Assembly (NCBI RefSeq): GCF_001570985.1
Contig: NZ_BCSS01000028.1
Span: 1 to 44,093 of the forward strand
DNA from: Janibacter limosus NBRC 16128
GTDB taxonomy: Bacteria > Actinomycetota > Actinomycetes > Actinomycetales > Dermatophilaceae
Direction of reading: 5' to 3'
Length of the DNA: 44,093 nucleotides
This document shows, one piece after another, positions 1-44,093 of this stretch; position 1 is the stretch's first letter, and each line of letters opens with the position of its first letter. The translations under genes were made by a program, and so were the position numbers. Under the pieces are notes generated by a model that did not search any database, was not told where the DNA came from, and saw only the letters and a program-made list of their open reading frames with translations.

Positions 1-369
1 GAGCCGGTCGGACTCCGCGTAGCGGCTCGGGCGCGTGAAGACCCACCGGTCGAAGTCGATCTCGGGGCCGACCTGGTCGCCCGTGGGACGCGTGATGTCG
101 ACGAGCGCGGAGTAGGTGACCTCGAGCCAGCCGTCACCGACGCCCTCCACAAGGTGCAGGCGGGTGCCGTGGTTGCCGGCGAGCTCGCGAGCCTCGATCT
201 GCTTGCCGCCCGCGTGGATGAGGATCTCCTCCTCGATGATGTCGTGCGCATTGGACACGGCGAAGGACAGCAGCGCCTCACGGACACCCTGCGTCCCATA
301 GGCGAACTTGGTCCCCACCCGGGCCTGGAGCGGGGTGGATGCAGCATCAACGATCGCGAGGTCGGTCAT
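1..369 (-). CDS. Transglutaminase-like protein, N-terminal part (cut by window edge)
   Basis: An open frame runs from ATG at 369 off the left edge, giving 123 codons without a stop. The translation contains a beta-rich N-terminal region and ends in FTRPSRYAESDRL. That closely resembles the 'RPSRY..SDRL' stretch found just before the catalytic domain in bacterial transglutaminase-like proteins. The Cys-His-Asp core would lie beyond the window, so activity cannot be judged. In this family the role is generally a cysteine protease or transglutaminase-like enzyme of unknown substrate. The gene is co-directional with arsR and lies 59 bases downstream of it. Family assignment is from memory of the motif; another protein with a similar N-terminal domain is possible. 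Confidence 0.65.
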   Translation of the reverse strand, partial: MTDLAIVDAASTPLQARVGTKFAYGTQGVREALLSFAVSNAHDIIEEEILIHAGGKQIEARELAGNHGTRLHLVEGVGDGWLEVTYSALVDITRPTGDQVGPEIDFDRWVFTRPSRYAESDRL

Positions 370-410
370 GCCCCCATGGGACCGCGGCGGAGGCCACCCC
401 GTCAAAGCGA

Positions 411-424
411 AGGGGGGAGCCCCC
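411..424. terminator. Weak G5/C5 hairpin after arsR
   Basis: A run of G is followed after two bases by a run of C just beyond the arsR stop. It could fold into a short stem but has no T tract. It lies next to a copy of the CGAAGGGGG word (408-417). Low confidence as a terminator. Confidence 0.25.
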
Positions 425-428
425 GCGA

Positions 429-779
429 TCAGACCGGCTCGGTGACCGCGAGCAGTGCCGAGAGCGCCCCGAGAGCCTCGGGGTTGACCCAGTAGAAGAC
501 AAAGGTCCCGCGCCGCTCACAGTCGACAAGGCCGGCCTCGCGCAGCAGCTTCAGGTGGTGCGAGATCGTCCCCGACGACAGGTCAAAGGCAGGGGTGATC
601 TCGCAGACACACAACTCGGGCTGGGCCGCGATCATCGACACCATCCGCAGCCGGACCGGGTCACCGAGCGCCTTGAAGACCGGCGCCAGACGCACAGCAT
701 CAGCCTGCGTCACCGGTGAGGTCGCCAGTCCGCAGCAGGTGACGGCCTGCTCCCGCGGCACGGACTCGAGGATGCTCAT
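429..779 (-). CDS. arsR: ArsR-family arsenite-responsive repressor
   Basis: This 116-residue winged-helix protein is expected to repress the ars genes until As(III) binds. Cysteines lie at 15-16 (TCCGLAT) and at 57 and 59 (ELCVCEIT). The adjacent pair near position 15 plus a cysteine near 55 resembles the As(III) site described for Corynebacterium glutamicum ArsR, rather than using only the Cys-x-Cys on the recognition helix. The HTH spans about 58-84 (SSGTISHHLKLLREAGLV). I chose ATG 779. The frame stays open far upstream, but that region is the antisense of arsM. A hexamer CAAGAT ends six bases before ATG 779, so the message may be leaderless. It is transcribed divergently from arsM, and the shared gap holds an imperfect dyad that would be its operator. 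Confidence 0.93.
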   Translation of the reverse strand: MSILESVPREQAVTCCGLATSPVTQADAVRLAPVFKALGDPVRLRMVSMIAAQPELCVCEITPAFDLSSGTISHHLKLLREAGLVDCERRGTFVFYWVNPEALGALSALLAVTEPV

Positions 780-785
780 CGCCCT

Positions 786-818
786 ATCTTGACACATGCC
801 AAAGTAGAAGGACATGCT
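786..818. promoter_or_regulatory. Divergent arsR/arsM promoter and ArsR operator candidate
   Basis: The segment 789-802, TTGACACATGCCAA, is an imperfect dyad (TTG.CA..TG.CAA). It overlaps a -10-like CAAGAT for arsR (minus strand, 786-791). On the plus strand it overlaps a TTGACA (789-794) that could serve as the -35 of arsM, with CATGCT (813-818) as a weak -10. Overlap of one dyad with both promoters fits joint repression by ArsR. The -10 elements are inferred by eye. Confidence 0.5.
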
Positions 819-860
819 TCGCTTGGCAGTTGATTCGACATCCATCGAAGCAGGAGCACC

Positions 861-1682
861 GTGAACACCGCAAGAGACACCCACGAGGCCGTGCGCGAGC
901 GCTACGCCGCCGCCGCCCGCGACCAGCTGGAAACCGGCGGCTCCTGCTGCGGCCCCACCGCCACCGACCCGATCACCGTGGGGCTCTACGAGGGGACGGA
1001 CTCCCCTTCGGACACCGCGCTCGCCGCCTCGCTCGGTTGCGGCAACCCGACCGCCCTGGCCGACCTCTCCCCCGGCGAGGACGTGCTCGACCTCGGGTCC
1101 GGCGGCGGCCTCGACGTCCTGCTCTCCGCGCGACGGGTCGGCCCCACCGGCACCGCCACCGGCCTCGACATGACCGACGAGATGCTCGAGCTCGCCCGGT
1201 GCAACCAGGCAGAGGCAGGCGTCACCAACGCTCGCTTCGTCCGCGGGACCATCGAGGAGATCCCCCTTGACGACGCGTCCGTCGACGTCGTCATCTCCAA
1301 CTGCGTCATCAACCTCTCGCCTGACAAGGCGTCCGTGGCCAGCGAGTGCCACCGCGTGCTGCGCGCGGACGGTCGCTTCGCCGTGTCCGACATCGTCCTG
1401 CTGCGCGAGATCCCCGACGCGCTGCGCGGGATCATCGGACTGTGGACCGGTTGCGTCTCGGGCGCCCTCCTCGACACCGACTACATCGCCACGCTGACGG
1501 AGGCTGGGTTCGCCGACGCGTCGGTCGAGGTCACCCGCACCTTCGACCGGGCAGAGCTGGAGCGCATGTCCGACATGGTCGACGGCCAGCTCCCCGAGGG
1601 ATGGTCGCTCGAGGACGTCATGGACTCGCTCCAAGGCGCCTTCGCCAGCGCCTTCATCCGCGCCCGCAAGGGTGACGCCTGA
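861..1682 (+). CDS. arsM: Arsenite S-adenosylmethionine methyltransferase ArsM
   Basis: The 273-residue protein should methylate As(III) with SAM in the cytoplasm. The SAM-binding motif DLGSGGGLD lies at 77-85. Three cysteines sit in family-typical contexts: Cys60 (SLGCGNP), Cys148 (VISNCVINL) and Cys198 (WTGCVSG), the triad that binds As(III) in ArsM proteins. An additional Cys29-Cys30 pair (GGSCCGP) lies near the N-terminus. The GTG start at 861 is set by a good AGGAG four bases upstream. The stop overlaps the acr3 ATG by one base (TGATG), so translation of arsM and acr3 is probably coupled. A methylase beside an As(III) efflux pump gives two detoxification routes in one operon. Confidence 0.94.
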   Translation: MNTARDTHEAVRERYAAAARDQLETGGSCCGPTATDPITVGLYEGTDSPSDTALAASLGCGNPTALADLSPGEDVLDLGSGGGLDVLLSARRVGPTGTATGLDMTDEMLELARCNQAEAGVTNARFVRGTIEEIPLDDASVDVVISNCVINLSPDKASVASECHRVLRADGRFAVSDIVLLREIPDALRGIIGLWTGCVSGALLDTDYIATLTEAGFADASVEVTRTFDRAELERMSDMVDGQLPEGWSLEDVMDSLQGAFASAFIRARKGDA

Positions 1683-2773
1683 TGACCACGGACACGATGA
1701 CCCCGCCGCGCCTGTCGACGCTCGACCGCTACCTGGCCGTCTGGATCGGGCTGGCCATGGTCGCCGGCCTGCTGCTCGGCCGGCTCGTCCCGGGGCTCGG
1801 CACGGCGTTGAGCGCGATCGAGATCGACGGCATCTCCCTGCCGATCGCCATCGGCCTGCTCGTCATGATGTACCCGGTGCTCGCCAAGGTCCGCTATGAC
1901 CGCCTCGACACCGTCACCAGCGACCGGCGACTGCTCGGCTCCTCGCTCGTCCTGAACTGGATCATCGGCCCGGCGCTGATGTTTGCCCTGGCTTGGCTCC
2001 TGCTGCCCGACCTGCCGGAGTACCGCACCGGCCTGATCATCGTCGGACTCGCCCGCTGCATCGCGATGGTCATCATCTGGAACGACCTGGCGTGCGGCGA
2101 CCGCGACGCCGCGGCCGTGCTCGTGGCGATCAACAGCCTCTTCCAGGTCGTCGCCTTCGCCGCTCTCGGCTGGTTCTACCTCACCGTGCTGCCGGGCTGG
2201 CTCGGCCTGGACCAGACGGACCTGGATGTGTCCGCGTGGCAGATAGCCAAGTCCGTGCTGATCTTCCTCGGCATCCCACTGCTCGCCGGCTACCTCACCC
2301 GCCGGGGCGGGGAGCGCCGTTGGGGCCGTGAGCGGTACGAAGAGTCCTTCCTGCCCAAGATCGGCCCATGGGCCCTCTACGGGCTGCTCTTCACCATCGT
2401 GCTGCTCTTCGCTCTGCAGGGTGAGCAGATCACCTCCAAGCCCGGCGACGTCGCCCGGATCGCGCTGCCGCTGCTCGCCTACTTCGCGATCATGTGGGGC
2501 ATCGGCTACGCCACCGGCCGGCTGCTCGGCATGTCCTACGAGCGCACGACGACTCTCGCCTTCACCGCCTCGGGCAACAACTTCGAGCTGGCGATCGCCG
2601 TGGCGATCGCGACCTTCGGCGCGACGAGCGGCCAGGCCCTCGCCGGCGTCGTCGGACCACTCATCGAGGTCCCCGTCCTCGTCGGCCTGGTCTACGTCAG
2701 CCTCGCGCTGCGCAAACGGTTCACACCCCCTTCGTCAGTAGTCGACGCCACACACCAAGGAGCCAGCCGATGA
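1682..2773 (+). CDS. acr3: ACR3-family arsenite efflux permease
   Basis: The 363-residue hydrophobic protein has about ten membrane segments and is expected to export arsenite driven by the proton motive force. The family hallmark GLARCIAMVIIWNDLACGD carries the essential cysteine (about 126), and SGNNFELAIAVAIATFG near residue 300 carries the conserved acidic residue of the ninth segment. Length and motifs fit bacterial ACR3. It starts inside the arsM stop and its own stop overlaps the arsC start by four bases (ATGA), so the three genes form one transcription unit. The 3' end carries a copy of the CCCCCTTCG word read as Pro-Pro-Ser. Confidence 0.95.
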   Translation: MTTDTMTPPRLSTLDRYLAVWIGLAMVAGLLLGRLVPGLGTALSAIEIDGISLPIAIGLLVMMYPVLAKVRYDRLDTVTSDRRLLGSSLVLNWIIGPALMFALAWLLLPDLPEYRTGLIIVGLARCIAMVIIWNDLACGDRDAAAVLVAINSLFQVVAFAALGWFYLTVLPGWLGLDQTDLDVSAWQIAKSVLIFLGIPLLAGYLTRRGGERRWGRERYEESFLPKIGPWALYGLLFTIVLLFALQGEQITSKPGDVARIALPLLAYFAIMWGIGYATGRLLGMSYERTTTLAFTASGNNFELAIAVAIATFGATSGQALAGVVGPLIEVPVLVGLVYVSLALRKRFTPPSSVVDATHQGASR

Positions 2774-3189
2774 GCCGACCGTCCGTCCTCTATGTCTGCG
2801 TGCACAACGCCGGCCGATCGCAGATGGCCGCCGCATACACCCGCGTGCTGTCCGAGGGCGCCGTCGAGGTGCGCTCGGCCGGCTCCGCGCCGGCCGACTC
2901 GATCAACCCGGCGGTCCACGCGGCGATGCTCGAGGACGGGATCGATCTGTCCGCCGAGTCGCCCAAGGTGCTGACGACCGAGGCCGTGCAGGCCAGCGAG
3001 GTCGTCATCACGATGGGGTGCGGCGATGCCTGCCCGATCTTCCCCGGCAAGAGGTACGAGGACTGGCAGCTCGAGGACCCCGCCGACCAAGGGGTCGAGT
3101 CCGTGCGGCCGATCCGCGACGACATCAAGCGACGTGTCGGCGAGCTGCTCGCCTCGCTCGACGTGCCCGTCCAGGACGGGCCGCGCTGA
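2770..3189 (+). CDS. arsC: Arsenate reductase, low-molecular-weight phosphatase type
   Basis: The 139-residue protein reduces arsenate to arsenite, feeding the adjacent ACR3 pump and ArsM. The P-loop CVHNAGRS at 10-17 is the CX5R nucleophile loop of low-molecular-weight tyrosine phosphatase folds. Two further cysteines, 84 and 88 (MGCGDACPIFPG), are placed like the resolving pair of thioredoxin-coupled ArsC. In actinobacteria related enzymes may instead use mycothiol/mycoredoxin, and the sequence alone does not decide the electron donor. The ATG lies in the ATGA overlap with acr3. It is the last gene of the ars operon. Confidence 0.94.
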   Translation: MSRPSVLYVCVHNAGRSQMAAAYTRVLSEGAVEVRSAGSAPADSINPAVHAAMLEDGIDLSAESPKVLTTEAVQASEVVITMGCGDACPIFPGKRYEDWQLEDPADQGVESVRPIRDDIKRRVGELLASLDVPVQDGPR

Positions 3190-3235
3190 CGCCCTCCTCC
3201 GATCCGGCGATGCGGAGACAACTCTGCCGCAACGT

Positions 3236-3241
3236 TAGAGT
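3236..3241 (+). promoter_or_regulatory. Possible -10 (TAGAGT) upstream of prfC
   Basis: TAGAGT lies in the 107-base gap between arsC and prfC, about 56 bases before the prfC start, which has its own ribosome-binding site. No convincing -35 is seen. A promoter somewhere in this gap is expected because prfC is unrelated to arsenic resistance. Confidence 0.3.
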
Positions 3242-3296
3242 GGCTGGCGCCGGTTCCCCACGCCATCACGACGCTTGCCGGCCACAGGAGGATGCA

Positions 3297-4889
3297 TTGA
3301 GTGACGACGTGACCAGGGAGGCCACCCGGCGACGGACATTTGCGGTGATCTCTCACCCCGATGCCGGCAAGTCCACCCTCACGGAGGCACTCGCTCTCCA
3401 CGCGCACGCCATCGCCCAGGCCGGTGCCGTCCACGGCAAGGGATCCCGGCGCGGCGTGGTCTCCGACTGGAACGAGATGGAGCAGGCGCGCGGCATCTCG
3501 ATCACCTCTGCCGCGCTGCAGTTCCGCGTCCAGGACGTCGTGATCAACCTGCTCGACACCCCCGGCCACGCCGACTTCTCCGAGGACACCTATCGCGTCC
3601 TGTCGGCCGTCGACTGCGCCGTCATGCTCCTCGACGCGGCCAAGGGACTGGAGCCCCAGACGCTCAAGCTCTTCGAGGCCTGCCGGGCTCGGGCGACCCC
3701 CGTGATCACGCTGATCAACAAGTGGGACCGGCCTGGCCAGGAGCCGCTGGAGCTCCTGGACGAGATCAGTGACCGGCTGGGCATCCACCCCACACCGCTG
3801 AACTGGCCCGTGGGGATCGCCGGGGACTTCCGTGGGCTGACGGATCCGGCCACGGGTGGGATGACGGAGTTCACGCGCACGGCGGGAGGGGCCACGATCG
3901 CGGTCGGGGAGTCACTCACTCCCGCTGAGGCGTTCGAGCGCCATGGCGAGGACTGGGAGCGGGCCGCCGAGGAGTTCGAGCTGCTCACCGCCTCCGGTCA
4001 CGCCCACGACCAGGAGAGCTTCCTGGCCGCTCAGTCCACGCCGGTCCTCTTCTCCGCAGCAGTGCAAAACTTCGGTGTCGCCGAGCTGCTCCAGACCGTG
4101 ATCGACCTCGCTCCGGCACCGAGCGCGTGGACCGACGTCGAGCGCCAGCCCCGGCCGGTCGAGGCGCCCTTCTCCGGGTTCATCTTCAAGGTCCAGACCG
4201 GGATGGACCCGGCCCACCGGGACCGGATGGCCTTCATGCGGGTCTGCTCCGGGCGCTTCGAGCGGGGTGCTGTCCTCACCCAGTCCCGCACCGGGCGCCC
4301 CTTCCAGACCAAGTACGCGCAGTCGGTCTTCGGCAGGGAGCGCGAGACCATCGACGAGGCCTACCCCGGCGATGTCGTCGGCCTGACCAATGCGCAGGCG
4401 CTCCAGGTGGGCGACACCCTCTACGACTCCCGCCCCGTCAGGTATCCCGGCCTGCCGCGGTTCGCCCCGGAGCACTTCGCCGTCTTCCGCTCCCGCGACA
4501 CCGGACGGGCCAAGCAGTTCCGTCGAGGGATCGAGCTGCTCGACCAGGAGGGCGTCGTCCAGGTCCTCGTCTCCGACCGCCGCGGAGTCCAGGCCCCCGT
4601 CCTGGCGGCCGTCGGGCCCATGCAGTTCGAGGTCGCGGCCCACCGGCTCGAGCACGAGTTCGGCGCCCCGGCCAGCCAGGACCACCTGTCCTACAGCGTC
4701 GCGAGCCGGGTCGTCCCCGAGGCCGTGTCCGCCGTCGATCGCCAGAGCGGCGCGGAGGTGCTCGAACGCACCGATGGTGTGGTGGTGGCGCTCTTCGCCG
4801 ACGCCTGGCGGATGCACGCCATCGCGGGACGGCTGCCCGACGGCAGCCTGCCGCCGATCTTTGCCGCCGACGACAAGGTGGGGACGTGA
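3297..4889 (+). CDS. prfC: Peptide chain release factor 3 (RF3)
   Basis: This 530-residue translational GTPase should recycle RF1/RF2 from terminating ribosomes. GTPase motifs are clear: SHPDAGKST (19-27), RGISI (65-69), DTPGH (87-91) and NKWD (141-144). An EF-Tu domain II-like segment and the RF3 C-terminal domain follow (FRRGIELLDQEGVVQV, VGPMQFEV). I chose TTG 3297 because CAGGAGG lies five bases upstream and the resulting length matches the usual 529 residues. The frame is open further upstream but has no signal there. The stop overlaps the GTG of the next gene by four bases (GTGA). Confidence 0.94.
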   Translation: MSDDVTREATRRRTFAVISHPDAGKSTLTEALALHAHAIAQAGAVHGKGSRRGVVSDWNEMEQARGISITSAALQFRVQDVVINLLDTPGHADFSEDTYRVLSAVDCAVMLLDAAKGLEPQTLKLFEACRARATPVITLINKWDRPGQEPLELLDEISDRLGIHPTPLNWPVGIAGDFRGLTDPATGGMTEFTRTAGGATIAVGESLTPAEAFERHGEDWERAAEEFELLTASGHAHDQESFLAAQSTPVLFSAAVQNFGVAELLQTVIDLAPAPSAWTDVERQPRPVEAPFSGFIFKVQTGMDPAHRDRMAFMRVCSGRFERGAVLTQSRTGRPFQTKYAQSVFGRERETIDEAYPGDVVGLTNAQALQVGDTLYDSRPVRYPGLPRFAPEHFAVFRSRDTGRAKQFRRGIELLDQEGVVQVLVSDRRGVQAPVLAAVGPMQFEVAAHRLEHEFGAPASQDHLSYSVASRVVPEAVSAVDRQSGAEVLERTDGVVVALFADAWRMHAIAGRLPDGSLPPIFAADDKVGT

Positions 4890-5311
4890 CCGATCGCCAC
4901 GTCCTGATCGGCGAGGTGGTCACCCGCACCGGGCTCTCACACCGCACCCTGCGGTACTACGAGGAGATGGGCCTGCTCACGCCCACCGCGCGCACCGAGG
5001 GCGGCTTCCGCCTCTACGGCGACGCGGACATCGAGCGGCTGCTCCTGATCAAGCCGATGAAGCCCCTCGGCTTCTCGATCGAGGAGATGCGTCAGCTCGT
5101 GGACGCCCTCGATGTCCTCGCGGACCCGGCAGGACCCGCAGCCGACACGTCGTCGGCCCGGGCGCAGGTCGACGCGATCCACGCTGACGCACTCACCCGG
5201 GTGGCCGAGCTGAAGGAAGCCACCGCTCGCGCAGAGGCCTTCACCGATGCCCTGGCCCAGACCGCGCAGCCACAACCACCGACGACCAACCCTGCCGTGA
5301 CGTCAAAGTAG
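4886..5311 (+). CDS. MerR-family transcriptional regulator
   Basis: The 141-residue protein begins with a canonical MerR DNA-binding domain. The HTH is at about 8-27 (IGEVVTRTGLSHRTLRYYEE), followed by the wing GLLTPTARTEGGFRLYG and a dimerisation helix (LGFSIEEMRQLVDAL). The C-terminus is charged, then Pro/Gln-rich, with no cysteine cluster for metal sensing, so the effector is unknown. The GTG start is fixed by the GTGA overlap with the prfC stop and the AAGGTGGGG just upstream, implying translational coupling to release factor 3. The pairing with prfC is unusual and may only reflect gene packing. Confidence 0.88.
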   Translation: MTDRHVLIGEVVTRTGLSHRTLRYYEEMGLLTPTARTEGGFRLYGDADIERLLLIKPMKPLGFSIEEMRQLVDALDVLADPAGPAADTSSARAQVDAIHADALTRVAELKEATARAEAFTDALAQTAQPQPPTTNPAVTSK

Positions 5312-5362
5312 GCTCGCACTCAGACATAGCACGATCGAAGCACCCCACAACCAAGGAGATCA

Positions 5363-7048
5363 ATGAGTCATCCGCACCCCGAGCTGGGCGCACCACCCGC
5401 ACTGCCCAAGGACGCCCTGCGAGTCATCCCGCTGGGAGGTCTCGGCGAGGTGGGCCGCAACATGATGGTCCTGGAGCACCGCGGCAAGCTGCTGGTGATC
5501 GACTGCGGCGTCCTCTTCCCCGAGGAGCACCAGCCGGGCGTCGACGTCATCCTGCCGGACTTCAGCTATCTGAAGGACCGCATGAACGACATCGTGGGCA
5601 TCGTCCTGACCCACGGGCACGAGGATCACATCGGCGGCGTTCCGTACCTGCTGAAGCAGCGCAACAACATCCCGCTGATCGGGTCGCGACTCACCTTGGC
5701 GCTGATCACGGCGAAGCTCAAGGAGCACCGGATCAAGCCCACGACCATCGAGGTCGTCGAGGGTGACCACCGCGATCTGGGGCCCTTCGGCTGCGAGTTC
5801 ATCGCGGTCAACCACTCCATCCCCGACGGGCTGGCCGTCGCGGTGCGCACCACGGCAGGACTGCTGCTGCACACCGGCGACTTCAAGATGGACCAGTTCC
5901 CGCTGGACAAGCGGCTGACGGACCTGCCCGCCTTTGCTCGGCTGGGCGCCGAGGGCGTCGACCTCTTTTGCACCGACTCCACCAACGCGGAGGTGCCCGG
6001 CTTCACGACCGCCGAGAAGGACCTGGCGCCGGCCATCGAGACCGTCTTCCGCACGGCCCCGGGTCGGGTCGTCGTCTCCAGCTTCGCCAGTCACGTCCAC
6101 CGCATCCAGCAGGTGCTGGACTCGGCACACCGGCACAAGCGCAAGGTCGCCTTCGTCGGTCGATCGATGGTGCGCAACATGGACATCGCCCGACAGCTCG
6201 GCTATCTCGACGTCCCCCGCGGGCTCATCGTCGATGCCAAGGAACTGTCCAAGATGCCTGACAACAAGGTCACCCTGGTGTGCACCGGCTCCCAGGGTGA
6301 GCCCATGGCTGCGCTGTCTCGCATGGCCAGCGGTGACCACCAGATCCGCATCGCCGAAAACGACACGGTGCTGCTGGCCTCCTCACTCATCCCCGGCAAC
6401 GAGACCTCGATCTCGCGCGTCATCAACGGCCTGACCCGGCGGGGCGCCAATGTCGTCCACAAGGGCAATGCCAAGGTGCACGTCTCCGGCCACGCCAGTG
6501 CGGGCGAGCTCGTCTACTGCTACAACCTCGTCAAGCCGCGCAATGTCATGCCGGTCCACGGCGAGTGGCGTCACCTGCGGGCCAACGCCGACCTGGCCAT
6601 CGCCACCGGTCTCGACCCGGCTCACGTGCCGGTCGTCGACGACGGTGTCGTGGTCGACCTGCAGGACGGCGAGGTGCGCGTCACCGGCAAGGTCCGCGCC
6701 GGGTACGTCTACGTCTCCGCGGGAACCGTGGGCGGCGTGACCGAGGAGAGCCTGCGCGACCGGGTCACCCTGAGCCAGGAAGGCATCGTCACGGTGCTCG
6801 CGTTGATCGACATCGACACGGGCAAGCTGGTCGAGCCGCCCGAGTTCCTCGCCCGAGGGTTGGGCGCCGACGACTCCCTCTTCGAGGATGCGATCCCGTC
6901 CATCGAGAAGGCGCTCGCGGCCGCAGCTGCAGACGGGGTGGGCGACCCGATCGACCTCGAGAAGCGGATCGGGCGCGCGGTCTCCCAGTGGGCCGGCCGC
7001 AAGCACCGCCGCAACCCCTTGGTCATCCCGGTGGTCGTCGAAGCATGA
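5363..7048 (+). CDS. rnj: Ribonuclease J
   Basis: The 561-residue metallo-beta-lactamase/beta-CASP nuclease combines endonuclease and 5'-3' exonuclease activity in mRNA decay and rRNA maturation. The N-terminal fold shows IPLGGLGEVGRN (22-33) and the zinc motif HGHEDH (84-89). Later elements include HTGDFKMDQ, the beta-CASP stretch CTDSTNAEVPG, and MPVHGEWRHL near 395. A C-terminal domain follows. The ATG is preceded by AAGGAG six bases upstream. It follows the MerR gene after 51 bases and probably has its own promoter. Length and motifs are normal for actinobacterial RNase J. Confidence 0.96.
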   Translation: MSHPHPELGAPPALPKDALRVIPLGGLGEVGRNMMVLEHRGKLLVIDCGVLFPEEHQPGVDVILPDFSYLKDRMNDIVGIVLTHGHEDHIGGVPYLLKQRNNIPLIGSRLTLALITAKLKEHRIKPTTIEVVEGDHRDLGPFGCEFIAVNHSIPDGLAVAVRTTAGLLLHTGDFKMDQFPLDKRLTDLPAFARLGAEGVDLFCTDSTNAEVPGFTTAEKDLAPAIETVFRTAPGRVVVSSFASHVHRIQQVLDSAHRHKRKVAFVGRSMVRNMDIARQLGYLDVPRGLIVDAKELSKMPDNKVTLVCTGSQGEPMAALSRMASGDHQIRIAENDTVLLASSLIPGNETSISRVINGLTRRGANVVHKGNAKVHVSGHASAGELVYCYNLVKPRNVMPVHGEWRHLRANADLAIATGLDPAHVPVVDDGVVVDLQDGEVRVTGKVRAGYVYVSAGTVGGVTEESLRDRVTLSQEGIVTVLALIDIDTGKLVEPPEFLARGLGADDSLFEDAIPSIEKALAAAAADGVGDPIDLEKRIGRAVSQWAGRKHRRNPLVIPVVVEA

Positions 7049-7067
7049 TCGTCGCCGGTCACGGCCC

Positions 7068-7073
7068 TAGCAT
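7068..7073 (+). promoter_or_regulatory. Leaderless-type -10 TAGCAT before GTG 7081
   Basis: TAGCAT ends seven bases before GTG 7081, the spacing seen at many other starts in this window. It favours GTG 7081 over the in-frame ATG 7045. Confidence 0.5.
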
Positions 7074-7080
7074 CGGGGTC

Positions 7081-7527
7081 GTGACCGGCTACCGTCCCCT
7101 GCCCGACGAGACCGTCCTGCGTTCGTACGCTCGCGTGCAGAGTGGGGACAGCAGATTTCCCACTTCGCCGATGAGTTGATCTTGACCGATGTGCGCCTCA
7201 TCGTGGTGAGCAAGGGAGCGCTGCGGGACGCTCGGGGGATCCAGGACTTCCCACTGCGCTCGATCCGGGTGACCAGCGGCCGGCCGCAGGTCGGTGACAC
7301 ACCTCGCCCCTCGGCTCGAGATCGCATTCGACGACAGCACGCAGATCTTCCGCTTCCAGGGTGGGCAGCGCGAGACGCAGATGTGGGCCGACTCCATCGA
7401 GCGAGCCGCGACCGGCAGACCGGTCGACGCCAGCCACCCGGACCCGGGCCTCATGGCTGGGTGCCGGGAATTCGCGTCCACACTCAGGGACGAGATCCGC
7501 CTCATCCTGACCGCCGGGCGGCGCTGA
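7081..7527 (+). pseudogene. Small PH-like domain protein, broken by two compensating frameshifts
   Basis: Three reading segments make one plausible protein of about 148 residues. Frame one gives VTGYRPLPDETVLRSYARVQSG and then hits a stop at 7177-7179. A different frame from about 7143 gives WGQQISHFADELILTDVRLI and continues to about 7293. The first frame then resumes (LAPRLEIAFDDSTQIFRFQG) to the stop at 7527. The 'LILTDVRLIVV' core and the later strand-rich part with a Trp-containing helix recall bacterial PH (bPH-type) domains, but this is tentative. The first shift lies near the GGGG at 7144-7147 and the second near 7285-7300. Either the gene decayed recently or the sequence has two single-base errors. 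In-frame ATG 7045, overlapping the rnj stop, is an alternative start. Confidence 0.6.
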
Positions 7528-7546
7528 GGCCTCCCGGAGACTCGGC

Positions 7547-8077
7547 TCAGGCCTGTGCAAGCGCCAGCACCTCGGCGCTCGGCAGCGCGGCCAGCTCGGC
7601 CGCGTCCACGAGCAGCTTGGACCCGCGGACCCCGGAGCCGATGACGACCTCGCCGGCTGCCACGACGGCCTCGTCGATCAGGACCGGCCAGTCCGCGGGC
7701 AGTCCGATCGGCGTGATGCCGCCGTACTCCATGCCGGTCGTCTCGACGGTCTCGTCCATCGGGGCGAAGGAGATCTTGCGCGCGTCGAGGTGGCGCCGCA
7801 CGATGCCGTTGATGTCCGCCCGGTCGCTCGCGAGGACGAGGACGGCGGCGTGCTTGGTCTCCCCTCCCCTTCGCCCGGCGACGACGACGCAGTTGGCGGA
7901 GAACTCCGCGGGAGAGCCGTAGGCCTCGCAAAAGGCTGCGGTGTCCGCCAGCTCAGGGTCGATCTCGGCGACGCGGGCGGAGGGAAGCCCCGCGATGGCT
8001 GCCGCCACGGACGCGGCGAGCAGATCGGACCGCTCCGCCGCGGGGGTCCAGGTCAGGGTGCCGGCTGCAGTGCTCAT
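7547..8077 (-). CDS. ybaK: YbaK/EbsC-type aminoacyl-tRNA deacylase
   Basis: The 176-residue protein belongs to the YbaK/ProX editing superfamily, which hydrolyses mischarged Cys-tRNA(Pro) or related aminoacyl-tRNAs. Visible elements are the central strand-rich region with Lys75 (GGETKHAAVLVLASDRADIN), the MEYGGITPIGLP loop and the VVIGSGVRGSKLLVDAAEL segment typical of the fold. It ends 19 bases from the end of the convergent PH-like pseudogene. It is divergent from pgm with a 75-base gap. TATCGT ends six bases before the ATG, so the mRNA is probably leaderless. The exact tRNA substrate cannot be read from sequence. Confidence 0.88.
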   Translation of the reverse strand: MSTAAGTLTWTPAAERSDLLAASVAAAIAGLPSARVAEIDPELADTAAFCEAYGSPAEFSANCVVVAGRRGGETKHAAVLVLASDRADINGIVRRHLDARKISFAPMDETVETTGMEYGGITPIGLPADWPVLIDEAVVAAGEVVIGSGVRGSKLLVDAAELAALPSAEVLALAQA

Positions 8078-8083
8078 GGTCTG

Positions 8084-8089
8084 ACGATA
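8084..8089 (-). promoter_or_regulatory. Leaderless-type -10 TATCGT for ybaK
   Basis: On the minus strand TATCGT ends six bases before the ATG at 8077. No Shine-Dalgarno sequence is seen between them. Confidence 0.5.
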
Positions 8090-8140
8090 TGGGCATCCCT
8101 TCGAGACGGTCGCGGGGCGGCCTCCTCAGGGAGCGTTGGG

Positions 8141-8146
8141 TAGCGT
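8141..8146 (+). promoter_or_regulatory. Leaderless-type -10 TAGCGT for pgm
   Basis: TAGCGT ends six bases before ATG 8153. It is one of four exact TAGCGT hexamers found 6-8 bases before a start in this window. Confidence 0.55.
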
Positions 8147-8152
8147 CGGCAC

Positions 8153-9808
<1,656 letters not shown>

Positions 9809-9831
9809 CGCAGCTGACCTGACCAGCACGA

Positions 9832-9920
9832 TGGTTGTGTGTTGAACCGGTAGCCATGGGAGCCGGCGTCGCCACATGGAGCTCGCCGGCACGCTGGACT
9901 ACCACTTCAACACACAACCA
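9832..9920. repeat. 89-base imperfect palindrome between pgm and ilvA
   Basis: The outer arms TGGTTGTGTGTTGAA (9832-9846) and TTCAACACACAACCA (9906-9920) are perfectly complementary over 15 bases. After a 2x2 mismatch they continue for five more pairs (GGTAG/CTACC). An 8x8 internal loop follows, then a 7-bp stem (GCCGGCG 9862-9868 / CGCCGGC 9884-9890) with a 15-base loop. It begins 23 bases after the pgm stop and ends seven bases before the ilvA -10. It could terminate pgm or act in DNA as a cruciform or operator. There is no T tract. A small mobile palindromic element is another option. Confidence 0.8.
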
Positions 9921-9927
9921 GCGGGGC

Positions 9928-9933
9928 TACCGT
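9928..9933 (+). promoter_or_regulatory. Leaderless-type -10 TACCGT for ilvA
   Basis: TACCGT ends six bases before GTG 9940. TTCAAC (9906-9911), in the right arm of the palindrome, lies 16 bases upstream and could be a -35. This decides the GTG start over the longer open frame, which runs back through the palindrome. Confidence 0.5.
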
Positions 9934-9939
9934 GAGCAG

Positions 9940-11190
9940 GTGACCACCCCGATCCTCACCGCGGCCGCCGTCGACGCAGCAGCGGCCCTGCTCGCCGATG
10001 TCCTGCCCGCGACCCCGCTGCAGCGCAGCGAGCGCCTGTCCGCCGCGACCGGCGCCGACGTCTGGCTCAAGCGTGAGGACCTGCAGCCGGTGCGCTCCTA
10101 CAAGCTGCGCGGCGCCTTCAACTTCATCTCCAACCTGAGCGACGAGGAGCGGGCCAAGGGAGTCGTCGCCGCGTCCGCCGGCAACCACGCGCAGGGCGTC
10201 GCCTTCGCCGGTCAGCGTCTCGGCGTGCGGTCACGGATCTATCTGCCGCGCAACACCCCTCGTCAGAAGCGTGACCGTGTCGCCATCCTCGGCGGTGACC
10301 TGGTCGAGGTCATCGTCACCGGCGAGGTCTACGACGACGCTGCCAAGGCCGCAGCCGAGGACGCGGTCCGTACCGGTGCCGTCGTCGTCCCCGCCTTCGA
10401 CGCGCTCGACACCATGGCCGGGCAGGGCACCGTGGCCATCGAGATCGTGCAGCAGCTGGGCAGGATCCCCGATCTCGTCACCGTCCCCGTCGGTGGCGGC
10501 GGGCTCCTCGGCGGGATGGCCACCTGGATGGCTGCCCACACCGCCTCGACCCGCCTGGTCGGCGTCGAGCCGGAGGGTGCTGCCTCGATGGCCGCCGCCC
10601 TGGCCGCCGGTGCCCCCGTGGACCTGGACGAGGTCTCCCCCTTCGTCGATGGCGCCGCGGTCCGGCGGGCCGGCACCCTCACCCACGCAGCGGTCGCCGC
10701 CACCGGCACCCACCTGACCTCCGTGTCCGAGGGCGCGCTGTGCGTCGAGATGCTCGCGATGTACCAGACCGACGGGATCATCGCCGAGCCCGCGGGAGCC
10801 TTGGCGACCACGGTGCTGGCCGACCTGCGGATCGAGCCCGGGTCCACCGTCGTCGCGGTCGTCTCCGGGGGCAACAACGATGTCTCACGATACGCGGAGA
10901 TCGTCGAGCGGGCGCTGGTGCACGAGGGGCGCAAGCACTACTTCACCGTCGACTTCCCCCAGGAGCCGGGTGCCCTGCGTCGATTCCTCGACGAGGTGCT
11001 CGGCCCGGACGACGACATCACCTTCTTCGACTACATCAAGCGCAACAACCGCGACACCGGCACGGCCATCGTGGGCCTCGAGCTCGGCGACCCGGACGAG
11101 CTGGGCCCACTCCTGGCCCGCATGGACGCCTCCCCCCTGCGCATCGAGCGGATCCCGACGGACAGCCCGCTCTTCCGCCTCATCGGCTGA
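9940..11190 (+). CDS. ilvA: Threonine ammonia-lyase (threonine dehydratase)
   Basis: The 416-residue PLP enzyme converts threonine to 2-oxobutanoate, the first step to isoleucine. The PLP lysine is Lys55 in SYKLRGAFNF. SAGNHAQGVAFA and VPVGGGGLLGG follow as the substrate and phosphate loops. The last ~85 residues (KHYFTVDFPQEPGALRRFL...) form one ACT-like regulatory domain, as in the short biosynthetic form found in Bacillus and Corynebacterium, so feedback control by isoleucine is likely. GTG 9940 was chosen because TACCGT lies six bases upstream. An in-frame ATG at 9835 would put the N-terminus inside the palindrome. Confidence 0.94.
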   Translation: MTTPILTAAAVDAAAALLADVLPATPLQRSERLSAATGADVWLKREDLQPVRSYKLRGAFNFISNLSDEERAKGVVAASAGNHAQGVAFAGQRLGVRSRIYLPRNTPRQKRDRVAILGGDLVEVIVTGEVYDDAAKAAAEDAVRTGAVVVPAFDALDTMAGQGTVAIEIVQQLGRIPDLVTVPVGGGGLLGGMATWMAAHTASTRLVGVEPEGAASMAAALAAGAPVDLDEVSPFVDGAAVRRAGTLTHAAVAATGTHLTSVSEGALCVEMLAMYQTDGIIAEPAGALATTVLADLRIEPGSTVVAVVSGGNNDVSRYAEIVERALVHEGRKHYFTVDFPQEPGALRRFLDEVLGPDDDITFFDYIKRNNRDTGTAIVGLELGDPDELGPLLARMDASPLRIERIPTDSPLFRLIG

Positions 11191-11199
11191 CCTGGCGGA

Positions 11200-11216
11200 A
11201 TACCCTCTAGGGGTAT
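11200..11216. promoter_or_regulatory. CsoR copper operator
   Basis: ATACCCTCTAGGGGTAT is a dyad of ATACCC and GGGTAT around five bases. It matches the GC-tract pseudopalindrome bound by CsoR repressors. It lies 36 bases before the csoR ATG, where it would overlap the promoter and give copper-relieved autoregulation. Confidence 0.8.
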
Positions 11217-11252
11217 GCTGTTGTCGACGGTGACACCCCATCAGGAGGACCC

Positions 11253-11534
11253 ATGGCCGGCTACAGCGGCAGCAAGGACGACTACCTCAAGCGCCTCAAG
11301 CGCGTCGAGGGACAGATCCGTGGCATCTCACGGATGGTCGAGGAAGACACCTACTGCATCGACATCCTCACGCAGGTGTCCGCGGCGACCAAGGCGCTGC
11401 AGGCCGTGAGCCTGGGCCTGCTCGAGGACCATGTCGGCCACTGCGTGGTCGACGCCGCCCGCGAGTCCGACGAGGCCGCGGCCGCCAAGGTCGCCGAGGC
11501 CAGCGCTGCCATCGCGCGGCTCGTCCGCTCCTGA
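11253..11534 (+). CDS. csoR: Copper-sensing repressor CsoR
   Basis: The 93-residue all-helical repressor shows the Cu(I) ligands Cys35 (DTYCIDIL), His60 and Cys64 (EDHVGHCVVDA). This is the same spacing as the Cys-His-Cys site of Mycobacterium tuberculosis CsoR. The N-terminus (KRLKRVEGQIRGISRMVEED) is the family DNA-binding helix. Copper binding should release it from the dyad at 11200-11216. AGGAGG lies six bases before the ATG. It precedes copA by 59 bases, which contain one CCCCCTTCG copy and a weak copA -10-like hexamer, so copA may be both cotranscribed and separately expressed. Confidence 0.96.
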   Translation: MAGYSGSKDDYLKRLKRVEGQIRGISRMVEEDTYCIDILTQVSAATKALQAVSLGLLEDHVGHCVVDAARESDEAAAAKVAEASAAIARLVRS

Positions 11535-11593
11535 CGCGCAACGCGCCCCCTTCGCCTCCACAGACCCCTCCGAGCCCGCGAGATGATGCATCC

Positions 11594-13795
11594 ATGAGCA
11601 CCACGACCACCCCCCTCCCCGAGACCGAGGCCGGCGCGCACAGCGTCGACCTCGCGATCACCGGCATGACCTGCGCCTCCTGCAGCGCGCGGATCGAGCG
11701 CAACCTCGGCAAGATCGAGGGTGTCGAGGCGAGCGTCAACCTCGCCACGGAGAAGGCGACGGTCCACCACCCGGCCTCCGTCGACGTCGAGCAGCTCATC
11801 GCCACCGTGGAGTCCTCCGGCTACGGGGCGACGATCATCGAGCCCGATGCGCGCCTGACTCCCCCCACCCACACGCCCATCGCCCGCGCCGACCTGCAGC
11901 GTCGGGCCGTCGTCGCCGGTGTCCTCGCGCTCGTCGTGGTCATCCTCGCGATGGGCCCGTGGAGTTCCGCCGCCAACCCGTGGCTGCAGTGGCTGCTCAC
12001 CACGCCGGTCGTCGCGTGGGCCGCCTGGCCCTTCCACCGGGCCGCCTATCTCAACGCCCGCCACCTGGCCTCGACGATGGACACCCTTGTCAGCCTCGGC
12101 GTGAGCGCCGCCTACCTGTGGTCCTTCGTCACCCTCGTCACCGGCGGCGGGCAGGACGGGCACTACTACTTCGAGACCGCCGCGGTCATCACCGCCTTCC
12201 TCCTCCTCGGTCGCTGGCTGGAGGCCCGGAGCAAGGACGAGGGCCGCTCGACGCTCACCGACCTCATGGACCTCGGGTCGAAGGGAGTCGCCGTCCAGCG
12301 GATCGACTCCCGCAGCCGGGCGACGACCGAGGTCATCCTGCCGCTCGACGAGCTGCAGGTCGGCGACCACTTCATCGTGCGCCCCGGCGAAAAGGTGGCG
12401 ACGGACGGTGTCGTCCTCGACGGCACGAGCTCCATCGACACCTCGCTCGTCACCGGCGAGTCCGTCCCTGTCGACGTGCGCGCCGGTGACGCCCTCGACG
12501 CCGGCACGGTCAACACCTCCGGCCGGCTGATCGTCGAGGCGACCGCAGTCGGCGCGGACACCACCTATTCGCAGATCGTGCGGCTCGTCGAGCAGGCCCA
12601 GACGGGCAAGGCCGATGTGCAGCGGCTCGCTGACCGGGTCTCCGCCGTCTTCGTCCCCGTGGTCCTCGGCCTGGCGCTGCTGACCTTCGTCGGCTGGTGG
12701 ATCGGGTCCGGCTCGGCGACGACCGCGATCGGTGTCGCCGTCACCGTCCTGATCATCGCCTGCCCCTGCGCGCTCGGCCTGGCCACGCCGATGGCCCTGC
12801 TCGTCGGCACGAGCCGCGGCGCCCAGCGCGGCGTGCTCATCAAGGGCCCGCAAGTCCTCGAGGACACCCGCCGCATCGACACGATCGTGCTCGACAAGAC
12901 CGGGACGATCACGACCGGCATCGCGCAGGTCACCGACTTGGCCGCCGCACCGGGCCTGCACCCGGCCGCCGTGCTCACCGCCGCCGCTGCCGTCGAGTCC
13001 GGCAGCGAGCACCCCATCGCCCGAGCCATCGTGCGTCGCGCCCAGGACAAGGGCATCAAGATCCCGACGATCCGGGACTTCGAGAACCTCCCGGGCTCCG
13101 GTGCCGTCGCGACGATCAAGGACACCCGCGTCACCGTCGGTCGCGCCGACCTCTTCGACGAGGTGCCGGCCGAGCTGGCCACCCTCGAGCGCTCCGGCAC
13201 GACGGTCTTCGTCGGCTGGGACGGCACCGCCCGCGGAGCGCTGACGGTCGCCGACGAGGTGCGCGACACCTCCGGCGACGCGATCCGTGCGCTGCGCGCC
13301 GAGGGGCTGCAGGTCTGGCTGCTGAGCGGCGACAACGAGCACAACGCGACGACGATCGCGGCCAAGGTCGGGATCGACCCGGAGCACGTCATCGCCGACG
13401 TCCGCCCGCAGGACAAGCACGACGTCATCGAGCAGATGCAGGCCGAGGGCCGGGTCGTCGCCATGGTCGGTGACGGTGTCAACGACGCTGCGGCCATCGT
13501 CAAGGCCGACCTCGGCATGGCCATGGGCACCGGCACCGATGTCGCCATGGAGTCGGCCGACATCGTCCTCGTGCACGCCGACCTCGAGTCCGTCCCGCGC
13601 GCGATCGCCCTCTCCCGGGAGACGCTCAAGGTGATCAAGCAAAACCTGGGCTGGGCCTTCGGCTACAACATCGCCGCCATCCCGCTCGCGATGGCCGGCC
13701 TGCTCAACCCGATGATCGCCGGTGCGGCGATGGCCCTGAGCTCGGTGCTCGTGGTGCTCAACTCGCTGCGCCTGCGGGGTGCGATCGACGACTGA
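11594..13795 (+). CDS. copA: Copper-exporting P1B-type ATPase CopA
   Basis: The 733-residue membrane pump exports Cu(I). One N-terminal HMA domain carries GMTCASC (Cys27, Cys30). The transmembrane metal site is CPCALGLATP (CPC near residue 390). The actuator TGES, phosphorylation motif DKTGT (Asp434), SEHPIA and hinge GDGVNDAAA follow, then MAGLLNPMIAGAAMALSSVLVVLNSLRL, where Met and Ser are typical of Cu(I) pumps. ATG 11594 has no strong Shine-Dalgarno sequence, but GATGAT ends six bases upstream. It sits downstream of csoR in the usual order. No CopZ chaperone gene is seen nearby. Confidence 0.96.
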   Translation: MSTTTTPLPETEAGAHSVDLAITGMTCASCSARIERNLGKIEGVEASVNLATEKATVHHPASVDVEQLIATVESSGYGATIIEPDARLTPPTHTPIARADLQRRAVVAGVLALVVVILAMGPWSSAANPWLQWLLTTPVVAWAAWPFHRAAYLNARHLASTMDTLVSLGVSAAYLWSFVTLVTGGGQDGHYYFETAAVITAFLLLGRWLEARSKDEGRSTLTDLMDLGSKGVAVQRIDSRSRATTEVILPLDELQVGDHFIVRPGEKVATDGVVLDGTSSIDTSLVTGESVPVDVRAGDALDAGTVNTSGRLIVEATAVGADTTYSQIVRLVEQAQTGKADVQRLADRVSAVFVPVVLGLALLTFVGWWIGSGSATTAIGVAVTVLIIACPCALGLATPMALLVGTSRGAQRGVLIKGPQVLEDTRRIDTIVLDKTGTITTGIAQVTDLAAAPGLHPAAVLTAAAAVESGSEHPIARAIVRRAQDKGIKIPTIRDFENLPGSGAVATIKDTRVTVGRADLFDEVPAELATLERSGTTVFVGWDGTARGALTVADEVRDTSGDAIRALRAEGLQVWLLSGDNEHNATTIAAKVGIDPEHVIADVRPQDKHDVIEQMQAEGRVVAMVGDGVNDAAAIVKADLGMAMGTGTDVAMESADIVLVHADLESVPRAIALSRETLKVIKQNLGWAFGYNIAAIPLAMAGLLNPMIAGAAMALSSVLVVLNSLRLRGAIDD

Positions 13796-13839
13796 GCGCC
13801 GGCAACGTCACCGGCCCGGGACTCTGCGCCGGGGACACA

Positions 13840-13880
13840 GATCGGCCCGGGAACCACCCCTGCGGATGCCCGGGCCGATC
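13840..13880. terminator. Hairpin terminator between copA and the ABC permease
   Basis: GATCGGCCCGGG (13840-13851) and CCCGGGCCGATC (13869-13880) form a perfect 12-bp stem with a 17-base loop between two convergent genes. There is no T tract, as is common in high-GC actinobacteria. It would serve both directions. Confidence 0.75.
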
Positions 13881-13897
13881 CAGTCTTGGGGCCGTCG

Positions 13898-15067
13898 CTA
13901 CAGCTCGGCGTTCCACGCGTCCTTGTAGGAGAGCTTGCCGCCGGTCTGCATCAGCGCCCGGCGGTAGATCCGCTCCGCGACGAGGATGACGCCGACAGTG
14001 ACTGCGGCCAGGATGCCCAGGCTGATCAGGGCCTCCCACCACTGCGCCTCGCCGGAGACCAGCCGCATCGGCTGCAGGATCGCGGAGAAGGGCGGGATCC
14101 AGGACAGCACCGTGACGACCGGACCGGTCGCAAACATCGCGCCGAAGAACATCACCATGAGCAGCATCGTCACGGGGAAGGACGTGGACTGGATGTCCTC
14201 CTGCCGCGAGGCGAGCGCCCCGGACACGGCGTACAACGCCGCGATCATCGTGAAGCCGGCGATGAAGAAGACGACGAACCAGATCAGCCCGGACGTGAGG
14301 CCGGGGAGCATGTCGCCCCAGTCGGTGAAGCTCGCCCCGACGATTGCCACGGCCGCGTAGAGGAGCAGCTGACCCACCGCCAGCGCCACGGCCGCGATGA
14401 GCTTGCCGAAGAGCAGGTGCCGCAGCGGGATGGAGGTCGCGATGATCTCGACGATCCGCGACTGCTTCTCCTCGGTGACGCTCATCGCGAGGTACATGCC
14501 GAAGATCGCGGCGGACATGTAGAAGAGGATCGCCATGCCGAAGCCGACGGCCTTGGCGATGCCCTGCTGCTCCGCATCCCCGTCGAGGATGTCGGTCGTG
14601 ACAGCCGTCCCCTTCTGCAGGGCGGCGACATCAGTGCCGGCCTCGTCCGCGTTCGCCGTGAGGACCGCCGTGCTGATCGACTGGGTGGAGATGTCCTGCA
14701 GGCTCGAGCTGACCTCGGTCTTGCCGACGAGCTGCCAGCCGTCGTCGGTCTGGTGCAGCCACGCGTCGGCGGAGTCGTCCATGACGGCGGCCTCGGCGGC
14801 CTCGTCGTCAGCGACGTCGACCAGGGTGATCGTCACCTTGTCATCGATGCCCGGCGCCGCGTCCGCGACGACCTGGCCCATCTGCTGGGACTGGGACGTG
14901 ACCGCGAGGTCATAGGTCGACGCCTTGTTGGCATTCCACGCCTGGAAGCCGAAGACGGCGATGAGGATGACGAGGGAGAGCAGGGTGGACCCGATGAAGG
15001 TCTTGTCCCGCAGTCGGACGGACAACTCGCGCTTGGCGACGAGCGTCCAGGCATTGGTGGTCTTCAT
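13898..15067 (-). CDS. ABC-2 type exporter permease (NatB/YhaP-like)
   Basis: The 389-residue protein has one N-terminal membrane segment (about 26-46). A large soluble, probably extracytoplasmic domain of ~140 residues follows, then a cluster of five or six membrane segments (from about 180). This layout is that of ABC2_membrane_3 / NatB-like permeases. It pairs with the ATPase immediately upstream; their frames overlap by four bases (ATGA), so subunit synthesis is coupled. The substrate is unknown; related systems move sodium, peptides or lipids. ATG 15067 is fixed by the overlap. Confidence 0.85.
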   Translation of the reverse strand: MKTTNAWTLVAKRELSVRLRDKTFIGSTLLSLVILIAVFGFQAWNANKASTYDLAVTSQSQQMGQVVADAAPGIDDKVTITLVDVADDEAAEAAVMDDSADAWLHQTDDGWQLVGKTEVSSSLQDISTQSISTAVLTANADEAGTDVAALQKGTAVTTDILDGDAEQQGIAKAVGFGMAILFYMSAAIFGMYLAMSVTEEKQSRIVEIIATSIPLRHLLFGKLIAAVALAVGQLLLYAAVAIVGASFTDWGDMLPGLTSGLIWFVVFFIAGFTMIAALYAVSGALASRQEDIQSTSFPVTMLLMVMFFGAMFATGPVVTVLSWIPPFSAILQPMRLVSGEAQWWEALISLGILAAVTVGVILVAERIYRRALMQTGGKLSYKDAWNAEL

Positions 15068-15981
15068 GCCGTCACCTCTCGGTAGACCTCGGACAGGGGC
15101 GGGATGATCGGGGAGAGCTCGGTGACTCCTCCACGGCGCAGGCCCTCCGCGAGGACCTCGCCGAGCAGCCGTTGGCGCTCCACCTCGGAGTCGCTGGCCA
15201 GGTCCAGCACCGCGACCGGGCCGTCCACGTCGATGGTGGAGACACCGGGCACGTCGCGGACCCAGCCGGCGTCGCGGACGGCGACCAGACGGTGACGTCG
15301 CGGGGAGCCGCCGCGCAGCTCGGTGGGCGATCCGGTCGCCCGGACCTGCCCCTTGGCGAGGATGACGAGCTGGTCGCACAGCCGGTCGACGAGGTCGAGC
15401 TGGTGGCTGGAGAAGAGCACCGGCACACCGCGGGCCGTGTGCTCGCGCAGCAGCTCGGCCATCGAGTCGACGGCGTCGGGGTCGAGCCCGCTGAAGGGCT
15501 CGTCGAGGATCAGCGCCGCTGGCTCGATCATCAGCGCGGCAGCGATCTGCACCCGCTGCTGGTTGCCGAGCGAGAGGGCCTCGACGGTGTCGCCGGTGCG
15601 CTCGCCCAGCCCGAGTCGCTCGAGGAGCGTCATGACGGACTCGCGGGCCGCCGTGGTCGACAGGCCCTTGAGCTGGCCGAGGTAGATCAGCTGATCGGCG
15701 ACCTTTTGCTTGGGGTAGAGCCCCCGCTCCTCCGGCATGTAGCCGATCGTGCGCTGGTCGGCGGCGGTGATCGGCCGATCGCCCCACATGACCCGGCCGT
15801 CGGTGATCGACAGCACGCCCATGATCATCCGCATGGTGGTCGTCTTGCCCGCGCCGTTGCCGCCGACGAATCCGGTCATTGTGCCCTGCGGCACGGAGAA
15901 GTCGATGTGGTCGACGGCGGTGAAGTCCCCGAAGCGTCGCGTCAGGCCCTCGACGGTGATGGTCTGCGGTGCTCTGTCCAT
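15064..15981 (-). CDS. ABC exporter ATP-binding protein (NatA-like)
   Basis: The 305-residue ATPase has Walker A GGNGAGKTT (40-48), the signature LSLGNQQRV in place of LSGGQ, and Walker B LILDEPFSGLDPD, then the SSHQ switch. The altered signature and a ~100-residue C-terminal extension are usual for the NatA/ABC-2 subgroup. ATG 15981 is preceded at seven bases by TAGCGT. The frame stays open into the response regulator antisense but that is not meaningful. It forms a two-gene operon with the permease, downstream of a two-component system that may regulate it. Confidence 0.9.
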   Translation of the reverse strand: MDRAPQTITVEGLTRRFGDFTAVDHIDFSVPQGTMTGFVGGNGAGKTTTMRMIMGVLSITDGRVMWGDRPITAADQRTIGYMPEERGLYPKQKVADQLIYLGQLKGLSTTAARESVMTLLERLGLGERTGDTVEALSLGNQQRVQIAAALMIEPAALILDEPFSGLDPDAVDSMAELLREHTARGVPVLFSSHQLDLVDRLCDQLVILAKGQVRATGSPTELRGGSPRRHRLVAVRDAGWVRDVPGVSTIDVDGPVAVLDLASDSEVERQRLLGEVLAEGLRRGGVTELSPIIPPLSEVYREVTA

Positions 15982-15988
15982 GCCGCCA

Positions 15989-15994
15989 ACGCTA
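15989..15994 (-). promoter_or_regulatory. Leaderless-type -10 TAGCGT for the ABC exporter operon
   Basis: On the minus strand TAGCGT ends seven bases before ATG 15981, giving the exporter its own promoter separate from the two-component genes. Confidence 0.55.
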
Positions 15995-16048
15995 TGGACC
16001 GGAGGGTCGGAGCGGATCCACCCCGAGGGTGGTCTTGGGACGAAGGGG

Positions 16049-16070
16049 GTCTCCCCCTCCGGGGGGAGAC
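16049..16070. terminator. Hairpin terminator after the response regulator
   Basis: GTCTCCCCC (16049-16057) pairs perfectly with GGGGGAGAC (16062-16070) over nine bases with a four-base loop, directly after the response regulator stop at 16074 (minus strand). It adjoins a CGAAGGGGG copy at 16041-16049. Confidence 0.7.
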
Positions 16071-16073
16071 GGC

Positions 16074-16742
16074 TCAGCGCTCGACGATCCCGGCCTCGTG
16101 GGCGATGATCACGGCGCCCACCCGATCGCGCACCTGCAGCTTGGCGAAGATGCTCGACACGTGCGTCTTGACCGTCGCGGCACCGATGACGAGGTCGGCG
16201 GCGATCTCGGAGTTGGACCGGCCGGCACCCATGAGCCGCAGGACGTCCAGCTCGCGGTCGGTGAGGTGGGCGAGCAGGTCGGCGTGCCTCCCTTCGCCCC
16301 CTGTGGAGGGGGCACGCGGGGCGCTCATCTGGGCGATGACCCGCTGGGTGACCTCCGGGGCGAGCAGCGCGTGGCCGTGGCCGACGGCCCGCAGTGCGTC
16401 GACGAGCTGGTCGGCCTCCGCATTCTTGAGCAGGAAGCCGCTCGCGCCGGCCTGCAGCGCGTCGAAGAGGTAGTTGTCCGCGTCGAAGGTCGTCAGGATG
16501 ATGACTCGACCGAGGTCGCGCTCGACGATCTCGCGAGTTGCGGCGATGCCGTCCATGACGGGCATCTGCACGTCCATGACGATGACATCGGGGCGCTCTT
16601 GCTCGGCCAGGTCGATCGCCTCGCGTCCGTTGGCCGCCTCCCCGACGACCACGAGGTCCTCCTCGACGGAGAGCATCATCGCGAAGCCGGACCGGATGAT
16701 CGGCTGGTCGTCGACGAGCAGCACCCGCAGCGTGTCCGTCAT
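16074..16742 (-). CDS. NarL/LuxR-type response regulator
   Basis: The 222-residue regulator has a receiver domain with the acidic pair Asp11-Asp12, phospho-acceptor Asp57 (VIVMDVQMP), a Thr near 84 (ILTTFDADN) and Lys near 105 (FLLKNA). The C-terminal LuxR HTH is about 160-215 (LTDRELDVLRLMGAGRSNSEIA...). The start overlaps the kinase stop by four bases, so they are a cognate pair. The likely target is the ABC exporter just downstream, as with many DesK-type pairs, but no binding site was identified. ATG 16742 is clear. Confidence 0.93.
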   Translation of the reverse strand: MTDTLRVLLVDDQPIIRSGFAMMLSVEEDLVVVGEAANGREAIDLAEQERPDVIVMDVQMPVMDGIAATREIVERDLGRVIILTTFDADNYLFDALQAGASGFLLKNAEADQLVDALRAVGHGHALLAPEVTQRVIAQMSAPRAPSTGGEGRHADLLAHLTDRELDVLRLMGAGRSNSEIAADLVIGAATVKTHVSSIFAKLQVRDRVGAVIIAHEAGIVER

Positions 16743-18061
16743 GACTCCTCCGTCCGAAGGGGGATGCGCGCCCGAACCCGATAGCCACCCAGGGGGCGGG
16801 GCCCGATCTCGATGCTCCCGTGGTGCGAGGAGACCCGCTCGCGGATCCCCAGCTGGCCCATGCCGGTGCCCGAGGTCCCCGGCCGCGGACGGCCGTCGTC
16901 GGTGACCTCGATCTCCGCGTGCTCGTCACCGACGCGGACGATCACGCGGGCGCGCTGCGCGGTCGAGTGCCGCACGACATTGGTCAGCGCCTCCTGCGCG
17001 GTGCGATAGAGGGAGTGACCGATCGCGGTGGGGACCGCGTCGAGGGCACCGGGTGAGTCCTCCACCACCTCGTGGGTGACGGTCAGGGCCGTGCCGTCGC
17101 GCGCGGCCGCGAGGTCGGCGACATCCGCCAGGGTCGGCTCGGGCGCGTGGCCCACCGTGGCCCGGCCGGTCTCGTCGGAGGGTGCTTCGCCCATCCGCAG
17201 CGTGCCGAGCAGCCCGCGCATCTGCGTGACGGCATCCCGGCTGCCACCCTCGATCCGCAGCAGCGCCCCCTTCGCCGCCTCCGGGTCCTTGTCGAGCACA
17301 CGACGGGCCGCGGCCGCCTGCACCCCGATACCGGAGACGTGGTGGGCGACGACATCGTGCAACTCGCGCGCGATCCGCAGCCGCTCCTCGACGACCGCAG
17401 CCTCACGCAGCTGACCGGTCTGCTCACGGATGGTCTCGGTCTGGGTCTGCAGGCCCATCCGCTGACGAGCCGAGCGCCAGGCCACCTGGCCACCGAGCAC
17501 GGCGCCACCGAAGTAGAGGATGTTGATGATGCTGAGCATCATGGGCGCCGCGATCGTCGGCGCGATCCACGCGTCCGGGTCAGCCTCCCTCACCATGCCC
17601 GCGGTCGCCTGCCCCACGGCGAAGCCCCAGACGAGCCAGAGGAACATCAGGAAGAGGATGACCCCGTAGACGGCGGCCATCGTGCGCCGGTTGCGGGCCC
17701 ACGCGACACCGCCGAGGACGACGAGGAAGTAGGACACCTGCGTCGACAGCAGGCTGGCCATGAGCGGCTCGTACGAGGAGATCGCCCAGTACGCGAGGCT
17801 CGCCGCGGCGACGGTGAGCAGGGGGTACCGGCGCCGGGTGAGGAGGAAGAGGGCAGGGATCGCGGTGAGCAGCCACTGCTGCCACACCGGCTGATCGACC
17901 TCGGTGAGGCTGCCGAGCGCGCGCATGAGCTCGAGGACGAAGAGGGAGAGCGCGACGACCGTCAGGGTGAAGAGCGCGTCGCCGCGGCTGATCGTGCCGC
18001 CGGGTCGCTCCCAGTCGTCGTCGAGGGCGAAGAACCCACCGACGCTGTCGGACCAGGCCAT
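16739..18061 (-). CDS. DesK-type sensor histidine kinase
   Basis: The 440-residue kinase begins with about five membrane segments (roughly residues 30-200) with only short loops, so it probably senses a membrane or lipid state. A coiled linker (QTQTETIREQTGQLREAAVVEERLR, residues written in two parts) leads to the HisKA_3 H-box RIARELHDVVAHH with His235. The HATPase domain shows ALTNVVRHS and GMGQLGIRERV. ATG 18061 is 11 bases downstream of the VOC stop. An in-frame GTG at 18091 would overlap the VOC gene; neither start has a clear Shine-Dalgarno sequence. It is coupled to the response regulator by a four-base overlap. Confidence 0.9.
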   Translation of the reverse strand: MAWSDSVGGFFALDDDWERPGGTISRGDALFTLTVVALSLFVLELMRALGSLTEVDQPVWQQWLLTAIPALFLLTRRRYPLLTVAAASLAYWAISSYEPLMASLLSTQVSYFLVVLGGVAWARNRRTMAAVYGVILFLMFLWLVWGFAVGQATAGMVREADPDAWIAPTIAAPMMLSIINILYFGGAVLGGQVAWRSARQRMGLQTQTETIREQTGQLREAAVVEERLRIARELHDVVAHHVSGIGVQAAAARRVLDKDPEAAKGALLRIEGGSRDAVTQMRGLLGTLRMGEAPSDETGRATVGHAPEPTLADVADLAAARDGTALTVTHEVVEDSPGALDAVPTAIGHSLYRTAQEALTNVVRHSTAQRARVIVRVGDEHAEIEVTDDGRPRPGTSGTGMGQLGIRERVSSHHGSIEIGPRPLGGYRVRARIPLRTEES

Positions 18062-18071
18062 GGGGAGCCGG

Positions 18072-18713
18072 TCAGAGGGTGACCGGGCCACCCGGGGTGT
18101 TGAAGGTGACCGACATCAGACCGGGCGTGCCGTGCGGGGCGACGAACTCGAAGTCGATGACCGAGGAGGTCTCCTCGGGCGGCAGGCCACCGAGCCAGTC
18201 GGTGACGCGCGCCTGGTCGCCGGCGATCATCAGGGAGGAGATGGTGACCGCGGTGGCCGCCTCCTCGCTGGGGTGCGGCGAGCCCTCGCCCCACTTGACG
18301 AAGAAGGGCAGCTGCGGATCGGCGAGCGTGCCCTTGATGCCGATCTGCTTCCACAGGAACTCACGGCCGTCGGACAGGCGACGGTTGCCCGCGACGGCCT
18401 TGCGGTCCAGGCGCTCCTCGACCTCTTCGATCTCGGCGTCGACGCGGATGACCCAGCCCATCCAGCCGCCACCGGCCTCGGAGCGGGCGCGCACGACCTG
18501 ACCGAAGGGGGCCTTGTCGGAGCTCGGGTGGTCGAGGACCTCGACGACCTCGACATAACGCTCGTGGGCGAGCGGCAGGATCATGTTGCGCGTGCCGAAA
18601 CGCGGGTGGATCCCCCCATCGACAGCGGTCACGCCAAGTGCCTCGCCCAGACGTTGGGCTGTGGCCTTGACACCGGACTGGTCTGCAGCATAGGAGACGT
18701 GGTCGACGCGCAT
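18072..18713 (-). CDS. VOC / glyoxalase-like domain protein
   Basis: The 213-residue protein starts MRVDHVSYAADQ, the usual opening strand and metal-type His of a vicinal-oxygen-chelate fold. HPRFGTRNMILPLAHERYVEVVEVLD follows (given in full only here as the fold core, split after ILPLA), with Glu in the YVEVVEV strand as second ligand candidate. It resembles glyoxalase-like proteins of actinobacteria with unknown substrates. It lies 11 bases upstream of the sensor kinase on the same strand, so the three genes are probably cotranscribed. CACGAT ends six bases before the ATG. Confidence 0.78.
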   Translation of the reverse strand: MRVDHVSYAADQSGVKATAQRLGEALGVTAVDGGIHPRFGTRNMILPLAHERYVEVVEVLDHPSSDKAPFGQVVRARSEAGGGWMGWVIRVDAEIEEVEERLDRKAVAGNRRLSDGREFLWKQIGIKGTLADPQLPFFVKWGEGSPHPSEEAATAVTISSLMIAGDQARVTDWLGGLPPEETSSVIDFEFVAPHGTPGLMSVTFNTPGGPVTL

Positions 18714-18760
18714 GCACGCATCGTGACACAGGCCGCAGTCAGGCCCGTAATCGGGTCCGG

Positions 18761-19570
18761 TCAGATGCTCCGTCGCTGGCGCACGGCCTCGTACACGACG
18801 ATCGCTGCCGAGGTCGCGACGTTGAGGGAATTGGCCCGCCCCACCATCGGGATCCGCACCTTGTGGTGCGCCCGGGCGAGCGCCGCGTCGGTCAGTCCGT
18901 ACTTTTCCGACCCGACGGCCACCGCGACCGGACCGGTCAGGTCGGCGTCGGTGTGCTCGATGTCCGTGTCAGGCGTCGTGGCGACGATCTCGACGCCACG
19001 ATCGGCCAACCAGGTCCACACCTCGTCGGTGCTCGCCGCAGCCACGGGGACCGAAAAGACGGTGCCCTTGCTCGAGCGGATGACATTGGGGTTGCCCCAG
19101 TCGGTGACCGGGTCGGCGGCGATGACGAGCGCGACTCCGGCGGCGTCGGCGGTGCGCAGCATGGCGCCGAGGTTGCCGGGCTTCTCCACCCCTTCGCACA
19201 GCAGGACGAGGGCTGCGTCGGGCAGGTCGATGTCGTCGAGGTCCCGTCCGGGCGCGGGGACCTTGGCCAGGATGCCGTCGGGCCCCTCGCGGTAGGCCAC
19301 CTTCTGGAAGGCGGTCCGGCCCAGCTCGACGACCTCGGCGCCCACTGCGCGAGCACGCTCGACGAGCTCGGCACCGACCTGCTCGTCGAGCATCAGCTCG
19401 GGGCAGTGGAAGAGGGCCAGCGGGCGGACGCCGGAGTCCAGCGCGAGCGTGGTCTCCTCGAGACCCTCGAGGAGCGTGACACCCGAGGTCTCACGGACGC
19501 GACGACGACGCAGGGCGACGAGGTCCTTGAGGCGCTGGTTGGCCGGGGATGTGATGACGAGATCGGACAT
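18761..19570 (-). CDS. TrmH/SpoU-family RNA 2'-O-methyltransferase
   Basis: The 269-residue SPOUT enzyme methylates a ribose in rRNA or tRNA. An N-terminal substrate-binding domain (LVITSPANQRLKDLVALR...) precedes the knot. SPOUT motifs: EGVEKPGNLGAMLRTADAAG, AVGSEKYGLTDAAL, and IPMVGRANSLNVATSAAIVVYE (motif 3, quoted only to its key residues I-P-M, S-L-N-V). Length fits the 23S rRNA G2251-like or TsnR/AviRb-like branch; the target base cannot be told. It is divergent from the PAP2 gene across only 30 bases. Confidence 0.9.
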   Translation of the reverse strand: MSDLVITSPANQRLKDLVALRRRRVRETSGVTLLEGLEETTLALDSGVRPLALFHCPELMLDEQVGAELVERARAVGAEVVELGRTAFQKVAYREGPDGILAKVPAPGRDLDDIDLPDAALVLLCEGVEKPGNLGAMLRTADAAGVALVIAADPVTDWGNPNVIRSSKGTVFSVPVAAASTDEVWTWLADRGVEIVATTPDTDIEHTDADLTGPVAVAVGSEKYGLTDAALARAHHKVRIPMVGRANSLNVATSAAIVVYEAVRQRRSI

Positions 19571-19588
19571 GGCGGGTCCAGCATGCCG

Positions 19589-19594
19589 CACAAT
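19589..19594 (+). promoter_or_regulatory. Leaderless-type -10 CACAAT for the PAP2 gene
   Basis: CACAAT ends six bases before ATG 19601. The 30-base divergent gap to the methyltransferase leaves no room for a 5' leader. Confidence 0.45.
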
Positions 19595-19600
19595 CGGTGG

Positions 19601-20272
19601 ATGCCTGTCGACCGCCCCGTCATTGTCTCGCGCGTCGTCGCTGCGATCACCGCGATGATCATGGCCATGCTGGCCGTCGCGGCGCTCGGCGAGTGGGTCC
19701 TGATCCCGTCGTCGTGGATCCGCGAGATCGACGCGCGGGGCGTCACGTGGGGCATCGACACGCTGGCCGGACACCAGAGCTGGCACGATGCAGCAGTGCT
19801 CTGGGCCGTGCTCAGCGGGCCGTGGTTCGTCTACCCCTGCGTGGCGATCCTCGGGGGCGTGCTCGCCGTGCGTCGTCGCATCACCGCGAGGGCCGCGATC
19901 GTCACGCTCCTCATCGGTCTCCTCGGCTGGGGCCTGGGCGCCTGGTGCAAACTGCTCGTCGAGCGCCCCCGCCCCATCGACGCGGTCGTCGAAGTAGGCG
20001 GCTGGTCCTATCCGAGCGGGCATGCCACCAACATCTCGATCGGCGCAGTGCTGGTCATCTCGCTCGTGCAGGTCGTGCAGCGCGCCTGGGTCCGGTGGAG
20101 CGCAACCGTGCTCGCCGTCATGGGCGCTGCTCTCACCGCCGCCGACCGCATCCTGCTCGGCGTCCACAACATCAGCGACGTCACGATGGGCCTGGTGCTC
20201 GGGACGGTGGTCACCCTCCTCGGGCTGGCCCTCCTCCCTGCGGTCCCGACCACCGAGCGTCCCGTGCCCTAG
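19601..20272 (+). CDS. PAP2-superfamily membrane phosphatase
   Basis: The 223-residue protein has five or six membrane segments and all three acid-phosphatase motifs: K-x6-RP at Lys117-Arg124-Pro125 (KLLVERPRP), PSGH at 138-141, and R-x5-H-x3-D with Arg183, His189 and Asp193 (DRILLGVHNISD). It should dephosphorylate a lipid phosphate such as undecaprenyl-pyrophosphate or phosphatidic acid at the outer membrane face; the substrate is not determined. The stop shares the CTAG (20269-20272) with the stop of the convergent ABC-F gene. Confidence 0.9.
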   Translation: MPVDRPVIVSRVVAAITAMIMAMLAVAALGEWVLIPSSWIREIDARGVTWGIDTLAGHQSWHDAAVLWAVLSGPWFVYPCVAILGGVLAVRRRITARAAIVTLLIGLLGWGLGAWCKLLVERPRPIDAVVEVGGWSYPSGHATNISIGAVLVISLVQVVQRAWVRWSATVLAVMGAALTAADRILLGVHNISDVTMGLVLGTVVTLLGLALLPAVPTTERPVP

Positions 20273-21933
20273 GAGGACGTCCGCAGACGTCCGTCGCGGA
20301 CCTCCCAGCGGCGGGTGATGCCGATCCGCTCGAGGAAGCCCTCGTCGTGGCTGACCACGAGCAGCGCCCCCTCGTAGGCACTCAGCGCGTCGACGAGCTG
20401 GTCGATGCTGTCGACGTCGAGGCTGTTGGTCGGCTCGTCCAGGACGATCAGGTGCGGCGCCGGATCGGCGAGCAGCACGCTGGCGAGGGCAACCCGGAAG
20501 CGCTCGCCACCCGACAGCTCCGCGACGGATCGCTCGGCGAGCGCACCGCGGAAGAGGAAGCGCGCCAACGACGCCCGCACCTGCTGCGGCGCAACGGTGG
20601 GCGCGGCAGCACGGACGGTCTCGAGGATGCTCAGGTCCTCGTCGAGCTCGATCCGCTGCGGCAGGTGACCCACCTCGTCGATCCGCCGGACGAGCCGGGC
20701 CACCGGCTCGACTGCCGTGGTCAGGCCGAGGACCTCCCGCAGGAGGGTGGTCTTGCCGGCCCCGTTGGCTCCGGACAGCGCGATCCGCTCCGGCCCTCTG
20801 ACGACGAAGGCGCTGTCCTGAGGAGCGAGGCCGTGAGCGGCCGAGCCTCGAAGGGGAGTACCTGTCGCCTCGCGCAGCTCCAACACCGTCCGGCCGGCCG
20901 GCACCCGTGTCCCAGGGAGCTCGATGCGCACGGAGCGGTCCTCGCGGACCCGGCCCTCGGCCTGCGTCAGCGAGGTCCGGGCTCGGTCGAGGCGGTCGTC
21001 GTGGAGGTGACGGTGCTTGGCGGCTGACTTCTCGGCCTTCATGGCCCAGGTGTTCATGACGATCTTGGGCGCCCGCTTGCTCGCCCGGTCGCGATCGGCG
21101 ATCCGCTGGCGACCGGCCAGCTTGGTCTCCGCCTCGATGCGGTCGCGCTTCTGCCGCAGCACGTCCTGCTCTGCAGCCTGCACGGTATCGGCTGCCGCCT
21201 GCTGCTCGGCCTCGATCGCGGCGCGGTGGACCGACCACGGCCCGTCGAAGCCGCGCAGCTCGTGGCCGTGCACCTCGACGATGCGGTCGACGTGCTCGAG
21301 CAGGTCGGTGTCGTGGCTGACCACGACGAGCGAGCGCCCGGTCGGCCACGCGTCGATCACCTCGACGAGACGCTGTCGGGCCGCCCGGTCGAGGTTGTTG
21401 GTCGGCTCGTCGAGCAGGGCGATGTCGGCCCGCTGCAGCTGGAGCGCAGCGAGCCCCACGGTGACGACCTCGCCGCCGGAGAGCGTGCCGAGGGGCCGAT
21501 CGAGCAGGTCGGCGTCGGCGGTCAGACCGAGGGCTGCCAAGGTCGAGAGCGCTTCGGCCTCGACGCCCCAGTGTCCCTCTGCCGCATCGAAGTCCGTCTG
21601 CTCGAGGGAGCCGGCTGCGACCCGGGCGATGGCCGCGAGCGCCGGTGCGATGCCGAGTGCCTGGGCCACCGTCTGCTGCGTGTCGAGGCCGAGCTGCTGC
21701 GGCAGGGTCGCGACAGACCCGGCGACGTGGAGCGTCCCGTCGCTCGGCATGAGTTCCCCGGTGATCAGGCGCAGCAGCGTGGTCTTGCCCGAGCCGTTGC
21801 GCCCGACGAGGCCGGTACGCCCCGGGCCGAAGGATCCGCTGACGTCGTCGAGGGCACGCGTGCCGTCGGGCCAGTCGAGGGTGAGGTGGGTGAGGGTGAC
21901 GAGGGCGTCCGCCCCCGGGATGGGTGATGACAT
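20269..21933 (-). CDS. ABC-F family ATPase
   Basis: The 554-residue protein has two ABC modules and no membrane domain, so it acts on ribosomes rather than as a transporter. Module one: Walker A GRNGSGKTT (44-52), LSGGE, LLDEPTNNLD. A charged interdomain linker rich in Arg, Lys and Ala follows (RQKRDRIEAETKLAGRQRIA). Module two: GANGAGKTT, LSGGERFR, VLDEPTNSLD. Such proteins may protect the ribosome from antibiotics or tune translation; which applies is not readable here. ATG 21933 has GGAG six bases upstream, which decides against the longer GTG 21960 start. Confidence 0.92.
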   Translation of the reverse strand: MSSPIPGADALVTLTHLTLDWPDGTRALDDVSGSFGPGRTGLVGRNGSGKTTLLRLITGELMPSDGTLHVAGSVATLPQQLGLDTQQTVAQALGIAPALAAIARVAAGSLEQTDFDAAEGHWGVEAEALSTLAALGLTADADLLDRPLGTLSGGEVVTVGLAALQLQRADIALLDEPTNNLDRAARQRLVEVIDAWPTGRSLVVVSHDTDLLEHVDRIVEVHGHELRGFDGPWSVHRAAIEAEQQAAADTVQAAEQDVLRQKRDRIEAETKLAGRQRIADRDRASKRAPKIVMNTWAMKAEKSAAKHRHLHDDRLDRARTSLTQAEGRVREDRSVRIELPGTRVPAGRTVLELREATGTPLRGSAAHGLAPQDSAFVVRGPERIALSGANGAGKTTLLREVLGLTTAVEPVARLVRRIDEVGHLPQRIELDEDLSILETVRAAAPTVAPQQVRASLARFLFRGALAERSVAELSGGERFRVALASVLLADPAPHLIVLDEPTNSLDVDSIDQLVDALSAYEGALLVVSHDEGFLERIGITRRWEVRDGRLRTSS

Positions 21934-22105
21934 GGAGATCTCCGTACCGTCGCTGCGCACGCGCCGACGGGACTCGCGGTGCGTGGGCCGCGGTCGGTCG
22001 CGCTCTTCAGTCGCAGGAGATCTGGTGCCGCATCGGGCGGGTCATCACCTTGTGGTCGAGGGGACCGGGCGCTGTCACCGGCCGGTCTGACCCGACAAGG
22101 CTAGG
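21934..22105. other. Intergenic gap upstream of the ABC-F gene
   Basis: About 170 bases with no convincing coding frame. It holds the ABC-F ribosome-binding site and presumably its promoter. ABC-F resistance genes often have a leader peptide or attenuator here; I could not identify one. Confidence 0.4.
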
Positions 22106-22152
22106 GCTCCCCCCTTCGCCCCGGCAAGCGCTTTGATGACGAAGGGGGGCGC
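22106..22152. terminator. Hairpin built from two inverted CCCCCCTTCG copies, after the DUF1206 gene
   Basis: CCCCCCTTCG (22109-22118) and CGAAGGGGGG (22140-22149) form a perfect 10-bp stem with a 21-base loop, directly after the DUF1206 stop. It probably ends that minus-strand transcript and is formed from two opposed copies of the over-represented word. Confidence 0.7.
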
Positions 22153-22153
22153 C

Positions 22154-22963
22154 TCAGATCCGCTGGTGGCGGGCCCGGGCGAAGCAGTACAGGCCAAAGG
22201 CGATCAGGCCCGCCGCGACCACCGTGAGGAGCACCGGGCCAAAGGGCTGGTCGCGCAGGCTCTTGAGCGCGCCGTCGAGGCCGGAGGCTTCGGATGACTG
22301 GTGCTGGACGGCGGCGATGACGAAGAAGACTCCGACGAGGGCGAGGACCGCTCCCTTCGCCGGGTAACCGATCGTGCCGGACCGGGTCGCCCACGTGCCG
22401 GGGTCCTCCTCGAGGTCGTCGAGGAACGTGCGGGAGAGCCCCTTGTAGACGTGGTACCCGCCGACGACGATGACGGCGACTCCCACCGCGCCGACGAGAA
22501 CCTGCCCGGCGGGTGCCTCCATGAGGGTGGCGGTGAGGTCCTGGGAGGACTGCTCGGAGGACGACGACGAGCCGGAGCCGAGGGCGAACTTCGACGCGGT
22601 CCAGGCCAGGACCGCGTAGACCGTCGCCTTGCCGAGTGCCTTGATCCGATCAAGGGCACCACCGTCGCCGAGCCTCGGCCCGACCGCCACCGTCAGCTGC
22701 CACAGGACGAGCGCCGCGAGCCCGATGACGATGACCCACATGAGGACCGTGCCGGCGGGGTTGCTCGCGAGCGAGGAGAGGGCACCGGACTGGTCGGCCT
22801 GGCCGCCACCGCCCCAGCCCACGCGGCCGGCGGTCCAGCCGAGCACGATGTGCAGCAGCCCGGAGACGACGAAACCGACGCGCGCCAGGGCCTCGAGGGC
22901 GGGGTGGTCGCCGACCTTGCGGGCGGCGTCGCGGGCGTCATGGAGATCAGGGGTGCGGCTCAC
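22154..22963 (-). CDS. DUF1206 membrane protein
   Basis: The 269-residue integral membrane protein has six hydrophobic segments arranged as three repeated two-helix units. Each begins with an amphipathic Arg/Gly stretch (ARVGFVVSGLLHIVLGW; ALGKATVYAVLAWTASKF; IGYPAKGAVLALVGVFFV). That triplication is the DUF1206 pattern. Function is unknown. A Gly/Ser-rich loop (GSGSSSSSEQSS) lies between units two and three. GTG 22963 is preceded at six bases by CAGGAT. The downstream HAD gene on the same strand ends only 15 bases from it. Confidence 0.87.
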   Translation of the reverse strand: MSRTPDLHDARDAARKVGDHPALEALARVGFVVSGLLHIVLGWTAGRVGWGGGGQADQSGALSSLASNPAGTVLMWVIVIGLAALVLWQLTVAVGPRLGDGGALDRIKALGKATVYAVLAWTASKFALGSGSSSSSEQSSQDLTATLMEAPAGQVLVGAVGVAVIVVGGYHVYKGLSRTFLDDLEEDPGTWATRSGTIGYPAKGAVLALVGVFFVIAAVQHQSSEASGLDGALKSLRDQPFGPVLLTVVAAGLIAFGLYCFARARHQRI

Positions 22964-22978
22964 GACCCCATCCTGCCC

Positions 22979-23770
22979 TCAGATCAGTGGGCGGAGGGCC
23001 GCTGCGAGCCCGTCCTCGTAGACCGTCCCGGTCTGCTCGTCGGCCGCGGCGACGACCTCGGGCGGTGCGTCGCCCATCGCGACCCCACGGGCGGCCCAGC
23101 GGAGCATCTCCAGGTCGTTGCGCTGGTCCCCGGCGGCGAAGGTCAGGTGGGGCTCGATGCCGAGGCGCCGGCGCACCAGCTCCAGCGCCGAGCCCTTGGA
23201 CACGCCCTCGGGCGCCAGGTCCAGCCAGGCGGTGTAACCGACGGCGTAGCTCACCCCGTGCAGACCGATCCGCTCGACGAGCTCGAGGAAGTCCTCGCTC
23301 GCGGCATCGGGGTCGTGGAAGGTCACGCGAGTGGTCGGACGGTCGACGAGCTGCTCGAGGGGGACGACGACCTGCTCGCCCTGCAGCACCCCCTCGGGGT
23401 AGGGCCGGGCCACCTTGAAACCGACGCCGACCTCCTCGACCGCGACGAGGATGTGCGGCGCGTGCTCCATGACGAGGGTGAGCGCCTCGCGGGGGTCGAA
23501 GGTGACCGTCTCCTCGATGCGATAGCCCTGCGGCTCAGCGGGATCCAGCTCGAGGGTGACCGCTCCGTTGGAGGTCACCGCCCACCCGTGGGAGAGGTCC
23601 AGCATCTCCAGGACGGGTGTCGTGGCGACGACCGAGCGCCCGGTCGAGATGACGATCTGGTGGCCGGCGTCGGCGACCGCCCGGATCGCGTCGCGGGTGG
23701 CGGCCCGTAGCTCGCCGTCATGGGTCAGGATCGTGCCGTCGACATCCAGGGCGACGAGGTGCGGCTCCAT
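22979..23770 (-). CDS. HAD-superfamily (Cof-type) phosphatase
   Basis: The 263-residue enzyme has motif I ALDVDGTI with nucleophile Asp9 and acid Asp11, motif II ISTGR, a Lys in the GVSKGSALELV segment, and motif IV GDQRNDLEMLRWA. The large cap between about 85 and 185 marks the Cof/IIB class, which dephosphorylates sugar phosphates or flavin precursors. ATG 23770 is chosen over the longer frame because TAGCGT ends seven bases upstream. Confidence 0.9.
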   Translation of the reverse strand: MEPHLVALDVDGTILTHDGELRAATRDAIRAVADAGHQIVISTGRSVVATTPVLEMLDLSHGWAVTSNGAVTLELDPAEPQGYRIEETVTFDPREALTLVMEHAPHILVAVEEVGVGFKVARPYPEGVLQGEQVVVPLEQLVDRPTTRVTFHDPDAASEDFLELVERIGLHGVSYAVGYTAWLDLAPEGVSKGSALELVRRRLGIEPHLTFAAGDQRNDLEMLRWAARGVAMGDAPPEVVAAADEQTGTVYEDGLAAALRPLI

Positions 23771-23777
23771 GGTCGGC

Positions 23778-23783
23778 ACGCTA
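23778..23783 (-). promoter_or_regulatory. Leaderless-type -10 TAGCGT for the HAD phosphatase
   Basis: TAGCGT (minus strand) ends seven bases before ATG 23770 and sets the start 13 codons inside the open frame. Confidence 0.55.
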
Positions 23784-23845
23784 CCGGTGCCCAGCAGCCG
23801 TCCGCGCACGCCCCTCGTCCGCGACGCCCGGCCGGATCGGTCAGG

Positions 23846-24712
23846 TCAGCCGCGCGCGGCGCCGAGCTTCCAGTAGCCGGAGAAGGTGATCTTGCGCTTG
23901 TCCATGCCCACCTCCTGCACGAGGTGGCGACGAAGGGAGGTCGCCAGACCCGACTCGCCGCACAACCACGCGTAGTCGAGGTCCGCGGTCGCGGTGGGCG
24001 CACCGGCGAGCGCCGCCAGGACGGCGGTGCCGGGCGCGTCGGTGCCGCGCACGTGGACCACGACCTCGGCGGGCACCTCCATGCCGTCCAGCACCGAGGT
24101 CGACGGGACCTCGACATGGGCCTCGACGCCGGCGCCGAGGCCGGGCAGGCGGCGCCGGGCGCGCTCCTCGAGGATCGCCAGCAGCGCGGGGACTGCGGTC
24201 TCGTCGGCGACGATGAGCTGGCGCTCTTCGCCGAAGCTCGAGTAGAGCGCTCCGCCGGAGCGGAAGGCCGCGGTGTCGCCGACCTGCACGGAGGTCGCCC
24301 ACGCGGAGCCGGGGCCGGAGTCGCCGTGCGTGACGATGTCGACGTCGACCTCGCCCTCCCGTCGGCGGATGCTGCGGATCGTGTACCAGCGCAGGCCGGG
24401 CTGCTCGTCCTCGGGCATCTCGCTGATGGCGGCGCGCACGTTGGACCGCTCCGGGTCGGGCAGGTGCAGGTGACCATCGGCGCCGGGCATGAGCAGGCCG
24501 AAGTACTCGTCCGGCCCGAGCAGCGAGTAGTCGCGCAGCTCGGGGGCGGCCAGGGTGACCCGCCGCATGACGGAGTTGAGCTCGACGACCCGGGTGATCG
24601 CGACCTCGAACTGCGACTCCTCCGAACGCTCGGCGTAGTCGGCCATCGTCCGACGGGCGTACACGCGGGCAGCGCCGAGGACCACGCGGTCCTTGAGCTC
24701 GGCGATCTTCAT
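23846..24712 (-). CDS. Siderophore-interacting FAD-dependent ferric reductase
   Basis: The 288-residue protein is a SIP-family flavoprotein that releases iron from imported ferric siderophores by reduction. The FAD-binding motif RWYTIRS lies at 108-114. The C-terminal SIP domain ends with AWLCGESGLATSLRRHL and FSGYWKLGAA, typical of the family. AGGAG lies just before ATG 24712, and a near-consensus DtxR/IdeR iron box lies 29-47 bases upstream, so it is predicted to be repressed when iron is plentiful. No siderophore uptake genes are nearby. Confidence 0.92.
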   Translation of the reverse strand: MKIAELKDRVVLGAARVYARRTMADYAERSEESQFEVAITRVVELNSVMRRVTLAAPELRDYSLLGPDEYFGLLMPGADGHLHLPDPERSNVRAAISEMPEDEQPGLRWYTIRSIRRREGEVDVDIVTHGDSGPGSAWATSVQVGDTAAFRSGGALYSSFGEERQLIVADETAVPALLAILEERARRRLPGLGAGVEAHVEVPSTSVLDGMEVPAEVVVHVRGTDAPGTAVLAALAGAPTATADLDYAWLCGESGLATSLRRHLVQEVGMDKRKITFSGYWKLGAARG

Positions 24713-24740
24713 GACTCTCCTGGGGCCGGGGGCGGCTGGC

Positions 24741-24759
24741 TTAGGAGAGCCTAACCTAG
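24741..24759 (-). promoter_or_regulatory. DtxR/IdeR iron box
   Basis: Read on the minus strand, CTAGGTTAGGCTCTCCTAA matches 16 of 19 positions of the TTAGGTTAGGCTAACCTAA consensus. It sits 29 bases before the siderophore-interacting protein start, over a probable promoter (TAGGTT or TAGGCT as -10). Confidence 0.82.
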
Positions 24760-24814
24760 CAACGGCTCACGATCTCGAGGAAATGCGGATCGGGGCCGAC
24801 GAAGGGGTGCCCGC

Positions 24815-25369
24815 TCAGGCGAGGCCGAGCTCCTCGAGCCCGAAGACGTGACGGTACTCGAACCCGGCCTCGGCGAACGTGTCCGCGGCACCGGTCGCCC
24901 GGTCGGCGATCGTCGCGACGGCGACGACCTCGGCTCCCGCCTCACGCGCGGCATTGGCCGCCTCGAGGGGCGAGTTGCCGGTGGTGGAGGTGTCCTCGAC
25001 GATCAGGACACGACGGCCCGTGATGGACGGGCCCTCGATGCGCTGCTGCAGGCCGTGCGCCTTGCCGGACTTGCGCACCACGAAGGCGTCCAGCCGCTCC
25101 CCCTTCGCCGCCGTGGCGTGGAGCATGGAGGTGGCGACCGGGTCGGCGCCCAGGGTCAGCCCGCCGACGGCGTCGAAGTCGAGGTCCGCGACGAGGTCGA
25201 GCATGACCCGACCGACGAGCGGTGAGGCCTCCCCGTCGAGGGTGATGCGGCGCAGGTCGACGTAGTAGTCGGCCTCGGCACCGGAGGAGAGGGTCACCCG
25301 TCCGTGGACGATGGCCTTGTCCTTGACGATCTCGAGCAGGCGGGCGCGGTCGGCGGCGATGTCAGTCAC
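24815..25369 (-). CDS. pyrE: Orotate phosphoribosyltransferase
   Basis: The 184-residue enzyme makes orotidine 5'-monophosphate from orotate and PRPP in pyrimidine synthesis. The PRPP-binding motif VLIVEDTSTTGNS spans 121-133. SSGAEADYYVDLRRI (29-42) is the orotate-site region, and VVRKSGKAHGLQQ the flexible loop. I chose GTG 25369 because TAGAAT ends seven bases upstream. The in-frame ATG at 25378 overlaps that -10 and would not be on the same message. No other pyrimidine genes are in the window. Confidence 0.93.
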   Translation of the reverse strand: MTDIAADRARLLEIVKDKAIVHGRVTLSSGAEADYYVDLRRITLDGEASPLVGRVMLDLVADLDFDAVGGLTLGADPVATSMLHATAAKGERLDAFVVRKSGKAHGLQQRIEGPSITGRRVLIVEDTSTTGNSPLEAANAAREAGAEVVAVATIADRATGAADTFAEAGFEYRHVFGLEELGLA

Positions 25370-25376
25370 GGCTCGC

Positions 25377-25382
25377 ATTCTA
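25377..25382 (-). promoter_or_regulatory. Leaderless-type -10 TAGAAT for pyrE
   Basis: TAGAAT (minus strand) is seven bases before GTG 25369 and overlaps the alternative ATG 25378. Confidence 0.55.
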
Positions 25383-25415
25383 TGGGGCGCACGGTGCCGA
25401 CCTGCGGCCAGAGGT

Positions 25416-25523
25416 TACTTGCGGGTACGACGTGCACTTGCGCGCCCGATGCGTAGGAGAAACCCGGAAAATCAGCCCTCTTGACCGAAGCGCTTCGCCA
25501 AGTGCACGTCGTACCCGCAAGTA
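25416..25523. repeat. 108-base element with 25-bp perfect inverted repeat arms
   Basis: The left arm 25416-25440 begins TACTTGCGGGTACGACG; the right arm 25499-25523 is its exact complement and ends CGTCGTACCCGCAAGTA. The 58-base interior holds a 12-base perfect palindrome CGAAGCGCTTCG (25486-25497). It occupies the gap between the SDR stop (25544) and pyrE promoter. A 25-bp perfect stem with a long loop is unlike an ordinary terminator and resembles a MITE-like or palindromic intergenic element. Confidence 0.85.
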
Positions 25524-25543
25524 GCTTTCGCCGAGACGGGAGG

Positions 25544-26314
25544 TCAGCGGTTCTTGCGGTGGGCGGACGTGACCCGAGGGTTTCGCAGGAGCGCTCTCGG
25601 CACATGACGCAGCACCCCGACGAGCGCCTTGTACTGCGGGCTGGGCACGGAGACGACGCGTCCGCGCTCGGAGTCGGCGAGGGCCTGCGCGACGAGGTCG
25701 GTCGGGTCCAGCCAGAAGGGCCCGGACTGCTCCCCCTTGTCGATGCCGGCGCGCTCGTGGAACTCGGTGCGCACGAAGCCGGGGCAGAGCACCGTCGCGT
25801 GCACTCCCTTCGGTCCGAGCTGGCCGGCAAGTGACTCCGTGAAGACGGTGACCCAGGACTTCGCGGCGGAGTACGTGCCGCTCGTGATGAAGCCGGCCAC
25901 GGACGAGACATTGATGATCCGCCCGCTCCCCCGCGCCACCATCGCGCCCGCCGCCGCGTGGCTGAGCACGAGGACCGCACGCACGAGCACGTCGAGCAGC
26001 CGCTCCTCGTCCTCCACGGTCGTGTCGACGAAGGCCGACCCCAGCCCGTAGCCCGCGTTGTTGACGAGCAGGTCGACGGGACGGGCAGGGTCGCGCAGCC
26101 GCTCGGCCACCCGCTCCAGCGCCGTCCGGTCGGACAGGTCGGCGGAGATGACCTCGACGGCCACGCCGTGCGCGGCGGTCAGCTCGGCGGCCAGCGCGTC
26201 GAGACGAGCAGTGTCGCGGGCGACGAGGACGAGGTCGTCCCCCTGCGTCGCGAGCTGGACGGCGAACTCGCGGCCGATACCGGCGGTCGCTCCGGTGACG
26301 AGTGCGGTGCTCAT
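25544..26314 (-). CDS. Short-chain dehydrogenase/reductase
   Basis: The 256-residue classical SDR has the NAD(P) motif TGATAGIG (7-14), NNAG (85-88), and catalytic Ser137/138, Tyr148 and Lys152 (SSVAGFITSGTYSAAK). Arg33 after the second strand suggests a preference for NADP. The Lys/Arg-rich tail (RHVPRALLRNPRVTSAHRKNR, last 21 residues not needed for the fold) is unusual and may associate with membrane or nucleic acid. The start overlaps the dienelactone hydrolase stop by four bases (ATGA), so the two are coupled. Substrate unknown. Confidence 0.9.
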   Translation of the reverse strand: MSTALVTGATAGIGREFAVQLATQGDDLVLVARDTARLDALAAELTAAHGVAVEVISADLSDRTALERVAERLRDPARPVDLLVNNAGYGLGSAFVDTTVEDEERLLDVLVRAVLVLSHAAAGAMVARGSGRIINVSSVAGFITSGTYSAAKSWVTVFTESLAGQLGPKGVHATVLCPGFVRTEFHERAGIDKGEQSGPFWLDPTDLVAQALADSERGRVVSVPSPQYKALVGVLRHVPRALLRNPRVTSAHRKNR

Positions 26315-27063
26315 GCGCCGAGGGTGCGGGCGAAGAGCGCTTCGAGCTCGACGAAGTGCCGCTCTGCGCCGGCTTCCTGATAGCTCGACGTGTCGCTCAT
26401 CGTGTAGCCGTGCGGCGCGTCCGGGTAGATCGCGGCCTGTGCCTCGAGCCCGTGCTTGGCGAGGGCGCTGTCGAGGAGCGCGACGGCCTCCGGCGGCATC
26501 GTGCGGTCCTGGTCGGCGTGGCCGTAGACGAAGGCCGCCCGCGCGCTGCCCAGCGAGAGGTGCGCGCTGTCGGGCCCGTCCGTGGCGATCTGTGCGCCGT
26601 GGAACCCTCCGCAGGCGGCGATGCTCGGGTCGACGCACGCGGCGAGGGTCGCGTGCTTGGCCCCCATGCAGTAGCCGGTGGTCCCGATCGGTCCGTCGGC
26701 GACACCGGGCAGTGCACGCAACGCAGCGACGAAGGGGGCGACGTCCGCCTCGGTCCGCTCCCGGGTCAGCGTGCCGACGCGCGGGATGCTCTGCTGCCCG
26801 TAGGCGGCCCGCTGCTCCGGATCGGTGAGGTCCATGCCCGCCGGCGGGGACATCTCGGCGGCCGTGCCGAGGCGGTAGAAGGTGTTGGGTGCCAGGACGA
26901 TGTAGCCCCACGAGGCGATGCGGTCGGCCATCTCCTCGATGCGCGGGCGCAGACCGATGGCGTCCATCCACAGCAGGACTCCGGGGTGGGTGCCGTCGTC
27001 GGGCCTGGCGACGATCGCCTCGGCTGGTCCGTCTGCGGCGGTGATGTCGATGAGGGGTCGCAT
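26311..27063 (-). CDS. Dienelactone hydrolase family protein
   Basis: The 250-residue alpha/beta hydrolase carries the dienelactone hydrolase triad Cys132 (GYCMGAK), Asp184 (GHADQDRTMP) and His218 (APHGYT). Its nucleophile is cysteine rather than serine. Family members cleave dienelactone in chlorocatechol breakdown, but many actinobacterial paralogs have other esters as substrate and no aromatic pathway genes are adjacent. ATG 27063 has TAGCGT eight bases upstream. It heads a two-gene operon with the SDR and is divergent from xth with a 47-base gap. Confidence 0.9.
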   Translation of the reverse strand: MRPLIDITAADGPAEAIVARPDDGTHPGVLLWMDAIGLRPRIEEMADRIASWGYIVLAPNTFYRLGTAAEMSPPAGMDLTDPEQRAAYGQQSIPRVGTLTRERTEADVAPFVAALRALPGVADGPIGTTGYCMGAKHATLAACVDPSIAACGGFHGAQIATDGPDSAHLSLGSARAAFVYGHADQDRTMPPEAVALLDSALAKHGLEAQAAIYPDAPHGYTMSDTSSYQEAGAERHFVELEALFARTLGA

Positions 27064-27071
27064 GCTGCCCG

Positions 27072-27077
27072 ACGCTA
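27072..27077 (-). promoter_or_regulatory. Leaderless-type -10 TAGCGT for the dienelactone hydrolase operon
   Basis: TAGCGT (minus strand) ends eight bases before ATG 27063. Confidence 0.5.
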
Positions 27078-27098
27078 CGACCTGTCAGCGGGCGTGGC

Positions 27099-27104
27099 TA
27101 GGGT
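27099..27104 (+). promoter_or_regulatory. Leaderless-type -10 TAGGGT for xth
   Basis: TAGGGT ends six bases before GTG 27111, back to back with the TAGCGT of the divergent gene. Confidence 0.55.
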
Positions 27105-27110
27105 GACGTC

Positions 27111-27923
27111 GTGCGTATCGCGACTTGGAATGTCAACTCCATCCGCTCCCGTGTGGACCGCGTCGAGGCGTGGCTGCAGCGCAGCGATGTCGACGTCCTG
27201 GCCATCCAGGAGACCAAGGCCAAGGAGGAGCAGTTCCCCCACGACCGCTTCACAGCCCTCGGCTACGAGGTGGCCCACCACGGCCTCAACCAGTGGAACG
27301 GCGTGGCGATCCTCTCCCGCGTCGGCCTGGAGGACGTGTCGATCGGCTTCGACGGCGATCCCGGCTTCGGTGACCCGGTCGCGCCGGAGGCCCGCTCGAT
27401 CGGCGCGACCTGCGGCGGCGTGCGCGTCTGGTCCCTCTACGTGCCCAACGGCCGCAGCCTCGAGGACCCGCACATGGCCTACAAGCTCGCCTGGCTCGAG
27501 CAGCTCAAGCAACGTGCGCTCGAGTGGACGGCCAACGGCACGCCGACCGCGCTGTGCGGCGACTGGAATGTCGCGCCCCAGGACGGGGACGTCTGGTCGA
27601 TGGAGTACTTCGCCGACAAGACCCACGTCTCGCCGCCGGAGCGCGCCGCCTTCAACGCCTTCCTCGAGTCAGGCTTCGTCGACGTCGTGCGCCCCCACAC
27701 CCCCGGGCCGGGCACCTACACCTACTGGGACTACCAGCAGCTCGCCTTCCCCAAGAGGCGCGGCATGCGCATCGACTTCGTGCTCGGCTCGGCGTCCTTC
27801 GCCGACCGGGTGACCGGCGCGTCGATCGACCGCGAGGAGCGCAAGGGCAAGGGCGCCAGCGACCACGCCCCCGTCATCGTCGGCCTCGACGGCGACGCCG
27901 GTGACTCGCGGACCAACCTGTGA
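27111..27923 (+). CDS. xth: Exodeoxyribonuclease III
   Basis: The 270-residue nuclease should act as a 3'-5' exonuclease and AP endonuclease in base-excision repair. It starts MRIATWNVNSIRSR with Asn7, has the metal ligand Glu34 (IQETKA), the active-site Tyr in SLYVPNGRS, GDWNVAP for the catalytic Asp/Asn pair, and GMRIDFVL and SDHAPVIV at the end. All catalytic positions are present. GTG 27111 fits the leaderless promoter. Its stop overlaps the next gene by four bases (GTGA). Confidence 0.95.
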   Translation: MRIATWNVNSIRSRVDRVEAWLQRSDVDVLAIQETKAKEEQFPHDRFTALGYEVAHHGLNQWNGVAILSRVGLEDVSIGFDGDPGFGDPVAPEARSIGATCGGVRVWSLYVPNGRSLEDPHMAYKLAWLEQLKQRALEWTANGTPTALCGDWNVAPQDGDVWSMEYFADKTHVSPPERAAFNAFLESGFVDVVRPHTPGPGTYTYWDYQQLAFPKRRGMRIDFVLGSASFADRVTGASIDREERKGKGASDHAPVIVGLDGDAGDSRTNL

Positions 27924-28816
27924 GCCCCCTCGCCCACCCCGCCCCGGGTGCCCGACGGACGGTCATCTCTCCCGACGGTGCCCGACTCGCGGTCTTCGAG
28001 CACCCGGCCCCGAGCGGCTCGGCGCAGGGACCGACCCTCGTCCTCGCCCACGGCTGGTGCGGCACCCACGAGGTGTGGGACCCGGTCGTGGTTGAGCTGC
28101 AGCAGCGCCGGCCCGATCTGCGGGTCGTCACCTATGACCAGCCCGGCCACGGCAGCTCCAGCTCCGGCCTCGACCGTGACGTGTCCCTGCTCGACCTCGG
28201 CGCTGCCCTGCGCGAGGTCGTCGCGGAGACGGTCCCGGAGGGCGATGTCGTCCTCGGCGGCCACTCGATGGGCGGGATGACGGTCATGGCCCTCGGCGAG
28301 GTCGACCCCGGCTTCGTCCACGACCGGGTGCGCGGCGCGGCCCTCGTCGGCACCGCCGCCCACCTGCCCGGCCGTCGGGGCGTGCCCGGCGAGGTGCTCG
28401 TCATGGGCCTGCTCGCCAAGGCACCCGCCTCCCTGCCGGGCCTGCCGACCACGGCTCGGCTGACCGCGGCCAACCTCTTCGGTGACGACCCGGACCCCGA
28501 GGCGGTGCGCGCCACCGCGCAGCAGACGAGCCGCACGCGGGCCAATGTCGTCGCGGACTGGTACCGGGCGATCATGCAGCTCGACCTGCGCGAGGCGGTC
28601 GTCCCTTTCGCGCAGGTGCGCACGGTGATCCTGACCGGCCGCAAGGACCGGCTCACGCCCGTCTCCGCGGGCCGGCGGCTGGCTGCGCTCGTCCCGAGCG
28701 CACAGTTCTGGATGGTGCCCGGTGTCGGGCACATGATCACCTACGAGGCGAGCTCCACGGTCGCCGACAAGATCGAGCTACTCCTCGACGCCGAACCCGC
28801 GGGCCAGCGAGCCTGA
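27920..28816 (+). CDS. Alpha/beta hydrolase
   Basis: The 298-residue enzyme has the oxyanion HGWCG (44-48), the DQPGHG turn, the nucleophile elbow GHSMGG with Ser116, and C-terminal LTGRKDRLTP (Asp) and VPGVGHM (His). The substrate is unknown; the fold fits an esterase, lipase or haloperoxidase-like enzyme. GTG 27920 overlaps the xth stop. The 3' end overlaps the convergent MFS gene by 39 bases, so the tails of both proteins are encoded on opposite strands of the same DNA. Confidence 0.9.
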   Translation: MSPLAHPAPGARRTVISPDGARLAVFEHPAPSGSAQGPTLVLAHGWCGTHEVWDPVVVELQQRRPDLRVVTYDQPGHGSSSSGLDRDVSLLDLGAALREVVAETVPEGDVVLGGHSMGGMTVMALGEVDPGFVHDRVRGAALVGTAAHLPGRRGVPGEVLVMGLLAKAPASLPGLPTTARLTAANLFGDDPDPEAVRATAQQTSRTRANVVADWYRAIMQLDLREAVVPFAQVRTVILTGRKDRLTPVSAGRRLAALVPSAQFWMVPGVGHMITYEASSTVADKIELLLDAEPAGQRA

Positions 28817-30499
28817 GCCCTCCCGGCGACGGACGCCGAGGAAGGCGAAGGCGACGAGAGCGCCCAGGAGCGCGGCACCGGCGGCACCGACGAAGACGGT
28901 GTGCACCTGCAGCAACGCGGCGTCGAGCAGGGCCTGACCGCTGGTCTGCTGCTCGCGCGGCAGCGCCTCGACGGCCTGGTAGTAGCGGTGCAGACCCACG
29001 CCGGTGAGCAGCGCGAGGCCGACGACCATGCCGACCATCCGCGCGACGACGACGAGGCTCGATGCCGTCCCGTGCGCGTGCTGCGGGGAGTCGGCGAGTG
29101 CGGCATCGTTGACCGGTGCGAGAGCCATGCCCAGACCGAAGCCGACGACCGCGAGCGTGATCGTCGAGGTCACCTCGGCGAGCGAGCCGCGGTCCCAGCC
29201 GGACATGACGACGAGCCCGCCGGTCGCCAGGAGCAGGCCCACCCCGGCCGCCAGTCCGTCGCCCACCCAGCGCAGGACCCAGCCGCCGACGAGGGCGCCG
29301 ACGGGCACGGCGACCAGGAACTTCACCAGCTCCATCGCCGCATCCGTCTGCGACCCGGACGTGGTCAGTCGAGAAAACAGGGGCACGTCGACGACGACCG
29401 AGACGAGGGCGACGCCCACGAGCAGCGAAACGACCAACGCCCAGCCGGTCCGACCGCGGACGGTGCCCCGCGGCACGAGCGGCGATGCAGCCGTGTGGTG
29501 CCGCCAGGCATAGGCCAGCGCCGCGACGACTGCGACCGGCAGCAGGGCGTAGCCGAGCGGGCCGACGACCTCGGACTCCGGGTCGGCCGAGCTGAAGGTG
29601 AGCACGATGCACCCCAGTGCCGTGCCGAGCAGCAGAGCGCCGGGCAGGTCGCTCTCGCGCAGCGGCGGCCACCAGCGGCGGATCGTCAGCACGACGAGCA
29701 GCGCGGCGAGAGCGAGGGTCACCAGCCCGATCGGCGTGAGCAGCCGGCTGTCCCCGGCGAAGGGGACGAAGGGCAGCCCGAGGTAGACATCCGTCGCGAG
29801 CGAAGGGGGCGCCGCCAGCGCCAGCCAGAGCAGGCCGACGGTGAGCACCCCGAGCGCGGTGGTGACCACACGAGGACGGGGGCGGCCCTCCCCCCGGTCC
29901 CTGAGGAGGCCGCCCGCGGCCGTCTCGAAGGGGGCTCCGCGGGTGACGAGGGCGATCGCGAGGAAGAGCAGGATGCCGAGGACGACATTGAGCCAGAAGA
30001 TCGCCCGCCAGTCGGCGACGACGAGCACAGCCGCGCCCAGCAGCGGACCGAGGACGGAGCCCAGCTCCTGGACGGCGCCCACGATGCCGAGAGGCATCCC
30101 GCGCCGCCCCGGCGGCCACAGGTCAGCAACGAGCGCGAGGGTCGCGGGGACCAGCCCGCCGCCACCGATGCCCTGGACGACGCGGCCCGCGACGAGGATG
30201 TCGAGGTCGACGGCCAGCGCGGTGATGCCGGAGCCGACGACGAAGACGACGAGGCACCCCAGCAGGATCCGCGAGCGCGAGATGACATCCGCCAGGCGAC
30301 CGATGAGCGGCAGGACCGCGATGTAGCCGAGGAGGAACCCCGAGATGATCGGGGCCGCGCGTTGGAGGTTGTCCAGGCCGAGTCCGACGCCGCTCATCAT
30401 GTCCGTGAGTGCGAGGACCACGACATAGGTGTCGGCCGCGGCGAGCGCGACCGCCGTCGAGGCGAGCGCGAGCAGGGTCCGGGGGTTGGTCCCGGTCAT
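28778..30499 (-). CDS. MFS transporter, P55-like, partner of the LprG-type lipoprotein
   Basis: The 573-residue protein has about 14 membrane segments, with the MFS motif A-like GRLADVISRSRIL after segment two and the drug-exporter stretch IGGGGLVPATLALV. It lies 13 bases downstream of an LppX/LprAFG lipoprotein gene. That is the order of the lprG-p55 operon of mycobacteria, where both are needed to export triacylglycerols and tolerate drugs. GGAAGG four bases before ATG 30499 sets the start. I infer lipid or drug export; a generic multidrug exporter is the alternative. Confidence 0.88.
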   Translation of the reverse strand: MTGTNPRTLLALASTAVALAAADTYVVVLALTDMMSGVGLGLDNLQRAAPIISGFLLGYIAVLPLIGRLADVISRSRILLGCLVVFVVGSGITALAVDLDILVAGRVVQGIGGGGLVPATLALVADLWPPGRRGMPLGIVGAVQELGSVLGPLLGAAVLVVADWRAIFWLNVVLGILLFLAIALVTRGAPFETAAGGLLRDRGEGRPRPRVVTTALGVLTVGLLWLALAAPPSLATDVYLGLPFVPFAGDSRLLTPIGLVTLALAALLVVLTIRRWWPPLRESDLPGALLLGTALGCIVLTFSSADPESEVVGPLGYALLPVAVVAALAYAWRHHTAASPLVPRGTVRGRTGWALVVSLLVGVALVSVVVDVPLFSRLTTSGSQTDAAMELVKFLVAVPVGALVGGWVLRWVGDGLAAGVGLLLATGGLVVMSGWDRGSLAEVTSTITLAVVGFGLGMALAPVNDAALADSPQHAHGTASSLVVVARMVGMVVGLALLTGVGLHRYYQAVEALPREQQTSGQALLDAALLQVHTVFVGAAGAALLGALVAFAFLGVRRREGSGSLARGFGVEE

Positions 30500-30512
30500 G
30501 GGGCCTTCCACG

Positions 30513-31211
30513 TCAGGTCGAGGGCTTGTCGATCGTGACGCTCTTGCCGTAGTCCTTGAGGGAGAGCGTGAAGGTGGTCTGCGCCTCCTTGTAGAAGTCA
30601 CCCGTGATCTTCACCGAGCGCAGCTCGCCGCTGTCGGGCTCGATGCCGTAGGTGACGTCGAAGGTGTCCGCGCCCTCGCCGAGGTTGAAGAGGCGCTTGA
30701 TGTCCGCCTTGGGGATCGTGCCCGTGTACTCCTGCAGGACGGTGTCGCCCGCACGCGTGCGCTCCCCCTCGGCCGCGTCGCTCGTGTGGGCGAGGATCTG
30801 GTCGACCCCGCTGCCGGTGCGGAAGAACTCGGCCGGGTTGGGGGCGCCGAGGTCGGCCATGTCGACCGGGTTGAAGTCCTTGGTGAAGAAGGACATCCAG
30901 GTGTCCTTGTCGATGGCGATGATCTCGACGCCCGCCGAGTTGCCGTCGATGACGCCCGTGACCTGGCCCTGGAACTTGGGGCTGGTCTTGTCGATGACGC
31001 CGGAGCCGTTGGCCGCGCTGACGCCGTTGCGCCCCTTGGGGATCGCCGACTGCTTGAGGTCGAACCCGACGCTGCCGGCGTCGACGAAGGTCGTGCGGGC
31101 GGTCTCGAGGGCCTCGGCCGGTGGATCGGCGTCCTCGAAGGCCGAGCACCCGGAGGCCAGACCCAGGGTCAGGGCGAGGGGCACGGCGGCAAGCAGTGAA
31201 CGTCGTCGCAT
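30513..31211 (-). CDS. lprG: LppX/LprAFG-family lipoprotein (LprG-like)
   Basis: The 232-residue protein opens with RRR, a hydrophobic signal and the lipobox LASGC with Cys22, so it is a lipid-anchored surface protein. The mature part has the beta-rich LppX/LprAFG pattern (VGFDLKQS, GQVTGVIDG, YTGTIPKADIK, VTYGIEPDSGELRSVKITG), whose hydrophobic cavity binds acylated lipids in LprG and LppX. The adjacent MFS gene supports the LprG assignment. TAGGTT ends seven bases before ATG 31211. The gene symbol is by context and family, not by alignment. Confidence 0.82.
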   Translation of the reverse strand: MRRRSLLAAVPLALTLGLASGCSAFEDADPPAEALETARTTFVDAGSVGFDLKQSAIPKGRNGVSAANGSGVIDKTSPKFQGQVTGVIDGNSAGVEIIAIDKDTWMSFFTKDFNPVDMADLGAPNPAEFFRTGSGVDQILAHTSDAAEGERTRAGDTVLQEYTGTIPKADIKRLFNLGEGADTFDVTYGIEPDSGELRSVKITGDFYKEAQTTFTLSLKDYGKSVTIDKPST

Positions 31212-31218
31212 GTCGGCA

Positions 31219-31224
31219 AACCTA
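31219..31224 (-). promoter_or_regulatory. Leaderless-type -10 TAGGTT for the lprG/MFS operon
   Basis: TAGGTT (minus strand) ends seven bases before ATG 31211. Confidence 0.5.
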
Positions 31225-31265
31225 ACCGCTGGCGGGCTCTTGGCGCTGCACCTGTGTTTTCGCCC

Positions 31266-32297
31266 TCAGGCGAGGATCGCCACGGCGCGCACCAGCGCAT
31301 CGCGCGCGGGGGCAGCGTGGCCCGTCGTCGCGACCCGCAGCCCGGCGCTCGCGGCGACCCGCAGGACCTGGCCGCGCAGGTGGCGTCGCCTGCTGAAGGC
31401 GTGGGGCGCTCCCTTCGTCCCGTGGCGGTGGATCATCGCGGCGAGGGCGACCGCGTCCTCGAGCGCCTCGTTGGCCCCGCGACCGAGGTTGGGGCTCATC
31501 GCGTGGGCCGCGTCGCCGATGAGGACGAGCCCGTCGTCGGCGCTCGTGCGCAGACGGGGTGCGAGCAGGATCCGCTGGGTGTCGCCCTGCTCGCCGACGG
31601 CAGCGAGGATCTCGCGGGTCCGTGGGTCCCAGTCGGCGAAGTGGCCCCGGGCCAGTGCGAGGGCGTCGGCAGGGTCGAGCGTGGTCCCCCTGCCACCGCG
31701 GACAGCGCAGAACCACGCCGCCCCCTGCGGTCCGGGGGTCGTGCCGAAGAGACCGCCCGGCCCCCACCACTCCGTGGCCGTGTGCTCGGGCGGTCCGGGC
31801 AGGTGACCGCGCAGGGCGATCCAGTCGGTGATGACCGGCGCCGTCCCCGGCCAGGCGTGCTGACGCACGGCCGAGCGCACGCCGTCTGCGCCGACGACCA
31901 GGTCGGCGCCGAGCTGTGTGGCGAGTGCCCGCGGGTCCGTGACGAGCCGGGTCAGCCGCGTGACGCTGTCGGGCAGCGCACCCTCGAGCGCCGCGACCAG
32001 CTCGGACCGGGGGGTGAACCAGAGGGAGGGAGCGATGTCGTGCAACCCGCGGCCCGTAGCGTCGCGCAGGAGGGCACGGTCGGCGGGGAAGGAAGTCGAG
32101 CGCACCCGCTCCCCCACCCCGATCGCGTCGAGGGCGACCCGACCGCCACGCCACATGGCCAGCACCGTGCCGGCGCCGGCCCGCTCGGGCCGCTCCTCCA
32201 CGAGGGTCACGCGCACCCGGCGAGGGTCGAGGGCGGCGGCGGTCGCCAGCCCGGCGACGCCACCACCGATCACCAGGACGTGCTCATGGGGTCTCAC
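31266..32297 (-). CDS. FAD-dependent monooxygenase
   Basis: The 343-residue flavoprotein has the Rossmann motif VLVIGGGVAGLATAAAL, the DG motif LVVGADGVRSAVR, and the GD motif LIGDAAHAMSPNLGRGANEALED, i.e. a PHBH-like aromatic hydroxylase fold. It is shorter than classical hydroxylases. I chose GTG 32297, which has CACAGT seven bases upstream and puts the dinucleotide motif at the very N-terminus. An ATG at 32339 is possible. It is divergent from the acyl-CoA dehydrogenase operon; a dyad in the shared gap may serve both. Confidence 0.88.
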   Translation of the reverse strand: MRPHEHVLVIGGGVAGLATAAALDPRRVRVTLVEERPERAGAGTVLAMWRGGRVALDAIGVGERVRSTSFPADRALLRDATGRGLHDIAPSLWFTPRSELVAALEGALPDSVTRLTRLVTDPRALATQLGADLVVGADGVRSAVRQHAWPGTAPVITDWIALRGHLPGPPEHTATEWWGPGGLFGTTPGPQGAAWFCAVRGGRGTTLDPADALALARGHFADWDPRTREILAAVGEQGDTQRILLAPRLRTSADDGLVLIGDAAHAMSPNLGRGANEALEDAVALAAMIHRHGTKGAPHAFSRRRHLRGQVLRVAASAGLRVATTGHAAPARDALVRAVAILA

Positions 32298-32304
32298 GGT
32301 CTCC

Positions 32305-32310
32305 ACTGTG
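32305..32310 (-). promoter_or_regulatory. Leaderless-type -10 CACAGT for the FAD monooxygenase
   Basis: CACAGT (minus strand) ends seven bases before GTG 32297. Confidence 0.4.
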
Positions 32311-32385
32311 CCTGCTCGCACCAGCGTGGACGGGGACATCGCCGTCGGGCGGACGTCCCACACCACCCGAGGACGAGGACGACCA

Positions 32386-32407
32386 AACCTGAATCCGCAT
32401 ACAGGTT
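32386..32407. promoter_or_regulatory. Dyad AACCTG-N10-CAGGTT, operator candidate
   Basis: Perfect 6-bp half-sites are separated by 10 bases in the 150-base gap between the divergent monooxygenase and acyl-CoA dehydrogenase genes, 28 bases upstream of the latter's -10. The geometry suits a TetR-like dimer. No regulator gene is adjacent. Confidence 0.45.
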
Positions 32408-32434
32408 AGCCACCGTACGCATGCCCGAGGGGGC

Positions 32435-32440
32435 TAGGTT
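32435..32440 (+). promoter_or_regulatory. Leaderless-type -10 TAGGTT for the acyl-CoA dehydrogenase operon
   Basis: TAGGTT ends seven bases before ATG 32448. Confidence 0.55.
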
Positions 32441-32447
32441 GACAGGC

Positions 32448-33623
32448 ATGCACCTTCGCCTCTCCCCGCAAGACGCCGCATTCCAGCAGCGGATGCGTGC
32501 CTACTTCACCACCGAGTTCCCGCGAGAGCTGCGTCATGCGGCCGCCGCCGGGCAGCAGCTCACCCCGGAGGACATCCGCCGAAGCCAGTCGGTGCTCAAC
32601 GATGCGGGGCTGGCGGTCCCGGCCTGGCCGACGTCGTGGGGCGGGCAGGACTGGAGCCCCCTTCGGATGCACATCTGGAACAGCGAGATGCGAGCGGCGG
32701 GCGTCCTGCCGCCGCTGCCCTTCAACACCTCGATGGTCGGGCCGGTGATCGCCGCCTTCGGCTCCGAGGAGCTCAAGGCCAGGTTCCTGCCCCAGACCGC
32801 CAGCCTCGAGATCTGGTGGTGCCAAGGGTTCTCGGAGCCGGACGCCGGCTCCGACCTGGCCTCGCTGCGCACCACGGCGGTGCGCGACGGTGACCACTAC
32901 GTCGTCAACGGGCAAAAGATCTGGACGACCCTCGCCCAGCACGCCGACTGGATGTTCGCTCTCGTGCGCACCGACCCCGCCGCCCCCAGGAAGCAGGCAG
33001 GCATCTCCTTCCTCCTGCTCGACATGCGCAGCGAGGGCGTCACGACCCGCCCGATCCGCACCCTCGACGGTGATGTCGAGGTCAACGAGGTCTTCTTCGA
33101 CGACGTGCGCGTGCCGGCGGACCAGCTGGTGGGCGAGGAGAACAAGGGCTGGGACTACGCCAAGTTCTTGCTCGGCAACGAGCGCGTCGGCGTCGCCGAC
33201 ACCGGCCTGATCAAGCTCTGGCTCACCGACCTCAAGGACCACGCCCGCCAGGTCCGAAGGGGGGATGGCACCCTGCTGGACGACCCCGCCGTCGCGGTCC
33301 GCTTCGCCGAGCTCGAGGCCGAGCTCATGGCGATCGAGCTGACGGCCGTGCGGGTCTCCGGCAGCTCCAGCGACGGCCGTCCGGACCCGGCCTCGTCCAT
33401 CCTCAAGCTGTGCGGGTCCCAGCTGCAGCAGGACGTCCTCGAGCTGGCGATCGACGTCGCCGGCCCGATGGCACTGTCCTGGGAGCACCTCGAGGCGGTG
33501 CCGGGCTGGGCGAGCTCGAGCGTGCCGACCTACCTCAACTACCGCAAGGCCACGATCTACGGCGGATCCAGCGAGGTCCAGCGCAGCATCGTCGCGACGT
33601 CCATCCTCGGACTGAAGGGCTGA
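32448..33623 (+). CDS. Acyl-CoA dehydrogenase, catalytic-type subunit
   Basis: The 391-residue protein follows the acyl-CoA dehydrogenase fold: helical N-domain, FAD/substrate strand WWCQGFSEPDAGSDLASLRT, GQKIWTT, and the C-terminal KATIYGGSSEVQR. The usual catalytic Glu of short/medium-chain enzymes (YEGTSE) is Gly here. Instead Glu245 in LLGNERVGVA occupies the helix-G position used by isovaleryl- and long-chain enzymes. It lacks the FAD-contacting 'R.QFG.P...FQ' segment, which the next gene has. Together they look like the alpha2-beta2 FadE pairs of steroid side-chain breakdown. Confidence 0.9.
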   Translation: MHLRLSPQDAAFQQRMRAYFTTEFPRELRHAAAAGQQLTPEDIRRSQSVLNDAGLAVPAWPTSWGGQDWSPLRMHIWNSEMRAAGVLPPLPFNTSMVGPVIAAFGSEELKARFLPQTASLEIWWCQGFSEPDAGSDLASLRTTAVRDGDHYVVNGQKIWTTLAQHADWMFALVRTDPAAPRKQAGISFLLLDMRSEGVTTRPIRTLDGDVEVNEVFFDDVRVPADQLVGEENKGWDYAKFLLGNERVGVADTGLIKLWLTDLKDHARQVRRGDGTLLDDPAVAVRFAELEAELMAIELTAVRVSGSSSDGRPDPASSILKLCGSQLQQDVLELAIDVAGPMALSWEHLEAVPGWASSSVPTYLNYRKATIYGGSSEVQRSIVATSILGLKG

Positions 33624-33628
33624 CACCC

Positions 33629-34717
33629 ATGGACTTCACCCCCACCGACGAGCAGCACGCACTCGCGCAGGCCGTCAGCGGCGCCCTGCGCCGCCACGGC
33701 TCCCCGGCGTCCACCCGGGGCGAGACGGCAGCCCCTCCCGCGCACGACGCGGCCCTGTGGCGGGCACTGGTCGACATCGGCGTCCCCGGCCTGGCCTGGC
33801 CGGAGGACGACGGCGGTGTCGGGGCCGGGTTCACCGACCTGGCCGTCGCCGCCACCGAGGTCGGACGGTCAGGGATGCAGGTCCCCCTCGCCGAGACCGT
33901 GGTCGCCGGCTCGCTCGTGCGGGCGCTGGCACCCGACGACCTGCGCCGAGAGGTCCTCGGCGGCCTCACCGACGGATCGCTCCTGCCCGTCCCCGCCCTC
34001 GCCGAACCGCTGCGGGCATGGTCCACGACGACGTCCGACGTCACGGCCACCTCGTCGGACCAGGGATGGACCGTGCGCGGGACGAAGGCCCCGGTGCGCT
34101 ACGCACCTGCCGCCACCCACCTCGTGGTCACCGCCACCACCGATGACCAGCTGGCGCTCTTCGTCGTCGCGCAGCCCTCGGCCACGACCGAGGAAGTCGA
34201 CCTCGACGACGAACCAGCGACCCTGCTCGCGCAGGGCGAGACGGCCGAGGTGGCATTGCGAGAGGCCCTCGCGATCGGCGGGGTCGTGCTGTGCGCCGAG
34301 GCGGTCGGTGCGATGGACGAGGCCCTGCGCCTGACGACGGACTACCTGCGCACCCGCACCCAGTTCGGCCGCCCACTGGCCAGCTTCCAGGCCCTCACCC
34401 ACCGGGCGGCCGACATGTACGCCCGGCTCGAGCTGGCTCGCAGCGCGACCCTCTTCGCCGCGATGGTCGCCGACGAGCAGCCGCTGGACTCCGACGCCCT
34501 GCTGAGGGCACGAGTCGTCGTCGACTCCGCTGCCCGACTCGTCGGCCAGGAGGCCGTCCAGATGCACGGCGGCATCGGTGTCACCGCCGAGCACCCGGTT
34601 GGCCACCTGACCGCGCGGCTGACGTCGATCAGTCGCACCTGGGGAGATCGTCGCTCACGCCTGTCTGACCTGGGCACCCGCATCGCCGACCATCCCAACG
34701 TCCCGATCCTGCGTTGA
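33629..34717 (+). CDS. Acyl-CoA dehydrogenase-like partner subunit
   Basis: The 362-residue protein is clearly acyl-CoA dehydrogenase related (GLAWPEDDGGVGAGFTDLAV; TRTQFGRPLASFQALTHRAADMY; AVQMHGGIGVTAEHPVG). It keeps the Arg-Gln-Phe-Gly FAD-binding segment but has neither catalytic Glu (GGVVLCAEAVG at helix G; HGGIGVT in the terminal loop). Its middle domain is shortened. It begins five bases after the previous stop. I infer a non-catalytic, FAD-completing subunit of a heterotetramer. A degenerate independent enzyme is less likely. Confidence 0.88.
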   Translation: MDFTPTDEQHALAQAVSGALRRHGSPASTRGETAAPPAHDAALWRALVDIGVPGLAWPEDDGGVGAGFTDLAVAATEVGRSGMQVPLAETVVAGSLVRALAPDDLRREVLGGLTDGSLLPVPALAEPLRAWSTTTSDVTATSSDQGWTVRGTKAPVRYAPAATHLVVTATTDDQLALFVVAQPSATTEEVDLDDEPATLLAQGETAEVALREALAIGGVVLCAEAVGAMDEALRLTTDYLRTRTQFGRPLASFQALTHRAADMYARLELARSATLFAAMVADEQPLDSDALLRARVVVDSAARLVGQEAVQMHGGIGVTAEHPVGHLTARLTSISRTWGDRRSRLSDLGTRIADHPNVPILR

Positions 34718-34739
34718 CCCGAGCGTGAAGGAGAAGCAC

Positions 34740-35174
34740 ATGAGTGCAGGACACGTCGATCCGAGCAGGGAGGCCTTCGACCAGTTCAAGTCCCTCCCCC
34801 GCGATGAGGCGATCCAGATGCTCAACCTCATCCGCTACCGCGAGATGGCCGACTATCCCGAGGGGCACGAGAACGCCGACCGGGGTTGGAGCGGGGCGCA
34901 GGCGTACCGGGAGTACAGCCGCACCACCACCCCGGTGCTCGAGCGGGTCGGCGGACGCGTCACTTGGAGCGGACGGCCACAGGTCACCCTCACCGGCCCT
35001 GCGGAGGAACGGTGGGATGCCGGGTTCGTCGTCGAGTACCCCTCCGCCGCGGCGTTCTTGAGCATGGTCACCGACGAGGAGTACCAGCAGGCCGTCATCA
35101 ACCGCACCGCGGCCGTGGCGGACAGTCGCCTCATCCGCTTCGGCGTCCGTGAGGACGGCCCGGGCCTGCCCTGA
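34740..35174 (+). CDS. DUF1330-family protein
   Basis: The 144-residue protein has the DUF1330 ferredoxin-like pattern: MLNLIRYRE strand, AYREYSRTTTPVLERVGGRVTWSG, WDAGFVVEYPSAAAFLSMVTDEEYQQA, and a closing strand with RLIRFGV. Family members are small alpha-beta barrels of uncertain role, some linked to degradation pathways. AAGGAG lies seven bases upstream of ATG 34740. It follows the dehydrogenase pair after 22 bases and is the last gene of that operon before a strong terminator. Confidence 0.85.
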   Translation: MSAGHVDPSREAFDQFKSLPRDEAIQMLNLIRYREMADYPEGHENADRGWSGAQAYREYSRTTTPVLERVGGRVTWSGRPQVTLTGPAEERWDAGFVVEYPSAAAFLSMVTDEEYQQAVINRTAAVADSRLIRFGVREDGPGLP

Positions 35175-35197
35175 GCCCACCTTGACGAACGCGGCGC

Positions 35198-35230
35198 GGC
35201 GTCCTCCCCCGCGGTGCGGGGGAGGACGCC
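35198..35230. terminator. Strong hairpin terminator between DUF1330 gene and clpB
   Basis: GGCGTCCTCCCCCGC (35198-35212) pairs perfectly with GCGGGGGAGGACGCC (35216-35230), a 15-bp stem with a three-base loop between convergent genes. It has no U tract but is by far the most stable short hairpin in the window. Confidence 0.88.
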
Positions 35231-35245
35231 GTGGTGCGGTGGCCC

Positions 35246-37813
35246 TCAACGAACGGCGAGGCCGCCCCCTTCGACATCGACGTCCACGACGACCGTCGTA
35301 CCGTCCCGCACGTCGCCGGACAGCAGGCCTGTGGCCAGCCGGTCACCGATCTCCTTCTGCACCAGGCGGCGCAGCGGTCGGGCACCGTAGGCCGGGTCGT
35401 AGCCGGTGTCGGCCAGCCACTGTCGAGCGGCCGGCGTGACCTCGAGGTCGATCCGGCGGTCGGCCAGTCGGCTACCGAGCTCGCGCACCTGCAGCTCGAC
35501 GATGTGGCCGAGCTCGTCACGGCTGAGCGCGTCGAAGATGACGATCTCGTCCAACCGGTTGAGGAACTCCGGCTTGAAGGCCTGGCGCACGACCCCCATG
35601 ACCGACTCGCGGCGAGCCTCCGCCTCGATCAGCGGGTCCGTGAGGAACTGGCTGCCGAGGTTGGAGGTCATCACGAGGATGACATTGCGGAAGTCGACCG
35701 TGCGGCCCTGACCGTCGGTCAGGCGACCATCGTCGAGGACCTGCAGCAGGATGTCGAAGGTCTCCGGGTGTGCCTTCTCCACCTCGTCGAGCAGGACGAC
35801 CGAGTACGGCCGACGGCGCACGGCCTCGGTGAGCTGACCGCCCTCCTCGTAACCGACATAGCCCGGAGGCGCACCGATGAGGCGCGCGACCGCGTGCCGC
35901 TCGGCGTACTCCGACATGTCGATGCGCACCATCGCCTTCTCGTCGTCGAAGAGGAAGTCGGCCAGGGACTTGGCCAGCTCCGTCTTGCCGACACCGGTGG
36001 GCCCGAGGAAGAGGAAGGAGCCCGTCGGCCGGTTGGGGTCGGCGATGCCGGCCCGCGAGCGGCGCACCGCGTCGGAGACCGCACGCACGGCGTCGGTCTG
36101 ACCGATGAGACGCGAGCCGATGATCGACTCCATGCTCAGCAGCTTTTCGGACTCGCCCTGCAGCAGACGCCCGGCGGGGATGCCGGTCCACGCCGAGATG
36201 ACCTCGGCGATGTCGTCGGCACCGACGCGCTCCTTGACCATCAGGTCGGTGTCGTCGCGGGCCGCCTCGGCCTCGCTGGCCTGCGCCAGCTGACCCTCAA
36301 GCGTCGGGATCTCGCCGTAGAGCAGGCGCGAGGCGCCCTCGTAGTCACCGTCGCGCTGCAGTCGATCGGCCTGCGTGCGCAGGTCGTCCAGCCGAGCCTT
36401 GAGGTCACCGACCGCGTTGAGGCCCGTCTTCTCCGACTCCCAGCGGGCGGTGAGGCCGGCCAGCTCCTCGGACTTGTCCGCGAGGTCCTTGCGCAGCCGC
36501 TCCAGCCGGTCCCTGGAGGCGTCGTCGGTCTCCCGAGCCAGGTGCAGCTCCTCCATCTTGAGCCGGTCGACGGCGCGCTGCAGCTCGTCGATCTCGACGG
36601 GGCTGGAGTCGATCTCCATCCGCAGACGCGACGCGGCCTCGTCGACCAGGTCGATCGCCTTGTCGGGCAGCTGACGCCCGGTGATGTAGCGGTCCGACAG
36701 GGACGCGGCAGCCACGAGCGCGGAGTCCTCGATGGCCACCTTGTGGTGGGCCTCGTAGCGCTCCTTGAGCCCGCGCAGGATCGCGATCGAGTCCTCGACG
36801 CTCGGCTCACCGACGAAGACTTGCTGGAAACGACGCTCCAGCGCCGGGTCCTTCTCGATGTGCTCGCGGAACTCGTCGAGCGTCGTCGCGCCGACCAGCC
36901 GCAGCTCACCGCGGGCGAGCATCGGCTTGAGCATGTTGCCGGCGTCCATCGCGCCCTCACCGGAGGCACCCGCACCCACGACGGTGTGGAGCTCGTCGAT
37001 GAAGGTGACGACCTCCCCTTCGCTGGACTTGATCTCCTCGAGGACCGCCTTGAGACGCTCCTCGAACTCGCCGCGGTACTTGGCCCCGGCGACCATCGCC
37101 CCGAGGTCGAGGCTCACGAGGCGCTTGCCGCGCAGTGACTCCGGCACGTCGCCGGAGACGATCCGCTGGGCCAGGCCCTCGACGACGGCGGTCTTGCCGA
37201 CGCCGGGCTCGCCGATGAGGACGGGGTTGTTCTTGGTCCGGCGCGAGAGCACCTGGACGACTCGACGGATCTCGGCATCGCGGCCGATGACCGGGTCGAG
37301 CTTGCCGTCGCGGGCCATCGCGGTGAGGTCGGTGCCGTACTGCTCCAGGGCCTCGCCCCCCTCGGCCGGGGTCTCCGAGGTGACCTTGCGGCCGGCCCGC
37401 AGCTCCTCGACCTTGGTCTCCATGTCAGTGGCTCCGCGCTTCTCGACGGCGGCGAGGTGGCCGGTCTCGGCGAGGGCCAGCAGGAGCAGGTCGAGGGCGA
37501 GGAAGTCGTCCCCCTTGGACCGCATGAGCGTGTCCGCCTGCTGGAGGACGGCGAGCAGCTCACGGCCGAGCGTTGGGGGCTGCGCCGCACCGCTCGTGGT
37601 GGGCTGGGACGCGACCTGCGCGTCCGCCTGGGCGAGGACGTGCGGCGCCCCCGTCCCGGCGGCCTGCAGCAGCGTGTCGCACTGCGGGGTGTCGAGCTGC
37701 ACGAGGGCGCTCACGAGGTGCGCCGGAGTGACCTCGGGGTGGCCCTGGGTCTGGGCGGAACGCTGGGCCAGGGCAAGCGCCTCGGCCACCTTGGTGGTGG
37801 GCTTGAAGTCCAT
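35246..37813 (-). CDS. clpB: ATP-dependent disaggregase ClpB
   Basis: The 855-residue AAA+ chaperone resolves aggregated proteins with DnaK. Its N-domain covers about 1-145. AAA-1 has Walker A GEPGVGKT near 201 and Walker B FIDELHT near 270. The coiled-coil middle domain is about 400-520 ([17 protein letters not shown]). AAA-2 has GPTGVGKTE near 603, the pore loop GYVGYEEGG and [11 protein letters not shown]. Full length for the family. AAGGAG lies four bases before ATG 37813. The upstream region has a HAIR dyad, so HspR should repress it in the absence of heat stress. Confidence 0.97.
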
Positions 37814-37830
37814 GGGTCTCCTTCGCGACT

Positions 37831-37848
37831 GACAACGGGTTCGTTGTC
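37831..37848. promoter_or_regulatory. Hairpin GACAACG-N4-CGTTGTC in the clpB leader
   Basis: A perfect 7-bp stem with a four-base loop sits 18 bases before the clpB ATG and just upstream of its ribosome-binding site. It could be a second operator or an RNA structure in the leader. Confidence 0.5.
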
Positions 37849-37866
37849 CGGTCCAACCGCGTCAGA

Positions 37867-37887
37867 GTTGAGTGTATTCCGCTCAAC
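37867..37887. promoter_or_regulatory. HAIR element (HspR operator) upstream of clpB
   Basis: GTTGAGT-N7-GCTCAAC closely follows the HAIR consensus CTTGAGT-N7-ACTCAAG, with the TTGAG/CTCAA cores intact. It is 54 bases from the clpB start, where HspR control is well known in actinobacteria. Confidence 0.82.
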
Positions 37888-37909
37888 CCTGGGGAGTCGT
37901 GGCGTCGGG

Positions 37910-39409
37910 TCAGCAGCTCGAGGTGATGTCGCTCAGCTCGTCCTCGTTGGTCGTGGTCGAGCTCGACGTGGGCGGCGTCGTCGTGCTGGAGGTCGTCTTC
38001 TTCGACGTCGAGGAACTCGTGCTGGGCGTCGGCTCGGGCGGGTGGATCGCGTCGTCGACCATCGCGTGGATCTTGGCGTAGTCAGGCCGGTTGACGTTGA
38101 TGTTGTTGTTGGTCAGCGGCAGCGACTTGATGGTGCCGCCCTCCTGGATGCGCAGGACCAACTCGGCCCAGGCCTTGAGGTCCTGCTGCGGGATGTCGAC
38201 GGTGACATTGTCCTGCAGGGTCTTGGCCAGCGCCGGGTAGCGCACGAGCATCGAGGTGGGGTTGACCTGGTTGAGCAGCGCTCCGACCATGCACCGCTGC
38301 CGCCGCATCCGGGAGAAGTCGCCGTCCTGGGAGTCGGCGCGGGAGCGCGAGTACCAGAGGGCGTGATACCCGTCGAGCTCCTGGACCCCCGGCTCGATGT
38401 AGCCGGTGGTGCCGACGACGACGCCGCCTTCGATCTTGCAGCCGATGCAAACCCGCTTCTTGACGTCGACCGTCACCCCGCCCATCGCGTCGACGAGCTG
38501 GGTGAAGCCCTCGAGGTTGATGACGGTCGTGTAGTCGATGTGCAGCCCGAGGATCTGCGATGCCGCGTCCTTGGTCGCGACGAGCCCCGGGTTGACGTCG
38601 GGCGGAAAGAGGTCGGCGTTGTCCCGACCCAGGGTCCAGACGTACTCCATGAGGCACTCGTCGCCGCAGTTGTAGCCGTCGGGGTACTTCTGCGACAGCG
38701 GGTTGTCGGCGGAGAAGGGGATGTTCTGCAGGTTGCGCGGGATCCCGAAGAGGACCGTCTCCCCGGTCTGGGTGTCGATGCTGGCGACCATGAGCGAGTC
38801 GGGTCGGATGCCGTCCCGGTCCGCGCCTGCGTCGGAGCCCACGAGCATGATGTTGACCCGGTCGGTGCCGGCCCACGGGTCCTCACCCTCGCCCGGCGCG
38901 GTGGCGCCGTCCGGGCGGAACTGGTCGAAGACGCTGCCGATGAGCGAGCGCTGGATGACGGCGTAGCGCACCGACTGCGCAGCCGGCGCGAAGACCAGCA
39001 GCGCAGCCAACGCGGCGAAGACCACCATCGCGATCTTGGGTCGGCCGCTCGTCCCCTCGGGCAGGTTGTCCCGGGCGGTCGCGATGACGCCCCAGATCCA
39101 CACGATCGCCCCGATGACGACGACCGGGATGAGGATCATCAGGGCCCGGCGGCTCACGCCGACGCTGATGGCCGAGGAGGTCAGTCCCTTCGCCAGTGCA
39201 TAGCCGAGGACAGCCAGGACGGTCAGGACGAAGCCACCGAGGATGATCGAGCCGGTCCGGCGCCGGCTCGGGATGAGCCCCAGCCCGGGCATCAGCGTGC
39301 TGGCTGCCGTCAGGGCGTAGTAGCGACGGCTCTGGCGCGCCTTGCGGCGGGAGTTGAGTCCGCGCTCGCCGAGGCCACGCGGGCGCTCAGGGGTCTCGCT
39401 CTGGGCCAC
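37910..39409 (-). CDS. LytR-CpsA-Psr (LCP) family cell-wall glycopolymer ligase
   Basis: The 499-residue membrane protein should attach a glycopolymer to peptidoglycan outside the cell. Three or four membrane segments fill about 30-165. The LCP domain follows: NIMLVGSDAGADRDGIRPDS, SIDTQTGETVLFGIPRNLQ with the phosphate-binding Arg, DAMGGVTVDVKK, and LDGYHALWYSRSR...DFSRMRRQR. The C-terminus is a Ser/Thr-rich tail (STSSSTSKKTTSSTTTPP...) ending in Cys. GTG 39409 is chosen with GGAAG nine bases upstream; TTG 39418 is an alternative. A GTGAC direct repeat upstream may be an MtrA site. Confidence 0.92.
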   Translation of the reverse strand: MAQSETPERPRGLGERGLNSRRKARQSRRYYALTAASTLMPGLGLIPSRRRTGSIILGGFVLTVLAVLGYALAKGLTSSAISVGVSRRALMILIPVVVIGAIVWIWGVIATARDNLPEGTSGRPKIAMVVFAALAALLVFAPAAQSVRYAVIQRSLIGSVFDQFRPDGATAPGEGEDPWAGTDRVNIMLVGSDAGADRDGIRPDSLMVASIDTQTGETVLFGIPRNLQNIPFSADNPLSQKYPDGYNCGDECLMEYVWTLGRDNADLFPPDVNPGLVATKDAASQILGLHIDYTTVINLEGFTQLVDAMGGVTVDVKKRVCIGCKIEGGVVVGTTGYIEPGVQELDGYHALWYSRSRADSQDGDFSRMRRQRCMVGALLNQVNPTSMLVRYPALAKTLQDNVTVDIPQQDLKAWAELVLRIQEGGTIKSLPLTNNNINVNRPDYAKIHAMVDDAIHPPEPTPSTSSSTSKKTTSSTTTPPTSSSTTTNEDELSDITSSC

Positions 39410-39480
39410 AGGTGCCAACTTCCGATCTCGGGTACCCGTGGACGGACGGTGGCATCCCTGGGCTCTTTGTTCACGACATC

Positions 39481-39496
39481 GTGACACAAAAGTGAC
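39481..39496. promoter_or_regulatory. Possible MtrA box (GTGAC-N6-GTGAC)
   Basis: Two GTGAC half-sites repeat with an 11-base period, like MtrA direct repeats (GTNAC-N6-GTNAC). It lies about 72 bases upstream of the LCP gene, a plausible cell-wall target. Half-sites this short occur by chance. Confidence 0.35.
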
Positions 39497-39547
39497 CCTC
39501 CTCCACAAACTGTCGAAGGGGCCCGCCGCCCCGTGCCATCTCGTGGC

Positions 39548-39814
39548 TCAGGGCCTCGGTTCCGGGTCGTACCAGCCGTCGTGCTCCTCGGCGAGCGCGG
39601 CAAAGCGCTCCCGCAGACCGTGGGCCACGGCACCTGACTCGTCGGCGACCATCGCCTCACGCACGTGGACGGCCCAGTCGTGGTCGTCGCTGTCGTCCTC
39701 GCCGGCCAACGCCTCCCGGACGACACGGACCTGCGTGAAGCCCTCGTCGCGGAGGTCGTCAGCGATGCGGTCAGCGTCGTCACGGTCGGGGAAAACCATC
39801 AGGTGCTCGGACAT
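39548..39814 (-). CDS. RraB-like small acidic protein
   Basis: The 88-residue protein (MSEHLMVFPDRDDADRIADD...) has the alpha/beta start with an acidic helix, EGFTQVRVVREA, and a DDSDDHDWAVHVREAM segment that recalls RraB-type ribonuclease E inhibitors. It has 17 or so acidic residues. Because actinobacteria often have an RNase E/G, regulation of RNA decay is conceivable, but family assignment is by pattern only and a stand-alone ferredoxin-like protein is equally possible. It sits between the LCP gene and a divergent SRPBCC gene. Confidence 0.6.
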   Translation of the reverse strand: MSEHLMVFPDRDDADRIADDLRDEGFTQVRVVREALAGEDDSDDHDWAVHVREAMVADESGAVAHGLRERFAALAEEHDGWYDPEPRP

Positions 39815-39877
39815 GTCGCCAGCCTGTCACGGCGACGGGGGTGGACAACAGCCGTGAGGCGTGGTGTCGTCGAAGGC

Positions 39878-40342
39878 ATGGCACAGGAACACACAGTCAC
39901 TGTCCAGCGCACCATCGACGCGTCCGCCAAGGACGTCTTCGAGGTGCTCACCAATCCCGAGCGGCACGCCGAGCTCGACGGGTCCGGGTTCGTCCGATCG
40001 GACGAGAAGAGCGACCGCATCCAAGCGGTCGGCGATGTCTTCACGATGAACATGACCGGCGACCACATGGGCGGCGAGTACCAGACGGACAACCACGTCA
40101 CGGCCTTCGACCCCAACAAGATGGTCGGGTGGAAGACGGCACCCGCTGGTACCGAGCCCCCCGGGTGGGAGTGGCTGTGGGAGCTCGAGCCGCAGGGCTC
40201 CGACAGCACCCTCGTCACGCACACCTACGACTGGAGCGGCGTCACCGACAAGGCCCTCCTCGACAAGATCGGCTTCCCGCTCGTCACGCAGGACCAACTC
40301 GAGGAGACGCTGGGTCGGCTCGCAGCGGCCGTGAGCAGCTGA
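39878..40342 (+). CDS. SRPBCC-family protein
   Basis: The 154-residue protein has the START/Bet v1-like layout: TVTVQRTIDASAKDVFEVLTNPERHAELDGSG (first strand, helix pair), FTMNMTGDHMGGEYQTDNHV, WEWLWELEPQGSDSTLVTHTYDWSG, and a long C-terminal helix (TQDQLEETLGRLAAAV). Such proteins bind a hydrophobic ligand in a cavity; the ligand is unknown. ATG 39878 lacks a well-spaced Shine-Dalgarno sequence. It precedes the cysteine desulfurase-like gene by 49 bases on the same strand. Confidence 0.87.
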   Translation: MAQEHTVTVQRTIDASAKDVFEVLTNPERHAELDGSGFVRSDEKSDRIQAVGDVFTMNMTGDHMGGEYQTDNHVTAFDPNKMVGWKTAPAGTEPPGWEWLWELEPQGSDSTLVTHTYDWSGVTDKALLDKIGFPLVTQDQLEETLGRLAAAVSS

Positions 40343-40379
40343 CGCGACGCGCTTCCTCCCGCGCGGCGGCGTCACCCGG

Positions 40380-40385
40380 CATGAT
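40380..40385 (+). promoter_or_regulatory. Leaderless-type -10 CATGAT for the desulfurase-like gene
   Basis: CATGAT ends six bases before ATG 40392. Confidence 0.45.
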
Positions 40386-40391
40386 CGACAC

Positions 40392-41597
40392 ATGCCACTC
40401 GACGTCGCCGCGCTCCGCTCCCGCTTTCCCTCGCTGACCTCCGGGATCGCCCACTTCGACGGGCCGGGCGGGACACAGACACCGGCCGAGGTCGGCCAGG
40501 CGATCGCCGCCACGCTCACCGGGCCCCTGTCCAACCGCGGCTCCTCGGTCGCGAGTGACCGCAACGCCGAGAGCGCAGTCGCCGGGTTTCGCTCGGCGAT
40601 CGCCGACCTGCTCGGCGCGCAGCCGAGCGGGATCGTCTACGGCCGCAGCGCCACCCAGCTCACCTACGACATCTCCCGGACGCTGGCGAAGGGGTGGGGG
40701 CCGGGTGACGAGATCGTCCTCACCGAGCTCGACCACGACTGCAATGTCCGGCCGTGGGTGCAGGCGGCGCAGGCCGTCGGTGCGACCGTCCGGTGGCTGC
40801 GGCTCGACCCCGCCAGCGCCGACCTCGACCTGAGCGACCTCGACGAGGTCGTCGGCGAACGTACCCGCCTGGTCGCCGTGACCGGCGCGTCCAACCTGCT
40901 GGGGACGATGCCGCCCGTCGCCCGGATCGCCGCACGGGCCCACGCCGTCGGCGCGCTGGTCCACGTCGACGGGGTTCACCTCACGGCCCACTCGCACATC
41001 GACATCGCCGCGATGGGCGCCGACCTCTTCGTGTGCTCGCCGTACAAGTTCTTCGGTCCGCACTGTGCGGCCCTGGCCGCTGACCCCGCGCTGCTGGAGA
41101 CACTGCACCCGGACAAGCTGCTGCCGTCGACCGATGACGTCCCGGAACGCTTCGAGCTCGGGACGCTGCCCTACGAGATCATGGCCGGCGCGACGGCCGC
41201 GGTCGACGTCATCGCGTCACTGGCCCCGGGCGAGGGCACCCGCCGGGAACGACTCGCTCTGGCGCACGCCCTCGTCCACGAGCACGAGCTCGCCCTGCGC
41301 CAGCGGATCGAAGGGGGCCTGGCCGACCTCGGCGAGCGGGTCACCCTGTACTCACGGGCGCAGCAGCGCACGCCGACCCTCTTCTTCACCTTCGCCGACC
41401 GGGACGCGCGCGAGGCCGCGGCCTACCTCGCCGAGCGCGATGTCCTCGCGCCGGCCGGCACCTTTTATGCGCACGAGCCCTTCCGCGCCCTGGCACCCGG
41501 GGTCGACCTCGGGATGCGGGTCGGCGCGGCGCCCTACACCGACGACTCGGACGTCGACCGCCTGCTGACGGGACTCACGGACTTCGTCGCTCGCTGA
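40392..41597 (+). CDS. Cysteine desulfurase-like PLP enzyme (TIGR01976-type)
   Basis: The 401-residue class V aminotransferase-fold protein has the PLP Lys219 (CSPYKFFGPH), Asp193/His196 (HVDGVHLTAH) and His115 (ELDHDCN) above the ring. The N-terminus AHFDGPGGTQTP is typical of the cysteine desulfurase-like TIGR01976 group rather than SufS/IscS. I see no active-site Cys loop equivalent to SufS Cys364 (the C-terminal third has no cysteine), so desulfurase activity is doubtful. No iron-sulfur assembly genes are adjacent. Confidence 0.88.
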   Translation: MPLDVAALRSRFPSLTSGIAHFDGPGGTQTPAEVGQAIAATLTGPLSNRGSSVASDRNAESAVAGFRSAIADLLGAQPSGIVYGRSATQLTYDISRTLAKGWGPGDEIVLTELDHDCNVRPWVQAAQAVGATVRWLRLDPASADLDLSDLDEVVGERTRLVAVTGASNLLGTMPPVARIAARAHAVGALVHVDGVHLTAHSHIDIAAMGADLFVCSPYKFFGPHCAALAADPALLETLHPDKLLPSTDDVPERFELGTLPYEIMAGATAAVDVIASLAPGEGTRRERLALAHALVHEHELALRQRIEGGLADLGERVTLYSRAQQRTPTLFFTFADRDAREAAAYLAERDVLAPAGTFYAHEPFRALAPGVDLGMRVGAAPYTDDSDVDRLLTGLTDFVAR

Positions 41598-41617
41598 CCC
41601 GTCGAGCCCAGCTGACG

Positions 41618-42184
41618 TCAGCGGGGGTCGCGGCCGGTGAGCGCCAGCACCTGGTCCTGACGTGAGGCGTCGGGGCCCAACTCGACCGCTGGGCCGCAGA
41701 CGCCGTCGCTGCGGATGGCGTCACCGAAGCCGGCGATGGCGGTCTCGGCCTGATCGAGCTCACGCTCGGAGAAGTCCACGTCGACACCGGCGGCCTGACC
41801 GATGTCCCAGCGGTGCACGATCAGGTCGAAGCCGAAGAACTGGTCGAAGGCTCCACCCACCGTGCTCGTGCCGAAGGGGGTCTCGTAGGCCCGCTCCGCC
41901 AGGGTGTCGTCGGCCAGCTGGCGAGCGACGCCCTCGGCGTGCGTGCGCCATGCGGTCGCGGGACCCAGCGCGGCAACCGTCGGCGCGGGATCGGGCAGGT
42001 CCGCGCCGGCCTTGAGGAGGAAGTCACGCTGGGTGTCGATGAGGTGCTGGACGACATCGAGCCCCGACCAGCCCTCGCACGGGCTCTCGCCCTCGAGCGC
42101 GCGAGGGTCGGTCGCGTCGATCAGGCGCATGAGCGGAGTGTTCTTGCGGTCGAAGACGGAGGCGGCATCGCGAGGAAGGGGCAT
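41618..42184 (-). CDS. TIGR03086-family DinB-like (mycothiol-dependent type) protein
   Basis: The 188-residue protein has the DinB four-helix pattern used by mycothiol-dependent maleylpyruvate isomerase: CEGWSGLDVVQHLIDTQRDFLL with a metal-type His, FDQFFGFDLIVHRWDIGQAAG with a second His, and HAEGVARQL. It is an actinobacterial family of mostly unknown reactions, probably thiol transfer. ATG 42184 is chosen because CAGGCT lies six bases upstream; the frame continues upstream without signals. It converges with the desulfurase-like gene across 20 bases. Confidence 0.85.
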   Translation of the reverse strand: MPLPRDAASVFDRKNTPLMRLIDATDPRALEGESPCEGWSGLDVVQHLIDTQRDFLLKAGADLPDPAPTVAALGPATAWRTHAEGVARQLADDTLAERAYETPFGTSTVGGAFDQFFGFDLIVHRWDIGQAAGVDVDFSERELDQAETAIAGFGDAIRSDGVCGPAVELGPDASRQDQVLALTGRDPR

Positions 42185-42324
42185 GGGGACAGCCTGCCAG
42201 CGCCCTGCGACAACCGCCACGACATTCCCCCTTCGTCCAGCGGGTGAACTCCCGACGGCGACTGGGCGAAGGGAGCGCACCACCCCTTGATCCGGCCCCC
42301 GCAGCCAGCGAGCATGACGACGAC
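42185..42324. other. Divergent gap with an inverted pair of the CCCCCTTCG word
   Basis: The 140-base gap holds CCCCCTTCG (42227-42235) and CGAAGGG (42267-42273) in inverted orientation, plus CATGAC (42313-42318) six bases before the esterase ATG. No coding frame is convincing. Confidence 0.5.
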
Positions 42325-43164
42325 ATGAGTGGGCTCTTCGTCGCCATCGGCGACTCCTTCACCGAAGGCGTGGGCGACCCGAACCTGCACTACCCCAACC
42401 AGGTTCGCGGTTGGGCGGATCGGTTGGCACGGCAGCTGGGGCGGGCCGATCCGACGTGGCGCTATGCCAACTTCGCCATCCGCAGCAAGTTCCTCGACCA
42501 GGTCGTGGTCGACCAGCTGGAGCCGGCACTCGCGCTCGGCCCGACCCACATCTCCTTCTGCGCCGGGGGCAATGACCTGCTCTCGCTGCGCGCGGATGTC
42601 GACGGCATCGCCGAGCGCTACGAGCAGGCGCTGCTGCACCTCGTGGGGTCCGGCGCGGAAGTCATCGCCTTCACGACCTTCGTCCCCCGGGCGAGCGGGC
42701 TGCTCAAGCCGTTGATCCGCAGGGTCGATGCCTTCAACGGCGCCATCCGCGACCTCGCCGTCACGCATGACGTGACCCTCGTCGACCACGACGCGATGCG
42801 CGAGTTCGACGACAAGGGCCTGTGGTCGCTCGACCGGATCCACATGGCCAGAGCCGGCCACAAGCGGATGGCTGCCGAGGTGGCCCTGGCGCTCGGCGTG
42901 CCGCACACGCTCAAGCTGAGCGACCTCGTGCCGCCCGACCGTCCCGGGTGGCGGCACGCGATGCGCACCGAGGCGCAGTTCATCCGCGACGAGGTGCTCC
43001 CGCTGGTCCGGCGGCGGCTGCGCGGCGCCTACGAAGGCGACACCACCCGCCCCAAGTGGCCCGAGCCGATCCATCCGGTCGACGGGATGAAGCGCCTGGC
43101 TGCCGAGCAGGCCGCGGTCGAGCGGCGGCTGCGTGACTGGGGCGAGGTGCTCGAGCGGGTGTGA
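42325..43164 (+). CDS. SGNH/GDSL-family esterase
   Basis: The 279-residue hydrolase shows block I AIGDSFTEGVGD with nucleophile Ser11, Gly in the second block, block III CAGGNDLL with the oxyanion Asn, and block V WSLDRIHMARAGH with the Asp-x-x-His pair. It has no signal peptide, so it acts in the cytoplasm. The C-terminal ~75 residues (RRRLRGAYEGDT... to VERRLRDW) are an Arg-rich helical extension. Natural ester substrate unknown. ATG 42325 fits a CATGAC six bases upstream. Confidence 0.92.
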   Translation: MSGLFVAIGDSFTEGVGDPNLHYPNQVRGWADRLARQLGRADPTWRYANFAIRSKFLDQVVVDQLEPALALGPTHISFCAGGNDLLSLRADVDGIAERYEQALLHLVGSGAEVIAFTTFVPRASGLLKPLIRRVDAFNGAIRDLAVTHDVTLVDHDAMREFDDKGLWSLDRIHMARAGHKRMAAEVALALGVPHTLKLSDLVPPDRPGWRHAMRTEAQFIRDEVLPLVRRRLRGAYEGDTTRPKWPEPIHPVDGMKRLAAEQAAVERRLRDWGEVLERV

Positions 43165-43178
43165 CGGGCTCCCCGTGC

Positions 43179-43376
43179 TCAGGCGCCCTCAGGCCGGAAG
43201 AGCTCCTCGATCGCGCAGCCGAAGGTCGCCGCGATGCGGAAGGCCAGCGGCAGGCTCGGGTCGAAGCGTCCCCGCTCGATGGAGATGACGGTCTGCCGCG
43301 AGACCCCGAGCTCCTCAGCCAGCCGTGCCTGCGACCAGCCCAGCTGTGCGCGGCGATCGGCGAGATCGTTGTCCAT
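43179..43376 (-). CDS. XRE-family helix-turn-helix regulator
   Basis: The 65-residue protein is almost only a HTH: DRRAQLGWSQARLAEELGVS then RQTVISIERGRFDPSLPLAF and IAATFGCAIEELF. This is the form of small repressors that accompany DUF2178-like membrane proteins. Its ATG overlaps the stop of the upstream membrane-protein gene by one base (TGATG), so both come from one message. The likely operator is the long dyad at 43820-43855. Confidence 0.92.
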   Translation of the reverse strand: MDNDLADRRAQLGWSQARLAEELGVSRQTVISIERGRFDPSLPLAFRIAATFGCAIEELFRPEGA

Positions 43377-43804
43377 CAGCACTCGCGACGGGAGATGACT
43401 GCGTATCTGAGCACGGCGTCGATGCCAGCCCCCGCGAGGACCGCCAGCAGGACCAGCCCGCCGGGGACCTCGAGGTCGAGGACCGAGGTCAAGGTGAGCG
43501 CGAGTCCGGTGGCGACGACGAGATCGACGAAAGCACCCGAGCAGGCACGCTCCACCCATCGCGCCTCGACGCTGTCCTCCACGTGCGGGTCGGGTTGCAC
43601 GGTGTGGCCCGAGACGAAGATCAGCCAGCCCAGGGCGATCGCGGGACCGAGCGTGCAGACGGCGAAGACGGTTGCGACGAGCCAGAACTCGTCGCTGCGC
43701 ACCCATCCGGCCACAGCCCCTGCGGTGACAGCGACGGCGAGCGTGAAGAGCCCTGCCTTGGCATAGGCCTCCGGCGGAGCCGTGGGTCTAGTGGTCGTGG
43801 TCAC
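43376..43804 (-). CDS. Small membrane protein coupled to XRE regulator (DUF2178-like)
   Basis: The 142-residue protein has four hydrophobic segments (about 17-37, 45-70, 93-113, 116-135) and a soluble loop VQPDPHVEDSVEARWVERACS between the second and third (21 residues, key part DSVEARW). It ends RREC. The layout matches the membrane half of HTH-membrane pairs (DUF2178-like). GTG 43804 has AGGGG five bases upstream. The longer frame could start at TTG 43822, but that codon lies inside the dyad operator. Function is unknown; an anti-regulator role is inferred from the pairing. Confidence 0.78.
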   Translation of the reverse strand: MTTTTRPTAPPEAYAKAGLFTLAVAVTAGAVAGWVRSDEFWLVATVFAVCTLGPAIALGWLIFVSGHTVQPDPHVEDSVEARWVERACSGAFVDLVVATGLALTLTSVLDLEVPGGLVLLAVLAGAGIDAVLRYAVISRREC

Positions 43805-43819
43805 GTCATCCCCTGTAGT

Positions 43820-43855
43820 CAAGCGTGCTTTACAGGTGACAGTAAAGCACGCTTG
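43820..43855. promoter_or_regulatory. 36-base dyad operator of the XRE/membrane-protein pair
   Basis: CAAGCGTGCTTTAC (43820-43833) and GTAAAGCACGCTTG (43842-43855) are perfect inverted repeats with an eight-base spacer. Each arm contains its own near-palindrome AAGCGYGCTT, so two dimers could bind about 24 bases apart. It is immediately upstream of the membrane-protein start. Confidence 0.85.
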
Positions 43856-44007
43856 TCAGCGCCGGGACGCGCTCACCCGTGCGCAGCACAGCGTCCCCTC
43901 CCGACGACTCAGGTCGTGACTCGGGCGGTGCATTGATCCACGACGTGAGTCACGGCCGGGGGCGCGCCGGCACAGATGGGCCCTCACGCGAAGCGCACCG
44001 GGGTCAG
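43856..44007. other. Intergenic stretch at right end
   Basis: About 150 bases without a supported gene. A weak 8-bp inverted repeat (CGTGACTC 43915-43922 / GAGTCACG 43947-43954) is present; its role is unknown. Confidence 0.35.
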
Positions 44008-44093
44008 TCAGCGGCGAGCGCGCGGCTCCCACACCACGAGCGCCTGCCCGCCGGTGCGGGGGCGCGGGCGCTGGCCGTGGCGCAGCGCGACGA
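44008..44093 (-). CDS. Possible C-terminal end of a gene cut by the right edge
   Basis: Reading leftward from the edge, one frame gives 27 residues (VALRHGQRPRPRTGGQALVV...) and a TGA at 44010-44008, with almost all third positions G or C. That fits the tail of a real gene but is too short to name. Chance cannot be excluded. Confidence 0.3.
   Translation of the reverse strand, partial: VALRHGQRPRPRTGGQALVVWEPRARR

Follow-up and report, generated by a model that had tools for sequence, protein, structure and literature searches.

In the Pasteurellaceae, PpdA/ComN is the predicted receptor for the DNA uptake word. The accessible text of PMC12616744, PMC13020248 and PMC5217627 describes the USS of this family, AAGTGCGGT, and its Apl form as two subtypes of a 9-mer with about 1300 copies in H. 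influenzae, and that of PMC2346458 reports that the copies lean to gene ends. The DUS of the Neisseriaceae, GCCGTCTGAA, has dialects that follow phylogeny and share CTG, and inverted repeats of it occur (PMC3630211, accessible text). Among actinobacteria, Micrococcus luteus transforms through two tad clusters (PMC4322843, accessible text), and the accessible text of PMC10526031 states that for mycobacteria no uptake word is reported. No uptake word for Actinomycetota was found among the literature matches listed, a body of work mostly without subscription papers. The word described here, the 9-mer CGAAGGGGG/CCCCCTTCG of Janibacter, resembles the DUS, as far as that source describes it, in being short, non-palindromic and in the thousand-copy range, with inverted repeats and dialects; it differs in its unrelated sequence, in belonging to a different, one-membrane phylum and in sister-genus words that lack a common core. 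The receptor is ComP in Neisseria and is putative in Janibacter. With the USS, as the accessible text presents it, the word shares its length of nine bases, a similar copy number and pairs in opposite orientation, which are part of terminators there, but its sequence is unrelated and it shows no gene-end lean.

Within the window, the whole 44,093-nt stretch of DNA that was analysed, the 9-mer is present in 22 copies (12 as CGAAGGGGG, 10 as CCCCCTTCG) and is the most frequent of all 9-mers, with 1.3 copies expected from base composition. The shorter forms CGAAGGGG and CGAAGGG number 31 and 42, with 3.7 and 10.6 expected. The first-pass annotation had given the same 22 copies, about 30 and 41 of the shorter forms and expectations of about 1, 4 and 10, all borne out by the recount. 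Its list of places was correct except for 22109, where the copy starts at 22110 (Table 1), and its in-gene readings (AKGV, APFA, PPS, SPLR, RRG and IEGG) were right in kind. About a quarter of the 7-base copies had been placed between genes, in agreement with 10 of 42 (24%); the accompanying estimate of about 6% intergenic DNA did not hold against 9.7% by gene calls, a share that is itself somewhat too high because the custom calling script missed some genes (for example the frame from 429 on), so that intergenic shares are approximate and lean upward. Of the two inverted pairs proposed, 22110/22140 folds into a hairpin (pair 22110..22148; −34.3 kcal/mol, z = −3.6), and 42227/42267 combines one full 9-mer with one 7-base copy.

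Table 1. Positions of the word in the window, with strand and surroundings.
Feature	Position	Strand	Surroundings and reading
Word copy	408..416	+	Intergenic, directly beyond the stop of a minus-strand frame (from 429 on, presumably ArsR-like) missed by the gene caller
Word copy	2726..2734	-	Inside SBF-family transporter gene 1682-2773; reads PPS
Word copy	8568..8576	+	Inside phosphoglucomutase gene 8153-9808; reads AKGV
Word copy	8745..8753	-	Inside phosphoglucomutase gene 8153-9808; reads APFA
Word copy	10637..10645	-	Inside gene 9940-11190; kept in 6/7 aligned relatives
Word copy	11546..11554	-	Intergenic, about 12 bases past a stop codon
Word copy	16041..16049	+	Intergenic; flanked by two minus-strand genes
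Word copy	16755..16763	+	Inside histidine kinase gene 16739-18061; reads IPLR
Word copy	17266..17274	-	Inside histidine kinase gene 16739-18061; reads AKGA
Word copy	18503..18511	+	Inside gene 18072-18713; kept in 6/7 aligned relatives
Inverted word pair, hairpin	22110-22118, 22140-22148	-, +	Directly past the stop of gene 22154-22963
Word copy	25099..25107	-	Inside gene 24815-25378; reads AKGE
Word copy	26730..26738	+	Inside gene 26311-27063; reads APFV
Word copy	29801..29809	+	Inside MFS transporter gene 28778-30499; reads PPS
Word copy	29926..29934	+	Inside MFS transporter gene 28778-30499; reads APFE
Word copy	32657..32665	-	Inside gene 32448-33623; reads SPLR
Word copy	33255..33263	+	Inside gene 32448-33623; reads RRG
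Word copy	35265..35273	-	3' end of clpB 35246-37813; reads VEGG
Word copy	41309..41317	+	Inside gene 40392-41597; reads IEGG
Word copy	41872..41880	+	Inside gene 41618-42184; reads TPFG
Word copy and inverted 7-base CGAAGGG (42227..42273)	42227-42235, 42267-42273	- (word copy)	Intergenic word copy

The strong over-representation of CGAAGGGGG was confirmed across the genome, where 1311 copies (654 and 657 by strand) are present in 3,378,259 bases, about 50-fold above the 26 copies of the control word read backward. An order-3 Markov model of a 443-kb sample predicts 10.0 copies as compared with 150 observed (15-fold), and the word is the most over-represented 9-mer of this sample. Synonymous codon shuffling of 843 kb left 45.6 ± 6.7 copies in genes where 231 were observed; in a second species, 26.2 ± 3.7 were left of 152. 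The word thus withstood both explanations that had been named beforehand as able to undo the claim, a count near the Markov expectation and a codon bias, and the earlier statement that codon preference is insufficient to explain it was upheld. Uptake sequences are present as hundreds to thousands of copies of 9–12 bases, far above Markov expectation, and CGAAGGGGG reaches this extent.

Enrichment of CGAAGGGGG was found in all 16 Janibacter genomes (797–1860 copies) and in all three of the neighbouring genus g64, probably Marihabitans (1317–1939 copies), with none in the remaining 167 of 186 family genomes (at most 80 copies each). Among 148 genomes sampled across the class, only the window's own stands out, the runner-up having 204 copies in 8.6 Mb, with 118 of the backward control. 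The 9.3-kb locus of Candidatus Janibacter merdipullorum holds no copy; G028 (a 347-base contig) and G115 (5,271 bases) were left out of the word counts. The extended form of the word is approximately G-R-CGAAGGGGG; in some species, one or other of its final two bases may be A. The variants CGAAGGGAG and CGAAGGGGA are enriched 6.8-fold and 5.4-fold in the window's genome and are frequent in some Janibacter species and rare in others, and CGAAGGGGT is a variant in the neighbouring genus; these 3' variants amount to lineage dialects of the kind expected of uptake sequences.

A different strand-balanced word, GTATGCCG, is common among the family's other genera. With its variants it is present in 28 of 53 genera, and it is unrelated to CGAAGGGGG, sharing no common core and not being a variant of it. 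In four samples, 21, 11, 31 and 18% of its copies lie in the 16, 9, 19 and 11% of DNA that is intergenic, and only two of eight close pairs are plus-minus; GTATGCCG is less uptake-word-like than CGAAGGGGG. In one genome (G018), a 20-kb stretch bearing transposase/Rhs genes holds no copy of GTATGCCG and the other 100 kb hold 72. A 49-kb Tetrasphaera phage has two copies of GTATGCCG and two of the backward word. A further word, GGCCGATGCG, is found in another family of the order.

The density of CGAAGGGGG is about fourfold higher between genes. Among 308 sampled copies, 231 are in genes, 76 are intergenic and one lies on an edge, with 8.1% of the DNA being intergenic; in G009, 88 of 240 copies fall in the 11.6% between genes. 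Where an intergenic copy has an upstream stop codon it usually lies within 60 bases of it (46 of 56, and 50 of 65 in a second sample), and copies per base are highest in gaps between convergent genes. Plus-minus pairs closer than 60 bases number 9 and 17, with about 1.7 and 2.1 expected, taken as a quarter of the expectation for any orientation. The inverted pairs form terminator-like hairpins (folding z of −3.6, −6.9 and −9.3 for three pairs), with a putative role in termination. Most copies are single; close pairs, whatever their orientation, number 14 in the sample of 308. In-gene copies use both strands and all frames and show no gene-end bias by quintile (44, 52, 48, 40, 47 and 40, 30, 24, 34, 24).

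Copies are spread evenly along the chromosome (variance/mean of 0.99 and 0.80 in two samples). An apparent alternation of orientation in the first sample (contigs C1–C3 and the window; 83 opposite and 44 same among neighbours at least 400 bases apart) was dropped, as it failed to replicate in ten further contigs (64 opposite, 61 same) and was not clearly seen in G009 (89 and 76). An apparent polarity from plus-strand runs in match lists was also rejected, since forward matches come first in such lists; counts by stretch are balanced. Equal strand use had been offered by the first-pass annotation as an argument against a polar KOPS or Chi signal, which is incomplete because a motif polar along replichores also balances genome-wide. 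KOPS and AIMS are abundant G-rich words of like length that are polar along replichores; the Janibacter word shares their abundance and G-richness but not a strong replichore polarity. Counted directly in one closed genome whose sequence begins at dnaA (20 stretches, 400 kb), leading and lagging copies number 133 and 107 (55% leading, z about 1.7), far from KOPS-like polarity, and the locally G-rich strand carries a slight excess (136 of 240, 57%, z about 2.1).

Across 10 relatives, 43 of 101 CGAAGGGGG sites are conserved as compared with 313 of 1366 for same-letter control words, a per-site conservation of 0.49 against 0.24 (p = 0.0004). Conservation was not above control in four of the ten (G010 1/3, G007 0/3, G014 0/6 and G001 1/11), and lost sites were no more often one step from the word than those of the control (19/58 and 381/1053). 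Uptake sequences would be depleted in recently acquired DNA, and for CGAAGGGGG in Janibacter the counts do not establish such a depletion: in the tenth of neighbourhoods with the most atypical codon use there are 0.21 copies per kb of gene (15 copies) as compared with 0.30 overall, and G009 shows no density trend with codon atypicality. The one long word-free gap examined has core genes inside, and a plasmid search with clpB returned no Janibacter among the matches listed (5 of 71 records, 10 named genera).

An artefact of codon use or composition would be in keeping with the 46 copies that remain in shuffled genes, by which codon and amino-acid use give about one fifth of the in-gene count. 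The codon shuffle, Markov and backward-word controls nevertheless fall 5 to 50 times short, and the enrichment is absent from 167 family relatives; these controls refute the artefact, whose probability is practically nil. That the word is merely a favoured terminator stem would suit the hairpin pairs, the nearness to stop codons and the density in convergent gaps, yet it is hardly credible with three quarters of the sampled copies (231/308) in genes, in all frames and at five times the synonymous-shuffle count, and with most copies single. HIP1 of cyanobacteria is palindromic, lineage-specific and very abundant. The last two properties are shared by CGAAGGGGG, but the word is not its own reverse complement and, to our knowledge, contiguous non-palindromic 9-mers are unusual methylase sites; a methylation-linked or HIP1-like repeat, arising through a DNA methyltransferase or repair bias, is thus very improbable.

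Chi sites are over-represented and several are G-rich, and their action is polar, usually with a leading-strand excess. Recognition by RecBCD or AdnAB, as a recombination signal of the Chi type, would fit the G-rich word and its slight excess on the leading and G-rich strands. This excess is just 55–57%, with no clear polarity, and the 15-fold and 50-fold enrichments over the Markov model and the backward word exceed what is usual for Chi; moreover, no known Chi function is served by inverted hairpin pairs, and the word differs from genus to genus within one family, all of which makes such a signal improbable. Alternatively, the word could be bound by a lineage-specific protein of the nucleoid or of chromosome organisation, with selection keeping more than 1,000 sites. 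Even spread, strand balance, site conservation and lineage specificity would be accommodated in this way; however, known systems of this type have tens to a few hundred sites, the plus-minus hairpin excess and stop-codon nearness are unexpected, and a core chromosomal protein would have to turn over for sister genera to differ in their words. Such a protein appears rather unlikely, and nothing found favours either it or the methylase, both of which had been raised at first pass.

The third option raised there, DNA uptake, is supported by the number of copies, their balance between strands and presence in every frame, the hairpins of inverted pairs, site conservation and lineage-specific words, its function being putative. 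Uptake sequences likewise lack general strand or replichore polarity, lie both between genes and within them in any frame, and form inverted pairs in terminator-like hairpins. From the sequence evidence we lean towards CGAAGGGGG being a putative uptake word of Janibacter, spread by natural transformation. Within the competence machinery, a DNA receptor at the cell surface would prefer CGAAGGGGG, so that word-bearing fragments would enter more often and be integrated into the chromosome by recombination, and the word would thereby spread through transformation-driven molecular drive into tolerant positions, in either orientation and any frame. Selection for uptake of kin DNA may aid this spread, and copies past stop codons, often in inverted pairs, may have been reused as terminator-like hairpins. 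ComEC, ComEA and DprA were each found in 16 of 16 Janibacter genomes searched, comEA adjoins comEC, and the window's genome has three Tad-type secretion-ATPase loci, two with Flp-like small genes; locating these tad loci yielded no receptor candidate. Word carriers therefore possess the competence machinery, which is not discriminating: ComEC is present in all 39 relatives searched and ComEA in 179 of 186, whether or not they carry a word, and competence genes were rejected as a predictor of one. On Janibacter, the literature searched offered one incidental paper and no data on transformation or DNA uptake. We infer a role for the word in uptake, a receptor borne on a Tad/Flp pilus or minor pilin, and maintenance of the copies through drive.

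More tentatively, and at somewhat less than even probability, sequence-selective uptake may have evolved independently in Actinomycetota and be widespread there, with at least three unrelated words (CGAAGGGGG, GTATGCCG and GGCCGATGCG) marking self DNA through Tad/Flp-pilus competence and forming barriers to gene exchange between genera. If true, this would be a third independent origin of uptake words, in a one-membrane, high-GC phylum, and would allow asking why such words evolve, whether they are barriers between species and what it takes for a pilus receptor to read DNA. The proposal is directly testable, and placing the word on a construct could offer a practical handle for transforming these bacteria.

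The nonamer CGAAGGGGG/CCCCCTTCG is the commonest 9-mer of the window, where its over-representation, proposed from a count by eye, was borne out, with 22 copies present (12 and 10 by strand) against 1.3 predicted from base composition. All 22 positions in the first-pass annotation proved correct, save that one was shifted by one base. Across all 101 contigs of the genome (3,378,259 bases) there are 1311 copies (654 + 657), compared with 26 for the same letters reversed, the backward word used as a control. An order-3 Markov model, the check originally suggested, predicted 10.0 copies in a 443-kb sample (stretches of contigs C1–C3 and the window) in which 150 were found, and no other 9-mer of that sample was more over-represented. 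Genes were called with our own gene caller, which misses some genes, across 843 kb, and 231 of the 308 copies there lay wholly within genes, 76 were intergenic and 1 fell at a gene boundary. Codon preference had been judged an insufficient cause, and this was upheld when synonymous codons were permuted gene by gene (20 shuffles), which left 45.6 ± 6.7 in-gene copies (maximum 59). The same procedure on 400 kb of G009, a closed genome of a second Janibacter species, left 26.2 ± 3.7 of 152. Given the copies that survive shuffling, codon and amino-acid use account for about a fifth of those in genes.

Within genes the word occurs on both strands and in all frames, with TPFA/APFA, AKGV, GEGG/DEGG and PPS as frequent peptide readings. 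Its flanks show a preference for G-R 5’ of the core and avoidance of G 3’ of it. Among 27 single-mismatch forms, CGAAGGGAG (69 versus 10.2) and CGAAGGGGA (39 versus 7.3) were the most enriched, the third-ranked form following at 2.9-fold. Density between genes was approximately four times that within them, the intergenic copies falling in 8.1% of the DNA (88 of 240 in 11.6% for G009), shares that lean high since the gene caller misses some genes. Density peaks between convergent genes, and where an intergenic copy had a stop codon upstream, the two were within 60 bases of each other in 46 of 56 cases (50 of 65 in G009). Inverted pairs less than 60 bases apart were mostly in plus-minus order, with 9 in the sample of the window’s genome and 17 in G009 against approximately 1.7 and 2.1 expected for that orientation; there were 3 minus-plus and 2 same-strand pairs in the former, and 4 and 1 in the latter. 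Two plus-minus pairs of G009 fold with z-scores of −6.9 and −9.3. Copies were evenly distributed (variance/mean of 0.99 and 0.80 in 4-kb windows). In 20 stretches of G009, whose contig starts at dnaA, 133 copies were oriented with the leading strand and 107 against it, and 136 of 240 were on the locally G-rich strand.

Coordinates of individual features in the window and in a sister-genus genome
Feature	Location	Description
Inverted word pair	window: 22110/22140	minus-plus, the rarer kind; folds with z −3.6
Arsenic-type cluster	window: 429-3189	SBF-family transporter gene, presumably ACR3-like, with a presumed ArsR-like frame, ArsM-like methyltransferase and arsenate-reductase-like gene (names beyond the Pfam matches are presumptive)
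Stretch L157	G018:C1:1500001-1520000	20 kb, 63% GC; Mutator-family and IS110-family transposases and an Rhs/pretoxin-HINT protein

Conservation was assessed by aligning the window to its counterpart in each of 10 congeners, over 6.5 to 34.7 kb. Of 101 site-by-species comparisons, 43 retained the word; for control words composed of the same letters the figure was 313 of 1366, and in four of the 10 congeners (G010, G007, G014 and G001) the word showed no excess over this control. Among the 22 window sites, two had no aligned counterpart in any relative and another two had counterparts in fewer than three species; for the 18 sites with at least three aligned species, mean conservation was 0.49, compared with 0.24 at 215 control places (one-sided p = 0.0004). 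Lost sites were one step from the word in 19 of 58 cases, without excess over the control (381 of 1053).

Among 186 genomes of the family (53 genera), the word was enriched in all 16 Janibacter genomes (797–1860 copies each) and in all three of the neighbouring genus g64 (1317–1939 each), and was not enriched in the remaining 167 (at most 80 copies). One g64 genome, G120, is probably Marihabitans asiaticum, and de novo word counting recovered the word in its sample. The 9.3-kb named locus of Candidatus Janibacter merdipullorum holds no copy. Across 148 genomes sampled from the whole class, a set that shares three genomes and the window’s own with the family set, the word was prominent in the window’s own genome only; the runner-up had 204 copies in 8.6 Mb, with 118 of the backward word. 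On a separate contig of the window’s genome, C6 (L114-L115), TTCACGTGAA-type palindromes were counted 6 times in 40 kb; these we take to resemble parS, which would put C6 near the origin.

De novo counts in sister-genus samples yielded a different word, GTATGCCG, in G018, G019, G022 and G026, and GAATGCCG in G027. No comparable word was found in samples of G016, G017, G023, G024, G025 (at most 6 copies of ATGTACAT), G029 and G030; those of G065, G139, G138, G114, G058, G059, G117 and G101 gave weaker words at most (z up to ~10), although genome-wide GTATGCCG counts are raised in G138 and G030. By hand count, 28 of the 53 genera include one or more genomes in which GTATGCCG reaches at least 1000 copies and five times the count of its reversed form. 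Janibacter and g64 genomes hold no more than 41 copies each, a background level, so that no genome of the family set is enriched for both words. GTATGCCG likewise exceeds synonymous shuffles (57 versus 7.0, 34 versus 4.3, 40 versus 2.8 and 14 versus 1.9; 30 shuffles each) and is balanced between strands (40/32, 21/17, 29/29 and 6/11 in samples); it shows, however, no more than weak enrichment between genes and seldom forms plus-minus pairs (two of 8 close pairs). Stretch L157 contains no GTATGCCG, compared with 72 copies in the other 100 kb sampled from G018, a single 20-kb case suggestive of depletion in foreign DNA. For the Janibacter word, the analysis in Janibacter gave no clear sign of such depletion. 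In G018 (L138, L139, L155, L156 and L158) the word takes a looser form, GTATGNCG, the variants with A, G or T at position 6 each being ~5–8 fold enriched, and words such as CGTGNCACTC are over-represented there as well. In G022 (L142-L143), the core of a repeated palindrome-like TCTGCTAGCA(GA) was counted 8 times in 40 kb. When one genome from each of 10 other families in the order was sampled (40 kb each), one further case emerged, GGCCGATGCG in G044 (23 versus 0.9 expected), with 1005 copies in that genome and 16 to 1203 across species of its genus; this is a third word, in G044 and its family. In G037 (L175-L176), ACGACGCCG was over-represented (23 versus 2.3 in 40 kb), an excess that could be codon-driven.

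Competence genes are present. Open frames for comEA and comEC lie side by side in the window’s genome, and all 16 Janibacter genomes have ComEA, ComEC and DprA (15 DprA matches above the curated cut-off); ComEC is 77–94% identical to that of six named Janibacter records and 57% to that of Marihabitans. Three secretion-ATPase loci of the window’s genome exceed the Pfam cut-off. Two of these, on contig C3, adjoin what we take from gene order to be Flp-like and TadE-like small genes, and the third, on C22, presumably has TadB/C genes beside the ATPase. The com genes do not predict a word, because relatives without one also have ComEA and ComEC. PMC4322843 describes two tad clusters as required for transformation of Micrococcus luteus, and tad together with ComEA/ComEC as common in Actinobacteria.

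The Janibacter word resembles Neisseriaceae and Pasteurellaceae uptake sequences in its abundance, strand balance, frame indifference, occurrence in terminator-like hairpins and lineage dialects. Uptake sequences are described to occur in terminators (PMC13020248), form opposed pairs in H. influenzae (PMC5217627) and have dialects that follow lineage (PMC3630211). Because of these shared traits the word is taken as a candidate uptake word, which would have been spread by transformation. It might instead be a site for a nucleoid protein, a Chi-like signal or a methylase site, each of which we consider less probable than an uptake word.

Such uptake words are described as known from two proteobacterial families only (PMC12616744), and no report of one in Actinomycetota was found in the literature searched, the coverage of which was incomplete. 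GTATGCCG may be absent within a carrier genus (G114 versus G115, G139 versus most of its genus); in these two cases and in G065/G064, some or most species have hundreds to thousands of copies and another is at background. Such natural contrasts could help to find a receptor or a loss of competence. If confirmed, the uptake reading would mean that a system of the same kind as the known uptake sequences exists in another phylum and uses words unrelated to theirs.
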